Shown here: positions 1 to 64,000 of the stretch, in pieces
How the letters are laid out: every line of letters starts with the position of its first letter
Numbering within the stretch: the first letter of the stretch is position 1
Assembly (NCBI GenBank): GCA_018524725.1
Contig: JAEUWP010000375.1
Coordinates: 1 to 64,000, forward strand
Direction of reading: 5' to 3'
DNA length: 64,000 nt
Source of the DNA: Podaxis mareebaensis
Lineage: Eukaryota; Basidiomycota; Agaricomycetes; Agaricales; Agaricaceae
Position numbers and translations under genes: made by a program
Notes under the pieces: generated by a model
Database searches by the model: none
Seen by the model: only the letters and a program-made list of their open reading frames with translations
What the model was told of the DNA's origin: nothing

Positions 1-367
1 ACGCGGTAGGCTTGGTACCGCTGCCGCGTCCTGCGGTAGAGTGCGGGTGCGGGTGCGGCAAATTCACGATGCCCCCCTCACTATCAGTTTGGTTCCTCCG
101 TGCCGCGCATTAAGCAACGCGATCAGACGACCAGAGCATAACAAATTTAGCAGGAATAGATGACTTGCGTACGTATCGCAGCTCTCAGCTGGGCGTTGGC
201 AAAGGATGAAGGGGGTTTGGGATTTGGCGAACAATTACTGATACAAGGCATATCTAGATCAATTATGAAATTATAGGACAACAGGACAGGGCGTACGAAG
301 AGAGGTCAAAGCAGAGCATAGCGAACCTAAATTACAATTACAGGACAACCAAAAGTGAAGTGAGAAA
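1..367. other. Left edge, no gene seen
   Basis: No coding exon could be supported here. A short run of GGTGCG units lies near positions 41-58. The rest is the 3' flank of the ribonucleotide reductase gene on the minus strand. The overlapping ORFs in this stretch are antisense shadows. Confidence 0.5.
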
Positions 368-3300
368 TCAACCAGAGCACATAAGACACGCTTCCTTGTT
401 CTCGAGTGAGCACTGCAGCTTGGCTTCGGCGAGCTCGCGCTCCTTTTGCCTTTGAAGAGCGGCAGCGAACTCGGGATCTTCCTCTGCGGCTTTCTTCGTT
501 TTCTCGTCTAGAGACAATGAAGCGAGGGCTGCTGCGGGAGCAGTGGAACTTGATACCTCCGACGAGGATGGTCCTGAAGGCGAAGGAGTGGCAGGCGTGG
601 AGGGGGCACGGAATGGGGAAGAGGATGAAGTTGGGGTAGGAATGCTGGCGGACTTGTTCACAGCGGGACGTCCGTTGCTGGTACTGTTCTGCTTCTTCAC
701 TTCCTTGAGGACGCTTTGATCGACTGTGAATTGTATAGCTTGAGCTGCGGGCCGTGTGCGAAGATAATACATCCCAGTCTTCAAGCCTTTCTTCCACCCA
801 TAAAAATGCATACTGGTAAGCTGACCGAGAGTCGGGGCTTGAAGATGAACGTTTAGACTTTGGCTCTGGCAGATGAATGGACCACGGTCAGCGGCAAGGT
901 CGAGCACCTTCTTCTGACTGATCTCCCAAACGGTTTTATAGATCGCCTTGACGTCGTCGGGAATATTTGGAATGTTTTGGACAGAACCATTATGGGCGAT
1001 GATCATATTCTTCATGTTATCGTCCCAAAGTCCAAGATTGACTAACTCGCGGAGGAGCCAGGGGCAAACAACCTGGAACTCGCCGGCTAAAACGCGACGA
1101 GTATAGATGTTACTATAGGGATGTCAACTCCTTCATCAATCGCCAATCATGACCGTTACGTACCTCGTATAAGGTTCAAAACACTCATTGAAGCCGAGAA
1201 TCTGACTAGTAGAAGCGGTGGGCATGGGGGCAACGAGGAGGGAGTTTCTAAGTCCAGTGCGAGCGATTTGTTGTTTTAACGAGGTCCAATCCCACAAGTC
1301 TGTGGGAACGACGCCCCATAGATCGTACTGAAGCTGGCCTTGAGAGGCGGGACTTCCTTCGTAAGTTTCATAGGGACCATCACAGGCGGCAATCTCGGAG
1401 CTTGCCTCGAGCGCACCGTGGTAGATGGTTTCAAAAATCTGAATATTGAGCAATTTGGCCTCCGCCGAGTCGAACGGCATACGGAGAGCCATAAAAGTAT
1501 CAGCTAGCCCTTGCACGCCGATACCAATGGGACGGTGGCGCATGTTGGAGCGGCGAGCCTCGGGAATAGGATAGTAGTTGACATCAATGATCCGGTTCAG
1601 GTTGAAGGCAACGACCTTGGTGACTTCATGTAACTTCTTGAAGTCATATTTTCCGTTGCTGATGAACGTTGGCAAAGCTAGGGAAGCAAGGTTGCACACG
1701 GCCGTTTCATCAGGGGAAGAGTACTCGATGATTTCTGTGCAAAGATTGGAGGATTTGATAGTTCCGAGGTTCTTCTGGTTGGATTTTGCTATACAATATG
1801 AGACTGTCATAGTTACATGGACAGTCAAGGTGACTTACAGTTGGCATGATCCTTGTAGACCATGAAAGGTCCACCTGTCTCGATCTGAGCCTCTAAAATA
1901 GCATACCACAGTTTCTGTGCTGGAATTGTCTTTCGCTGGCGGCCCTCCTTCTCGTACTTCTCGAATAGCGCTTCGAATTCAGGGCCCCAGACTTCATGGA
2001 GACCTGGCGCTTCGTTTGGACAAAACAGAGACCAATCAGCGTTAGCTTCCACTCGTTTCATACTAGATGACTTCTCAGAACATCGCGGTATTTGCAATCG
2101 AAGAGGTACTTACAAAAGATCCGGGATCCAGAGAGCATAGAAGAGGTCGCGCGCGCGGACTTCTTCTTTACCATGATTCTTACGAAGATCCAAGAATTCA
2201 AAGATATCGGCGTGCCATGGCTCAAGGTAGATAGCGAATGCACCGGGCCGCTTGTTGCCACCTTGATCGACGTAACGGGCGGTTGCATCATAGGCACGGA
2301 GCATCGGAACAATACCATTGGAATAGCCATTGGTTCCTGCAATGTAAGATCTAGGACAGACTTGAGTAACCAGCTAATATGATCGGTGCTCAACCATACC
2401 CAGTGGCGCGAATGCAGTGGATACTCAACCCGATACCACCAGCTGTCTTGCTGATCATGGCGCAGCTCTTGAGAGTGTCGTAAATTCCCTCAATAGAATC
2501 ATCCTTCATGCAAACCAAGAAGCAAGAGCTGAGTTGAGGATGAGGGGTTCCAGCGTTGAACAATGTCGGAGAGGCGTGTGTAAAGTAACGCTCGGACATG
2601 AGGTTATAAGTCTCAATAACCCGGTCGATGTCATTACCGTGGATGCCAACGGCAACACGCATAATCATATGCTGGGGTCGTTCAGCAACGCGACCGTTGA
2701 TGCGAAGGAGGTAAGAACGCTCGAGGGTTTTGAAACCGAAACTAGTGAGATTGTCAATACCGGAACGAGCGCAGGTAATAGTTAGGGCTCACTAGTTATA
2801 GTTGAAGTCGCGGGTGTATATGATGGCCGAGTTGAGGGTATCAGCATGTGTCATGACCACATCATAAGTCTCCTTAGAGATCATGCCCGCAGGACGTCCG
2901 TTCTTGGGATTAACTGGGAAAAGGGTCACCAGGATGGAAAGGTGGAACACTGGATGCAAATACCATAATGATACAGATCGCTGATGACCTGCGAAAAACT
3001 CTTCTTGGTTTCCTTGTGGAGGTTGGAAATAGCGATACGGGCAGCCAACACGGCATAGTCGGGATGTTTCGTTGTGAGATAGGCCGCCGTCTCGGCTGCG
3101 AGATTCTATCACACAGCATGAGAAGACCATTGGCACTACAAGAAAGGTGTACTTGCATCGAGCTCAACCGTCGTTACACCTTGATAAACGCCTTGCACCA
3201 CCTTTTGCGTTACCCTTTCTATTCGTCAAAAATCGAGTGGACGACCTAATGGTGGGAGCATACTCAATGGGGTCGACATAATTAGTATCAAGGCCATAGC

Positions 3301-3547
3301 AGAGTTTCTCAATTCTTGACGTGATCTACACGAACACTCGTAAGGTTATGAGACAAAAACGCGTCGATAATGGCGTACTTTGTCAAACTGCACGCGTTCC
3401 TTCCGGCTGGCGATGACAAGGATGGTTAGACACCTTGAGACGCGTTACAACGCGCCTCAACTCACCCGTCTACAAGAAGTGAGGTGGGTCAACTTGAGAG
3501 ATAACGAGGAGACAACGCAGCATACCTCGTTTAAAAACATACGCCAT
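368..3547 (-). CDS. RNR1: Ribonucleoside-diphosphate reductase large (R1, class Ia) subunit
   Basis: Reduces ribonucleoside diphosphates to deoxyribonucleotides together with the small R2 subunit in the cytosol. The spliced product has about 900 residues. The N-terminus starts [18 protein letters not shown], the beginning of the ATP-cone. The catalytic core shows PQLSSCFLV (first redox Cys), SSNLCTEI (thiyl-radical Cys and Glu) and TAVCNLASL (second redox Cys). The radical-path tyrosines are in [11 protein letters not shown] Ser/Pro/Ala-rich linker follows, ending in the mobile tail [14 protein letters not shown] with its reducing cysteines. All key residues are present and no stop breaks the frame once about ten short introns are removed. 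The start was chosen from homology to the universal N-terminus, which requires a 4-nt microexon. One intron uses a GC donor. Two ACGCGT boxes upstream suggest G1/S control. The tail linker is longer than in yeast Rnr1. Confidence 0.96.
3106..3156 (-). other. GC-AG intron in RNR1
   Basis: The conserved block [14 protein letters not shown] is only restored if this 51-nt intron starts with the donor GCAAGT and ends in GATAG. No GT donor nearby gives the conserved sequence. GCAAGT is the usual consensus of the minor GC-AG class handled by the major spliceosome. Confidence 0.75.
3466..3469 (-). other. 4-nt microexon of RNR1
   Basis: Exon 1 (3547-3526) ends in phase 1 before a gtatgc donor. The next exon with the right frame begins at 3406 and needs two bases plus a full codon to restore the conserved KRDGRKE. 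The four bases ACGG, flanked by acceptor ttgtag (3470-3475) and donor gtgagt (3460-3465), supply exactly Asp and the start of Gly. Both flanking introns are then about 55-60 nt, normal for this genome. Direct exon1-exon3 joining breaks the frame. Confidence 0.82.
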
Positions 3548-3906
3548 GGTCATTTGAAGGGGTCTGTTGATAGAGAAACCGCGGCGCCGTGTAGGAGTGA
3601 AGAGGGAGGTGAAAGTGCGAGGTGAAGATGAAGAGCCGCCACCTTGAGGTTTTATGATAATCACTGACTAAGCCATCTTGTTTGGTCCTGATGTCAAAGC
3701 TCTGTCACGTTCGGTAAACGAAATCCAAGGGGTTGAGTGCTTGGAAGCTGGTCAATTACGGGCGCTATTGTGCCTTATTGCCCTACTTGACTGGGTGTTT
3801 TGAAATGTCTGGAGCTCACGTACAGACCTCATCAGGGGAGGATGACCGGCATGTGTTAGGGACTTCAGCACCTGGGAATTGAACCGGATTATTCTGATTG
3901 CTAATT

Positions 3907-3938
3907 ACGCGTCGCGTTGTTTGGGTATATGTACGCGT
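3907..3938. promoter_or_regulatory. Paired MluI cell-cycle boxes (MCB) upstream of RNR1
   Basis: Two ACGCGT palindromes lie at 3907-3912 and 3933-3938, about 360-390 bp before the RNR1 ATG. In yeasts this hexamer binds the MBF complex and drives G1/S transcription of ribonucleotide reductase genes. Seen: the two motifs and their position. Inferred: the same control here. Confidence 0.5.
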
Positions 3939-4036
3939 TCAAGGAGAGATCAGCTTCAAATTGATCTAAGAAACCGTCCGCGTTGTATATGTGGCACATA
4001 TACGATGCAGAACCCATCACGGTCAGCGACACTAGA

Positions 4037-5252
4037 CTACATGTGAACAGGGAAGAACTTAGTCAGACTAGCTTCAAATTGGTCCAAGAAACTGTCTATC
4101 TCGTTTCTCAACTCGACGCGAGCACATAACCCTGCTGTATGACTCTTGCTAGTCCAAGAATCAATCCCCATCCTTTGTTTCATCTCGACCAGAAATTCAG
4201 TGACATCATTGAAGGAGTCCTCCATCCAGATCTCCTGTGCATGATCGCTCCACGCTTTCTTATGGGGTTCTAAACAAACACAAAATGGGGAGGCCTTGCA
4301 CCTATCAACCTCTGGCATAGTTCGCAATCGACCCCGAAGAGCAGAAAGTGAAATAAAGCCTCTGTAAAGGGAGAGCCTTTGGGTGTCTGTCAGAACGTCC
4401 AACCCAGAGTCTCCCCAGACCTCCAGGGGGGCACTGACCAAAGTGAGCGAGCTCGCATGCCCCAAATTTCGGTCCCTGCGTCCTCTCAGAGAAAGGCTCC
4501 ATTTCTGAGAGCGCAGGAAATGATAGTAAGCACGAGCCGCCAACTGATTACTTCCGACAGACTCCGCCGTCTCAAGCACAGTTTTGAGCTGGAGAGGGCC
4601 GGCAGCGACGGTGTTCAGTAAATGCTTTTCCACAAGCTCCGTTAGGGATGTCGGCCAATTGCAGTTAGTCGAGACCTGGAGAAGGTAGGCAAGGTCTAGA
4701 CTGCCAGATATATCGCGATCGTCGCCTCCGAGCTTTTGGAGGAGAGCATTTTGGGCCCAGTTTTCGATCCCTGCGCACTCATATTTGTAGGCAAGTAAAC
4801 CGATATGGGCACATGTTTTCTCGTCCAGGTTTGCACCTCCAGCGTTATCTCCCGTAAGTTCATTGATACTAATACGACCGATGATGAACATTACGACGAC
4901 ATTATCATGACCAGTTTCTTACCCGGCATACAAAGCCCAACACCAAGCTCGGAAGGCTTCAATAGAGTCATCACATACGACGGGATGATCATCGCTATCC
5001 CCATCCATAGTCTGGCCCTCCACGCCGGACTGAGGCAACGAGAACATTTGTTGAAAGAAGGCAGAATTTCTGCGAAGCATGGTACGATGTAGCTAGGACG
5101 GTCGGCTCTCCTGGAAGCGACCTCGAACAGCATTAAAGACTCACTTTAAACAAGTGATCCGCCACCCGAAGCACACAGTTCCCATCCTCGAAGTAGTAAT
5201 CCGGGTCTCTGGTAAGTTCACCCGGGCCATTATTGGCAACAAGCAGTGTCAT
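4037..5252 (-). CDS. BTB/POZ domain protein (paralog 1)
   Basis: Three exons. Exon 1 starts MTLLVANNGPGELTRDPDYY and ends at LFK before gtgagt. Exon 2 carries LHRTMLRRNSAFFQQMFSLP and the run ending CWALYAG. Exon 3 (from about 4866) holds the rest, with INELTGDN at its start and the C-terminus KFFPVHM. The pattern (D)YYFEDGNCVLRV, then LHR..L...S.FF..MF.LP, then DDS.EAFRA..WALY, is the BTB/POZ fold as it appears in large agaric families. These usually act as protein-interaction adaptors, but the partner is unknown. The start was fixed by alignment with the neighbouring paralogs. It is the closest relative of the gene at 5844-7069 and a recent tandem duplicate. Confidence 0.8.
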
Positions 5253-5446
5253 TCTCGGTGGATGTTGAGTTCACTCGGAGGGTTGAGGACAAGCCTGCAG
5301 CCTACAGCTTTCCATATCGACATCAGGATAGAGATACTCCCACGCTGAGCGTTGAGTGCTGTCTTATAGTTGTCTGCGTTTCCACTCAATGTACTGAAGT
5401 ACAAGAGACTTCTAATCCTACCCATACAACGCATCTCAACTTCGCC

Positions 5447-5600
5447 AACTACACAAAATAATTAGGCATATCATGTTCAAACTTCTCCTTCATCTCCGTC
5501 AACTGAGCCTGAACATGAGCAGCGCACTTCTTGATAGGTGCATTCCCATGAGCCAGCAACGAAAGTGGGTCTCTGAACAACAGTAAAGTCACTGGAAAGG
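5447..5600 (-). pseudogene. 3'-end fragment of a BTB/POZ paralog
   Basis: Translation of the minus strand gives a tail with AHGNAPIKKCAAHVQAQL and FEHDMPNYF before a stop. This closely matches the last ~45 residues of the gene at 7343-8544 (AHGNAPVKECVAHVQAQL, FEHDLPNYF). No matching 5' part is found upstream, so this is a leftover of an unequal tandem duplication or deletion between BTB copies. Confidence 0.75.
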
Positions 5601-5843
5601 ATCCTGAACACCTTCATCCCCGACAGATGCTGTTTAAAGCGCAATGCTGACACAGGATATGGTGACTTATTGAGAGCCGGAGCCTCAGGCCCAGGATCGC
5701 GGACCTATCACCAAAATACCTAGGTTGATGAGATTCCGATGATACATTTTATCTGAACATTGACAACCCAGCAAGTTTTTTTGGTGGCTACACTTGCGCT
5801 GCTACACAACATATGTATAATATATGACTGTCAACACACAAGA

Positions 5844-7069
5844 CTACAATTGAGCAGGAAAGATCCTAGTCAGGCTAGCATCAAAACCGTCCAAGAAACT
5901 ATTGATCTCGTTTCTCAACTGGACACAACCACACAACCCCCCTGTATGATATTTCCCAGTCCACGAGTCAATGCTCAATCTTCGCTTCATCTCCACCAGA
6001 AATTCGATAACACCATTGAAGGAATCGTCCGCGAAGAGTTTCTGCGCATGTTCACTCCATAATTTCCTGTAGGAATCCAAGCAAAAACAGGTAGAAGGGA
6101 CCCTGCTCCTTTCAATCTCTGGCATACTTCGCAATTGATCTCGAAGAGCAGAAAGCGAAATAAAGCCCCGGTAGAGACACAGTTCCTGGGCGTCTGTTAA
6201 AATGCTCAACCCAGAAACTCCCCAGAGCTGCAGGGTGCCAATATTGGCCAAAGGGAACGGGGTAACCTGTCCTGAATATCGGTCCCTGCGTTCCCTTAGA
6301 GAAAGAGTCCACTTCTGAGAACGCAGGTAATGATAATAAGCACGAGCTGCCAGCTCCCTGCTTCCGACATTCTCTGCGATCTCAAGCACTCTTCGGAGCT
6401 GAACAGGGCCTCTGGAAACCGTGCCCAGCAGCTGCTTTTCCACAAGTTCCTGCAGCGACGGCGGCCAATTGCAATTAGTCGAGACCTGCAAGAGGTAGGC
6501 AAGATGTGGGCCGTCAGGAACAACATAGTCATCGGCACCGAGTTTCTGGAGGAGAGTTTTTTGTGCCCAGTTTTCGATTGCTACGCATTCATATTTGTAG
6601 GCCAGCAAGCCGATATGGGCACACGTCTCCTCGTTTAGGCTTGCACTGGTTGCGTTGTCTCCCATGAGTTCGCCGATGCTAATGTAGCCCATGGTGAGGA
6701 TTACGATGGCGCCATCATGGCGAGGCTCTTACCCGGCATACAAAGCCCAACACCAAGCTCGAAAGGCTTCAATAGAATCATCGCACACAATCGGATGACT
6801 ATCATTGTCTCCGTCCACACTCTGACACTCCGCACCAGGCTGAGGCAGCGAGAACATTTGTCGAAAGAAAGCAGAACTCCTGCGAAGAATAGTACGGTGA
6901 AGCTAGATTGATGACTTATAGTCAGTTCTCATAAATCCGTCCTCGAATAGTACTGACTTACATTAAACAAGTAATTGCCCACCTGGAGCACGCAGTTCCC
7001 ATCTTCGAAGTAGTAGTCTGGGTCTCTGGTAGGTCCAGCTGAATTGTTCATGGTACCAAGCAGTGACAT
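5844..7069 (-). CDS. BTB/POZ domain protein (paralog 2)
   Basis: Same three-exon layout as paralog 1. Exon 1 starts MSLLGTMNNSAGPTRDPDYY, keeps FEDGNCVLQVGNYLFN and ends before gtaagt. Exon 2 includes the LHRTILRRSSAFF-type block and DDSIEAFRAWCWALYAG. Exon 3 ends in SLTRIFPAQL. The third-exon protein is clearly similar along its whole length to paralog 1 (NATSASLNEETCAHIGLLAY, then TNCNWPPSLQELVEKQLL). A second in-frame ATG lies six codons downstream; the first was preferred because paralog 1 begins similarly (MTLL/MSLL). Function is unknown beyond an adaptor role expected of BTB proteins. Confidence 0.8.
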
Positions 7070-7342
7070 TCTGGAGGGACTGTGAGCCGGCTCCTGAGAT
7101 CCGAGATCTGAGCCTTAGAGTCAAGAACAAGCCTGGGTTCTGCACGCAGCGTGGATGCAAAGCTCCAGATAGGCGTCAAAAGAATCATGCTCCCACGCTG
7201 GAGTCGATGCTCTTTCATCTCGTGACGGTGAGTCGGCTGTAGGAACTGGTCGCTCTTACGCTTACTTATCAAGTAATTCAAGCCCTATTGGCGTACGAGG
7301 GACTACCAACCGCACCTATATAACACGTCCCAACTTGGCCAA

Positions 7343-8544
7343 CTACGCAAAATAATTAGGCAAATCATGCTCAAACGCCTCCTTCATCTCCGCCAACTGA
7401 GCCTGGACATGAGCAACACACTCTTTAACGGGTGCATTCCCATGAGCCGGCAACGAAGGCGGGTCTACCGCTATTCTCTTAATCATCGTCGCCAGAAAAT
7501 CCCATGGCCCATCCATAGACACCAACCTATCAAGTCTCTCAGCCTGACCGGACCACCAGGAACTCCAATTCCGCGAACACGACCGCCACTCGTGTGTGGT
7601 ATCGCAGGCTGCAGGAAATGGCTCTATCACAGGCATATACCGGAGCCGGTTACGTAGCGTTTGAAGCGAAGAGAATCCGCGGAAGAGAGAGAGCCTTTGT
7701 TGCTCAGAGAGATTTGATAACGGCTCAACGGTTGAATAATCCCCGATATCGTCGAGCTGCAGAGCTACTTTCTGCTTCTTTCTCTCTCTTGGATGGAGAT
7801 CCCAATGCGTGTTCTGCAGATATGCGTAATACGCATCTGCTCGCAATCGCTCGTCACCAATATGGTCAGCGATATGGATTGCGTTTCGGAGAGTGCTGGC
7901 TGTGGCGATCGCAGAAGGCCTTTCCTCCCGAGATACACCAGTTATGATCATCGAATCCAGTTTCTCCTTGACCCCCTGCCACTCGCAATGCGTAACGACA
8001 TGCGCGAGGTACTTCAGATTCTCAAGGGGAAAACCCATAAGAACCTCGGCGGTCGGAAGCTCCTGACAGATGTTGATGGCCCATTGTTCGATAGCAGAAA
8101 ACTCGTATTTGTGTGCCAGCAAACCGATGTGAGCTATTTTCTCGACATTCTCCGCGGATAGCTTGGTTTCATTACCTGTGTCCAACGGGCTGCCCATCAA
8201 GAATTAATCCTTTGAAATGGGCTGAAGTTCAGAATGGCGTTACTCTGCATACAGCGCCCAGCACAGGGCCCGGAATGCCTTGGGAGAATCATCACATTCG
8301 ATCACTTGAGGGCCGTTCTTTCCATCGGGTGTCTTATCGGAAGTTTGCGGCAGGGTAAACATATTCCGAAAGAACGAAGAATGCATCCGGAGGATGGATC
8401 GATGTAACTATAAGTTCTTCGTATCAACATTTAACGCAGCGCTGTTCCTTGAAATGTTCGTACCCTGAATAAGCAATCTCGTACGCGAAAGACGCAACTA
8501 CCATCTTCGAAGTAATAAGTTTCGTCCTTGACTACGTTTTCCAT
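7343..8544 (-). CDS. BTB/POZ domain protein (paralog 3)
   Basis: Exon 1 starts MENVVKDETYYFEDGSCVFR, exon 2 carries LHRSILRMHSSFFRNMFTLP and DDSPKAFRALCWALYA, and exon 3 (from about 8200) ends FEHDLPNYFA. It is a more diverged member of the same tandem family: the BTB core is conserved, while the C-terminal half differs from paralogs 1 and 2. An upstream in-frame ATG at 8637 would add 31 residues, but these do not resemble the paralogs, so 8544 is preferred. Its tail was copied to 5447-5600. Confidence 0.78.
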
Positions 8545-8688
8545 TGGAATGTAGAGAAAGGGGAGTCTAAGCGAAGGGGAGGGAAGATATAGTGCTGGAC
8601 CATCTTGATACACGTGGTTGCGCCTCTTCAAACTCAATTAAGTACCAACTCGGCGTTTCCGACGTTCATTCATGCTATTATTAGCAAG

Positions 8689-9987
8689 TCAGACCGCCTC
8701 ACTTGGGAGGCAAAGTTTATACACATGGAGGAGCAAGGCGGTGAGAATAATAAAAGAAACTAACGAACAACGCCGCCCCTGATTCAAAACTTCTGTCGCA
8801 AGTGATTTCAAGTGCGAAGTGGGGGGGCCGAGGGAACCTGCTTTATCTATGGCGGCGATCTCCTCAGGTGTAAGGTCAGCTAGTGGAAAATATCAATACA
8901 CGTATTTTCAGACGTAAGATTCACACCCACGTAGATCACCGGCGTCCAAGTATTCCTTTAATCTTTCACGTTTCGAGGTTGTTCTGGCGGGCGTGTTGGT
9001 GAGCTACAACGTCTTGTTAAGACTAGTCAACTTTACGTAATGATAACCGCTCCTTTGACTTTCACCCAAGCGAAGATGACTTGAGTCGGTGTGGCGTTGA
9101 GGCGTTTGGCAGCTGAGGCGAGGGCAGCATCAACAGGACCGCCAGGATATCGGGTAATTGGACTGGGCGAGTTCAATCATTGACAGTTTGGAAAGATACT
9201 TGGACAACGCACACCAAGCTACTATAACCTTCCGTAACAATACCATGTTTCGCGTGAAACTCGAGAAGGGGTTTGTTCTGTTTCCAGTTGTAAGGGTGAA
9301 ATTGGATCTGAGGACAGATAAGCTAACCAGTAGAGGAGATCATCTGATTGACCGCCGCACCTGATTCACAACTGGCTTAAGGCGTGCAACCTTGAGCAGT
9401 CGCTGAAGATCCGCTATGGCAAAGTTGCTAACTCCGATGCTCCTGCAAGTGGCAATCAGACACATAAGCAACTGCGAGGTGCTTATACGTGGGCTTACTT
9501 GGTCAGACCTGCTTCACGTAGTTCCTCGAATTGCCGCCATATGTCCTCCAGGTTGTACTTGGCAAAGAAAGGGTTATGTATGAGGAACAGGTCTACGTAT
9601 TCAAGGCCAAGCTGGTGTTGTGATTTGAGTGAGGACGCGCATATATCGACTTTCGCACCTTGGACAGGCTTGTCTTGAGGGACTCGCGGACGTTCGGGTT
9701 GCCGGACCACTTGGTGGTGATGAAGAGGTCAGACCGACTGAGGCCGCTTTCGCGAATAGCGGTGCCGACACTCTCTTCATTGTCATAAACTATGGCACGG
9801 AATGAGTGGAAAAGAAGTAATGACGGGAGAAGCACATACATTGGGCAGTGTCAATATGCGAGAAGCCTGCTTCGAGAGCGTTTTCGATGTATTCGTGGAT
9901 ATCCTTATTTTTGTTCACACTTCCGGAGCCGAAGGCAATGGCGGGTATAGTGTGCCCGTCACTAAGGGGGATGTCGGGGAAGGGCAT
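8689..9987 (-). CDS. Aldo-keto reductase with C-terminal membrane anchor
   Basis: NAD(P)H-dependent carbonyl reductase of the AKR superfamily. Exon 1 reads MPFPDIPLSDGHTIPAIAFG and ends in HIDTAQ (catalytic Asp). After an intron come YDNEESVG (catalytic Tyr), LFITTKW (catalytic Lys) and DLFLIHNP (active-site His). Later exons give SIGVSNF, IQFHPYNWKQNKPLLEF, TRYPGGPVDAALASAAKRLN and LTPEEIAAIDKAG. The four catalytic residues are all present. The usual end near the last motif is followed by ~40 extra residues with a hydrophobic run SLVSFIILTALLLHVYK before the stop, suggesting a tail-anchored enzyme. About six introns. It shares a 219-bp divergent promoter with the BTB gene at 10207. Substrate cannot be told. 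Confidence 0.85.
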
Positions 9988-10206
9988 GTTGTGTGGGAGA
10001 GGATCATGAATGATGGTGGTATGTAATAATAAAGGGCGGGACTGTCATGTGTTGGGAGACTGATAAGGCACGCCATGGCACAATCTCTTTCCAAAAAGTC
10101 AGACACTCTTATCTCACACAACTCCATCGGCTTGTCCCGCAAACGCGGCAGATGCGATAGTTTCCAGAACACGGGCCCTCCAGAAAAGTACCAGGCAATC
10201 ACTCAC
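9988..10206. promoter_or_regulatory. Divergent promoter between AKR and BTB genes
   Basis: The ATGs of the aldo-keto reductase (minus) and BTB paralog 4 (plus) are only 219 bp apart, so both 5' control regions share this stretch. No clear TATA box was recognised. Confidence 0.45.
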
Positions 10207-11483
10207 ATGCCCTCACGCGACGACACCTACTACTTTGACGACGGCAGCTGCGTCCTCCTCGTTGAGGATGTCCTCTTCAATGTGCGTATATTCCTTGACC
10301 TCTTGACACGCTGCTTCATCCCCGCCCCAGGTCCACCGATCGGTTCTCAGCAAGGACTCGTCAAGCTTCAAGACCATGTTCTCGTTGCCTCCGGGAGAAG
10401 CTCCTGCGGAGGGTACCTCGGACGATAATCCCATTGTCCTCGCAGGCGACAGTGCCGCAGAGTTCAAACACTTTCTGTGGACCCTCTACGCTCTGTACGT
10501 TGTCGCGGCTCTCCATACTAGTAGTACTCTCGCTTAATGCTCTCAGACCCTCCGAACTGAGTGTGGTTACAAGCCCTTCGGCCGACCTCGACCAACTCGT
10601 AGCCATTGCCCGTATATCCAACAAATACGCATTCAAGAGTACAGAAACATGGGCACTCGATGCTATCCAGGAATATGTCAACCGAAAACCCTCCCCTATC
10701 ATTCCACCACCGTCCTACGCAGCTCCCTTCGCCAGCTTAGTCCCCTCCCCTTCATCCTACAACCCCAAGATTGAGAATACCGAGCAACTCACGCGTCTGA
10801 TCCGCCTCGCTCAGCTGTGTAATCACGAAAGGTTATTGAACACCATGATCCATCTCCTACGGGACTTGATGGTTGGTTCCGTGCAGTATGCATATCTTGC
10901 AATGACCCTCGCAGATGAGCTCGGCTTGAGGACACTTCGTGGTGTAGCATACCTAGAGGTCATGCAGAAGGCCGTCATCGTCCGGAGCCCACGTGTCGAC
11001 GTCTATCACAAAGGACCCCTTATTCAATCCTCCTTGGCCTCGGATACAACTGATACACTAACCCCCAACAATGCAGCGTCGGACGCGGAGGACAAGGGTC
11101 GCATATCCCTCACACCACAGCAACAACTGCGTCTGCTGGCAGGATATTACCGCCTCACCGAGACGTGGGAGGAGCTTCGCAGGACGCCACCTCATTTTGA
11201 TCACGCCATCTCGTGTGGTGCAACATGGCATCAGCATGGGTGCACGCAGAGTTGGCTAGAATTCTGGAAGGAGAAGTCAAGAAGCGATGCGATGCTTAGC
11301 CTCGGTCTTGCGGACGTGATTGGGAGATTGAAACAAATGTCCAAGGATTATGATAGGTGGGGAAGTGCGACGTATATGCATCACGATTGTAGGCAGGCGG
11401 CGAGGAGAAGCATTAACGAGGTTATCAAGAGGGTTGAGGATGCACTGCCTGATTATTTCTCGGATGCTGACTTGTCTGACTGA
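10207..11483 (+). CDS. BTB/POZ domain protein (paralog 4)
   Basis: Exon 1 starts MPSRDDTYYFDDGSCVLLVE and ends before gtgcgt. Exon 2 begins VHRSVLSKDSSSFKTMFSLP and includes AAEFKHFLWTLYAL. Exon 3 starts near RPSELSVVTSPSADLDQLVA and runs without interruption to YFSDADLSD. This is the same BTB family as the three minus-strand genes, but the gene is inverted and the most diverged, with a longer C-terminal half containing an extra insert rich in Pro and Ser. The region after the BTB fold is mostly helical in appearance (NKYAFKSTETWALDAI). Role unknown. Confidence 0.82.
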
Positions 11484-11549
11484 GACACACTGCTTGTGCT
11501 TTAGTATCCCAATGTACCATAACCACAAACTCACCTATGCTATGTCACT

Positions 11550-12240
11550 TTACTTTAACTTGCGAGATTTGCCGCTACGGTTCCGCTTCCCAACCGTTGA
11601 AGATGTAGTCACATTTGCCAATATGCTTTCCATCCCCGCAGCAGAATTGCCCTCATACACCTGAGCCCGATCGTGGTTATTCCAAGGACCATCCGCCAGC
11701 GGTTCGTCAGCCGCACGCCCAAAGATCTTGCTGCTCGGCCCCTCAGTCAAAGCCGTGCCAGTACCCATCATACCCTTCATCAACGCGTCGATATCGTTCG
11801 TCGACGGACGCGTCTCCAATCCCACCTGCGAGCCACGCAACAACGTCTGCTCAAACAGCTCATCCTCTTCCAGCTGCTGAATCTTTGCTCGCAAGTTCTT
11901 TAGTATCTTCTCCACCATAGCTATGAACGTTCGTCAGTATCTTAGTTCGTTCCCGCAAGGAACCAGGTAACGCACCATTCTCTTCGTCCTTGTTCTCCGT
12001 CCTGGGAATCAACGGACTCTCATTAGCCTCTTCCTCCTCCTTCCTCGGCTTATCCAGGTCCAACTTTGCAAGCCACTTCTTCTCAAACGCGACTTGCGAA
12101 ATCTGGTGTTCAGAATCCGAATATGAAGTTTGGTCAGGCCCGTATGTCGTTCCCACAGAACTTGCAGGAGAAGGTGCGCGTAGTACTGGGGGTGCATACT
12201 CTGGGTGGTGATACGGATGGACGAAGTGATGTGAAGACAT
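11550..12240 (-). CDS. Conserved-looking coiled-coil protein of unknown function
   Basis: Two exons, 12240-11976 and 11920-11550, joined over a 55-nt intron with donor gtgcgt and acceptor catag. The spliced product has 211 residues. The N-terminal third is low-complexity (His/Pro/Ser), followed by a charged stretch FEKKWLAKLDLDKPRKEEEE. Across the splice junction comes a strong coiled-coil, MVEKILKNLRAKIQQLEEDE. The tail is basic (GKRNRSGKSRKLK) and could serve as a nuclear signal. I do not recognise the family. It converges with the BTB gene at 10207, 66 bp apart. Confidence 0.7.
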
Positions 12241-12343
12241 TCAAATGAAATGTAGTTGGAAACCAGGTTGAATTGACACAAACAGAGAAAGTGAATGACG
12301 GAAAATTGCGGACGGAAAGAGGTAGAAAATAAAGGAAGCATGT

Positions 12344-12427
12344 GGCGTTATAGTGTAGTGGTTATCACTCGGGATTTTGATTTCTTCAAGCATTCCCGAA
12401 ACCCAGGTTCGAACCCTGGTAACGCCT
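12344..12427 (+). tRNA. tRNA-Gln(TTG) with a 12-nt intron
   Basis: The acceptor stem GGCGTTA pairs perfectly with TAACGCC. The D-arm/A-box TAGTGTAGTGG, anticodon stem CGGGA/TCCCG, anticodon TTG in the loop TTTTGA.T, and T-arm with B-box GGTTCGAACCC are all present. A 12-nt intron (tttcttcaagca) sits after position 37, the canonical place. The gene is expressed by RNA polymerase III from its internal boxes. Confidence 0.93.
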
Positions 12428-12665
12428 TGCATCGAGGCGGATCAATTTTTGCTCCAGTCAAGGACGACTGATGCCCACACTCGAATGGAGCCACAGCAAT
12501 CAGGAGAGAACTCCAATGGTACACAATTCCTAGAAAAAAAACGATGTCATGGAAGTGTGGATCTATGACGTCACAAGTGGTTTCAGAGCTCTCGGTAGTT
12601 ATGGTCAAAGGGTACATAAGCTGGTTCAGCTATCGAGTTCTTCAGACCGGTACACAACTCTCACC

Positions 12666-13177
12666 ATGCAGTCTAACGTTGGAGATCCACGCATTTATGA
12701 AGCTGGGGATCAGAGGTGCGCCGTTTCCCCCTTGTCCCTAATTCTAGCAAACCCTAAACGTTTCTTGTTACCGGTTCACAGATATCCCAAAACCACACGT
12801 CCTGAGGAAGGATCTAGGGAGCAACGGGAGCGATTCGCACACGGTCCCGGTCCTGCGCACTTCAACCTCGATTCCAAGTACGTTGCTCTCCTACCTCTCC
12901 CACCTTCCCTCCACATCGCCTCTTACCGGCCAAACAATCACTTTCGAAAAGTGGAAACTAACGATAGCAAATAAACAGAGACCAGCGCACTATTGCGAAC
13001 AAGCTAAGTTCTGAAGAGAAACGCGAACTCCAGATCGAGGAGAACACGCGGACCGTGAAGGATCCATTGAAACCGGCTATGGATCATGGGAATAAGCCAT
13101 CCAGAGGTGCGATGGTTGACGCCGAGTTGCAAAAAGAGGACGAAGAGCAGTTGAGGAAGAAGGGCAAGATCGACTAG
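12666..13177 (+). CDS. Small hydrophilic protein, unknown function
   Basis: Three exons: 12666-12715, 12782-12877 and 12979-13177, all with GT-AG borders and matching phases. The product has about 114 residues, starts MQSNVGDPRIYEAGDQR and ends EEQLRKKGKID. It is strongly charged, has no hydrophobic segment, and looks like an intrinsically disordered, heat-stable type of protein (HGNKPSRGAMVDAELQKEDE). A decayed copy of its third exon lies at 14939-15106, so the gene took part in the local duplications. No function can be assigned. Confidence 0.7.
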
Positions 13178-14160
13178 TGGCAGAATTTCGCTGGTGGCGG
13201 TGGCTGGAGGTACTAGAATACATAGTAAATGCACTTATTTGAATTGGACGCCCAGTACAGGGACGCTGACATTCAGTAATTACGGTACGCTTGATGTCAC
13301 ATGCTCTAATCGGAATTGAAACAAGTGGAAATTATAGACGTAATGCCACTAAATACTTGCGACTAAGCATCCACTGACCACTAGAAGAAAACAATTTAGA
13401 TGCTGTCAGAGGTGTTGCTTGTCTATCATAAATCTCACCATCCTTCGTTGAGTTGGAGTGGCCCCGAAACAATCCACTGGTGGTACTGATAAGGGCTAGA
13501 TGAAGAATGTGCACTATGCCTTGACCTTTGCTCTCACTACTGAAGTCTGGTGGGACAATTGTGCATTGTGAGAATCACACATAATTAACAATTTCCTCGT
13601 CATAAGAATCTAAATCAGTCATGATATACATGTTGCCCAGTAGTGGCCTTTAGGCCAAAGCTACTAATCACATCATCTGCCCTGGTGAAGTTTCCTTTCA
13701 TTTCAGGTGCATGACTAAATGACTAAAATCATACTAGCCTGCCAGGTGGTCCATGTTTATGAATGTCAATATTAGTTCTGGTTTTCTTGTATATTGTAAT
13801 TTTCATTCTTCTGTCAAAATCTTATTGTCCTGATACTCCTTGACAGGAAATTATGCCAGGGTAATACCCAGTGTAGGCACGGAATAGCATTCAAAGTCAT
13901 CTATCATGGTGAGTTAGTATGGAGGTTCATTTTGAATAATTGTCTAAGCTGATTAGTCCAACATACACTGAGTTTATTGGAGTAACTTCAACAGCATTTC
14001 TAACATTCTTGCTACTGGCCACCTGTACCAATAACTGTTAAATGCTCAGTGTTGGAGTATACATGGAGGTGTACTACTCAAGTTACTAACAAGTCCCAAT
14101 GTTCAACATTCAACTACAACACTGAGATTCACACTCAGACTCAGACTCATATGCACAAAT
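13178..14160. other. Intergenic, passing into the CpG-free island
   Basis: No gene is supported. CpG dinucleotides are normal at the left but disappear from about 13640 onward; the last one is near 13880. The sequence shortly before 14161 resembles the 5' flank of the related pseudogene at 22218. Confidence 0.5.
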
Positions 14161-14742
14161 ATGCATCTTCTCTCTCTTGTTGCCCTCTGTGCAGCTTTTG
14201 TTGCACCCATCAATGTGGTACACCTAAATTCCCCATACCTCTGGACTGGTGGACTGACTTTAATGTCTGTTGTTCTAAAAGCAACTGCTTGTGCTACAGG
14301 ATGTAACTGTGCCATTCTGTTCTGGTGTGCATGGAATGGAGCTGTCATGGATCACTTCTACACAACCAACACCACCAAGATGACTAGAGCCATCAGAACC
14401 TTTGGGTATGACTTGGAGGGCTACACTGGCCTTATTTTCCTCATGTAGATCACCAGAATAGTAGGTCTCTACTGTGCTTGGCATAATCCATCCAATAACT
14501 ATTTCTATACCATGTCTGAATCTGAATTCAGAACTGCTATTAAAAGAGTTGGCTACATTGGTGAAAGAATTGAGGGTTATGTGTTCCTGAAGCAACAATG
14601 CAGGGCTATTCCACTCTATCACTTGCACAACACAAGAGTGATCAACCACTTCTATACCATAAGTGCTACTGAATGAGACACTGCTATTCAGAGGTTTAGT
14701 TATGTAGGTGAAGGAATTATGGAGTATGTCTTGCCACTGTAA
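14161..14742 (+). pseudogene. Decayed secreted DUF5648-type gene (copy A)
   Basis: The reading frame starts MHLLSLVALCAAFVAPI, a signal peptide like that of the copy at 22218, followed by three repeats containing DHFYTTNTTKMTRAIRTFGY, YFYTMSESEFRTAIKRVGY and NHFYTISATE. Stops interrupt the frame at 14446 (TAG) and in the third repeat (TGA after SATE). There is no CpG in the sequence. The block order and spacing match the intact gene at 47547-48194, its closest live relative. Confidence 0.85.
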
Positions 14743-14918
14743 AAGGGTCACAGTTCAGAATGATTAGTATATGTACTTATATCTGTAACATTTTGAAGTA
14801 GTAAAGAAAGTGTTTCAAGTAGGGAGAAAATCTGAGAAATAGTTCAAATACTTTCCCCAATGTGTGAGTATTGGGAATTTGAAGTGAGATGACAACAATA
14901 GTTGAGCAGAGACAAATA

Positions 14919-14940
14919 CCCCCCCCCCCCTTTTTTTTTT
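14919..14940. repeat. C12-T10 homopolymer junction
   Basis: Twelve C followed directly by ten T, sitting just before the duplicated exon fragment at 14939. It may mark a replication-slippage or insertion joint. No function is implied. Confidence 0.8.
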
Positions 14941-15106
14941 GAAAAAGCTTGGCACTGAGGAAGTAGATGAGTATCAGGTTGATGAGAGTAGGCAGACTGT
15001 GAGGAACCCAACAAAGCCTATTAAGAATCATGGGAACAGGCCACTCCAAAAACAGGATGATCTTGAAAAAGAAAGACAAGATTGGCTAAGGAAAAGAGGT
15101 ATCTTG
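14939..15106 (+). pseudogene. Exon-3 fragment of the small hydrophilic protein gene
   Basis: The translation KLGTEEVDEYQVDESRQTVR followed by NPTKPIKNHGNRP and WLRKRG aligns with exon 3 of the gene at 12666 (KLSSEEKRELQIEENTRTVK, DPLKPAMDHGNKPSRG, LRKKG). Exons 1 and 2 are not found upstream. It is a dead fragment in the CpG-free island and shows that the duplication included neighbours of the DUF5648-type genes. Confidence 0.75.
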
Positions 15107-15289
15107 GTAATAGTGATAGTAGTGCACATTATATTATCTAATACACATGGTCTATGACAATTCCCTTGGCACAGTAATGTGACTTGCTGATTAGTGATTC
15201 TGAATTCTAGTAAGGTAGCTACCTATACTGTAGTATGATTCTGAGTCCAGCAAGGTTAAGGTTATGGTACTTGGGTTGAAGAAAATAAA

Positions 15290-16760
15290 GTTGTGTGGCT
15301 ATACAGGTGAGTGTGACTAAGTTATATGTATAATGGTGACAGTGCACTAGTGGCCCTGAGTGTATTTCTGTGTATACTGGCTGTAGTGCCTTGCCAACTT
15401 CCCTTGATGAACTTGTCTGACCTTTATTATTTTTGCTCTTTCTATCCATCTCTCTATGTCTAAGTGCACATTGAAATGTAGGTGCCATGCCAAAAGGTGC
15501 TAGATTCCACCTAGGATCATTTTACACTGCAAAGTTTGCAGTAGAGTAGCATGGACTCTATCAACCCAGCACCACAATTGAAAGATCTTCAAGGTGTTGA
15601 TTTTCATACTTTCTGAACTATTTCTGCAGTGTCTCCTAGCATTCTTCATCTTTATCCTCCCCTGAGCCTGGAAATATTCTTGGATTTTCAGATTGGTATT
15701 TGTGAGTTTTCTATATATATACCTCCTGCCTGGTGTAGTTTATGTTGTTGATGGGTCCCAAAATACATGTTTCAGCTCATAGATCTACTTGACAATGCTT
15801 GCCATACTCCTAAAGTTAGCACCAAGAGCAGTGAAACCCCCATTCACAGATACAACAAAATTATGATTATCCCTTAGTCTTTGACATCTCATGAACTTGC
15901 TGTTAATTATTATAGCCTTCAGACAAGGTGTACACTTACATGAACTTTTGGTTCATGTGTTCACAACCATACTGTACAAATCCAAATTTTTGCTCATTTA
16001 GCCTGGATTCACCATCACCTTCATCAGATTGGGATCAGTGTTATTTCTCAGCAGAATTTGCAGGAAGACCATTATAATCACAAGACACTCCTGAAAACCA
16101 CTAACTGTTGCTAAAGTGATAGTGATATATTATTTTTTTATTTTCAAAGCACATGGACACTAATGAAGCAGAAATAGAAATGAAACTTGTAGGAATTGCT
16201 TCTTGTTCTATGACATACAGGATGCTCTAGTTCTTTGAGTATTTAACATGAACTGGACAATAAACTTTCACTCACAACCCAGTCCAGCATATGTTTCAAG
16301 CTTTCCCTCATTTCTCTCTACTTGGCATCTATTGTGGTAGCTACTGCTATATCCAACAGTAGCTCTTACTATAGTGGATATGGTACTTCTGGGACTAGTT
16401 CTACTAGAGCCTCACTTATCTGGAGTTATCCACCCAGGACCTCAGTCTTCTAGTATCTCTCACAGAGGATCTTAATCCACTGGTTTCTCTGTTGGAGGAG
16501 GATACCAGCCTTCAGGTATTTCTCATGGCACTGGCACCTCCAGTGGGAAAGGGGCTTATACTGTGGCTATAGTCACTGTAATATTTGAGCTGGGACTGAC
16601 TGAGCCAGTGACAACTACTAAGTTGGTAGTCACCCTTCCTCTGCCTTTGCCACTGCCACTACCACTGCCTCCTTCACCACTGCCTCCTCCTCCACCACTA
16701 CCTCCCCCACCTCCTCCTCCCCTACTAGTGAGTTTGATAACCTATACTGAGAAGATCAGT
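15290..16760 (+). repeat. Direct duplication, left copy
   Basis: This stretch aligns with 20340-21760: shared landmarks include the gtgtggct start, the AAAGGTGCTA block near 15496 and 20570, the CTTTCAAG..GTTTTCTA.ATAT segment, and the 5' part of the DUF5648-type copy B gene. Both copies are CpG-free and diverged, so the duplication is old. Confidence 0.75.
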
Positions 16761-16804
16761 CTATTCATTTACCACACTTTCTAGCCAGATCCATGTATGT
16801 AGGC

Positions 16805-18179
16805 TGTTATGAACCAGTCTGGTACCTCCCACTGCAACATCATTTATCATGCCTTAGTCCACGAGCTTGGACTCCCCAATGCCTCCCGTTCCACCACTCA
16901 AGATATGGGTATACCAACTGAAGGCTCAACCTGCTACTGCAACGAAGCTTTCGCCAATCGTCGCCTTCCTGGCCACGCATCCCTATTCTCTGAAGACTGG
17001 CCAACACCTGGACCACTCTTCTACGAGACCGACCGCATGATGACAGAAATATTACGCATCGCTTGGGAGAACGCTCCCTTCACTCACGTCTTTGATCCCG
17101 ACAGGTTGTATGTCCAAACAATCCATAACAACTTTGACTCCGCCTGGGCCCATGGCTGGAAGATGATTCCTTACGCCGGAGAACCCATAGTATTCCTTCA
17201 TCCCTACATGATGTATCCGCCCGAGGTCGTCCCACATATCATCAAATATGAAGTCGCCCACGGATTCTACTTCCGAGAAGTAGAAGTCTACCATGTCAAT
17301 CCTAACTCCGATGAACCTCCGGCCATCCCTCCCCGTCGTACTCAGCTTCCGCCCCTCCGCAGTGTTGACTCCAACGTTCCAGGTATCAACGAGTCAAACC
17401 CAGAAGAACCCATCAGCGATCCCCCTCCATATCCACTGCCATACATCACTGGCGATATATTGTCATCATCGTCATCGTCCCCGCACCACAGCCTCATCTT
17501 CCTCCATGAAGATTCTCCTGACTCGTTGCCTTCGACTGGCAACTTCCCTATTCCCAGTTCTGCCTCGTCTCCTGACTCCTACTCATCCGACTCTTCTAAC
17601 GGACGCCTTCACCCTGATATGGACTTGTAATATAACCAGTAAATAGTTTCTCTTCTATCTAACTACAGACACTTCGCCTCGTATTCCCATATCCCACCTG
17701 AACTCTATCTCGATCAGTTTCCTTAGTTAATTAGTTTCCCTTCAGATCTCTGTTTCTATTCCTGTCTTAGTTCTATTCTTGTCTCGCTCCGCTCCGTAGT
17801 TATGCTTCTATTGACTCTCGGACTCGTAGCTCTACTTCATCATAGTTACCGGAATTGGACTTAGAAGTAAAGCTTAAATAGCCGCTCATGTACTGGAAGC
17901 GCAAGCTTCCTATATTCTAAAATCTCAAGTCTCAAGTTATTGCTTACCTTGAACTTCTGATTGACGTTAGCTCACGATCAGTGTGGTAGTAAACGTTCTA
18001 TTGGTCATACTCTCGACTTATAGATGTTCGACCTCCTGAGTGTACTTAATTGGACACTTGCCTCGCCACCTTCTTATCGTGATCCTTCTTGCTAGATCCT
18101 AGCGCCTCTGCGAACCATCTAGTGAGATAGCCACCCCCTAGCAAAGCTTAGGCGACCAGTGATAAGGACCAACCTAACA
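16805..18179 (-). mobile_element. Solo LTR A (1375 bp)
   Basis: Ends are TGTTATG...CCTAACA (TG..CA, with TGTTA/TAACA inverted tips). The 5-bp direct repeat TAGGC flanks it on both sides (16800-16804 and 18180-18184), the hallmark of LTR-retrotransposon integration. A TATTTAAG promoter-like box (minus strand, near 17876) sets the likely LTR orientation to minus. No internal retroelement domain is present, so it is a solo LTR left by recombination. It is rich in CpG although its surroundings have none, so it is young. A 273-codon ORF runs antisense to the LTR. Confidence 0.85.
16809..17630 (+). CDS. Antisense ORF inside LTR A, unknown protein
   Basis: A 273-residue ORF whose ATG lies 4 bp inside the LTR tip. 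It begins MNQSGTSHCNIIYHALVHEL. The middle is rich in aromatic and His residues (IAWENAPFTHVFDPDRLYVQ, HPYMMYPPEVVPHIIKYEVA). The C-terminal third is Pro/Ser-rich and acidic, ending HPDMDL. No family is recognised. The same ORF is open in LTR B in a diverged sequence, with most differences conservative. It may be an accessory gene of the retroelement, or a captured gene. Confidence 0.5.
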   Translation: MNQSGTSHCNIIYHALVHELGLPNASRSTTQDMGIPTEGSTCYCNEAFANRRLPGHASLFSEDWPTPGPLFYETDRMMTEILRIAWENAPFTHVFDPDRLYVQTIHNNFDSAWAHGWKMIPYAGEPIVFLHPYMMYPPEVVPHIIKYEVAHGFYFREVEVYHVNPNSDEPPAIPPRRTQLPPLRSVDSNVPGINESNPEEPISDPPPYPLPYITGDILSSSSSSPHHSLIFLHEDSPDSLPSTGNFPIPSSASSPDSYSSDSSNGRLHPDMDL

Positions 18180-18753
18180 TAGGCTCATGCACAGGCAGTT
18201 CCTTTGCTGCATGCATACAATACCACATGGACTGATCACTTTTACATCCCCAGTACTCAAGACATGAACAATACTATTGCATTAGGATACAGCCTTGAGG
18301 GTTCTCCCAGTCTTGTCTTTGCCAATCAAGTCCCAGGGTTGACTTCCTTTTTCTATACTATCAATGACCAATGCTATGACCACTTCTACACTACCTCTCT
18401 GTCCAACCTGGCTGTTGCTGTGGGACAGCTCAGATATCTCCAGGAGAACAATATAGGCTTCTTGTATCCCATTCCTTAGTATGGAGCTATTCCACTCTTC
18501 TATTTAGTCAATGACTAAGTACACAACTATTTCTATACATCTTCTCCCACAGAAAGGAATGGTACTACTGCTGCAGGGTATCATTGTGAAGGCATTGCTG
18601 GGTATATTTTATCTAACTGACCAATAGGTAGCCTATCTGTCAGGTAGTCTGCTATTATAGATAGTAGTTATTTTCTTGGACTCATGTGATTTATAGTGTT
18701 TTACTCTCTTGTTAACATGTTCTGATACTTCTTGAGTGATATTTGCCAGCAGC

Positions 18754-20120
18754 TGTTAGGCTGGTCCTTATCACTGGTCACCTAAGCTTTGCTAGGGGGT
18801 GGCTATCTCACTAGGTGGTTTGCAGAGGAGCTAGGATCTAGCAAGAAGGATCACGGTAAGTAGGTGGTGAGGCAAGTGTCCAATTAAGCACACTCAGAGG
18901 TCGAACATCTATCAGTCGAGAGTATGACCAATAGAGAGTTTACTACCACACTGATTATGAACTAATGTCAATCCAGAGATAAAGCGAAAGCAATATTCTG
19001 AATTTAAGAATATAGGAAGCTTGTGCTTCCAGTACATGAGCAGCTATTTAAGCTTTACTTCTAAGGTCCAGATCTGGTAACTATGACAAAGTAAGGCTAT
19101 GAGTCCAAGAGTCAATAGAAGCATAACTATGGAGTGGAGTGGAATGGGAATAGAAACTAGACAAGAACAAGACAAGAAAGGAAACTAACTAAGTAAGGAA
19201 ATAATTCAGGTCTGAGTTCATCTGAGATACAGGAATACAAGACGAAGAGTCTGTAGTAGGGATACAAGAAGGGAAACTGTTAACTGGTTTTATATTACAA
19301 GTCCATGTCAGGGTGAAGGTGTCCATCAGAGGAGTTGGAGGAGTAAGAGTTGGGAGATGAAGTAGAACTGGGAACAGGGAAGTTCCCTACTGAAGGCAAT
19401 GAGTCAGGGGAGTCTTCATGGAGGAAGATGAGGCTGCAGTGTGGGAACGATGACAATGATGATGATATGTCAGCAGTGACATATGGCAGTGGATATGGAG
19501 GAGGATCACTGATGGGTTCTTCTGGGTTTGACTCATCAATACCTGGAACATTGGAGTCGATGCTGTGGAGGGGCAGAAGCTGAGTACAATGGGGAGGGAT
19601 GGCCAGAGGTTCATCAGAGTTAGGATCGACACAATAGACTTCTACTTCTCGAAAGTAGAATCCATGGGCAACTTTGTATTTGATAATATGCAGGACAACT
19701 TCGGATGGATACATCATGTAGGGATGGAGGAATACAATGGGTTCCCTAGTGTAAGGGATCATCTTCCAACCATAGGCCCAGGCAGAATCAAAGTTGTTAT
19801 AGATCATTTGGACGTACAACCCATTGGGATCGAAGACATGAGTGAAGGGAGTATTCTCCCAGGCAATGTGTAATATTTCTGTCATCATGCAGTTGGTTTC
19901 ATAGAAGATTGGTCCAGACATTGGCCAGTCTTCAGAGAATAGAGAGGTGTGGCCAGGAAGGCAATGATTGGCGAAAGCTTCATTGCAGTAGCGAGTTGAG
20001 TCTTCAGTTGGTATACTTGTATCTTGAGTGGTAGAATGGGAGGCATTGGGGAGTCCAAGCTCATGGACTAGTGTGTGATAGATGATGTTGTGGTGGGTGG
20101 TACCAGGCTGGTTCATAACA
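18754..20120 (+). mobile_element. Solo LTR B (1367 bp), inverted relative to LTR A
   Basis: Ends TGTTAGG...CATAACA with the 5-bp target duplication GCAGC at 18749-18753 and 20121-20125. It aligns along its whole length with the reverse complement of LTR A. It has fewer CpG than LTR A, so it inserted earlier or has been methylated longer. It lies ~130 bp after the copy B pseudogene, and the flanking sequence TGCCAGCAG / CAGTGCCCAATAT is continuous in the related site at 21950. Confidence 0.85.
19295..20116 (-). CDS. Antisense ORF inside LTR B, unknown protein
   Basis: The counterpart of the ORF at 16809. It starts MNQPGTTHHNIIYHTLVHEL four bases from the LTR tip and ends HLHPDMDL. An ATG 18 bp further upstream lies outside the element and is unlikely to be the native start. 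The frame is open over 273 codons in spite of extensive C-to-T and G-to-A change (for example Arg to His and Ala to Thr replacements). No family recognised. Confidence 0.48.
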   Translation of the reverse strand: MNQPGTTHHNIIYHTLVHELGLPNASHSTTQDTSIPTEDSTRYCNEAFANHCLPGHTSLFSEDWPMSGPIFYETNCMMTEILHIAWENTPFTHVFDPNGLYVQMIYNNFDSAWAYGWKMIPYTREPIVFLHPYMMYPSEVVLHIIKYKVAHGFYFREVEVYCVDPNSDEPLAIPPHCTQLLPLHSIDSNVPGIDESNPEEPISDPPPYPLPYVTADISSSLSSFPHCSLIFLHEDSPDSLPSVGNFPVPSSTSSPNSYSSNSSDGHLHPDMDL

Positions 20121-20339
20121 GCAGCAGTGCCCAATATGCATATAGGATGGCATTCCAGGCTAGGAATTCATCTGTCATGCCAAGCTCAACTGCAAAGTTA
20201 TAGCTATAGCACTGATTGGCCAAATGCCAAGTTTTGCTAGTGATGTGTGAAGTCCAAAATTTTGGATCAAAATAATCATGAAGCTGGTAGGATCATGTAC
20301 TGGAAACATTTGCCTTCAGAAGGCTGGTATTGAGTGGAT

Positions 20340-21760
20340 GGGCAGGTTGTGTGGCTGTGCAGGTATACTTAGATTAAACCATGATGAAGTTATGTGTCAA
20401 ATCATATAATGGTATACCAGCAACAGAGCATATTTCTATGCATACACTACCCATATTTACAAGCCTCCTTACTAATTGGCTCTGATGAACTAGTCTGACT
20501 TTCATTATTCCTGTCCTTTCTACTCATTTTCTATGCCTAAAGCACTGTTGAAATATGGGTGTTGTATTAAAAGGTGCTAAATCCAACCTAGAACCACTTT
20601 GGTATACAGTAAACTTCACAGTTGAAGTAGCACAGACTTTGTATCAATCCAACACTACAACTGAAAGAACTTCAAGGTATCAATTCCTGTATTTTCTAGA
20701 CCATTCCCACAGTGTCTCCTGGCATTCTTTGTCTTTATCCTCCCCAAGCCTTGAAATATCCTCAGATCTTTGACATGTTAGTATCTGTAAGTTTTCTAGA
20801 ATATATGTATATATATACTTTCCTGGGTGGCATAGTGCACATCATTAATGGGTCCCAAAATACCCATTCCAGCTCACAAATTTACTCAATAACACCTACT
20901 ATAATCCTAAAATTAACACTAAAAATAATAATAACATACTATAATTGTGATTATCCCTTGCTCTTTGTTGTCTCATGAGCTTGCTGCTGATTGTTATGGG
21001 CTTCAGACAAGGTGTATATTTACTCAAATCAAGGGTTTATGCACTCACAACCATACTCAACAAAACTGGATTTTTGTTCAATGTAGATTCATCATCACTT
21101 TCATTGAATTGGGATTAGTCTTATTGTTCACATGATCTGCTGGAAGAGTGTTATGATCACAAGGTGTCCCTAGAAACCTCCAACCATTGAAGTGATTGTA
21201 ATACACTGCCTTTTGTTTCTAAAGCACATAGATGCTGATGAAGCAGAAGCAGAAGCAAAAATTGCAAGAATTACTCTACATTCTACACCATACTAGATGC
21301 TTTGCTCCTATGAGTATTTGACCTGAGCTGAACAGTAACTTCTCACTCACAGCCCAGTCTAGCATGCACTTCAAGCTTTCTCTGGCCTCCCTCTACTTGG
21401 CATCAGTTACAGTAGCCACTACTGTACCCAGCAGTAACCCATACTATGTGGGATCTGACAATCCTGAGGCTGGTTGTCCCAGTACTAACACTCAAGTGGA
21501 GCCTCATCCATCTGGGACTGTCCACCCAGGACCTCAGTCTTCTGATACTTGTCATGGAGGACCTCAATCACTAGTTCCTCTGTTGGAGGATACCAGGCTC
21601 CCAGTGTTCCTCATTGCACTGGCACTCCTGATGAGGAAGGGAATTGCACTACATCTATAGCCACTGTGATATTTGAGCTGGGACTGACTGAGCCAATGAC
21701 AACCACTGAGCCAGTAGGCACCCCTCCTCTGTCTCTTCCACCCCCCCTAGCTGCAGGGTA
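20340..21760 (+). repeat. Direct duplication, right copy
   Basis: Partner of 15290-16760. It ends in the copy B' pseudogene. A shorter repeat, 20126-20200 with 21953-22030 (GTGCCCAATAT, GGATGGCATTCCAGGC), shows that the unit was copied more than once. Confidence 0.7.
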
Positions 21761-21830
21761 TCATTATGCAGGAATTGGAGGGTATCACTACAAAGGCATT
21801 GGAGGGTAACTTTACCTAACAGACCAATAG
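21364..21830 (+). pseudogene. Decayed DUF5648-type gene (copy B') with internal deletion
   Basis: The start MHFKLSLASLYLASVTVATT is a good signal peptide and matches the live gene at 50427 (MRFNVSLVAFYLASVAAATV). The linker PGPQSSDTCHGGPQ follows. The sequence then jumps to the last few codons of the third repeat (GYHYAGIGGYHYKGIGG), so nearly the whole repeat domain has been deleted compared with 18185-18620. No CpG. Confidence 0.8.
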
Positions 21831-22217
21831 GTAGTTTATTATCAGGTAGTCTACTATTATGACAGTAGTTTTTTCTCAGACTCTTTTGTGACTTGTGGTG
21901 TTTGCTCTCTTGTTAACATGTTCTGACACTTCTTGAGTGTTATTTACTGGCAGCAGTGCCCAATATATGTGCAGGATGGCATTCCAGGCCAGGAACTCAT
22001 CTGTCATGATGGACTTATGTGGAGACCCACATCAAATATTTTGCTCTGATTGACCAGCCTGACATACCTTGGGTCTACTAGGTTGATTTCTATATGCTTT
22101 TTGATGTCTCTGCTCTCATAACAGCCTCCATCCATGCACTTAGTGTTGGAATATGTATATGCATCTGTACATCCCTAAGGTTCAAATGTTGAACTCAACC
22201 CTGGTCACTCCAGAATC

Positions 22218-22793
22218 ATGCATCTTCTTCCCTTTGTTTCTCTCTGTGTGGTGTTCGTCGCGCCCATTTATGTGGTACAGCCAGTTTCCCACACCATTGG
22301 ACACTATGGCAAACTGAGTTGCATGTTTCCTTAGGCCCCAGTATCTTGTGCACCTTGCTCTAGTGCCACTCCATTCTGGCACACATAGAATTTGGGCAGC
22401 ACGGACCACTTTTACACAACCAATACAGCAGAGATGAACAATGCCATCCAGCGCTTGGTATACAGCTTCGAGGGCAATACTGGGTTTATTTTTCCCAGCC
22501 CTACTAGTGGCGCAGTGCCTCTCTATCGCACTTGGAATGGCGGGATCAAAGACCACTTCTACACGACATCCTATCCTGAATCCTGGAACGCTATCAACAA
22601 TTTAGGCTACAGTGATGAGGGTGTTGCTGGCTATGTGTACAGCTCACTGCAATGCGGAGCTGTCCCACTCTATCGCATGTACAGCGGGGGTGCAACAGAC
22701 CACTTCTATACTATCAATGCTGCTGAACGGGACAATGCTGTTCGAAAATTGAGATATTCATATGAAGGAGTTACAGGGTACGTCTTGCCGTAA
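22218..22793 (+). pseudogene. DUF5648-type gene (copy A') with one nonsense codon
   Basis: The signal peptide MHLLPFVSLCVVFVAPI is followed by an intron ending in ttccttag (about 22321-22335), the conserved SCAPCSSA, and three repeats: TDHFYTTNTAEMNNAIQRL, KDHFYTTSYPESWNAINNLGY and TDHFYTINAAERDNAVRKL, ending in YVLP. One TAG at 22387-22389 breaks the first repeat where relatives have TGG (Trp). Everything after it is intact and CpG is normal. It is either a recent pseudogene or an allele-level lesion. It lies 130 bp from the left end of the giant transposon. Confidence 0.82.
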
Positions 22794-22924
22794 TAAGATG
22801 TCACAAGTAGAAATGGTTAGAACATGTGTTTTCATGTCTATCTTGATTTGTAAAGAGAATGTCACAAAAAGGAGAAAAGCCTGGCTGGAGTACTTCCTCC
22901 GACCCTTTGAAATCTGGATGTTCA

Positions 22925-23430
22925 CACCTGAGACCAATCAGACTTGGTACCCAGTACAGAGGGTGCCAAAGTTTTTATTTACGGGTTTGAATCGTGTTAC
23001 AAATCGAAATACAACACGTGTTTAATGACAGAAGTAGAATCAGGAAATTAATTGGAGCAGATCTCCGACTCAGCGTCCTGATTCAAAAACAATAGACACT
23101 TCCAATTTTGAAACTCATTATTGTCTCGTAACTCATAATCCATAAACATCATGACTTAGAACCTGTGAGAGAATGGGTTCTAATCCCATATTCATTGTAA
23201 GAGGAATAATCAGTGCAAAAATCGATGATTGCTACAGGGGTAGGATTGGTATTCTGATCCGATGCAATCCATGTACCAGAAACCGATTGCTGCCAAGATT
23301 TAGAATCGGTTCTGTGATTGGCATGAGGCACCGAGTGATTTGCTAATTCAAAATCGGTAGGTGATTAAGATTGAGTGGCCCATGAGTGGGCACAGGAGCA
23401 GGACAATCAATTGTTGACCCAAACTTGCAG
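22925..23430 (+). repeat. Left terminal inverted repeat of the 24-kb element
   Basis: Aligns with the reverse complement of 46430-46931 along its whole length with scattered mismatches. Shared landmarks are GGTACCCAGTACAGAGGGTG, AACACGTGTTTAATGACAGA, ACAATAGACACTTCCAATTT, GAGAGAATGGGTTCTAATC and CAGAAACCGATTGCTGCCAA. Confidence 0.9.
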
Positions 23431-23432
23431 CA

Positions 23433-24378
23433 GCAAGACATTAGCGTGCGGGCAGTAATGCGAAACTCATTGGATGAGTGAATATGCATTGTGAAGGGCG
23501 GCGTCTATGAGGTAACGAAAAAAAAATGCTTCTGCATACACTTCTAATTCACCTCTGTGTTTCTGTATGTACGCAAGGCTATTCATGGTGATTCCTCCTA
23601 TGTACAGCAGAGATTGCACTACAAACACAGCATACTCTTATTTGCAGTCATCCTGATCCGCTACAAGAAATTGTGTATCCTCCCCTTCGCTGTATCATCC
23701 TATAATAGAGTGATGGGCGTCAAAGAAGACTCAGGTCAGAACCTTTGTACTAACCGACATTTACTTCAAATCCAACGCTCTTCTCCTGCAGATCCTGACC
23801 ATTCCAGTGGCCATTAATCCCATATAGAGGTGCTATGGGTTCTCCAGATTTGGGAGGAGCATGGAACATGCAAAATTCGAAATTGTGTTTGTCAAAGAGC
23901 CGGACAGTAGCATGTTTCGGGTTTGATGCTGGCTCATCTCTTGATACATGTCCAACAGCACTAGTGAAATTATCAGATGGATTCCAAAGGAGGCGCAACT
24001 GGAAACGAACGTAAGGAGCGCAGATACGGGGCCATCTAACCCCTTGTCTTCCATATGTTTGAGAACCGCCAGCCAAATCGCTTTGAGATGTTCGTTGATA
24101 TCTGGCTCAATCTGCTTTAAAGTCTTCTGCTTCATGTTCCCCACTAGATATACTGTAACTGCAGCTTGAGTTTGCAATTCCATTTTCCCATAAGAGACGA
24201 AGTCAGTTGATGAGTAGTGACAAGTTGGAATGCAGCACGGGAGTTCTCGACACACTCATCAATGATCAGGTGCACCTAAAAGTTTATTTCACAAGTGACG
24301 GGCCTCAGGCCCTTGTTCGTCAAGTTTCTAGACAGCTTTTGGATGTATGGTTCATGCTTCGTTTATAGACTCACTGCG
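23433..24378. other. Region next to the left TIR, no intact gene
   Basis: A minus-strand frame near 24255-23833 gives QTQAAVTVYLVGNMKQKTLK and LKHMEDKGLDGPVSALLTF, which has a counterpart near the right end (KYMEDSRLDGPVCALL). It is a remnant of an unknown gene duplicated in inverted form. No start, splice pattern or family can be supported. Confidence 0.4.
23930..24100 (-). repeat. Inner inverted repeat, left copy
   Basis: Aligns with 46125-46310 in inverted orientation (shared core TCAAA.ATATGGAAGA and TTAGA.GGCCC.GTAT). It extends the terminal inverted repeat inward after a non-matching gap of ~500 bp on the left and ~120 bp on the right. Confidence 0.7.
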
Positions 24379-24749
24379 ATGCCTACCACTGCTCAACCTA
24401 AGTCCATCGCTGTTGCGGGCGACCTGACTGTCTTTATAGCAGAAATTGGCACTGTTGAAATGTTCTGCTCGAACCAGAAAGTGTTTGACTTGAAACCGAA
24501 GTATGCTCCGAGTACTATTGCAGCTTGTGATGTAATTGTCGCTATTGGCACAGAAGTGAGCTGCAATCAGCAAGGGAGGCATCGTGTCTGAAAGGAGGCT
24601 AACATACCCCATGGAATAATACAGTGCAGCTCCATGAATGGGATGGTAACTCTTTGAAGGAGATAGGCGTGCTTGAGAACAATCGGGCTCTGGTTTCTGC
24701 CTTGGCATTCTCGCTTGATGGGAAGTACCTTGTAGTCTTCTCTTGCTGA
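24379..24749 (+). pseudogene. Fragment of an actin-interacting protein 1 (AIP1/WDR1)-like WD40 gene
   Basis: The frame from 24379 reads PKSIAVAGDLTVFIAEIGTV, then SNQKVFDLKPKYAPSTIAAC and VAIGTE. After a degenerate intron region it continues NTVQLHEWDGNSLKEIGVLE and LVSALAFSLDGKYLV, then a stop. This is the second beta-propeller of AIP1, a cofilin-assisting actin disassembly factor. Only about 120 of the ~600 residues are present and the rest of the gene is absent on both sides, so it is a host gene fragment captured by the transposon. Confidence 0.65.
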
Positions 24750-25673
24750 GACCTCATCATCGTCAGTGGTGTGCGAACTTGCGCCACGTTATGGATACGC
24801 TGCGGTGATTTTGGGTATCTGGTCGTTGTCTGTGACGCATGAGATGATCCTGAAGTCAGTGGCCTTATCCTGGCAATGGCGCGACGAGATCCGCCTTCTT
24901 ATGCAAGTTGGTGTGAATGTGAGGAGTGATATCAGCAAGGTCAGGGAGACTATCTGCACTATTGTTAAGACAGCCCAAATCAGCTAGACTTGAGGCATGC
25001 TAAAGAGCAATGGGTGCATCAAACCAAGGATGTTAAACACCTTCTCCTTGGACGAGAAGGCCCTGAGCCAGTAGCCCTCAAGTTCATGCACGACAATGTC
25101 GGTGGGAGCCATGAGGCAGTGCCACGAGCTCATCTACAAAGAATGTCAGTCTCGATAACGCTAGGGAAGTACCCAAAGACCGCACCAACCAAATCGCTTG
25201 TCCCTTGAGTTGTTGGGTTCCGAGATCGGTAAGGATAGACGTCAGTGGGGTGTGGTTAAGGCAGTTGACGGTCTCAAGACTAAAGACATGGTCGTGAATA
25301 CATGGAAAGATCAAGAGGAAAAGATGCACCAGTGTGCAGGTGTACAAAAGTGACTCCATTTTGTAATGAGTCGAAGACAGTCAACCCCACAAATTTGAGA
25401 ACCATCCAATGCTAGTTGTATGAGATTCTCCTATGAGTAAAATCAGAGTCAGTGGATGGTTCGTAATAAAGTATTATGCTTAGGCAAAAACAATTGAGCT
25501 ATTTGATATATGACAAAAACCAAATGTTAAAGGTGCAAAATGCGAGACACTTCGGACCAGGATGAGTACCTATGAATAACTACTAAAGACTTTCAACTTT
25601 TACTGACTCCACTCTGCTGAGGCGTCAAAACTCCATACTAGGACAGTCACGGAATACATAATCACAATTCCTG
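24750..25673. other. No recognisable gene
   Basis: Several short frames on both strands, none with family signature or consistent splicing. Possibly the decayed flank of the captured fragment and the 3' flank of the transposase. Confidence 0.4.
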
Positions 25674-28600
25674 TCAAGCCATTAGTGAGAATGATACATA
25701 GGAAACCAAACATCCCACCTCTGTTACAGCTTTCATAATCAGGCTCTTGCTATTCCATGGGCGAGCAAAAGTGCCATAAATTACCAGCTCTGAGCTTGAC
25801 AATATTTCCACCTCGTCCTTCAACTGTCGCGACCAGATGGAGGCTCCGAACTGAGGATATTCTGCGAGAATCCAGTGGTACTCCTTCTTCTGATGTCGGT
25901 GGATGGCAATATAGAACCCGGGTTCTGTCCCAACCGGAACAAAGATAGAACGAATGACAGTGGGCACCAATTCATTCAGGTCAGCACAGAAGTAGAAGAT
26001 GTGGCTATCCTGCTGAGTTCTCGAGAACGTTGAGAACTCCTTCCCATTCACGGCACATCTCGTATACTCAACAATTGATCAGCATGAAGTTGGCACAATG
26101 GAGCAAAAACGATTATAAATGGCCTCATCCATCAGAGTCTCCTTGCCTAGGCCAATGGTGCAGGCGTTATGCGAGAATGATTGACTGTCAACAACAAGTG
26201 TTCCAATTTTTGCAGAAGGAAAGCACTTGTCAAAAACCTCGAGCGCCTGTTCAATCAAGCTTGAGTTCTTAGGCTTGACACAGTGCAAAGCAACCCGGAG
26301 TTGAGAGCCTGCATAGAATGACTTGACCATTGTTTTTTCAAGCGCTCCTGGGAGATGTTAATATCAGCTGTCTCTCCTTGAGTTGATTTGACACACCTGG
26401 TTTGTAATTTATGTTCAGTTTTTGGAGCATGCCAATCAACCGCTCAATGGGAAACATCCACCATCCATGAATTGGCCCAAACAGATGAAGGAACCGATCT
26501 AGGTGAAGAGCATTATGATGAATCGGGTGGAGGTTGATGCTAGGACGAAGTTCCTGGACTGATACAATGTAAGCGTGCATGAAGTGAAGATATCCATCCA
26601 CATGCACTGGGGTGATAGCATGAGAAGTAGCATATCGAATGGCGATAGAGAGAAGGATTGTGCTGTGGATGACTGCTAGCCGATCTTTGTCAACAGCTTC
26701 CCCAGCCTCCCCAGCCCAGAGCTTGAGCATTGAAACCAGAAGGTCAAATTCAATGCATGCTCTCCATTCATCAGCTTTCAGTTTTCCATGAGTGGGTGTT
26801 CCGAAGTTGGCTGGTGGGCATGTCTTCCAAGCGGGACGACTTGTTGACTTGATGTCCAGATGAATCTGCTGAAGTTCGTGTAAACTGAGTAGTGGTGGCT
26901 CGAGAGGTAACACGTCGAAATCAATTTGAGCAAGATCTTCTGGGATGGTGTGGATATTTTGTACCGCGGAGGTTGACTTTTGAGGGGTTGCGGAAGTCTA
27001 GCTGCAAGTTAGACAAAGGGAAGAAAAGGCACAACTCCACATACCAGTAAGGCAGAAATATAATCCTTCTTCTTCAGATTAGGCCGCTGGACTTTATGAG
27101 CCACTTGCTGTTCCTCACAGAGTTCTCGCAGGACGGGGATAGTGAGTTTACGGAGGTTTGACATAGTCGGAGTTGATGAAAGGACTTCACAACCGTGCTG
27201 CATGTTCTTCTCTCTTGGGGCATCTGAGTGAAAATCAAGATCGTCATAGTTAGGTTCCTCCCAATTCATTCCGACAATGACCTGGAAATGGTGCTTTACA
27301 AGGCCAAGAAAGAGATTGTGCATGCCATCAATAACGACGTATCTGGTCGGGTCCCAGTAGGACAGGTGAAGTAGCTCGGACCAGCGGACTCCATTGACTT
27401 TGTATAATTTCACACAATGAGACCTGTTAGGAGCTTCTCACCATGCAATTGCAGCCCTGCGATACTCATCCAGAGTCACGGGCCTCCAAGCCTGACTAGT
27501 GCGGTCAACATTGTTGATGTTGGCCCTTAGCAAGTGACATAGAGAGCAGAATTGCGTAGCAGAATGGGAAGCACACCCACAAATTTTACGGGAGCCAGGA
27601 AGATCATTGATACTTGGAATCAGAGCTTCTCGAGATCGGCGACCTCCCGGAAACTCGTAAGTGCGAGTGAACCATGTACCTTCATGGTAGCAAGTATTGA
27701 GGGTGTCGATGAGGGGGATAAGATAAGGGTTAAGAGCGTCTGCCGCCGGTTGTTTGGGCCCAGGAATGATACCGACAAGATATATGTTTTCTGGCTTGTA
27801 ACGAAGTTCTGGCGGAAGACTGAGGCAGAGCATCACAAGAACGCCAGCCGAGGCAGATTTCCCAGCCGCCTTATTATGGAATGGGTTGAAGGCATCATAA
27901 CTAAGGCTCCAAACACTCCGTATTTCGTCCTGGGACTCAAGAAAGATATTTCCGGCTGAATCATGGAATTCCCAGAGACCCTGACTTTGATTGATGTCTC
28001 GAATTGGTCCGTCTCCTTGGATTCAGCGATTGGTTGAACATATGGCTGCTTCAATACCAGGGCAGGAGTAAAAGGCTCCAAGGAATGCAGTAAAGCTTTG
28101 CATTGCATACGGACGAATAGGGGTATGAACACTGTAACCTTTCTTGACACCAAGTTTACAGAGGCGAGCATGACAAGGGGGGCTGTCCGGGAAGCGCGAA
28201 GACGTACATCGAGCAGGATAAACATCAATTCCATCCCGATGTGTAGGGGGGTAAAGTGTATGGCAGGATGGACAAGCAGCGTATACTGTGACGCAGAGAT
28301 CAAGGGGGAAGATCTTGCGTGCAGCCCGGATGTCAACTGGAATACTGTCGATTATGGCGTTCTGACCAGGATCTGCTACCGAAGCTTTCAGCACCAGCTT
28401 GAGCATTTGTAGGCAGAAGTTAGCCGTGGATCTAGAGCATGCAATGAGGAGGTTTAGAGCCGTGGCCATGAAGAAAACGATTATAAGGATGGGATCGGCC
28501 CGGGACAATGAAGAGTTGAAATGACAATCTGTGTATTCCAATTTGAGATAAAGAGGATTCCAGAGACGACAATCACTCACTCGTGTCGCATACATTGCTG

Positions 28601-29168
28601 GAGTTCGACGATGAAGAAATCAATCGATTCAGCATCTCCAAGCAATGCGTCAGCTGCAGAAGCATCCCCCCGATTATTTCTATACAGGCATCTATCATCA
28701 GCAAGCAACTGGGTTGACTGTGATCGGATGAATGCGCAAGTTGAAGCTCGAGATCCAAATAATAATTTCTCTCCCTTTCGAAATAAGAACAAGCTTCCGA
28801 GGCAGTTTGGAATCGAGTGGATGAAGATGAGGGGGCACCCCCTTTCCAATATTCTAGCTCGCGTTTTAGAGGAACTGTCCTGGCCTTGATAGAGTCGTGG
28901 AGTTCTAGTAGCTTGGAAAAGGGCGATGGTTCTGTCAGAGATCAGCAAACAGATCTTGTGCTAAACGAACAATTTATTCACCTGGAAGGGCCAATGTAGG
29001 GTTGTCCAAAGTGAGACGGCTCATTGAGGCCGAGGCTTCACCGAGAGCTGTTCTGTTCAGCGCCTGCGCTTCTTCTGCGTGAAGGATTTGGTCTGACTTG
29101 GGTATGGCTTTTCCATTGCAGCAAGGGCAATGGCAAAGAGCTAACGTGTGCGTGTTGTATCTGCCCAT
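25674..29168 (-). pseudogene. Tnp2-family (CACTA) transposase, nonsense-damaged
   Basis: Catalyses cut-and-paste movement of CACTA elements. The N-terminus MGRYNTHTLALCHCPCCNGK is a zinc-binding type; exon 2 continues EPSPFSKLLELHDSIKART. The core shows CPSCHTLYPPTHRDGIDVYP, SYDAFNPFHNKAAGKSASAG, RYKPENIYLVGIIPGPKQP and CSLCHLL. Then come NGVRWSELLHLSYWDPTRYV and DGMHNLFLGLVKHHF, a SAP-like stretch (LRKLTIPVLRELCEEQQV) and the C-terminal FGPIHGWWMFPIERLIGMLQ. A last part has AVNGKEFSTFSRTQQDSHIF. Two in-frame TGA codons, at 28023-28025 and 27438-27440, stand where related proteins usually have Arg, as from CGA. Some borders, chiefly around 28580 and 26900, are uncertain. Confidence 0.8.
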
Positions 29169-30115
29169 CAAGGAGAGATGTGGGTAGCAGGAAGCAAAAG
29201 GAGGTAGCAGTGGGCGTGATATTCGAAGTGAAGTTCCTTTGTGCTGAACTAGGCAGCTATTGTGCACGTCTCGCTTGGATACATGGGACGAGGTTTCCAA
29301 TCACTTGCATACACAACACCAATTTAAAACTAGGCAATGAAGAACAACAGGAGTCTTCAATTGCATTTGGTGATTGTCAGGTACACTCGGATGCCTCATT
29401 TCAAGCCACGTGGATATGGAGACCCTGAGAGCCGTCCAGAGAGCCCTGTGCTTCGAGAGATCGTGAAGATGAGCCCAAAGTGGATACGTAGGTGGGTGGA
29501 AGTGCATTTTGAGGCAGTCGGCGACATTCAAGGTCGGCACCAAGGTTTGAGTTGGCGAAGATCGTGTGTGGAAGATCCACAACACAACCATCGGGAGAAA
29601 AGCAACAGTGTTCGGTAAAACCAAGACACTGTGCCTCTTGCAACACGCAATAGCCTGGGGTGGAGGGCCAACATTTGAGTGGACTGAGAAGATGGATGTG
29701 TTAGGAGGCTGAGCAGGTTCGAAGATTGATGAGCGGGCTCAGAATAGTGGTTGATCAGTGCACCCGCTCACTTTTCCACGAGGTTTGATCGCCGAATTCT
29801 GATGCCCACTCAGCGACTGGCTAATGACATCTCTCCTTTGCCTATGTCGTATCTTTGTCCCCACCTTTGTGCAATGGATTTTCCGAGCACGATAGCCTGT
29901 TGTGGTTGTACCGTGCAGGTGGACGCACCGACTCATTTTCTCATATGTTCATCATTACCTCTGCTCTCGGCTTTGTGCAAATGGATTTTCCGAGCATCAC
30001 AAATCATCGTGGTTTACCACACAGTTAAGCCTGGATGTTCATCTCAGTATACAACACACTTGCGGCGAATGTGCATCAATTCAGGTTAACAGCACTGAAT
30101 TAGTACAGTACTAAG
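29169..30115. other. Gene-poor spacer with a dispersed repeat fragment
   Basis: No gene. The part 29870-30080 resembles, in inverted form, the sequence at 38300-38400 just before the large agaric ORF (shared GGATT.TCC.AGCA and TTGTGGTT motifs). It also contains two copies of TGGATTTTCCGAGCA. Confidence 0.45.
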
Positions 30116-31428
30116 TCAAGGACGCCTACACGGTCGAAAACTTGGCATGAATGTATCCATTGACCAAGTTCCATGGCACGTCTCCAAAAACATTAACCCT
30201 GGTAATTTCATCTTCAACTTACGAGCAAACTCCCTCTCCTCATCTATTTCTGTCCTACATGTATATGCAGTAACCTTGATTTCACTCACAAGTGGGAAGT
30301 CATCAAGCAAGCAAAGAATATAATTCTATACATTGGGGTAAGTTCCAATTTTTTCTTGAATCGGCTGAATCACTCACGTAGACAGGCGTTGTCAACTCAT
30401 CCAAATGAAGCGCCAAAGTTTCCAAAGATGCTACGCCCTTTGCCCGCAAGGCACATGAGCACATAAAGTTGTCTGACATAGAACAATGCCTTGAAAGGCC
30501 TGCCGGAAACTCGAATTCGACCTTCATCTTCTGACGGGTGAGGTGAGTGGAGAACCGTCTGAATGTGCTGGCCATGTCTTTGATCTTCTTGCAGAATGCA
30601 GGTGTTTCTGGTTCTTTGAAAGGAGTCAGAATACTCCATGGCTCCTGTCCGTTGATACACAAGCAGCTTAGAGCCAGAGGCTCCCTCGATTCCCAAACAA
30701 AATCGGGAGAAGTTGTCAGGTATCGAAGGAACGGTGGAACCTTATTCGCAATTCTGGCACGCTTTTTCTGCTTTTGCTGGGTAGTCAATATCCATCGTGT
30801 GTATGGACGTATTGTCACAAGAGAAGTCAGGCTGGAGTGGCACTTGTAGAAGGAAGGGTCAATCAAAATATGATGATCGCTGATTAGCCACATGGAGTAG
30901 AGGCCCTGGAGTTGGATGTCTTCCCAATGGAATGAAGGATGACAGGGGTGGACGTGAATCCATAACATGGAGGGGAAGGGATTGTTGAGCAACAGTTGGA
31001 GGACATTGGTTTTTTGGCAGCCGCTGATGCAGTAGAAAGCCGTACTGAGCTCAATGCAGTGAGCGCGGAGGATAGGGGTGCCAGTGTGCCGCTCTGGTGC
31101 ATCCTCTCGAAATGTAAGTGCCCGCTGTGGAGGTTTTCTGTCGTCGCATAGAAGTTCTACATTATCTAACGCTGCCTTTGTCCCGATAGCATTCCATAAA
31201 TCATCAAGAGTGGGAGCCACACGAGGATGCTGGAGTAGGTCGAGCTCTTCAGAATGGAGCCGGATCTTAATGGTGGAGATAGAGAGCGCGCGCCACATGA
31301 TCTGGCAGATGCTATGATTGAAGGAAAGCAGTGCCCAGAAATCACAATCAACGGTGATTTTCATAGTGACCTCGGGCAGGGGGAAAAAGGTGGCGAGGAA
31401 AAAGGGGTCAGTTTCGTTGATACAGTGA

Positions 31429-33024
31429 GCAACAAAACTGTTCCAATGTTTGGAAATTTTAGAAAGAAATTACAATATCTCTGAACTGGTTAAGGTGACT
31501 ACCTCCAGAATATTTCTGAGAATAGCCTAGTTTCTTAACTTTGATCCCCTCAAGTTTTATTATGTAATTACTTTAGCCTCATTTAATATCAATTATTGGG
31601 TCAATATTACTCATTGGAACAGTTTTGTTGCCAATGTTCTGGTACATACATACAAGGGTATAATTAGTACTTGGTGTATCCTCTATTAGCCCTTATCACT
31701 GCCTCTATCCTCTTAGGCATACTTTCAATCAACTTCTGACACTCAGAAGCTAGTATGTCATTCCACTGGTCCTGTACTCTCTCCCATAGTTTATTTATTC
31801 TCTTGGGTGGAGATTTATACTCTCCTAGTTTTTTCTTGAGGTAATCCTATAAGTGTTCAATGGAATTGAGGTATAGAGACTGTACTGGCCATGAAAGAAC
31901 CTTGAATTGGTTTTCCTAAAACCAGGCTATAGCTTTTTTGCTCCTGTGCTTGGGATTATTATCTTGTTGAAAAATTATTTCATCCTTCTCCAGCCCATAC
32001 CACTTCACAGTCCTCCCAAGTTCATCTTCCAAAATGTTCACATAGAGGTTATCATCCATTTTCCCATCAATCTTGGTTGCAAACCTAGTTCCATCCCACA
32101 ACATGCAGCTCCAAATCATGAGTAATCCTCCTCCAAACTTGACTATTCCCTCTATCAACCTATTACTAAGGTCCTCTCCTAGCCTTTTCCATTTCTGCTT
32201 CCTACCATCTGACTCCAACCTATTGATCTTAGTCTCATCAGACCATATAACCTTCTTCCAGTCCTCCAGGGTCCAATGCTGGTGTACCAAAGCAAAGTCC
32301 ACTCCTTCCCTCCTATGCCTAGTACTAAGGAAGGACTTTTTCTTCTTCACTATAGCTTTGCAACCTGCCTTCTTTAAGTGTCTTCTGACAGTCTGAGATG
32401 GGACTGATGTCCCATTCACCCTACTCAGTGACTTGGTCACATCCTGGGCAGTATCAGCCTTGCCAGAGCCAATAAGATGAAGGGCATGTCTAATATTGGC
32501 AGAAGTGAGTTTCTGAGGATGGCCTCCAGGGTTGTAGGAAATTGTGGGAAAGTGCTGAGAGCATAGCCTGGAGATAGAGGACTTGGAAACACCAGTAGTA
32601 GTATAGATCTGAGCATATGTTTTATCATCAGAAAGCATAGAGAGGATAGTAGCCTTAGTAGAGGAGGAGAGAGAGTGCATGATACACAGAAGGGGTAAGA
32701 CCTGATGGAAAATGCTTGTCATCAGGTCTATAGATACAAGAGGAGTGATTAGCTACATAATCTTGTTGAATGCAATCAACAAAGTCACATAAACTATTTG
32801 TCTTTTCCTGCTTCATAGTCTGCAACAAAACTGTTCCAATGAGTAGTATTAATTAATTAATGCATATTAAATGGAACTAGAAGAGTTATGTCATTATACT
32901 TGATGGCATCAATGGTGACATAATAGGCTATATATATAAATATTTTCAGAGAAACTGCTTTAGCTGATCTAGAGAAATATTAATTTCTTTCCAAAAGTTC
33001 TAAACATTGGAACAGTTTTGTTGC
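31429..33024. repeat. Four copies of a 20-bp motif in the Tc1 ends
   Basis: GCAACAAAACTGTTCCAATG occurs exactly at 31429-31448 (+), 31612-31631 (-), 32822-32841 (+) and 33005-33024 (-). Each end thus carries an outer and an inner copy facing each other. Paired sites of this kind are transposase-binding repeats in IR/DR-type Tc1 elements, but there they are usually in direct, not inverted, order. Confidence 0.85.
31664..32722 (-). pseudogene. Tc1-like DD34E transposase with two stop codons
   Basis: N-terminal helix-turn-helix domains are visible (DDKTYAQIYTTTGVSKSSIS and TSANIRHALHLI), then the catalytic domain: WSDETKINRL (first Asp), FQQDNNPKHRSKKAIAWF (second Asp), and LNSIEHL with the Glu 34 residues further on, hence DD34E. 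The frame is interrupted by TAG at 31916-31918 and 31847-31849, and the family motif SPDLNPIE has changed to SLYLNSIE. The first 268 codons are open. An inner ATG at MHSLSSSTKAT may be the native start. Confidence 0.9.
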
Positions 33025-33256
33025 TCACTGTATTTGCACCAAGTGTGAGCTTCAAAGCATTGAAGGAGTTCTGAAGTACCCCTCTTTCCTCCAGCCTCGG
33101 GCAGTATGCTTCCACTCCAGAGCCAATGAAGCGACTGTCTGCTTCCATCAACGCGATCAACCCGTGATCATCTATGATGTGGAAAATACGGAGCAGCAGT
33201 TCATCGGGCAGCATGCGAAGTGATAACCCCTGTTTGCTGTCCCTTTCTGCTTTCAT

Positions 33257-34225
33257 TCGAGTACCTTCACCGTTCTAGTACCATTAGTGCATAATTACCG
33301 AAGGAAAGCATTAAATTTACCAGTTTTCTTTTCTTTCTATCCTCGTTCTCGAGCCTTACAACTGCCTTCCGTTTGTGGCTAGAATGTAAGCCGGAAATGC
33401 AGAAAACCTGGCCCATCAATCGTGTGCACTAGATATGAAGTCAACCTCGCCACATGCCAATAAGATTGCAGTATATACCTGTCCTGCAGCATTAATGAAA
33501 AACCTGAACGGGTCACCTAGGAAGTGTGTTGAACGTGCTAGAGTATGCATCCAAGTTGAATGTCAGAGGCGGCTGGGTAGCAGTTATGAAACAAATCCAA
33601 GATAACTGAGTAGTCTGCACAACTGATCTCCTTTAAATCTAAAAAATAAAACTGATGAAAAATTGGCAGCATTACGACTCCTAATTGTCGAAGCCAAGGA
33701 AGCCAGCAACTCTCCTGCCCCCAATTGTGTATGATTTCATTCAGTGGCTACCATTCCACTCTTCTCTTTCTCTTTTGTTCCTCTGCAACTCGTACAACTG
33801 TTCACAACTTTTGTCAAACTCACTTCTTCATCCTTTATTCACAACAGGTCTATTGAAGGTAAATGAATGCTGACCCTTTCGCACTCAGACTTGGAGCCTT
33901 GTGAAGGCATCTGATACTGGAATACAATAGCTTTCATATATTAATGAAGTAGACTCCACATTCGATCCACCGCGCCATCACTGGGTCCATCTCATGCCAC
34001 CTAAGTCCATTGAGCACGATGCAGCCATACCAGTGTACAAACCTGAGCTCGTACCTTCAGACCCTTTCTCTGCTTTTCAAGCTCATGTTTGACCAGTAGT
34101 TTGGTCGCCCAGTTATCTTTGAACTGTTCAAGAGTTGGGTGTTTGTTCGCTGCCTGAATGAAATAAGGTTTTCATGCCAGGTCTGAAATGGAAGTTCACC
34201 AAACCTGGATGCAAAGACTATTGAT
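33257..34225. other. No recognisable gene
   Basis: The upstream region of the F-box gene. Short frames on both strands have no family features. Confidence 0.4.
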
Positions 34226-34411
34226 TTGTGTTGCATTTTGTTTGCTAAAGGAAGCATGGAGATTCAACTTGGTCAATACAAGGGATTGGATGGTTTCCTG
34301 GAAATCTTAGCATTTACGGATGAGGAAAATGGCCAGAAAATATGGGTGCACCATAATGCTCGCAAACAGTACTTCATCCAAGCCCATCATTTGTTGCAGG
34401 GCAGGAAGTGA
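34226..34411 (+). CDS. Short ORF, possible exon remnant
   Basis: The 61-codon frame has a natural-looking composition from MEIQLGQYKGLDGFLEILAF to FIQAHHLLQGRK. It may be the last exon of a lost gene. No start context, splice partner or family was found. Confidence 0.25.
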   Translation: MCCILFAKGSMEIQLGQYKGLDGFLEILAFTDEENGQKIWVHHNARKQYFIQAHHLLQGRK

Positions 34412-34746
34412 GCTAGGGAGAGTGGCTGGCTTTTGGATCTTGTGTGATTCTTTGTTTAATCCACGTTTTGTGTGATTATCAGTTGGAAAGGTGTGCCTGA
34501 GGGTTATGGGTGGAGGGGTGACTGCACGCTTGGGAGAGAACCTGCAGCGAAGGGTGATAGGAGGGAAGAAACGCTGTGCTCAATACGAAGTTCTTGATGG
34601 GGGCATTGAGATTACAATAGTCACTAGGTGCTTTTATTGTCCATGTGCTACTATATTATAGGAGTATCATTTATAAAGCCTCCGGGCTGATATAAATCAT
34701 ACATTTGTTCACTATGTGGCAGCGCTATTTCATTTCCAGTCCCACC

Positions 34747-35592
34747 ATGGCAGATCTTGAGCATATTGAGCATGCTTTGGCCAATGGCTTTGTATGTGAA
34801 TATGCTTTGCGCCAGTGCAATAAAGCAACCCTTGAGGAACTTTGCAACCGGCGAAACCTGGTTGTCCTGTCAACAGGGAAAAGGTCATTTAATAGAACAA
34901 CAAAGAATGATTATATCAAAGCACTTCAAGAGGTACGAATGATGAACTTACTTGTTCCAAATATTTTTGCTGAATGATCACAGTATGTTAAACACAGTGG
35001 TCAACGGAGGGCAATTGCAAGTGCTGATGAACACCACTATTCCTTTCCTGCTGAGACAGACTCATGGATGAGAGTGAATGACGTGGAGATGGGAGAGATA
35101 ACTGATACTCAAGACAGAGAGCAGCCGATTCACACATCTTCCAATCAAGAACACATCAGCCTCCCGACAACCTACCACAGTGAACCTACTGGCTTAAGAG
35201 AAGATAGGGTGGTCATCGCCCCATCTAGGTATGCATGATCTATGCCCTTCAGTTAGTTCTTATACAACAGTTTCACAGGGGAAAGAAATCAGATCCGGAA
35301 TTTGTGAGAATACGACTTTTCAAAGGTATCAAGGACTGGGAACCAGTTGGCGAAATGGAGCTAAGACTGGAGAGAGACGGCAGCTTGAATTTGCTTGCTT
35401 TGCAGGAGAGACTAGGTCAGAAAATCCAGGTGAGATCTAGTTCTGTTAGGAATGTGACATGCTTAGCATGATTAGATCATTTCACCCCGGACATACTGCC
35501 CATTCTATGGGTATTCAGCAGAATTTCTAGATGGAGAAGACCTTCAGCAACTCTTACATGATGATTATCTGCGAGTAGTGGCAAAGAAGTGA
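34747..35592 (+). CDS. SAP-like domain protein, cargo of the 24-kb element
   Basis: Four exons spliced by eye, about 230 residues. Exon 1 starts MADLEHIEHALANGFVCEYA and holds a SAP-like helix pair (LRQCNKATLEELCNRRNLVV, then NDYIKALQ). Exon 2 is acidic and disordered (YVKHSGQRRAIASADEHHYS). Exon 3, read from an acceptor at tttcacag, gives GKKSDPEFVRIRLFKGIKDW and LQERLGQKIQ. Exon 4 ends FLDGEDLQQLLHDDYLRVVA. SAP domains bind AT-rich DNA. The Tnp2 transposase here has the same L..LC..(K)..DYI.ALL pattern, suggesting an accessory protein of the element. An ATG at 34705 would add 14 residues. Confidence 0.6.
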
Positions 35593-35643
35593 TTGGAATA
35601 TGTATTAGACAACAAGACAACATAGTGAATGTACAGAAGATTG

Positions 35644-38305
35644 TCACTGCATTGACGTAAGATGCTTGCCAAGTTCCTCCTGGGACCACCTTTCAAGTTG
35701 CATTCTGGTGTTCCGTGCATCCTTGAGACCACGCAGGTTGTCATGCCAGTTTTTCAGACCAAGTGGTTTGCTGGTGGCATCCCCTTTACCAACAGAAGCA
35801 ATGTGCTTTGTGAACCATTCTTCGTTTTGAGATGACCAGCGTATCTGATGTAATCCACCTTCTTCCCAGGTCTCAGCTAGAGGAAACCATGACACCTTCG
35901 TCTGTTGATCACCATAACCTGGTATAGTAGGAATACATGAGAATGTGCTACAGTTGACTTTTGAGTTGCACTCACCGGTAAACTTGATGTACAGCCTGCA
36001 AAGGAGATTTCTTTCATCTTGAGTCAGCTCATCATCAACGTATTCGGTCCCTTTGCTGTCAACGGCAGAGAACATGGTCTGACCAGCGGGGTAACGGGCG
36101 ACGGGGCCTTCCAATGCCTCACTGAAGCTGAGTATGTCTTTGGCAATGCGCCACAAGAGTCCACCCCCAAGCAGTGCGGCACGACCATGGCGCTGTTTGA
36201 GTAACGCAGCAATATCTTGCTTGTAGAACTCGTAGTCTATACTTGTGAACTGATCTGTTGCGACGCGGATGTGAGCAGGCACAGGTGCATGGAATTCTTG
36301 AGGAGCCGATGCAAGGTCTTGTGATTGACGCATCGTCCTAAATTTGATGCCATTCTCCAGCAAGTAAGTCACAATATCTCTTTCGTCAACCAGAGAATCT
36401 GGAAGCCGGCAGATGAGGAGGGCGACTGATGCAGAGTGGACAGTGAGTTTCCATGGAACGGTCAAGAGATCACCAAAGTCGAACATATACAAGCATTCTC
36501 CTGAGCTCGAGGTAAGGGTCTGAATAGTGTGGATTCGCAAGGATGTCATGGCGAAGAGGCGGTTAGATGGATGAAGATCCCAACTTTCAGTGGGAGGTTT
36601 GATGGGTGGAACTTGCCAGAAATGACGTAGAAAATTGATACAAAGGTGGGCTATTGGAGTCTTTAAGAGGGCCGGATTGTGTTGAGCCCCCAAAATACCT
36701 GTGATGGCCAAGGTATTACAGCGCTCCACAGGTGTGCATTCTCCAGGAGCCCGATCAGGTAATGGTAACAGAGGGACAAATCCATAGAGCAACCGTAATA
36801 TGTCGAGGAGCTGTGAATCAGGACTAGCTGAATGTTCAGGTGAGAGCGAAGATTCCACTTCAGGGGGGGGATTCAAGGAAAGCAGTCTCAAGATTTGCTA
36901 TCTCTGCCCTCCAGTTCTCGTCTGCCTGCAACTCAAGTTCGTCGTCATCCTCGGGGTCCTCTGGTCCAAGTTCGTCGGCGCAATTCCACTCATTGTAAAA
37001 GGGATCATATCGTTTCTGCTGTGAGCCGAATTCCAAAAGCTTGTCGAAGCGATCTGCTTTGGGGATGAGGGTCTGTTTATAAAGGCCGGAATGAAAATCC
37101 CAATCCCAGACATAAACGGGAGCCGAAGTCGTGGGTGGTTTTCGCTCCTGATTCTCCCACCGTAGGTGGGCTTCAGGTGTTTCCCTTGCCTGGCGCTTTG
37201 TGTGGGCAGCTTCTCGTTTCCGAAAAAATTCATCCAAAATTTCGTGGGCTGCTTTGGGTTGGGGAATAGCTTCTGTGGAGTCGTGAATAGCAGGCGGTGA
37301 CGCAGGGGTAAAGAGCGGACATTCAGCGACAGGTTCGAATTCAATGGCAGGTTCAAAAGGGGTCATAGAGGGTGGAACAAGGGATGGGATTTCACTGGTG
37401 GCCCCAGCGGAGGATGGCGACGTGTTGGTCAAGGATTGGGCAGTCATGAAGGGGGAAGGTTCCCAAGTAATCCAAGTTGTCGCTTTCTGGAGCTGCCACT
37501 CCGGCGGAGGTAAAAGAGGAAACCTTGGATCATTCGTCGATGCAGCCACCTCTCGTGGACCCCATCAATACCATACAGGGACACCGCACGAAATAAACCA
37601 GGAAGCTGTTGGCTGACTAGCAGTCTCGGGAAATGGGAGGATGACTCCAACACGGTCTGTGATCCAGTCCCTGTGCAAGAGAGGAGCTGTTCGTAGGCTG
37701 TCCACAATAGCTTGTCCAATCCCGAGTTGAACGGCTTGTTGGAACCACATTGGAGGAGTGATTCCTTCGCGATGGTTTGGGTCAGGGATTCTGCATATCA
37801 TCCAATACAATAGACCGACCCAACTTGAGAACCAGTCGCGTGCAAGAACCGCTTGTGTTCAGGCCTGTCATTGTGTCTTGTGACCTTTGTGATAGCCAAA
37901 ATGATACGGAGGAAGGGGTCGCCAGTAATAGAGTGCATGTTTCGATGCCAATTCCTTGGTGATCTTCGCCAAGAGTTCATCTACACCTAGCCACTGATTG
38001 ACGAGATACTGTGGCATCATAAAGCCACGCTTCTCATAATACAACATACGGCGAGGAATGAAGGAAAGCGTTTCAAGGAGTGCCCCAGTAAAGAAAACAG
38101 GCGACCGAGGTATGAAGGCCAACCACTCCATTGGCGCCGCCCACCATCAAGGATGTTGCAAATTCTCCATAGTTAATTCTCCATTTCGGAGGGCATTGCA
38201 CAGGTCTTTGTCTTCTTCAGCGTCCAGTAGGATAAAACTACGAGCGCAGTTTGGTGAATAAAATATGTCTCTGTTGACAACATGTACTGTTGATTTAGCG
38301 TCCAT
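35644..38305 (-). pseudogene. Large agaric repeat-associated ORF, broken
   Basis: I recall this protein type as multi-copy in mushroom genomes, without known function. The order is FILLDAEEDKDLCNALRNGE, then MEWLAFIPRSPVFFTGALLE, YLVNQWLGVDELLAKITKEL, RDWFSSWVGLLYWMICRIPD and SWFISCGVPVWY, then WGPREVAASTNDPRFPLLPP, VYVWDWDFHSGLYKQTLIPK, RLLYGFVPLLPLPDRAPGEC, DFGDLLTVPWKLTVHSASVA and HGRAALLGGGLLWRIAKDIL. Breaks: TGA at 37565-37567 between VPVWY and WGPRE, TGA at 38147-38149, and a frame change at the G8 run 36863-36870, where seven bases would keep one frame. The homopolymer could be a sequencing error; the TGAs are less easily explained so. Confidence 0.6.
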
Positions 38306-38567
38306 GGCTGGATTGTGCAGTACAACCACAACAATCTGATGTGCTTGGAGAATCCGTTGCACAAAAGGACGAGGAAGAGAACTGGGGGTGGCAGCGGCGC
38401 AAACAGGGTGAAAGAACGAAGCAAGGTGAAACAATGGAAGATATGATTAGAAAGGTTGAATGAAATTGGTAACTGTGGGAAAAAGTGAGTGTGAGCAGGT
38501 CCTTCCACTGATTGGGTTATCCTTGACCATGACTCGACCCCGATCATTTCTCCTGACCCCGCTCATC

Positions 38568-38825
38568 CCTCATCCTTCTCGATCCTGCTTCTTCTCCCTC
38601 AGCCCGTTTCCTCTCGAATGTTTCCTCCACCACTCGCCCTCTCTACCCGCTCATCCTCTCCACCTGCTCATCTTCTCCACCCACTCATTCTCTCCACCCC
38701 GCTCATTCTCTCCACCCTGCTCATTCTCTCCACCCCGCTCATCCTCTCCACCCGCTCGACCTCCCAACCACTCGATCCCACTCATCCTCTCCTCCCACTC
38801 ATCCTCTCCTCCCGCTCGCCTCCTC
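38568..38825 (+). repeat. Pyrimidine-rich minisatellite
   Basis: Imperfect tandem copies of a 17-18 bp unit of the form CTCATTCTCTCCACCCCG, varying in both ends. It lies in the 5' region of the broken large ORF. All ORFs across it are repeat artefacts. Confidence 0.85.
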
Positions 38826-39171
38826 ATGCGCTGGCCCTCCACTCAAGTTCCCGCCTAATCGCAGAGGTGTCAGTGTCTCGGTTTTACTAAACACTGGCAG
38901 TCTCTTAGCCGTGTGTTGTGGATTTTCCGCACACAACCTATGCCAACTTGAATCTCCCGCTGACATGCTGCCTTGGGGTTGTCTGGTTTGATGATACAGT
39001 ACTGTTGGGGGGACTTGCTCAGAGCTCACACTTATCTATGCTCCCCAGTGTTCACGTACTTGGATGAGGCATCTGAAAGTAACATTGGAAGTTTCTTATT
39101 GGCGGTCCTCACACCCGAGTTAATCAGTAAAGGCAAGTAAGTATTTTGTGATTGTACTATGTTACTCATAC
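38826..39171. other. No gene seen
   Basis: Short spacer between the minisatellite and the WD40 gene; no coding signal. Confidence 0.4.
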
Positions 39172-40905
39172 TTATGATAACCACTTGAGTGGTTTCCAGA
39201 AATTGCGCGTCTTCATCTCGATAACTGGTGCCACCGCCTCAGGGACCTCTACCTTCCTCATCCCTTTCAAACCTAATGTATCACATATGGTGAGGGCGAG
39301 CTCCAGGATTGCTTCAATCGCTGAAAGCTTAGCTGCCGCTGACTTATCTATTAAGGAGCTGACAGTGGCTTGCGCTAGGAGGGCCAGGAGAATGGTGATA
39401 ATCGCCTGTCCAAACAAGTATGATGCAGCAGCAGCTACTGCGTTTTGGGCTCGTCTGTTGCCTCTCTCCTACGGTGCATAAGTATTGAATATCTTTTCCA
39501 AAAATAAATGGCACACTGACCTTTCTACTTAACAGCCAAATCTTTATGTCCACTCCCCCGCCATGTTTCTCTTCAGATTCACCGGTTCCAGTCGCTATCC
39601 AGTATTCATTGTCATGTTGGTGTGCCTAGCTGTTGGTAAGCAACAGTTTTCTGGGACGTGAGCCGTGAATTGCTTACTGTTACAATCTGAACCATCTTTT
39701 GGGCTGGATTGACCCATTGCTTTCCCCATCTTCCTCTGACTCTACTTTCCGTGTAACTCCAATGAGGAAGATCGAGCAGCTCTTTTGCGGAATCATTGAA
39801 CACCTGGGCGACGCCACAATCGGTTCCTACCACAATTACCTGGCCACTAACAGAAACTAAAAGTGGTATGCCCCTCTGGTTAGCCTTCCTGGTAAAAGAC
39901 TTGCGCGGGATCTGAACTGGCATCCTTTCAGGTGGGAGTGAATATATGTTGACACCTTTCTCCAGGTTAGACACCACAAGTGTGTCATGGCTTGGTGTAA
40001 TGGCCGCATGCCCGCTGAATGAGGAACATCAATCAGCGGCGTTGGTGAACATTGGTTGTCCTTACATTTGAGTAGCTAATGTTGTTGACCACTTCAGCTC
40101 CCACAGATTCACATTGAAGGAGCAACTACAGGGATGGTTAGCCTTCAGACCAAGTGAGTACCAGGCCTCTTACAGCTCATGTGACTCCATGAAACTAACT
40201 AGAACTTCGTCACCATTCTTGTTGAATCCAACGCTGTGTGGTGTGTATTTTCCTTCTGATGTTTCGCTCGCTATCTCAACGAGTCTACCTTGGACAAGAC
40301 TCAGCCTACACCTAGTAGGGTTGAAGCTGTGCCAAACCTTGGTCGTCTAATTCGTGGATCTTGATTCCTTCGCGTGAGACCGAAGCGACGTGATGATGTT
40401 CTGGGTCAAATGCGAGTTCCTCAATTGGGGCGTCAAATGACTGCTGGGTGCTGCAGATCCTGAAATGCTTTTTCCGAGTCAGATTTCCCTCCGAAGTTTA
40501 GTTCTGCATACCTGGGAAGGTAACGGCTCTTTCTTGTATGTGAAAAGGGTGCCATCGGCACAGCCGAACACAAAAGTTTCTGACGCCTCTTCAGAACTTA
40601 GCGGGGTCCAAATCACGGAGCAAACTGAGCCATGAAGTGGGACCTTAACAATCTGGTAGCTACCTTGCCTTTTGAGGTCCCAGATGATTAGAGCTGCGTC
40701 GTCCCCTGGAGCAGTCAGCCAATTGACTCCGCAACTAGTCAGGTCTATCACCTACCCCCGCTCAAGAGTCTGGAACAATCGGAACTGAATCTGAGTGTAT
40801 TAATTGCCCGTGTGTGGCAGCTTAAGGTATGCTTTAGCTGGAAACTGGAAGTCAGATTGTGCACTGACGGAAGGGAGCTAGACTTACGGTTGGTTGGAAG
40901 GGCAT
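39172..40905 (-). CDS. WD40 beta-propeller protein with C-terminal transmembrane helix (copy 1)
   Basis: Begins MPFQPT before a donor. The next exon gives TRAINTLRFSSDCSRLLSGG, then DDAALIIWDLKRQGSYQIVK, GSVCSVIWTPLSSEEASETF and FVFGCADGTLFTYKKEP. Later blades read APIEELAFDPEHHHVASVSR, MVSNLEKGVNIYSLPPERMP and SGQVIVVGTDCGVAQVFNDS. Near the end, GVDIKIWLL is followed by a last exon with FGQAIITILLALLAQATV, a clear membrane helix, then ~55 residues. The order is the same as in the gene at 44502, but sequence identity is low, so these are old paralogs. WD40 propellers are protein-binding platforms and the partner is unknown. Several exon borders were not checked. Confidence 0.65.
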
Positions 40906-41223
40906 GGTTGCGAATCTTGGTGAGGGGGTGGATGACTGCAAACGTGCCTTAAATCTTGTTTATCCACAATAAGTCTCCCCGTTGTTCTTATCATCTTTTG
41001 TCTTGCAGACTATTATTATCATCTTTCGTCTTGCAGACTATTATCCCCATTTGGAAATAGCTCCACCTGTAAACTGTGGATTCTATGGAAACCAATTGTC
41101 AGAGTGGCGTACTAAGTGATAGACAGTGGGTCGTAGATCATAACGCTTGATAAATAGTGGTAGATAATAATGCTTGGATGTTATAAGTACAGGACTTGAG
41201 AGTGCGACTCAAACAAAACTAGA

Positions 41224-43441
41224 ATGTCAGCTAATTCCACTCCGACAGGATATTCTGCAGGTGGGACAGATAGCAATATCCCAACTCCTGAGGTTGTTGG
41301 TGGGCGAGTTGCCCGTGTTAGGCACTACGTGGCTACTGGTAATGGGTAAGATCAGTCATACTTAAAGGAATCCAGCCATACTAATGAATCGAAAAATCCC
41401 TAGTGCTCCAACTCACCCTCAAGCGTTCGGGGAAATGAGTGGACATCCTCATAATGTTCGTCTGCCAATCAATGTCGACCATTACTTCTAACCGACCCCT
41501 TATCAGGTTCAGAGCCCTTTGCATGAGAATGTCGATGAGAATGCCATCCGTCTCTTCGCGTGGAGATATTCTCCTTCTGACAACCAGGGTCTTCATAGGC
41601 TATGAACTCGCAAGACTATCTTGATGCAGACATTGAAATGAGGGGTCTTAGCGGTCACAAGGTTGGGTCCCTTCTGTTGCATGCATTGGTCTCACTAAAA
41701 AATGCTGCAGGCTACTCAAACACCTTCGAATGGGGATCACCCAGGGCAGACAGGGGAACCTCGCCCAAGTGGCACCTGGAACCATATGAACAAACCAGAC
41801 GTAAGATTGCCTCGCACCTACTGGGAGTGTAAGGCTCATGCCAATGCAGTCTCCCCCACCAGATTCTGCGTTGGCTACCATTATCCAAGTGAGCTTACTC
41901 ACCGATTAGACTCTCCTCTCCTGTTAACACGCAGCTTCAGTGCATTTTCCAGGATCCTTCTGTTCTGTCCCTAATTGTGAGTTGAGTCCCCGGGACAACT
42001 GTTTTTGGGCACATATTGATTCATTTCAGCAACAAGCATCTGCTCCAATGGTGTGCTTTATTCCCTTAAATACAAGCTGTTGCCTGAGTTCTCAATGGTC
42101 TTCAGCTGAACCAAATAGTCACTTTGTCGAGTGCGATAGCTCATCAACTCACAGACCATCTTTCAAAGCGGATTGATCAGCAGGTGGAGGAACAGCTTCA
42201 CCAACACCTTCAAGGAGCCCCTTCAAGTCCGACTACTCCTCCTTGCCAGGATAGCAATCAGCAAGGGACGCAGAGGCCGGATGCCAGTGCGATGAATATT
42301 TGCGATGATGAAGGACTGCACCGCCAAACTAGAGTACTTACCCCTGCAGACCACCAATTAAATGTGAGTGGCTTTGCGATTTTCGCCACTTCAGCTGACC
42401 CTGCCTGTGCAGATTCAGATTCAAGACTATCTAAAGGAAAAACGCCTCTGGAGATCTCCACCAGATGCGATCCTGCAACCTCCTCCGCCCGAGGATGTTG
42501 AGAATTATCAGGAGCAGCAACTTGGTTGCCGTGGTCCGACTGTTGCTGAACCTCGATTCGACTGGAACAGGGTGTTGTCAAATGCCAAACGATGCCGTTG
42601 GAACAGCGACCTTCTTACCTTGCTTGCTCAGGAGTTCAAGGAAAGAATGCGCACTACCATTGATCATCTCAAGGACAAGGAGGAAACATTCTGCCGCCAG
42701 CATTCGAAGGTCCCGAAGGGTACGAAGTCGACTCCATTTGACTTACTTGATCTCGCTCCTGCAAAACTCACCACTGCAGCTCTGAGAGCTGCTCTCGACC
42801 GTCGCCTCACTCGAACCAAGGTTGTGTACCTCGAGCAACAGCCTCCTTTTCCCGGATCACCTGAAACTCCTGAGCAGAAAAGGAAGAAGGTTGAGGAGAA
42901 GCACAGTGCTATGAAGAAGCGTGACCGAGTACTCAGCCGCAGGAGAGGGGTACACTAAAATGTACTTTCAACTGATTTTGTACCTGACTAGCCTACAGTT
43001 GTACCGGCACAGAAAAACGATCATTCAGAATCGTCGAAAAGACAACCCACTGTTTTGGGACAGTGTTGACACTCTTGTTACTGATCTTGGAGAGCGCGGC
43101 ATGAGTGAAGATGAAACCGACGTTGAAGGATACAGTGTTCGGCCCAAGGAAGTCCAGCGAGTCAGAGCTGGTTGGCGCAACCCCGATATTGTGAAGATAC
43201 TCAACTATGTTGATGCGACAGGTGATGGTAAAGTCAAGGGTGCAGGTAATTCTAGCTATGTTCGGCACAGGGAAACCAAATCGGACAGTGTTGACCCCTC
43301 TGAAAGCACGAAAAGGGTCCCCATTGGCCTCCCTGAGAATTACTATGACCTTTCATGGCGCAACGCCTTGACTGAAGGTCAGAGAGTTGCCATGGAGTTT
43401 CAGTGCCAGCACCCTCTCCCCGACATGGTGCGTTTCTCTTG
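41224..43441 (+). CDS. Agaric repeat-associated protein with GMSEDETD motif
   Basis: About seven exons. The start MSANSTPTGYSAGGTDSNIP is followed by a disordered N-terminus (HENVDENAIRLFAW), then LTDHLSKRIDQQVEEQLHQH. The main exon has IQIQDYLKEKRLWRSPPDAI, FDWNRVLSNAKRCRWNSDLL and KVVYLEQQPPFPGSPETPEQ, and ends SRRRG before an intron. The last exon has RKDNPLFWDSVDTLVTDLGE, GMSEDETDVEGYSVRPKEVQ and VPIGLPENYYDLSWRNALTE. I recall homologs as frequent hypothetical proteins in mushroom genomes, with no known role. The core is intact, but the exact 5' exons and the last few codons are uncertain (a donor may lie at 43428). Confidence 0.6.
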
Positions 43442-43631
43442 AACTCCCAGCTTCTGGTTACTTATGCATGCCTACAGGACAAAATGGAGTTATAGTTCTA
43501 TTGCTTCCTTTTTTCAATCATTTTGTTGTCCTTGTATCTGTAATACATGGGTCTCTCGTTATCGTAGATAGCTCTCAAACACTTGATTAATTATCGTATA
43601 TATATATGCATGTGCATCTCATCCCCCTCCT

Positions 43632-44161
43632 TCAACGCTTGCGCCGACAATTCTTCAATGAACTATGTATAAAGCTGATTGTTGCCCAGTCATCTTGGTA
43701 TTGGTTTAGTATTGGAAACGCTTTCTTAGCCTAGATCTATTAAGATATCCGATGGGATAATACTCCGAGTAAGCATACCTCTTCACAAACTAGACCCACT
43801 TTCTCTGGATCTTGCTCAATAAACGGCCGGTGGTTCACAAGGTGTGTGTCCACAGCATTACGCACAAATTCCTATGTAACATTAGAACGCCAAGCAGGCC
43901 AAGTTGGGGATGCCTTACCTGAACTTTTTTGTAAGTTTTTATATCCCATGCAAGTGCCATACGCAATGAGTAACCACCTCTTCCAGGGCGCCCAAGTTCA
44001 CCATGTGGTTTCAGTATGATCCCTTGAATAGCAATGACACTCTCCCTGTCATGTTCCTCACTGGCATACGTGGTTCTGAGAGTGGTGTGTGCTCTGGGAG
44101 GTGATTCTTCGGGAAACACTGTACGAAGCACTGCTGATGTCTTTGGTGCACCCCCAGGCAT
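43632..44161 (-). CDS. Agaric repeat-associated protein with KPHGELGRP motif
   Basis: Three exons. The start MPGGAPKTSAVLRTVFPEES leads into LRTTYASEEHDRESVIAIQG, IILKPHGELGRPGRGGYSLR and MALAWDIKTYKKVQ. Exon 2 continues EFVRNAVDTHLVNHRPFIEQ and DPEKVGLVCEE. Exon 3 reads DDWATISFIHSSLKNCRRKR before TGA. No stops break the spliced frame. I recall homologs as common agaric hypothetical proteins. The gene converges with the GMSEDETD gene, ~190 bp apart, and the pair may be a unit. Confidence 0.62.
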
Positions 44162-44501
44162 GGGTGGGTTGGTTGCTAAATGTATGTGCGATATTTGGAG
44201 CAGTAGGAATGTAAACGAGTGAGTAAAGACAACGTAGGCTGTAGAAATATATATGAGTGAGGATGTGCGCTGATAAGACCCCACTCTTAATGATTGGAGC
44301 TGCACAAGGTATCTAAGCAGTGTTGCTTTGCAGGTTTTTGTCCTTAGTCCTTGTTTTCGCTCCTTGAGCGGGCCCAGAAACTGGACCTGAGCTGAGCGGG
44401 GTAATTACTGTGGGAAATTATTTACTCGATAGAGAACAATTGCAGCTGGCACCCACTACGGGAACAAATAGGGCGGCCATGTCAGATTGGAGGGCTTCAC
44501 A

Positions 44502-46018
44502 ATGTCTCAATTCCCCCAGGTCAGCTACCTGACGCATTCCGTGCCACTCAACTGATCTGAATATAATACAGTTTTTCCTTTCGCGCACTTACTCAGGCCA
44601 TACCAAGGCCATCAACGTGCTCAAGTTGAGCAATGATGGGTCTCGGCTCTTAAGTGGAGGTATGCTATCCTATCGGCTCCATACCTGGTCTCATTCCATC
44701 TGCCACTCTAGGGGATGACTGTAAAGTTGTTGTCTGGAATCTTCAGGACGCTTCATCCAATCCTGAGTGGGTTACCCACATCCCCCAGCATGGCGCCATC
44801 TGCAGTGCTACTTGGGCTCCACTGAAGCGTGATCAGTCATGGTGCCGCATCATCTTTGGTTGTGCTGATGGTTCAATCCACGTATATCGATGCACAAGCC
44901 CAGGAGACTATTCATTTGTGTGCAAAATGCATCCACACAATGATGCTGTTCAAGACCTTGCATTCGACGCGAATCACAGCCGGCTAGCAAGCATTGGTGG
45001 TGGTCAATTAATTGTGTGGAATATTGGACCTGAAGGTCACGCTTTCGCTTTTTCCGTTTGCATCTTAATCTGACATTCTCTCCAAGACACTTTGGTCCAG
45101 ATGGCTATCACCTCACCTCGAGATTCTATAGCTTGGTCTACTCGGTTTCTTGAATGTGGTGCGGCAGTATTTGTAGCGTTTCTCCAGTCACATGAAGTGT
45201 AGGAAATACCATAATGCATCAGTATTGTGTTGACCATAATCTACAGGCATGTTTATCAAGTTGACCCATGGAAGATGAAGGACAACTACATCCTTCGGAC
45301 TAGAGTGTAAGTCACCTTGGCTTCTGCAGCCAGAAACCACTAACCCAAGTCAACTAGTGGGTATGCCACTACAGGGACAGAGCAGTGCATGCTCCTTGTC
45401 TCAAACCTTGCAACAGGGGTAGATCTTTATGATATTCCACCGACAAAACCAATCAGGGTCCTTAGGCACGTGATCCGAAAGAATGTACCACTCACCATCG
45501 TACCAGCCCTAGGTGATAGTTTGGCAATCGTTGGAAGTGATGATGGCTGCATCCGCATTTTTGACCAAAGAACAGGTTCTCTGGCCAGTACTCTCCCTCA
45601 TGGTCCTAGTGTGTCCTGCAATGTCTCTCTATTGCATTGTTTACTTACTTGTCCTCCTCTAGTCGGAACCTTGGTTCAAATAGTGGATGTACGTATGCTT
45701 ATTGGATACATAATTGCCTGAAACTCATTTTTCAAGGCTTATTCAAATGCTGATGAATGCATAATTGCTTCCGGAACAAGTGATGAGAAGGAATCGGTCT
45801 TTGAGATCAAGTTATGGAGCACAAAGGTCAGTTGCGTGTTCACAATGCCCGACTGGCCAATTCCTTAATGCATTTTGTATCAGGACCCAGCCGCTCAGAC
45901 CCAAGAGACCTGCTCAATGCTGCAAATCCTCCTCCAAGTGTGGCAATCATGGTGGCTTCTCATTGGGTGTCTGTTTGCGTTAACTATCCAGCATCTTATC
46001 CTTAGGACTCTTACTTGA
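44502..46018 (+). CDS. WD40 beta-propeller protein with C-terminal transmembrane helix (copy 2)
   Basis: Starts MSQFPQ, then a donor. The next exons give YSGHTKAINVLKLSNDGSRL, DDCKVVVWNLQDASSNPEWV, GAICSATWAPLKRDQSWCRI, FGCADGSIHVYRCTSPGDYS, NDAVQDLAFDANHSRLASIG and GGQLIVWNIGPE. Further blades are AITSPRDSIAWSTRFLECGA, MLLVSNLATGVDLYDIPPTK, LAIVGSDDGCIRIFDQRTGS and CIIASGTSDEKESVFEIKLW. The last exon reads WQSWWLLIGCLFALTIQHLI, a membrane helix close to the C-terminus, so the propeller is probably tail-anchored on the cytosolic side. About 400 residues and no stop in the spliced frame. It lies ~400 bp from the right inverted repeat of the 24-kb element. Confidence 0.75.
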
Positions 46019-46124
46019 TTGTACTTGCCTATGTTATATGCTGAACATATGAACTTTCTCCGAAAATTGCCTCCAGTACTTCGCCACACTCAATACATCT
46101 GATAAGATCTACAGTGTCATCAGG

Positions 46125-46310
46125 CCTCGATGTTGGCTATCTGTTATGCCTCAATGTGATTTGACTGATGGTTCTCAAATATATGGAAGATAGCAGGTTA
46201 GACGGCCCTGTATGTGCACTTCTTATGTTCATTCCCATTGCACCTCTTCCAGAGTTTCTCTGATCATTTCAATAGCACTGCTGGATATGTACCGAGAGAC
46301 GAGCTGGCCT
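46125..46310 (+). repeat. Inner inverted repeat, right copy
   Basis: Partner of 23930-24100. Together with the terminal repeat it shows that the original inverted ends were longer than the present 500 bp. Confidence 0.7.
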
Positions 46311-46429
46311 GGGTATACATCAATTAAGAGAAGCTGTACCAAGGCTATGTATCAAAGCGAAAAGCCTTTTCGTACTCATTATATCATGAATACCCTTCTT
46401 CCGTTTTTTTTTTCCACCCATCCGTCCGT

Positions 46430-46931
46430 AAGTTTGGGTCAATGTATGAGTGCCCTGCTCCTGCGCCCGCTCATGGGCCACTCAGTCTTATTTGCTTCTC
46501 GATTCCGAACCTGGGAATCACTCGGTACCTTATGCCAATCTAAGAACCAATTCTAAATCTTGGCAGCAATCGGTTTCTGGTACAGTGATTGAATCAGATC
46601 GGAATGCCGATCCTACACCTGTAGCAGTTATCGATTTTTGCACCAATTGTTCCTCTTACAATGAATATGAGATTAGAACCCATTCTCTCACAGGTTCTGA
46701 ATCGTGGCATTTATGAGTTATGAGTTACGAGACAATAATGTGTTTCAAAATTGGAAGTGTCTATTGTTTTTGGGTCGGGATGCTGAGTCGGAGATCGGCC
46801 TCGATTAATTTCTTGGTTCTATTTCTGTCATTAAACACGTGTTGTATTTCGATTTGTAACGTGATTTAAACCCATAAATAAAACCTTTGGCACCCTCTGT
46901 ACTGGGTACCGAGTCTGATTGGTCTCAGGTG
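46430..46931 (-). repeat. Right terminal inverted repeat of the 24-kb element
   Basis: Reverse-complement match to 22925-23430, ending GGTCTCAGGTG directly before the target duplication TCA. Confidence 0.9.
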
Positions 46932-46934
46932 TCA

Positions 46935-47495
46935 CTAGAAGCCTGATGACGGCGATCCCCATGAATTAAGCTAGCCGTCAGAGCTTGGGAGTGTTGGCAT
47001 CAGCAGGTACACCACGAGGTGCCAAGCCGAGACTCAAGAGTCAAGACTACTCGCTGGTGACTTGAGCAACCCAGAGGCTAGGAGGAAGATGAGATCGACA
47101 CGACACATCCATTATATGTCTATCTTTATCACCTGAAGTTAACAGGTCTTACAATTTTGCTTGCAGCTTTATCATTTGTGGCAACAGGATGTGCTAGACA
47201 TGAGTTCCGTTGACTCACTGCGGACCAAGAAAACCGCTGTATTTGTCTCGACCGTTCACCGCCTTTGTTGATGAAATTAAAATGTAAGGGCCCTTAACGC
47301 CCCTTGCCGCCCATTTCTTATGGGGTAAACTGAAATACCTAGAAGCCATCACGATCTTTGCCTGGCCTCGACGACATCTCTTGTGCAGCTCTCCGGAGGA
47401 CACGTAGGCTGGTTTAACGTACTTAGCGTCACCACACCATGTCAGAAATCCGCCCATTCCGCTTTCGTATTTCCCAAAGTTGGCAATACTCAGAG
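46935..47495. other. Flank of the 24-kb element and promoter region of the next gene
   Basis: No gene supported. A minus-strand frame at 47215-47532 overlaps the TATA box of the following gene and looks spurious. Confidence 0.5.
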
Positions 47496-47503
47496 TATAT
47501 AAA
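47496..47503 (+). promoter_or_regulatory. TATA box of the DUF5648-type gene at 47547
   Basis: TATATAAA, 51 bp before the ATG. Confidence 0.7.
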
Positions 47504-47546
47504 CATTGGAAAGTGGCGACGGTGAGCTTCAACAGCCTTACCAGTC

Positions 47547-48194
47547 ATGCGATTCACTACTTCTCTCATTGCCCTCTCCTTCGCATCTGTTATCCTGGCT
47601 ATTCCTCAGGGTGCCAAGGAATCAGATGATGGAAAATATCACCATTATCCTGTGCACCCCAAGCCAGTTAGTCCAAACGAGTGTATCGTCGACCAGAGTA
47701 CAACGCACTGACCATGACATTGGTATATCTAGCCCGTTCCCGCTTGTGCGCCTCGCTCGCAGGCAGTCCCATTGCTTCGCGCCTATAATCCGACCATCAC
47801 CGATCATTTCTACACCACCAATGCTCAAGAGATGGATAATGCTGTCAATGCACTGAGCTACCAACGTGAAGGCCCTCCTGGCCGCGTTTTCCCCACTCAA
47901 GTAAGGGACACTGTCCCATTGTACCGTGGTTACCAGCCCCAAGTTTTCGACCATTTCTACACCACCAATGAGCAAGAGATGAGCAACGCTGTTCAAAATT
48001 TGGGCTATAGCCGAGAAGGAATTGCAGGTTATGTGTACCCTGAAGCCAACTGTGGTGCCATCCCGCTCTATCGCACGTACAACCCGCAGATTACAGATCA
48101 CTTCTACACCAGCGGTGCTGCTGAACGCGACAATGCGGTTAACAGGTTGGGATATGCAGACGAAGGGATCACAGGGTACATCTTGCCTGTTTGA
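47547..48194 (+). CDS. Secreted protein with three DUF5648-type repeats (short linker)
   Basis: Exon 1 has the signal peptide MRFTTSLIALSFASVILAIP and a short His/Pro linker (KYHHYPVHPKP). A ~70-nt intron with donor gttagt and acceptor atctag leads to PVPACAPRSQAVPLLRAYNP. Three repeats follow, each about 45 residues: TDHFYTTNAQEMDNAVNALS, FDHFYTTNEQEMSNAVQNLG and TDHFYTSGAAERDNAVNRLG, each closing with a (E)G(I/P).GY(V/I) strand. The repeat type matches what I know as Pfam DUF5648, found in secreted bacterial and basidiomycete proteins, function unknown. It looks intact. Its dead relatives are at 14161 and 22218. Confidence 0.85.
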
Positions 48195-50374
48195 AGTTTG
48201 AATTTTCACAAGTCCCATACCGATTGTCGCCCTGTATTGCAACCGGGGTTCTATTTTGTGTATGTTGAATATATGAATTGTGGCGGTCTGTTTGCATGCG
48301 ATTTTTTTGCTGACAGTGATGACGCGATTCCCATACTACAGGTTGGGGTGAAACAAGCTGAGAGCGGGAAGTTTTCGCATCCTGGGTTATGAGGTGGATG
48401 TTATTCGCCAACTCTAGGGATTTTAACACACCTCCTAGCCCCTGTCAGCTAGTTGCCGCCCCTAAAATGAATGGTGAGATCACTCAGCATCGAAAGCGGA
48501 TTGGATAAAAGCCTATGCCAAACGGCATCAATCAACGGATGTGGGAGATCATGGCTAGGCGTCTACTCCTGGATTCGGAGCGTCCTACGTGTTCGGCCCG
48601 ACTCCATGACAGGATTTCAATGGTTTCCTTTGATGGCGTATCCTGAGTACTGGGCTGGAACGTGCTTTCGACCGAAGTTCGGTGTCCATGTTCTTCCGAA
48701 AGGCGAGTGTATCACCACCACACTATCGGGAACAAGTGACGCTGACGCCTGGAGACCATAGTTTTATGTCAAATCTTGCTGAACAATTCACTTCAATGGA
48801 AGCGACGGATTTAGACTGTCGGGTGGAAGGCTGAGTTGAGGCGGTGGGATCGTGAGCGTAATGAGTTTTGGATCAAGTACACCTTGTCCGAAGCCCGCCA
48901 CAATCGATGGCAAATTCACGAGATTCGAAAACCGGGAGATGATCGCAGCCGTGGTGCATTGGCAGATGGAAGTTTCACCGGCCTTAACGGCACTTGTTGA
49001 GGCTATGGCAGACGCCGTTGAGTGTATCTGTGTGCAAAAGACCTATTTTGAGCCCGAAGCCTGATCAATGACATGAACCACTTCGACCCGAGACACCAAA
49101 AATAGAACACACAGACACCTACTTGTCGACAAGCTGAAAATATTCAGGCTCTGCGGTAATAGGTGTGAAATACGCTCAGAGACGTCGCAGAGTTAGACCG
49201 GAAACTGTGGGAATCGGCACATTGCCTTGAAGGACCCTTCGAGCGTGGTACCAGCCTATTGGGGTCTACACTGCCCCAGCTGCTGAATTCTTCGTACACT
49301 AGAATCTAGCTGATAGGACCTTGTAACGTTCAGCGCGATGGTTATAGCTTCAGATAGTTGGGAGAGGATTGCGTTGAGTGGAAATGAGGGCTCAAGATCC
49401 GGCTCGAGCCACGTATGGTCACATGTAGCCAGGCCGCCACTGGGTTTTCCCCGCCATCAATGGATCAAATTTCTTCAACCTTATCTTGCCAATGTTCTGC
49501 CCTCTGAAAACAAGCTTTCGGGTATGTCTTTCAGGGATGTAACTGTTGAGTCAGGAGCATCCCATTTGTGTTGTGAACTAACACTGGAAAGAAGTAGTTC
49601 CCTTACCAAGGTAGTGACCCGTGGTGAAACCGGCACTCTCAAGTCACTGTACTTGTCAGCCTTCCAGCATTAAATAATAGATATAGTTCTCATTACTCAC
49701 CGTAGCTGTATACAGAATGCAATCGAACATGTACAATCATTCGTCTCACTCGTCTCCTACCACCTGGCATCTCCGTGGTTCTAATGATTCCAACTCATTC
49801 TGACGGTCTCCCCGACGTCGGACCTGTTTGCTCAATACCATCAAATCTAACGAACTTTGAATTTAGCATAGTCACTTCAAAGCTTTGCAATGGATTTACG
49901 ATCTGACATACGGGCTGATTCAAAAATAAATTTGTAGCAGACGGCAAGTGTTGGCCCGACTCTCGCTGCTCTATCATTGATCTAATATATCCTGGTGTCC
50001 ACTTCATTTCCACTTGTCCGTTAGGATCACCCACAAGTGAGTGCCAAACTGTTTGCTACGATATCCGTTGGCCAACTTCACTTCGGACCCCGTGGGAGCT
50101 CAGCTGGTAGCCAAAGGATGTCGAACAAAATCAATTGCTAGACGGGGCACGTTAACTTGCAACTCATGCCCTCAGGTAGTTGATGGTCTTGACCTATGAT
50201 CTATGTTCAATCAACCGATGAGTGCTCCAGTTCCCTTGTCGCCCGAAATTTCCTGTTCACAAGTTCGACAGTGAGTGATGATAGTACTTCCGAAGGACGT
50301 GGATACCGATGGAGCATATTCAAAGACTTGTCAAGTCGCGCCAGATTTGAGAACAAATGAAGGCAAGTCTGAAA
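48195..50374. other. Intergenic, no gene supported
   Basis: Short frames occur on both strands (for example 48471-48761 plus and 49795-50034 minus), but none has a start context, splice partner or family match that I could see. They may be remnants. Confidence 0.4.
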
Positions 50375-50381
50375 TATATAA
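50375..50381 (+). promoter_or_regulatory. TATA box of the DUF5648-type gene at 50427
   Basis: TATATAA, 52 bp before the ATG. Confidence 0.7.
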
Positions 50382-50426
50382 CCAGCACGATCGAGGATCT
50401 ACTCAGCTCCAGCAGTTTCATTCAGC

Positions 50427-51600
50427 ATGCGCTTCAACGTCTCCCTTGTCGCATTCTATTTGGCTTCAGTTGCGGCCGCCACCGTCATTTCTGCTACTCA
50501 CTCGTACAATTACGGTGAACCTGACGCCACTGAGGTAGCACCGGGCCATTCCACCTCCTCCCAGGGAGCTGGTGCTACTCAACCCGTCCCTTGTTCCACC
50601 ACCCAGACTGGACCTCAGTCTCCTGGCACCCCTGGGACAGGAACGCACGCTTCCACCACCGAGGCGGGACCTGAACCCTCTAGAACGAGTGTCGGCGCTG
50701 GCCCTCAGTCTCCTGGAAATACCCAGGCAGGGCCCCGGTCTTCAGTATATCCTCACGGAGGGGCATATTCCACTACCTCCAGGACAACGTCTCAACCTTC
50801 CGCCACCAGTCAGCTGGGGCCTCATTCCTCCGTCAATCATGCCTCGTCGCAAGTTCCTGAAGGATCCCATATCTCCAGTGTCGTTGGACCCAGCACTCGT
50901 GTCGTGGTTACAGAGACAGTGACTGTTATACCAAGGCCTACGCAGGCCACCTCAAAGCCTGCACCTCCTCCACCAAAGCCGAGCCATGCGACCTCGAAAC
51001 ATGTATCCCCTCCTCCAAAGCCTACTCATGCCACACCAAAACCGGCACCCCCTCCACCAAAGCCAACACACCACCCTCCTCCAGTAAGTCTGGCCCCGAG
51101 CTAGATAAAACCAGCATCCTCACTCATATTTTCCACTCTAGCCCGCCGATCCTTGTGCCCCTCGCTCAGCCGCAGTCCAGCTCATGCGCGCATACAATGC
51201 CGCCTGGACCGACCACTTCTACACGACCGGAGCCCAAGACATGAAAAATGCGGTTGCATTGGGATACAGCCGTGAAGGTCCCCCCGGACTCATCTTCCCC
51301 AAACAAGTTCCTGGAACGGTCCCGCTCTTCCGGGCTGTCAATGACAACTGGCACGACCACTTCTACACTTCGTCCAAGCCTGATTTGAACGTTGCCGTTG
51401 GGAAGCTTGGATACCATCAAGAGAACGTTGCTGGTTATTTGTATCCGATCCAAAAGTGTGGTGCGATTCCGTTCTACAGGCTGGTTAATGATCAGATCCA
51501 TGACCACTTCTACACCACCTCCGCTGCGGAGAGGGACCACGCTGTTCATTCCCTTGGGTACCATTATGAGGGTATTACTGGGTATATTTTGCCCAATTGA
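50427..51600 (+). CDS. Secreted DUF5648-type protein with mucin-like and Pro-rich linker
   Basis: Signal peptide MRFNVSLVAFYLASVAAATV. Residues ~25-150 are rich in Ser, Thr, Pro and Gly with repeated GPQSPG / AGPQSP units, typical of a heavily O-glycosylated stalk. Then come TETVTVIPRPTQ and four PPPPKP(S/T)HAT-like units. The intron has donor gtaagt after HHPPP and an acceptor in ctctag. Exon 2 reads PADPCAPRSAAVQLMRAYNA with repeats TDHFYTTGAQDMKNAVALGY, HDHFYTSSKPDLNVAVGKLG and HDHFYTTSAAERDHAVHSLG, ending YILPN. Probably an extended wall-anchored or secreted lectin-like protein (inference). Dead copies are at 16289 and 21364. Confidence 0.85.
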
Positions 51601-53050
51601 TGTGGCGATAGTGGATTGTTCTGTTGACTTGATTAGAACTTAGTATACCTTGTCCTGTTGCGACCCTCGTTGGCCTTCGATCATCCTTGTGGGTCCCTGA
51701 ATGTGAATTCAGCATCTCCGTATTCTTCTTTGTCAACATGGTTAGAGACGCGATTTGCCAGCATATTGTGGTTGAAGGTGATCTCGATTCTCCAATTGCC
51801 GGAAACAAGCGCTGTTCCAACTGGCACAGACGCGTCTGTCACGTCCCGTGACAAGACGGCTGGTTATTCACGTCCTTGTTGTCCGATGCAACGCAGCGGG
51901 TCATCCCTCTCTTCATGATCTGAATTTACAACAGTTCCCCAAAACCACCTAAGCCTACTATGACCGTACCCAAAACAAGGTCCGCCGCGGGAAATGGACG
52001 TCACTTTGTCCTCCAATGTCCAGACTTTGCCTTCTGATATCCTTCCTTCTAAAGGAGGCGGGCCATTGATACAAGGTATTTGCACCAGGTCAAATGGATT
52101 ACGTAACATCCTTCCTGATCTTCCGCCTTGACTGGGAGAGTATGCCAGCTTGAAATTGTTAACAACAGCGAAAACTCAAATCTAGACCCGGTGTTCAAAT
52201 GCGGTTTGCATGACCTCCAAGTGGCCAGCTTCCTGCCTCGATTTGGCGCTGGTAGCGAATTCTTATACGGGGTACACTCAGAAACGAAGGACTCGTGTTT
52301 CTCGGGCGGGAAGGCTATGTAAGCTTGACCCTTGAGAGGAATGTTCAACCGGAATGCGATCGTCACCGAATTGACGAACACCCTTTCTAGCAATTACAAA
52401 CGTCGCTGCAGAAGCTCACATCCCCCGCCATCAGAGAAGACAATAGTCACGTTATTTACAATGAACAGCCCGCTGCCTCATAAGTACAAAACGCGGAATC
52501 CGCTTCAACTAGCTTTACTCTCCTCACTCCCACCTTGTACCCATCCCCGCCAAATATACAATGCTTGTGGTATGAGAAGTCCAGATGAACGCCATACGAA
52601 GACGTCCGCCGCCAGACGTTCGAGAAGGGATGAGTTTTCTGTTAGAATGTCTGACTTCGACACGGTGGGCGCGTATTGGTTATTGTCAACGCCTCTTCCA
52701 AGGAGGCCACCGCTCCACAATCTGAAGAAATATCCATTCCGAAACAACCTGGTTTGGAAGTTGTGATTCTTAGAGTCTAGACCGGTGTGACCTAAGACAG
52801 TATTACTCCCTAAATGGGGATAAACCGACCTTTAGTTTTTCGGGCGGCCTTCGGAAACAGGGAAGATTGCTCCCAGATCTATGCGTCCAGATATCAGAAA
52901 TACATGACGTGGGATTGACAACAGGATTGTATTGGAAACTCATGTCGATGAGGATCATACCCTGATAAAATAAGGACATCAAGACTTCCCGCCCTCCAAT
53001 CAGATATTGCCGGCATATACTCAACATATGAGGGAAATTTTGGAAGTACA
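51601..53050. other. Intergenic, no gene supported
   Basis: No consistent gene model. The minus-strand frame 52393-52049 and the plus-strand frame 52128-52322 overlap each other and neither has recognisable features. Confidence 0.4.
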
Positions 53051-53058
53051 TATAAAAG
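53051..53058 (+). promoter_or_regulatory. TATA box of the DUF5648-type gene at 53119
   Basis: TATAAAAG, 68 bp before the ATG. Confidence 0.7.
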
Positions 53059-53118
53059 AAGGGTCGAGCAAACATTCGCCCGACGCACAGCCCACGTTAC
53101 GAACGGCTTCACACCTCG

Positions 53119-54031
53119 ATGCGTGCTAATTATCCTCTCCTCTTCTTTTGTTTGACTTCATTTGGCGTGGCTACCGCCCACCACCACCATGCCCCCATAG
53201 GGCCTGATGGTAAATTCTCACTGACTATGAAGTATGTCTTGATTTTCATCTGGAGAATGTTATATTAATTATGCACGTTCAGTTGGTATATGGAACCGAA
53301 CCCACCGGTTGTGCACAACGAGTGCACATCGTGTAGGTCTAAGGCTACACCTCCCTATCCGGTCGGCCCCGGCCCCAGATGCGCTTCGTCCAACTGTCCA
53401 ACAGCTGCTACAAACTGTCAAGAGGCTAGAACAGTCACTGTAACCGCCACTACAACGGTTACCGTTTATCCAAGGCACACCGATGCGCCAGTAAGTCCCC
53501 AGCAATTACGGCGCCGAGGGCGACCACTCAAAACGGCGCGCTCCCCAGATCTGCATGCAACCTTCCACAGCTGTCCCGCTGCGTCGAATTTGGAATCCTG
53601 TTTGGCAGGATCATTTCTACACGACGGATAGTCGAGAAGTGACCTATTCGGACGCTCAAATGAGGTATACGGAGGAGACCTCTCCCGGTCGTATTTTCCT
53701 GAACCAAGTTGCGGGAACTGTTCCGTTGTGGCGTTGCTACTGGACCGTGGATAATAAATACGACCATTTCTACACTGCCGACGAAGCAGAGTTCCGGAAT
53801 GCACAAGCCAGAGGATGCGTTGAATATCCTGAGTCAGGAAGCATAGGATATTTGTATCCGACTCACCATTACGGGACTATCGCCCTGTATCGCCTGTATA
53901 GTCCACAACGGAAGGACCATTTTTACACCAGTGATCTAGATGAACGTAGTAGCCTCATCCACTTGGGTGTGTACGAGGACGAAGGAATTACTGGGTATAT
54001 CTTTCCGCGCACGGGGGATTGCAGGGAGTAA
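53119..54031 (+). CDS. Secreted DUF5648-type protein with short Cys module
   Basis: Exon 1: signal peptide MRANYPLLFFCLTSFGVATA followed by HHHHAPIGPDGKFSLTM. Exon 2 begins WYMEPNPPVVHNECTSCRSK and continues GPRCASSNCPTAATNCQEA, then TVTVTATTTVTVYPRHTDAP before gtaagt. Exon 3 has MQPSTAVPLRRIWNPVWQDH, FYTTDSREVTYSDAQMRY, a second repeat YDHFYTADEAEFRNAQARGC and a third KDHFYTSDLDERSSLIHLGV. The [C/W].M.P.....C.C module at the start of exon 2 is shared with 55671, 57582 and 60242, which defines a sub-family separate from 47547 and 50427. Intact in all exons. Confidence 0.85.
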
Positions 54032-55330
54032 CGGATGGGTAGTTGACACTACTAGTAGTCAGATCCCAACAAGGGATTACCGGACACAAACTTAGGCTTC
54101 GAGTTGTAAGCTCTTTTGATATACTATATACGGTTTTCATATACTTCGCTCTTTTATGTATAACTGGGACTTCGACCAACCTACAAGAGTTTTCACGCGG
54201 GTATAACAATCCGAAGATTAATAAGTCGCACTGAGGGTGGCGACAGTCACGTCAGCTTGCCGTCCGCGGTGTAAACCCTATCCCAGTTAAGGGCGCGCCA
54301 CGCTCAGCTGATGCCGAGCACGTCCACGTTCTATCGCATTCTTTTGTATATCTGTGCGCACAAAGTACACGACCACTTCCATCTTGGTCTATTTCTACGG
54401 GCTTGATTTACAAATAGGCTGTGGGGCGCAGTGGCGGGCCAGAAATCTTCCCAGTGGCTGCCTTTGGTGGAACAAATCTCTGATGTGCCATTTATCTTTG
54501 TAACTGACATTGAATCAATCATCCTGTCTCCCGTTAGGTTCATAAGTGCTGTCTTCCTTGCTATTCTCATGATTCATTTATGGATGGAGAGAATAAGGGA
54601 ACTGCACAGCATTCCGGGAATTTCTACGAGCGGCTCCGTGTTATTTGCTTCTGTCTACATTAACCCTGACGAAATGCATTTGACACTCCTGATTAATGAT
54701 TCCTCAATGCCGAGAATAACATACAGGGGTGCCCAAGTTGTACATAGCTTCTGGGATGGTGGGTGCGATAAGCATTTCTACTCCCCTGTTTCAACTATTT
54801 CATCCAATCACACGGCTTGCGAACCGCCTCAGTTGTTGTTTTCCCTGGTCGTCCATCATGCCACAGATGCTAGTCTTTCACCAGGCAAGGTAAGCAGGTT
54901 ACGAGCAATTTGGTAAATTCATATTTTAATTCTCTGGAGATGTCGACGTTGGAACTCTCATGTGGAGTGTTTTTAGCAATTATCGATCATTTTTCATATT
55001 TCTAGCGACCCACGCTGACAATAGATCTTTTGGTTCCGAGCATATGGTTTCGAGCACTTGGAAGTTGACGTGATGGCCGGGGGTTACACGCTGCTCCGAC
55101 TCAGTGTTTGAAACGACAAATAGTTCAATTCGACTGTCGACACCGCATGATCGTACCCTGAAATTCGAGCTCCTCCAAAGATCCAGGTGCCCAGCCAGGA
55201 TTACGAGGTGTCCGTTCAAATTCTCGGTACGCTCCGCGGAAGAAGCACGGCCATTATCTCATTGTAGCACAATCCATCCGACATGTTCTCAGGATAAGAA
55301 TGAAGCCGGCGCGTCGGACAGGTCGGGTTG
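54032..55330. other. Intergenic, no gene supported
   Basis: A frame at 54740-54800 reads HSFWDGGCDKHFYSPVS, faintly like a repeat core, but without a second repeat. It is not counted as a gene. Confidence 0.4.
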
Positions 55331-55414
55331 AAAAAAGTCCCGCGGAGGGTGCCATGGAATGTGTTTCGTGGTAGTTGTATAGCGAAATCCATGGTACCCT
55401 CCGGGAACTTTTTT
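55331..55414. repeat. Imperfect hairpin, ~27-bp arms
   Basis: The left arm 55331-55358 (AAAAAAGTCCCGCGGAGGGT then GCCATGGA) pairs with the right arm 55388-55414, with two one-base offsets and one mismatch around a ~29-nt loop. It could be a small inverted-repeat element or an RNA hairpin. Confidence 0.6.
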
Positions 55415-55621
55415 CATCCGGATCTTCCTCATAGATGATATCTACGATTGGCAGTGACACTTCGGAGTTTGTGCTTTCCATTCAAATTGTTTGGCGGACA
55501 GCCAAATTCAGGATGTGTGAGTCTGAACCATCGCTTACCCGTACGGGATGGATGCTTATGCATATGAATTACGCCTGCGCACTTTGCGTTATCCTGGTGA
55601 CGGAGGCGCTGATTCACTGTT

Positions 55622-55628
55622 TATAAAT
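55622..55628 (+). promoter_or_regulatory. TATA box of the mini-gene at 55671
   Basis: TATAAAT, 49 bp before the ATG. Confidence 0.6.
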
Positions 55629-55670
55629 CTCCTGAGATCAAGTTTTTAGTAAACGACCAACTTTATTGAC

Positions 55671-55884
55671 ATGCAGTTCAAGTTCGCCCTCGTTGCCCTC
55701 TCTTTGATGATGGCCTCAGTCGCCAAAGGCTCCTCTGACGCCAGAGTTCAGAAGCAGGTGGTGTATGTCTATTGCCCTCCCATGGTTGAGCTGTGGTATT
55801 GATGCATTGAACCCAAATCAAATTCGTAGTTGTCCTATGGACCCCAACTCGCCCCCGATGCAGTGCAACTGTGTTCACAAGTAA
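55671..55884 (+). CDS. 48-residue secreted mini-protein with the Cys module only
   Basis: Exon 1 (55671-55762) has the signal peptide MQFKFALVALSLMMASVAKG and SSDARVQKQVV. A 67-nt intron has donor gtatgt and acceptor cgtag. Exon 2 (55830-55884) reads CPMDPNSPPMQCNCVHK then a stop. The intron position and phase and the C.M.P.S....C.C pattern are the same as in 57582 (CFMEPGSTSVQCECTPC) and 60242 (CLMDPGSIIVECECRPC). The mature peptide would have about 28 residues with three Cys. It is either a truncated paralog or a real small secreted peptide; the kept TATA box, signal peptide and splice sites favour expression. No repeat domain follows within the next kilobase. Confidence 0.6.
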
Positions 55885-57527
55885 TCTAAGACCATACAAA
55901 CCACACCGCATGCCTTGGTACGACCTCCAACGCAACACAACCTCTAACTCACATCTAAGATGCCTTCTTTTTGTCCTTTTGCGTATAGCGGACAGCAGCG
56001 CCAGTCTTGTATATAGAAATTCGTTCCCCCTCGAAGCTGGAATAAATGAGTCGTGTATAGGATTAAGTACCAAGACCTAATGGTCCCTGTGTGAACCACC
56101 CAGCAACAATGAGCTCGTGTCCTCTTGCGGAGGCATTCCCCGGAAGTCTTCTACATCAGTAGTCATGCCAGACTTATCCACCTCTTCCACTACTCTCGAA
56201 ATGCTCCGACTCGTATATTTCATGAGAACCAATGCTATCAAGGACGCCGCGATGATACCGCGGCTCTTGCATATGGGAATAATTAGCTCGATCTTGAACA
56301 TTTACCATATGGGGCTGTTACGCCCCAGCTTAATAGAGCTTAACCCCTCTCGGGTGATTCCAGGTGATCCCTAGGCCTTCTCGACATCAAAGGATTCCCC
56401 GCATGTAGATGGTTACCCTTACGTTGAGCACGGAGGCGCGTGGCTCACAATCCTATTGGGCGCGATTGGTCACTCAAGATGATCATCAATATCAACTCGC
56501 CCTGGGCTAACCAAAATTGCTGAGAGACTGGGTCAGTTGTAGGTCGGCAATACCTCCACTTGTATTAAAACTATACAGGCATTCAATCGGCATCACGAAG
56601 TCTGGCATCTTTGAAGGCACGGAAAACGTTGTCCTTGGGAGTTTCAGCGGAATCCGGACAAAGCCCAGAATTTCTGACATAGAAGTTGACTGATGAAAGC
56701 ACAGCATGGAAACAAACAACAAGTCACTTTCTGGGATTCGATGAGCGTTATGATTCCATTACTCGATATCGGCAACGTCCCTCCGTAAGTTCATCAGAAC
56801 GTCCTTTTGTTGTTGAATATAACGTCAAAAAAATCAATAAACAGGGAGTAATCTCGTGCCTCTTATTTCTGCTGCTCCACCATTACTCTCACGACAGTTC
56901 GTAAATTGTATCCAGATTCCGTGAATCGGACTGATTTTGAGTGTATAGGGCATGAACAGAAGCCACTCCTCATGACTACATCGTATGTTATCACGCGGTC
57001 TCCGTACCAGGGATGGATTGGGTGGAAGCAGACGGCGGGGAATGCATTCGGAGAGGATTATTCTCCGATACAATGAAGTATCTTCTCTATATGCATATAT
57101 CAAGCTTCTTTAATGATTCTGGGGTCAGACTTCAGTATTTCTGCCACAATAATTCGTTCCGCATGTTCGAGTAACATGGTGTTCCAACCCAGATTTAATC
57201 TCGAAGAAGATCCAAGCTAACTGTCGGACGCCGAGTTGACATCTATATCCGATCTGTAACTGAGAGGGTACCTTACTGTCCCCCAACCCCCTCAAGCCAC
57301 CAGAGGATCAAGGGAATAAGTAGTTGCGTTCTCCAAATATGGTAATCAATGGAAGAAGAGGAACTACTGATGTGTAAATTGACAGCGGTAATGCTAGTAA
57401 TTCGAAGCTCCGTGCCCCTGAATTCTGCTATGCCTGTGCCAGAGAGAAATGTCGATGAGGTGAGATTTGTTCTCACCAGATCAATCTAACACGAAACGCC
57501 ATTGTCGGGAGGCGCTCTAAAAACATA
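55885..57527. other. Intergenic, one weak ORF
   Basis: A 74-codon minus-strand frame at 56301-56077 has a hydrophobic N-terminal stretch (RGIIAASLIALVLMKY), but no homology or splicing support. Nothing else is seen. Confidence 0.4.
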
Positions 57528-57534
57528 TTATAAG
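57528..57534 (+). promoter_or_regulatory. TATA-like box of the gene at 57582
   Basis: TTATAAG, 48-54 bp before the ATG. Confidence 0.6.
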
Positions 57535-57581
57535 ACGGCTTGAGTGTCTGTTGTCGCCAACAAGCAACAGCTCGACTCTTG

Positions 57582-59230
57582 ATGCGCCTCAAGTATTCTC
57601 TACTCGCGTTTTGCCTGGGATGGGTTGGATTAGCTATCGCTAATGAACTCCCCTTCACCTTCGATGGCAATGCCCCAGCGGGGGTGAACGACGCTCCCGC
57701 CAATAAACTTCCCTTCACCTTCGATGGCACGGCCCCAGCAGGAGCGAACGCCGCTCCCGCCGAACAAGCTGAATACCACAATGAAGTTCCAATGGGAGCG
57801 AAATTCGTTCCTTGGGTACCAGCTTCTAAAAAGGTTCCAGTGAAGATGGAGTACGTCTTCAAATTTTAAGAACGACGTCGCGTTGCTCATGTCGGTGTAT
57901 TAGCTGTTTCATGGAGCCGGGCTCGACGTCCGTGCAGTGCGAGTGCACGCCCTGCAACCCTTGTCCTGGACCTAACTGTAAATGCCCTGGCCCCAACTGC
58001 CCTTGGCAATGTCCAGGACCCGAATGCCCGTGCCCAGGACCCAACTGTCCTTGGAAGTGCCCCGGACACGACTGCCCGTTCAAGTGCCCTGGACCTCACT
58101 GTCTCTGGAAGTGTCCTGGGCCCCAGTGTCCATGGAAGTGTCCAGGACCCGAATGTCCATGCCCCGGACCCGACTGTCCTTGGGTGTGTCCCGGAAAAGA
58201 CTGCCCGTTCAAGTGCCCTGGACCCAACTGTCTCTGGAAATGCCCTGGGCCCGAGTGCCCTTGGAATTGCCCAGGACACGGCTGTCCATGCCCCGGCCCC
58301 AACTGTCCTTGGAAGTGTCCAGGACCTGAGTGCCCGTTCAAGTGCCCCGGACCCAACTGTCTCTGGAAATGTCCTGGGCCCGAGTGCCCGTGGAAGTGTC
58401 CAGGACCCGACTGCCCATGCCCCGGACCCGACTGCCCCTGGAAGTGTCCTGGACCGGAATGCCCTTGGAAGTGCCCGGGATCCGACTGCCCATGCCCTGG
58501 ACCGCGCTGTCCCTGGAAGTGTCCCGGACCCGACTGTCCATGCCCCGGACCCAAATGTCCTTGTGCAGATGGTCATTGCCGCCCCTGTCCCCCCGGGTGC
58601 GAGCATTGTACCAAAGAATGTCCCGACACGACGGTCGTCACTAAGACGGTTACTGTTTATCCCAAGCACTGCCCCAGTGATCCCCCGGTAAGCCTTAAAC
58701 AATCATAATATCAAGTCCCACTGCTTACGAATGTGGTTATTCTCTAGAAACCAGACGGCAAATGCACGTCCCCGTCTTTGGCCGTTCCACTCCGCCGCAT
58801 GTGGAATCCTGTATGGTTGGACCACTTCTACTTAACAAACGGGGCAGAGGCGCCTCATGCAGGCGCTAACGGGTACCGGGAAGAAACCCCTACTGGCAAA
58901 CTTCTCCCCAACCACGCTGACGGTACCGTTCCATTGTTCCGTTGCCTCTTCTTCGTCGGGGGCCTCTACGACCACTTCTACACCGCCGATGAAGGAGAGT
59001 TCCAGAAGGCGAAAGCGCAAGGATGTGTCCCACACGCCGGCCCCGAAAGCATCGGATATTTGTATCGGACCCAGATTTGTGGATCTGTTCCTCTGTATCG
59101 CCTCTACAGCGAGACGAACAAAGACCACTTCTATACCGCCGATAAGGCCGAACGCGATAATCTCATCAAGACGACGACGTACAAGGACGAAGGAATTACT
59201 GGGTATATTCTGCCTATTACGGCGGCCTGA
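57582..59230 (+). CDS. Secreted DUF5648-type protein with long CPGP Cys-repeat domain
   Basis: Exon 1: signal peptide MRLKYSLLAFCLGWVGLAIA, then two copies of a ~26-residue unit with LPFTFDG.APAG. The intron (donor gtacgt, acceptor gtattag) leads to CFMEPGSTSVQCECTPCNPC. About 200 residues of CPGPxCPWK / CPGPxCPC repeats follow, with dozens of cysteines. Then KTVTVYPKHCPSDPP and gtaagc. Exon 3 begins KPDGKCTSPSLAVPLRRMWN with repeats LDHFYLTNGAEA, YDHFYTADEGEFQKAKAQGC and KDHFYTADKAERDNLIKTTT, ending YILPITAA. Every exon is open. The Cys domain is probably a rigid disulfide-rich stalk (inference). Confidence 0.85.
57962..58560 (+). repeat. Coding tandem repeat, CPGP units
   Basis: Units alternate between 9 residues (CPGPxCPWK, CPGPxCLWK, CPGPxCPFK) and 7 residues (CPGPxCP). 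They form a higher-order unit of about 43 residues (~129 bp), seen roughly four times. The frame is kept throughout. Repeats of this kind change length easily by unequal crossing-over. Confidence 0.85.
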
Positions 59231-60186
59231 TATATGCCGTAGGAGTTTGGCTGTTCGTAGCACCCAATCCTTGCTGAGTTCGTATATCTCCTACTGGAGA
59301 ATCGTTTCCTCATTGCGGACTCGGACTTTGTTCCTCTTGAAATATGCTGTAAATAGCTCTGTATGATTCGCTCGTTTCTGAACAGAACATAACCTCAGTA
59401 CTTACAATTTGTTCCATTAAAATAAATAAGTGAATAAACGTATGTACATACGCTCTCACCTTGTCTGGACTTTGTTTCCTGTTATCCTTCCACCGGCATT
59501 ACCTGTACTTCCCCTGCGGTGTCAAGGACAAGTCATGTGACGATTTTACTAGACACAAGCGAGCCTAGTTGCTTGTGGTTTACGCGGTGGCACGAGCGCG
59601 AATGTTTTCAGTACTGCAGCCTGTGGAGGAGTTGCTACATTGAGAAAGCAGTTTGAGGTGGCGTGTTCGACTGCGGCATCGGTTGGCATTGATTCCTCGA
59701 TGAGTAACCATCGCACCATTCCGCGGTGTACTGGGGGCTGATAATTGAAGTTCCCGACAATACATCTAATAAAGCGGAGCGCAGCTGTTCCCCCAATTCG
59801 AGAGATACACGAGAGACATCTAAGGAAGGGCAACCGAAAGGTGCAGCGGACATGACCCTAACCTCGAGCTAGGTTTCTGGTCGCACAAACCAGCCCAGAG
59901 GAACAACGCATCGGCTTTCAGGCGGAGAGTCGTCATGGACTTGAAGCTAGAGGTCCTACATTTGATGTTCTGAGTGCAAAGAGAGGAACCACAATTCGAA
60001 ACGACGAAGAGGCACGTGTTCGGGCCTTGAGGCTTGTCAGGAGCGACAGTGGGAATTTATCTCGTGGTGGTATCTGTTGATGGACAAGCCAATCAGCTTC
60101 TGTCATGAGCGTCCTGAAGAACATGAATGCTGATGGAGTACGTCATCACCGGCACTCAATACGTGCGGAAAGGGCGCCCGGAACGC
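59231..60186. other. Intergenic, no gene supported
   Basis: No coding signal beyond short shadows. Confidence 0.45.
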
Positions 60187-60194
60187 TATAAAAG
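60187..60194 (+). promoter_or_regulatory. TATA box of the pseudogene at 60242
   Basis: TATAAAAG, 55 bp before the ATG, kept although the gene behind it is broken. Confidence 0.65.
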
Positions 60195-60241
60195 GTCCTT
60201 GTGAGAGTTCCCAGTCCAGCAAGCTGTCACTTCATCCCCAA

Positions 60242-61195
60242 ATGCGCTTCGGAGCTCAGCTTTGCGTGTTCTGTCTGGGTTCCGCTGGGCTAACAGCAGC
60301 CAGCCAACTTCACAACCAAGGTCCAATAAAAATGACGTAGGTCCCAACTTTCTGTAATCGTACTTGAATCTAACTATATTCAAGGTGTCTCATGGACCCG
60401 GGCTCGATAATCGTGGAGTGCGAGTGCAGACCCTGTGATCTTTCACCACCATCACCCCCTTGCTCGGACGGGCAATCTTCTCTGCCCCCTCCACCTCCTA
60501 CTCCCAGCCACGGCGATCGGTTCCCACTGCGCCTCCTGTCTCTGGCGTCAATTGTCCCTTTACCCCATCTCCCTCAACCCCCACCCGACCTCGCCCAGGC
60601 AACAACTGATCTCTTGTTCTACCTCCCGGTCCTCCTCGCGCAGGTGATAATTGTCCTGCTGTTTCGTATCCTGCTCCTCGCACAAGAGTTCTTTGCCCTC
60701 CTAGTCCGACTCGCACTTCTATTCATGGTGGTTAACATCCTTCCAATTCGCTCTTCACTCCGCATCCCGCTCCTGGCGCTTGCAGTCGTGGCAGTCGCCC
60801 TTTCCCTCCACCCACAGGTCCTGTACCCTATCCCGACGAAAATTGCCCTCCCCAACCTTTAGATCTCTAAAAGACTTTACGAGCCACCTGCGTTCAGAGG
60901 TCCTCTAACTCGGGCGGGATCTGGATACACTGGCTAGTAAGTCAAATTTCCACGACCCAGGGACCATGTACTTAAATAACATTACCTAGGCCCTGCCACC
61001 AGACCTGCACTGCGCATCTCTTTCCGTCGTCCCGCTCTATTCAGCACTGGAGGGCAGATGATCTATTGTGCAGTATTAGACTCGCAGAGGAAGCTCCGAT
61101 TGACTACGTCTTCCATGACCAGGAGTCCGCGCGCCCTTCTATCGACGCGCAGTCCTAAGCTATCCTACACAATGGATATACCCCGCTGCCTCTAA
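60242..61195 (+). pseudogene. Decayed DUF5648-type gene with Pro/Cys-rich linker
   Basis: Exon 1: signal peptide MRFGAQLCVFCLGSAGLTAA, then SQLHNQGPIKM. The intron (donor gtaggt, acceptor ttcaag) leads to CLMDPGSIIVECECRPCDLS. The linker soon loses its frame: the Pro-rich code with NCP units (VNCPFTPSPSTPTRPRP, GDNCPAVSYPAPRTRV) lies in another frame and has stops. Near 61010 a decayed first repeat is seen (CASLSVVPLYSALEGR, then TGA). The rest of the repeat domain is gone. The promoter, signal peptide and first splice sites are intact, so a short secreted peptide could still be made. Confidence 0.7.
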
Positions 61196-61522
61196 CATGG
61201 GATCACAGGATGGATGTACTTGGGTGCTCATAGTGCGGTACTATCACACGTCTTGCGAGTTTCCATCCACCACCAGCGATGTGGCGCAACTCTGGTCTTC
61301 TATTCTTCAGGGGGTCATGCCAGGATAGCATACTCGACGGCGACTGGTGGGCAGCAACAGCGAGTTGGCTTTTGCTGCCGCATCCGAGGCTCGTTTGGCT
61401 CGTAAAGATCCTGCGATTAACTCTCTGTATCGCTCCCCTCATCACCCAAAAAGCGCAGTTTCGGGCAACCTTCGAAAAGTCTCCCGATAGATAACGATCC
61501 AAGGAACGAATACAAATGCACA
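61196..61522. other. Spacer before EBP2
   Basis: No gene seen; 3' flank of EBP2. Confidence 0.45.
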
Positions 61523-63108
61523 CTATGACTTGCTACGCGCAGCCATCCGCCTCGACTTTCCCGGTCTCTGCTTCTTTCCACCCTTTCCACCAGCACCACC
61601 CTTGCCTTTCTTCGCTCTCCCAGCGCCAGGCCCGAAATTATCCGTAGACTCTTTCGTGTTCTGTTTCGACCTCCGGCCAGCACCACCGAAACCATATTTC
61701 TTGTCACGTGCGTTGCGAGACATACGAGGTTTGCCTTCGGAGGATTTGTTGCGCTTGGAAGGACGGTCGGAGATTGCATCTTCAACTGCGACGTCGAAAT
61801 CTTCGCCATCGTTGTCTTGAGCGCTATCCAACATATCCTTCCGTTCTGTAGCGTCATAAAAATTAGGATATTAGCCGGCACAAAATGACGAAGAAAAAAG
61901 TTTGAGACGTACTCCGCTTCAAATTCTTCAACCTGTCCTCCATCTCCTTCTTTGATTTCTCTCTCTCCTTCAACTTCTCAATTTGAACTTGCTTCCCAAA
62001 CTTCTTTCCCTCCCTTTCTTTTCTCTTCTCCTCGCTCTTCTTGATACTTGCGCTTTCGTTGAGCAAGCGTTGGCGGATACGTTCCATATGGGCGTCGGAT
62101 TTGACCATTTCGGCGAAATAGTCGGAGGGGCGGGTGAAAGGGAAGTTGTGTTTGGCGGCAAGTGTGCGGGCGGCTTGTGCGCTGTGGAGGGCTTGTTTGT
62201 AGCTAGTAACGAAGATAAGAATGATCAGTAGCTGAGAATGAGAGAAGATATGTGGAAATGACGTACAATGCGAGTTCGCGGTTGAGATCGTCGTTCACGT
62301 CGACCTCGATTTTTTCGGGATATGTGAGTGTGAGGGTTTCTGTCCAGGGTAGTGAAGGGTCGAGTTGGATGGTTTGGCGAATACGTTCCAGTGCGACCTG
62401 TGGATTACGAGTGTCAAGGAAAGGTGGGCATGAGACAGACGAGTGAAGAGGAAGAGGGTTACACACTTTGTTGTCGATTTCAAGTTTTTGTTGGGGCACT
62501 GCATCCCCGTCTATGGATTCGACTTCGTCGAGGGGGATCGCGTCCTCTTCTTCTTCGCCTTCATCGCTTTCAGCAACCTCGCCATTCTGGGTAACCTTTT
62601 CATCATTAGTTGTTTCTTCATCCTCTTCTTCACCTTCCTCTTCGTCCGACACCTCTTCGTCCTCTCCCTCTCCCTCTCCTTCAGCTTCACTATCTTCCTC
62701 GTCATCCTCATCCTCATCTTCTTCGCCTTCGCCACCCAGACTTCTCAACTGCGCTCGATCAAAATCGTCCAACCCATCTTCGCCTAGGAGTTTGATGAGC
62801 CTCTCCATGCCTTCCTGGTCCACACCCTCATCTTCACTGTCTTCTTCCTCTTCACTATCCTCCTCCTCGTCTAACTCGTCGTTAGCATCACTTTCCTCCC
62901 CTTCGGCAGCATCCGCATCCCCCTCTTCGTCCTCAGAACCATCTTCTTCGTGTTCGACAGGGGGTGGAGGTGCTACAGGCGCAACAAGTTTCTTTCCCTT
63001 GTCTTTGCTTTTATCCTTGTCCTTATCAGATTTTGCGCTTGTTGTAGATGCTGGTTGAGGTTTCGACACAGTTGGTGCGGGAGCCTTTTGTTTGGGAGAT
63101 TTAGCCAT
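61523..63108 (-). CDS. EBP2: rRNA-processing protein EBP2
   Basis: Nucleolar factor for 27S pre-rRNA processing and 60S subunit assembly. Four exons: 63108-62467, 62397-62267, 62202-61913 and 61845-61523, with phases that fit (461 residues). The N-terminus MAKSPKQKAPAPTVSKPQPA is basic. Residues ~45-205 are a long run of Glu, Asp and Ser. The conserved EBP2 core follows: VALERIRQTIQLDPSLPWTE, VDVNDDLNRELAFYKQALHS and NFPFTRPSDYFAEMVKSDAH. After it come MERIRQRLL, a Lys/Glu helix, KRKDMLDSAQDN, MSRNARDKKYGFGGAGRRSK and a Gly/Lys/Arg-rich tail GKKQRPGKSRRMAARSKS, all as in the family. ATG 63108 was chosen because upstream codons from 63276 do not match the usual lysine-rich start. Confidence 0.95.
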
Positions 63109-63527
63109 GATTAAGGAAGGGTATATGCTGGAGTTTATGAACGCATTCGACGGGCTTTGAACTTGTGATATGCGATGGTGATGTCTGAATTTTTTGGGAG
63201 TTGGCCTTGCGAGTTCAACACGCACAAACATTGATTTCGTTTTAGGCCTGTCCTTCTGAGGCGGGGATGATGACATGGTAGGTACTTTGGGTAGTCAATG
63301 TACAGTGATGCTAGTCGTTGACATTGGCATAGCAGTTTAATATAATACTGAAACCGGAGCAGCACACAGGTATGTATGAGTATATACATAGTCTGTAAGT
63401 AGTTTATATCCTGATATATCTATCAGTGGCGGCGAGAATAAGTTAGTTACTGGTACATGAGATCATGAAAGGGTTCCGAATGTGGGTGTAATTACGCCCA
63501 TCGTCGAGCGGTATAAGATTAAAGAAA
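63109..63527. other. EBP2 promoter region
   Basis: Intergenic. No TATA box or other motif is clear. Confidence 0.4.
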
Positions 63528-64000
63528 TCATAGTATCCGATGGACGGTTAGAACAGCCACACGCCCATCTTGTTCAATACCGTGGTTGACACCTATGCAG
63601 CATGCAGTGAGCCAACCTGCGCAATGCTACGATGATAGACTCACCATCACTCCCCGCCTCCAAGAGATCGCTGCGCCACTCTACTTCTGCTCTCCAGTAC
63701 TTGCCTTTCCAACTCCCACCGGAAGTAGCGCGTTCTACCACGTAATCGCGGCCTGCACTGAGTGAGCAATGTATTAACAGAGTGGGTGGGACCAAGATCA
63801 TACCGAGGTTATAACCGTTAGGGACTATGCGATGGTTTCGTCGGGAGTCCTATGCGGCAATATTAATACCTCCACCCCTGTCAAATAACGTGCTTACATG
63901 TTCTTTTGACGCCCTACACATGTGATTAATTTAGAGTGTCGAAAACGTGAAAGCGACTGCACACGTACCCGATAAACCATGCTCCACTATTGGCCAAAGT
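63528..64000 (-). CDS. Partial gene, 3' end, unknown protein
   Basis: The gene enters from beyond the right edge. The last exons give LANSGAWFI, a very short exon, then HRIVPNGYNLG, GRDYVVERATSGGSWKGKYW, AEVEWRSDLLEAGSDG and VNHGIEQDGRVAVLTVHRIL before TGA, over introns of 45-55 nt. It reads like a small globular domain. I do not recognise the family. The 5' part is missing from the window. Confidence 0.6.

Follow-up and report, generated by a model that had tools for sequence, protein, structure and literature searches.

Analysis of a 64,000-nt stretch of a Podaxis mareebaensis contig (referred to below as the window) revealed a 24,007-bp unit at positions 22925–46931. We interpret this segment, with a probability of roughly 0.7, as one large DNA transposon of the CACTA/EnSpm type, containing passenger genes and captured fragments of host genes. 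The copy is now considered broken, because its Tnp2 transposase has stop codons and its arms differ by 13%. The strongest evidence for cargo is provided by two fragments that were probably captured from housekeeping genes.

Ends of the unit and the insertion site

The inverted-repeat search identified two segments (22924–23426 and 46430–46932) of 503 nt, 87% complementary and separated by 23,003 nt. Since the outermost pair of the 503 belongs to the flanking TCA copies, the inverted repeat of the element itself is 502 nt in length, with a left arm at 22925–23426 (+ strand) and a right arm at 46430–46931 (− strand). One arm used as a BLAST query recovered the other with E = 4.5e-171; their pairing is not a matter of chance. 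The terminal letters of the unit are CACCTGAGACC..GGTCTCAGGTG, and its outermost 18 bases are exact inverted copies of each other. This exact 18-mer occurs at 9 places in the assembly, including the two ends in the window. Direct reading of the junctions gave TTCA followed by CACCTGAGACCAATCAGA on the left and TCTGATTGGTCTCAGGTG followed by TCA on the right, with the target duplication at 22922–22924 and 46932–46934. The ends, the inverted repeats of about 500 bp and the TCA duplication proposed in the initial annotation were thus all recovered.

The unit lies downstream of a DUF5648 gene, at a distance of approximately 130 bp, and the same genome contains paralogous sites without the insert. 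The joined flanks matched contig C64 across all 800 bases (76%), with TTG at the position of TCA. Two sites on C311 span the junction with a single TCA, the left flank contributing only 35 and 16 bases to the spanning piece.

The CAC..GTG ends, the 3-bp duplication, the presence of Tnp2 and the paralogous sites lacking the insert support the assignment to CACTA/EnSpm. CAC..GTG ends and 3-bp duplications are the EnSpm criteria applied to fungal families by Kojima 2025 (PMC12730594). The letters at the ends are CACCT, versus CACTA in plants, and the arms are about 500 bp long, in contrast to the short TIRs of plant-type elements, such as the 13-bp TIRs given for the plant CACTA element Tgmt* (PMC2613891). 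We treat short TIRs with subterminal repeats as a plant-type trait and not as a trait of the superfamily.

Transposase, passenger genes and captured fragments

The Tnp2 gene noted in the initial annotation is indeed present (25674–28619, − strand), as revealed by a match to Pfam Transposase_21 (PF02992; E = 4.8e-14) and by alignment to the copy on C276. It is degenerate, with two in-frame stops (codons starting at 28025 and 27440). Additional Tnp2 matches fall within 26997–26341, and the stretch 26357–25674 is assigned by position only; a PDB search with the Tnp2 exon yielded nothing at E ≤ 1. Tnp2 was detected at 8 other places in the genome, and a search with the 18-mer that allowed as many as 3 mismatches detected no end of the TIR family on their contigs, so the link between this transposase and these TIRs is a single co-location, a point against the single-transposon reading. 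No long TIRs were found around the Tnp2 copies of C219, C276 and C285 in the stretches compared. The C276 and C285 loci are 87–89% alike across nearly all of the 8 kb compared, and their unit therefore exceeds that stretch.

The gene at 42 kb (42088–43442, + strand) is possibly a companion of Tnp2 and a candidate for a DNA-binding, TnpA-like gene. In both C276 and C285 the sequence immediately upstream of Tnp2 matches it weakly (E = 2e-6 when some 21 kb were searched). At E ≤ 1e-4 against all loci compared only C276 was retained, and a genome-wide search revealed nothing besides the gene itself. In the window about 13.5 kb separates it from Tnp2, which is encoded on the other strand.

Several other genes occupy the interior. 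The WD40-R gene (44570–45900, + strand; 3' limit set by eye) matched several beta-propeller models at 44.65 kb (best E = 6e-9, none above the curated cut-off). Its paralogue WD40-L (39612–40950, − strand) gave a weak Pfam WD40 match at 40.5 kb (E = 0.0062). Both frames are open, and one genome search found no further match for the pair. Of the cargo ORFs listed in the initial annotation, WD40-type repeats are supported for WD40-R, and for WD40-L by its weak match together with its paralogy to WD40-R. The others fared less well: the 5' part of the F-box-like gene (32969–33274, − strand) reached E = 0.064, short of the Pfam cut-off, and the SAP-like ORF (34696–34977, + strand), recognised by reading of the sequence only, had no Pfam match at E ≤ 1. 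The larger part of the F-box-like gene (30303–31469, − strand) lies 3' of a nested Tc1/mariner element (31420–33033; 32-bp exact terminal repeats, HTH_Tnp_Tc3_2), with its first 50 bases inside the latter; its other genome match is confined to one 28-residue stretch at the Tc1 end, and a PDB search with the F-box-like ORF gave nothing at E ≤ 1. The Tc1 element, with at least 10 other genomic matches 1.6 kb or more in length (90–94%), is a recent insertion that arrived after the unit and split this gene. Part of the supposed cargo may therefore not be cargo at all, i.e. the possible Tnp2 companion and the 1.6 kb of the later Tc1.

Gene2 (35644–38146, − strand; four exons, set against C217 and C219) is a multicopy dispersed family: an exon-by-exon search of the genome produced 45 match rows, which were merged into about 26 other places. 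In a collection of 5.8 billion proteins the only relative was the window's own copy, and a PDB search gave nothing at E ≤ 1. Gene3-L (23750–24255, − strand) has 6 other genome matches, and a module of gene2 and gene3 recurs at other dispersed loci, C51 and C289 among them. We considered gene2 as the element's own gene and did not adopt this, as among its approximately 26 other places only C219 has Tnp2 on the same contig. In its favour, a stretch of roughly 10 kb on C219 contains both Tnp2 and gene2, along with a sequence that weakly matches gene3; this last match misses E 1e-4 against all loci compared.

Three inverted pairs within the unit hint at two related halves, as if two neighbouring elements of the same family, having lost their inner ends, now bounded one segment: (i) gene3-L and its partial, broken inverted copy gene3-R (46150–46309, + strand; 76% over 156 bp), (ii) WD40-L and WD40-R, and (iii) an old inner pair at 29543–29911 (+ strand) and 38320–38955 (− strand), matching at 64% across 216 columns and at 83% across 46 bp. 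Such a composite origin is highly improbable. A sensitive scan for ends detected no TIR-end relic in the interior, the TCA copies outside both ends together with the single TCA at two paralogous sites fit one insertion, and the two WD40 genes share only about one third of their residues, and the DNA comparisons made revealed no similarity between them.

Two adjoining fragments near the left arm probably represent pieces of host housekeeping genes, with C54 and C6 as putative donors. The first (24339–24732, + strand) resembles about residues 411–510 of AIP1/WDR1 and includes an apparent intron; it has an 83% DNA match to C54:95941-96334. The second (24843–25153, − strand) resembles the fatty acid synthase alpha subunit (FAS2) and matches C6:96467-96781 (81%). 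In each case this was the sole other place among the matches listed, as expected for a host gene; the genome search scores the best candidates only, and more matches may exist. These fragments were absent from the list of the initial annotation.

The fragments might instead be remnants of other repeats or reflect chance protein homology, which we regard as unlikely. Their protein matches are modest and were obtained by joining across the intron or reading through a change of frame; with its exon 1 as the sole query the first fragment matched nothing, and two generic WD40 proteins outscored WDR1. Against this, the alignment of the first fragment with WDR1 (PDB 9qfq_P, E = 7.5e-4, residues 4-97 of 97) is colinear across nearly the whole query, and the 12 PDB matches of the second (best E = 3e-5) include 11 chains of the FAS-alpha type, 10 carrying that name and the other being 7q5s, at equivalent positions.

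Short relatives and the origin of the unit

Genome searches with the arm, the 18-mer and the interior revealed no second large copy of the unit among the matches listed. Apart from the unit in the window, the searches yielded nine members of the end family that have both ends; these are MITE-like and measure 0.39–1.16 kb. A perfect 3-bp duplication flanks 7 of the 10 two-ended members (TCA in the window, AGA in C249, C50, C286 and C10, TCT in C186 and TAT in C383), for which the binomial tail is 2.6e-11 (1/64 per site). Duplications are imperfect in C9, C169 and C269, the last counted as a miss with its mutated right end set by eye. The count leaves out the one-sided ends of C348, C160 (two), C314 and C111, whose second end was not found (in C314 it is at most an internal remnant), as well as C3, where the match is restricted to arm positions 325–474. 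In two of the short relatives the arms are nearly identical (97.5% and 99.6%), which points to recent activity; a transposase from elsewhere must have moved them.

The initial annotation had stated that arm copies always paired at short distance around other contents would refute a cargo-carrying CACTA element. Taken literally, this is what was observed (9 of 9 other pairs), and we read the short pairs as MITE derivatives of the end family. The evidence supports one inserted transposon of the CACTA/EnSpm type; that its cargo has moved as cargo is a hypothesis, the other end pairs found all being short.

The same nine short relatives favour an alternative in which the site was initially occupied by a short palindromic element, and nested insertions and duplications then built up the 23 kb that its arms now enclose, so that the cargo never moved with the ends. 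At least one nested insertion (Tc1) did occur, and gene2 is dispersed and transposon-like in appearance. We consider this history a possible but minority explanation. Beyond the arms the terminal inverted homology continues into gene3 on both sides, and this extension is absent from the four short relatives compared (C249, C50, C186 and C286), indicating that a MITE made up of nothing but TIRs was probably not the founder. Moreover, the interior contains a Tnp2 of the expected type. The unit was also scanned for nested elements with exact inverted ends of at least 11 bp and a flanking duplication, an approach blind to elements with degenerate or no inverted ends; of the 6 candidates, only Tc1 exceeded 12 bp.

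According to the single-transposon reading, Tnp2, possibly with the companion protein encoded at 42 kb, would have recognised the long CAC..GTG ends, and cut-and-paste insertion downstream of the DUF5648 gene would have generated the TCA duplication. Host DNA would have been picked up before or after arrival, the AIP1/WDR1 (with its intron) and FAS2 fragments presumably being copied in at the DNA level. The passengers would comprise two old WD40 paralogues, the F-box-like gene and the gene2/gene3 module known from other loci, and the content, Tc1 at least excepted, may have arrived together. Tc1 would have landed later, and the end family would now survive mainly as short MITEs.

Comparison with known systems

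In plants, CACTA-type elements are known to have captured several pieces of host genes. As in plant Pack-CACTA and other Pack-TYPE elements, some of which hold fragments from several chromosomal loci, probable host-gene fragments lie here between CACTA-like TIRs; unlike the plant Pack-CACTA, described as non-autonomous, the unit is fungal, large and equipped with a broken Tnp2 (PMC8903248). Several mobilised copies are a Pack-TYPE trait, whereas one large copy was found here among the matches listed. Tgmt*, a 20.5-kb CACTA element of soybean, shares with the unit a size above 20 kb, the 3-bp duplication and a transposase with a tnp2 domain. Its TIRs, accompanied by subterminal repeats, measure 13 bp, as opposed to arms of 500 bp in the unit, and a 14.6-kb gene fills much of it, where the unit has many separate genes (PMC2613891).

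Among fungal elements, EnSpm, Plavaka and KDZ transposons with captured TET/JBP genes are described by Kojima 2025 (PMC12730594). The unit agrees with the EnSpm families in its ends and duplication and, through its probably captured fragments, with the DNA transposons, EnSpm included, that carry a captured gene, but it holds several passengers and fragments of two genes. No TET/JBP was detected in six-frame Pfam scans of its interior, in which introns could hide exons. Plavaka differs in its termini (TGT..ACA in PlavakaA, CATCA..TGATG in PlavakaB; PMC12730594), the unit reading CACCTGAGACC. The histone-H3-carrying hAT elements of ascomycetes are likewise fungal DNA transposons with a transduplicated housekeeping gene, present in Pyrenophora tritici-repentis as many copies of approximately 5.6 and 2.3 kb (PMC6710886, PMC3538342). 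The unit differs from them in its CACTA type, its 24 kb, the one copy found and its fragments of two genes.

Among the matches listed in the openly licensed literature, none described a large CACTA element of a basidiomycete in which fragments of housekeeping genes had been captured. A 24-kb case with AIP1-like and FAS2-like fragments, passengers and a MITE family would make Pack-CACTA capture in fungi testable by strain comparison.

In six frames of 23428–46430 no Pfam family of the Starship captain tyrosine recombinase was detected (E ≤ 0.05). Starships carry cargo. The Tremella examples have a tyrosine-recombinase captain and measure 42–606 kb, and the unit resembles them in being a large fungal mobile unit (PMC13066641). 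More speculatively, the unit might belong to a lineage of gene vehicles in fungi, namely very large CACTA/EnSpm elements with capture similar to that of Pack-CACTA, whole passengers such as the WD40 pair, still open at about one-third identity, and a gene2/gene3 module common to dispersed loci; if real, such a lineage would be a cut-and-paste counterpart of Starships.

Bounds of the element and its insertion site

The terminal inverted repeats (arms) of the element occupy positions 22924-23426 and 46430-46932; they are 503 nt each, 87% complementary, and enclose 23,003 nt. The outermost pair of the arms is part of flanking TCA copies, and the element proper therefore spans 22925-46931 (24,007 bp), with TCA on either side. 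Thus, both the inverted repeats of ~500 bp and the TCA target duplication proposed in the initial annotation were confirmed. The window contains no N bases (0), and the G+C content is 46.4% within the element versus 46.8% and 50.0% in its two flanks.

When both flanks were joined with one TCA, the whole 800 bases matched a site on another contig of the same genome (C64:17263-18086, 76%). The joined flanks also matched two places on contig C311, in two pieces apiece, of which the junction-crossing ones begin at query positions 365 and 384, i.e. they include just 35 and 16 bases of the left flank. Both C311 sites align as ..ATATTC ACTAGAAGCC.., with a single TCA, while C64 aligns as ..ATTT GCTAGAAGCC.. 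at the junction. These sites are paralogous, not allelic, and they show that similar host sequence also occurs uninterrupted by the element. The gene in the left flank encodes a DUF5648 protein (PF18885, E = 9e-39), and its stop codon lies ~130 bp before the element. Left of the element (15405-21945) there is a host cluster with direct and inverted duplicates (e.g. 16803-18179 versus 20122-18754, 85%), and a tandem repeat region with copies 73-83% alike was detected at 57976-58563.

Related ends and Tnp2 transposases in the genome

With one arm as the query, at least 19 matches (self included) were identified in the 36.95-Mb genome. The 18-base end was found at 9 exact places, and at 45 places with ≤3 mismatches versus 19 for the reversed control, which indicates that many of the 3-mismatch sites are due to chance. 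Two-ended relatives are present on C249 (90666-91776; 1111 bp, arms 97.5% alike, AGA duplication), C50 (14523-15634; 1112 bp, arms 99.6% alike, AGA duplication) and C186 (1161 bp, arms 72.5% alike), as well as, in a form of ~0.39 kb, on C286, C9, C169, C269, C383 and C10. The C249 and C50 relatives are nearly perfect 1.1-kb palindromes. Perfect 3-bp duplications border 7 of the 10 two-ended members, the window element counted; imperfect ones were observed on C9 (TGT/CGT), C169 (GAG/GAA) and C269 (ATA/TTT, the right end positioned by eye). The left end of the C10 copy is mutated, yet AGA borders both of its ends. The search with the TIR for further copies, proposed in the initial annotation, thus yielded a two-ended family but no large cargo-bearing copy: all nine relatives are short, which makes the window element the only large unit of the family found in these searches.

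The predicted Tnp2 (CACTA transposase) was recognized by a Transposase_21 match within 27438-28022 (minus strand, E = 4.8e-14). Over 28523-27264 this gene is homologous to a copy on C276 (33% identity), with further matches within 26997-26341, and it is interrupted by two in-frame stops where the C276 relative reads through. Although the window Tnp2 is broken, the end family has probably moved recently, as judged from the near-identical arms and AGA duplications on C249 and C50. Protein and family searches agreed on nine Tnp2 places in the genome; the other copies are 36-41% alike to that of the window (25% for C37), and none of the other places shares a contig with any end of the window TIR family (18-mer genome scan, ≤3 mismatches). 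Two Tnp2-bearing regions, C276:44.5-52.5 kb and C285:47-55 kb, are 87-89% alike across nearly all of the 8 kb compared, and their Tnp2 unit therefore exceeds that stretch; other Tnp2 units, such as these, may be large too. The ORF at 42915-43439 (plus strand) has a weak match directly upstream of Tnp2 on both C276 and C285, only C276 reaching E ≤ 1e-4 among all loci compared, and a genome-wide search returned only the ORF itself. It is a possible companion of Tnp2.

Putative passenger genes and the nested Tc1

WD40-R (44.6-45.9 kb, plus strand) and WD40-L (40.9-39.6 kb, minus strand) are paralogues (35% over 60 aa, 28% over 120 aa), and were the only genome-wide matches at E ≤ 0.001 of a query consisting of one exon of WD40-R. 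Gene2 (38146-35644, minus strand) is a member of a dispersed family, with 45 match rows in the genome when counted per exon, many of them with stops. Gene3 (24255-23750, minus strand) has 6 other matches in the genome. On C289 (5.1-12.1 kb) and C51 (106.6-113.7 kb) the gene3 match lies ~5.6 kb downstream of gene2, in the same orientation, whereas on C173 it lies 10.7 kb from gene2 on the opposite strand; the genome Tnp2 search listed none on these three contigs. No gene2 is listed on the contigs of the remaining gene3 matches (C215, C320, C124). The recurrence of gene2 with gene3, without Tnp2 on the contig (C51, C289), suggests another putative multi-gene mobile unit. C219 carries Tnp2 and a gene2 copy within ~10 kb, plus a weak gene3-like match.

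An inverted copy (76%) of a 156-bp stretch of gene3 lies next to the right arm; it was not found in the relatives on C249, C50, C186 and C286. The main rival explanation, that a short element inserted first and was filled up later, appears less likely, since gene3 copies stand inside both arms and no nested boundaries were recognized other than those of a Tc1/mariner element (31420-33033). The latter, whose end motif recurs in inner copies, splits the F-box-like gene. It has 10 matches of ≥1.6 kb elsewhere in the genome (90-94% identity), and its family looks recently active.

Probable captured host-gene fragments and the nature of the element

A DNA search of the interior covered 20,000 of its 23,003 bases (23427-43426), with 23 of 24 candidates scored and the window self-match absent from the list. 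Tc1-related rows aside, the fragments 24339-24732 and 24843-25153 each had one match among those listed (C54:95941-96334, 83%, and C6:96467-96781, 81%, respectively). On its plus strand, the first fragment has the form of two exons flanking an apparent intron. Residues 4-97 of the 97 encoded by the joined exons align to WDR1 (WDR1/AIP1) 413-509 (E = 7.5e-4), although 2 of the 7 hits, part-query matches to the WD40 proteins PkwA (3e-9) and Ika8 (4e-4), outscore it; the exon 1 ORF alone gave no hit as a protein query. The minus strand of the second fragment resembles fatty acid synthase alpha (FAS2) in translation: 11 of 15 hits were FAS-alpha-type in one frame and 11 of 12 across a frame change (best E = 3e-5), while the plus-strand read gave no FAS alpha hit. 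With both minus-strand queries ten hits were named FAS alpha, the eleventh being 7q5s, a 1865-residue chain named 3-oxoacyl-ACP reductase, with an equivalent match position. Both the FAS alpha similarity and the DUF5648 gene are consistent with a fungal source.

The two fragments are only 110 bp apart, and their matches reside on two different contigs. According to PMC8903248, Pack-type capture leaves host-gene pieces, in some elements from several loci, between transposon ends; putative pieces of two unrelated housekeeping genes, adjacent between such ends, would be the expected product of this process. Our analysis favours one large CACTA/EnSpm-type element, which captured host DNA and later decayed. 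Although its long arms are unusual for CACTA/EnSpm, the element was assigned to this group on the basis of its ends, the target duplication and Tnp2.
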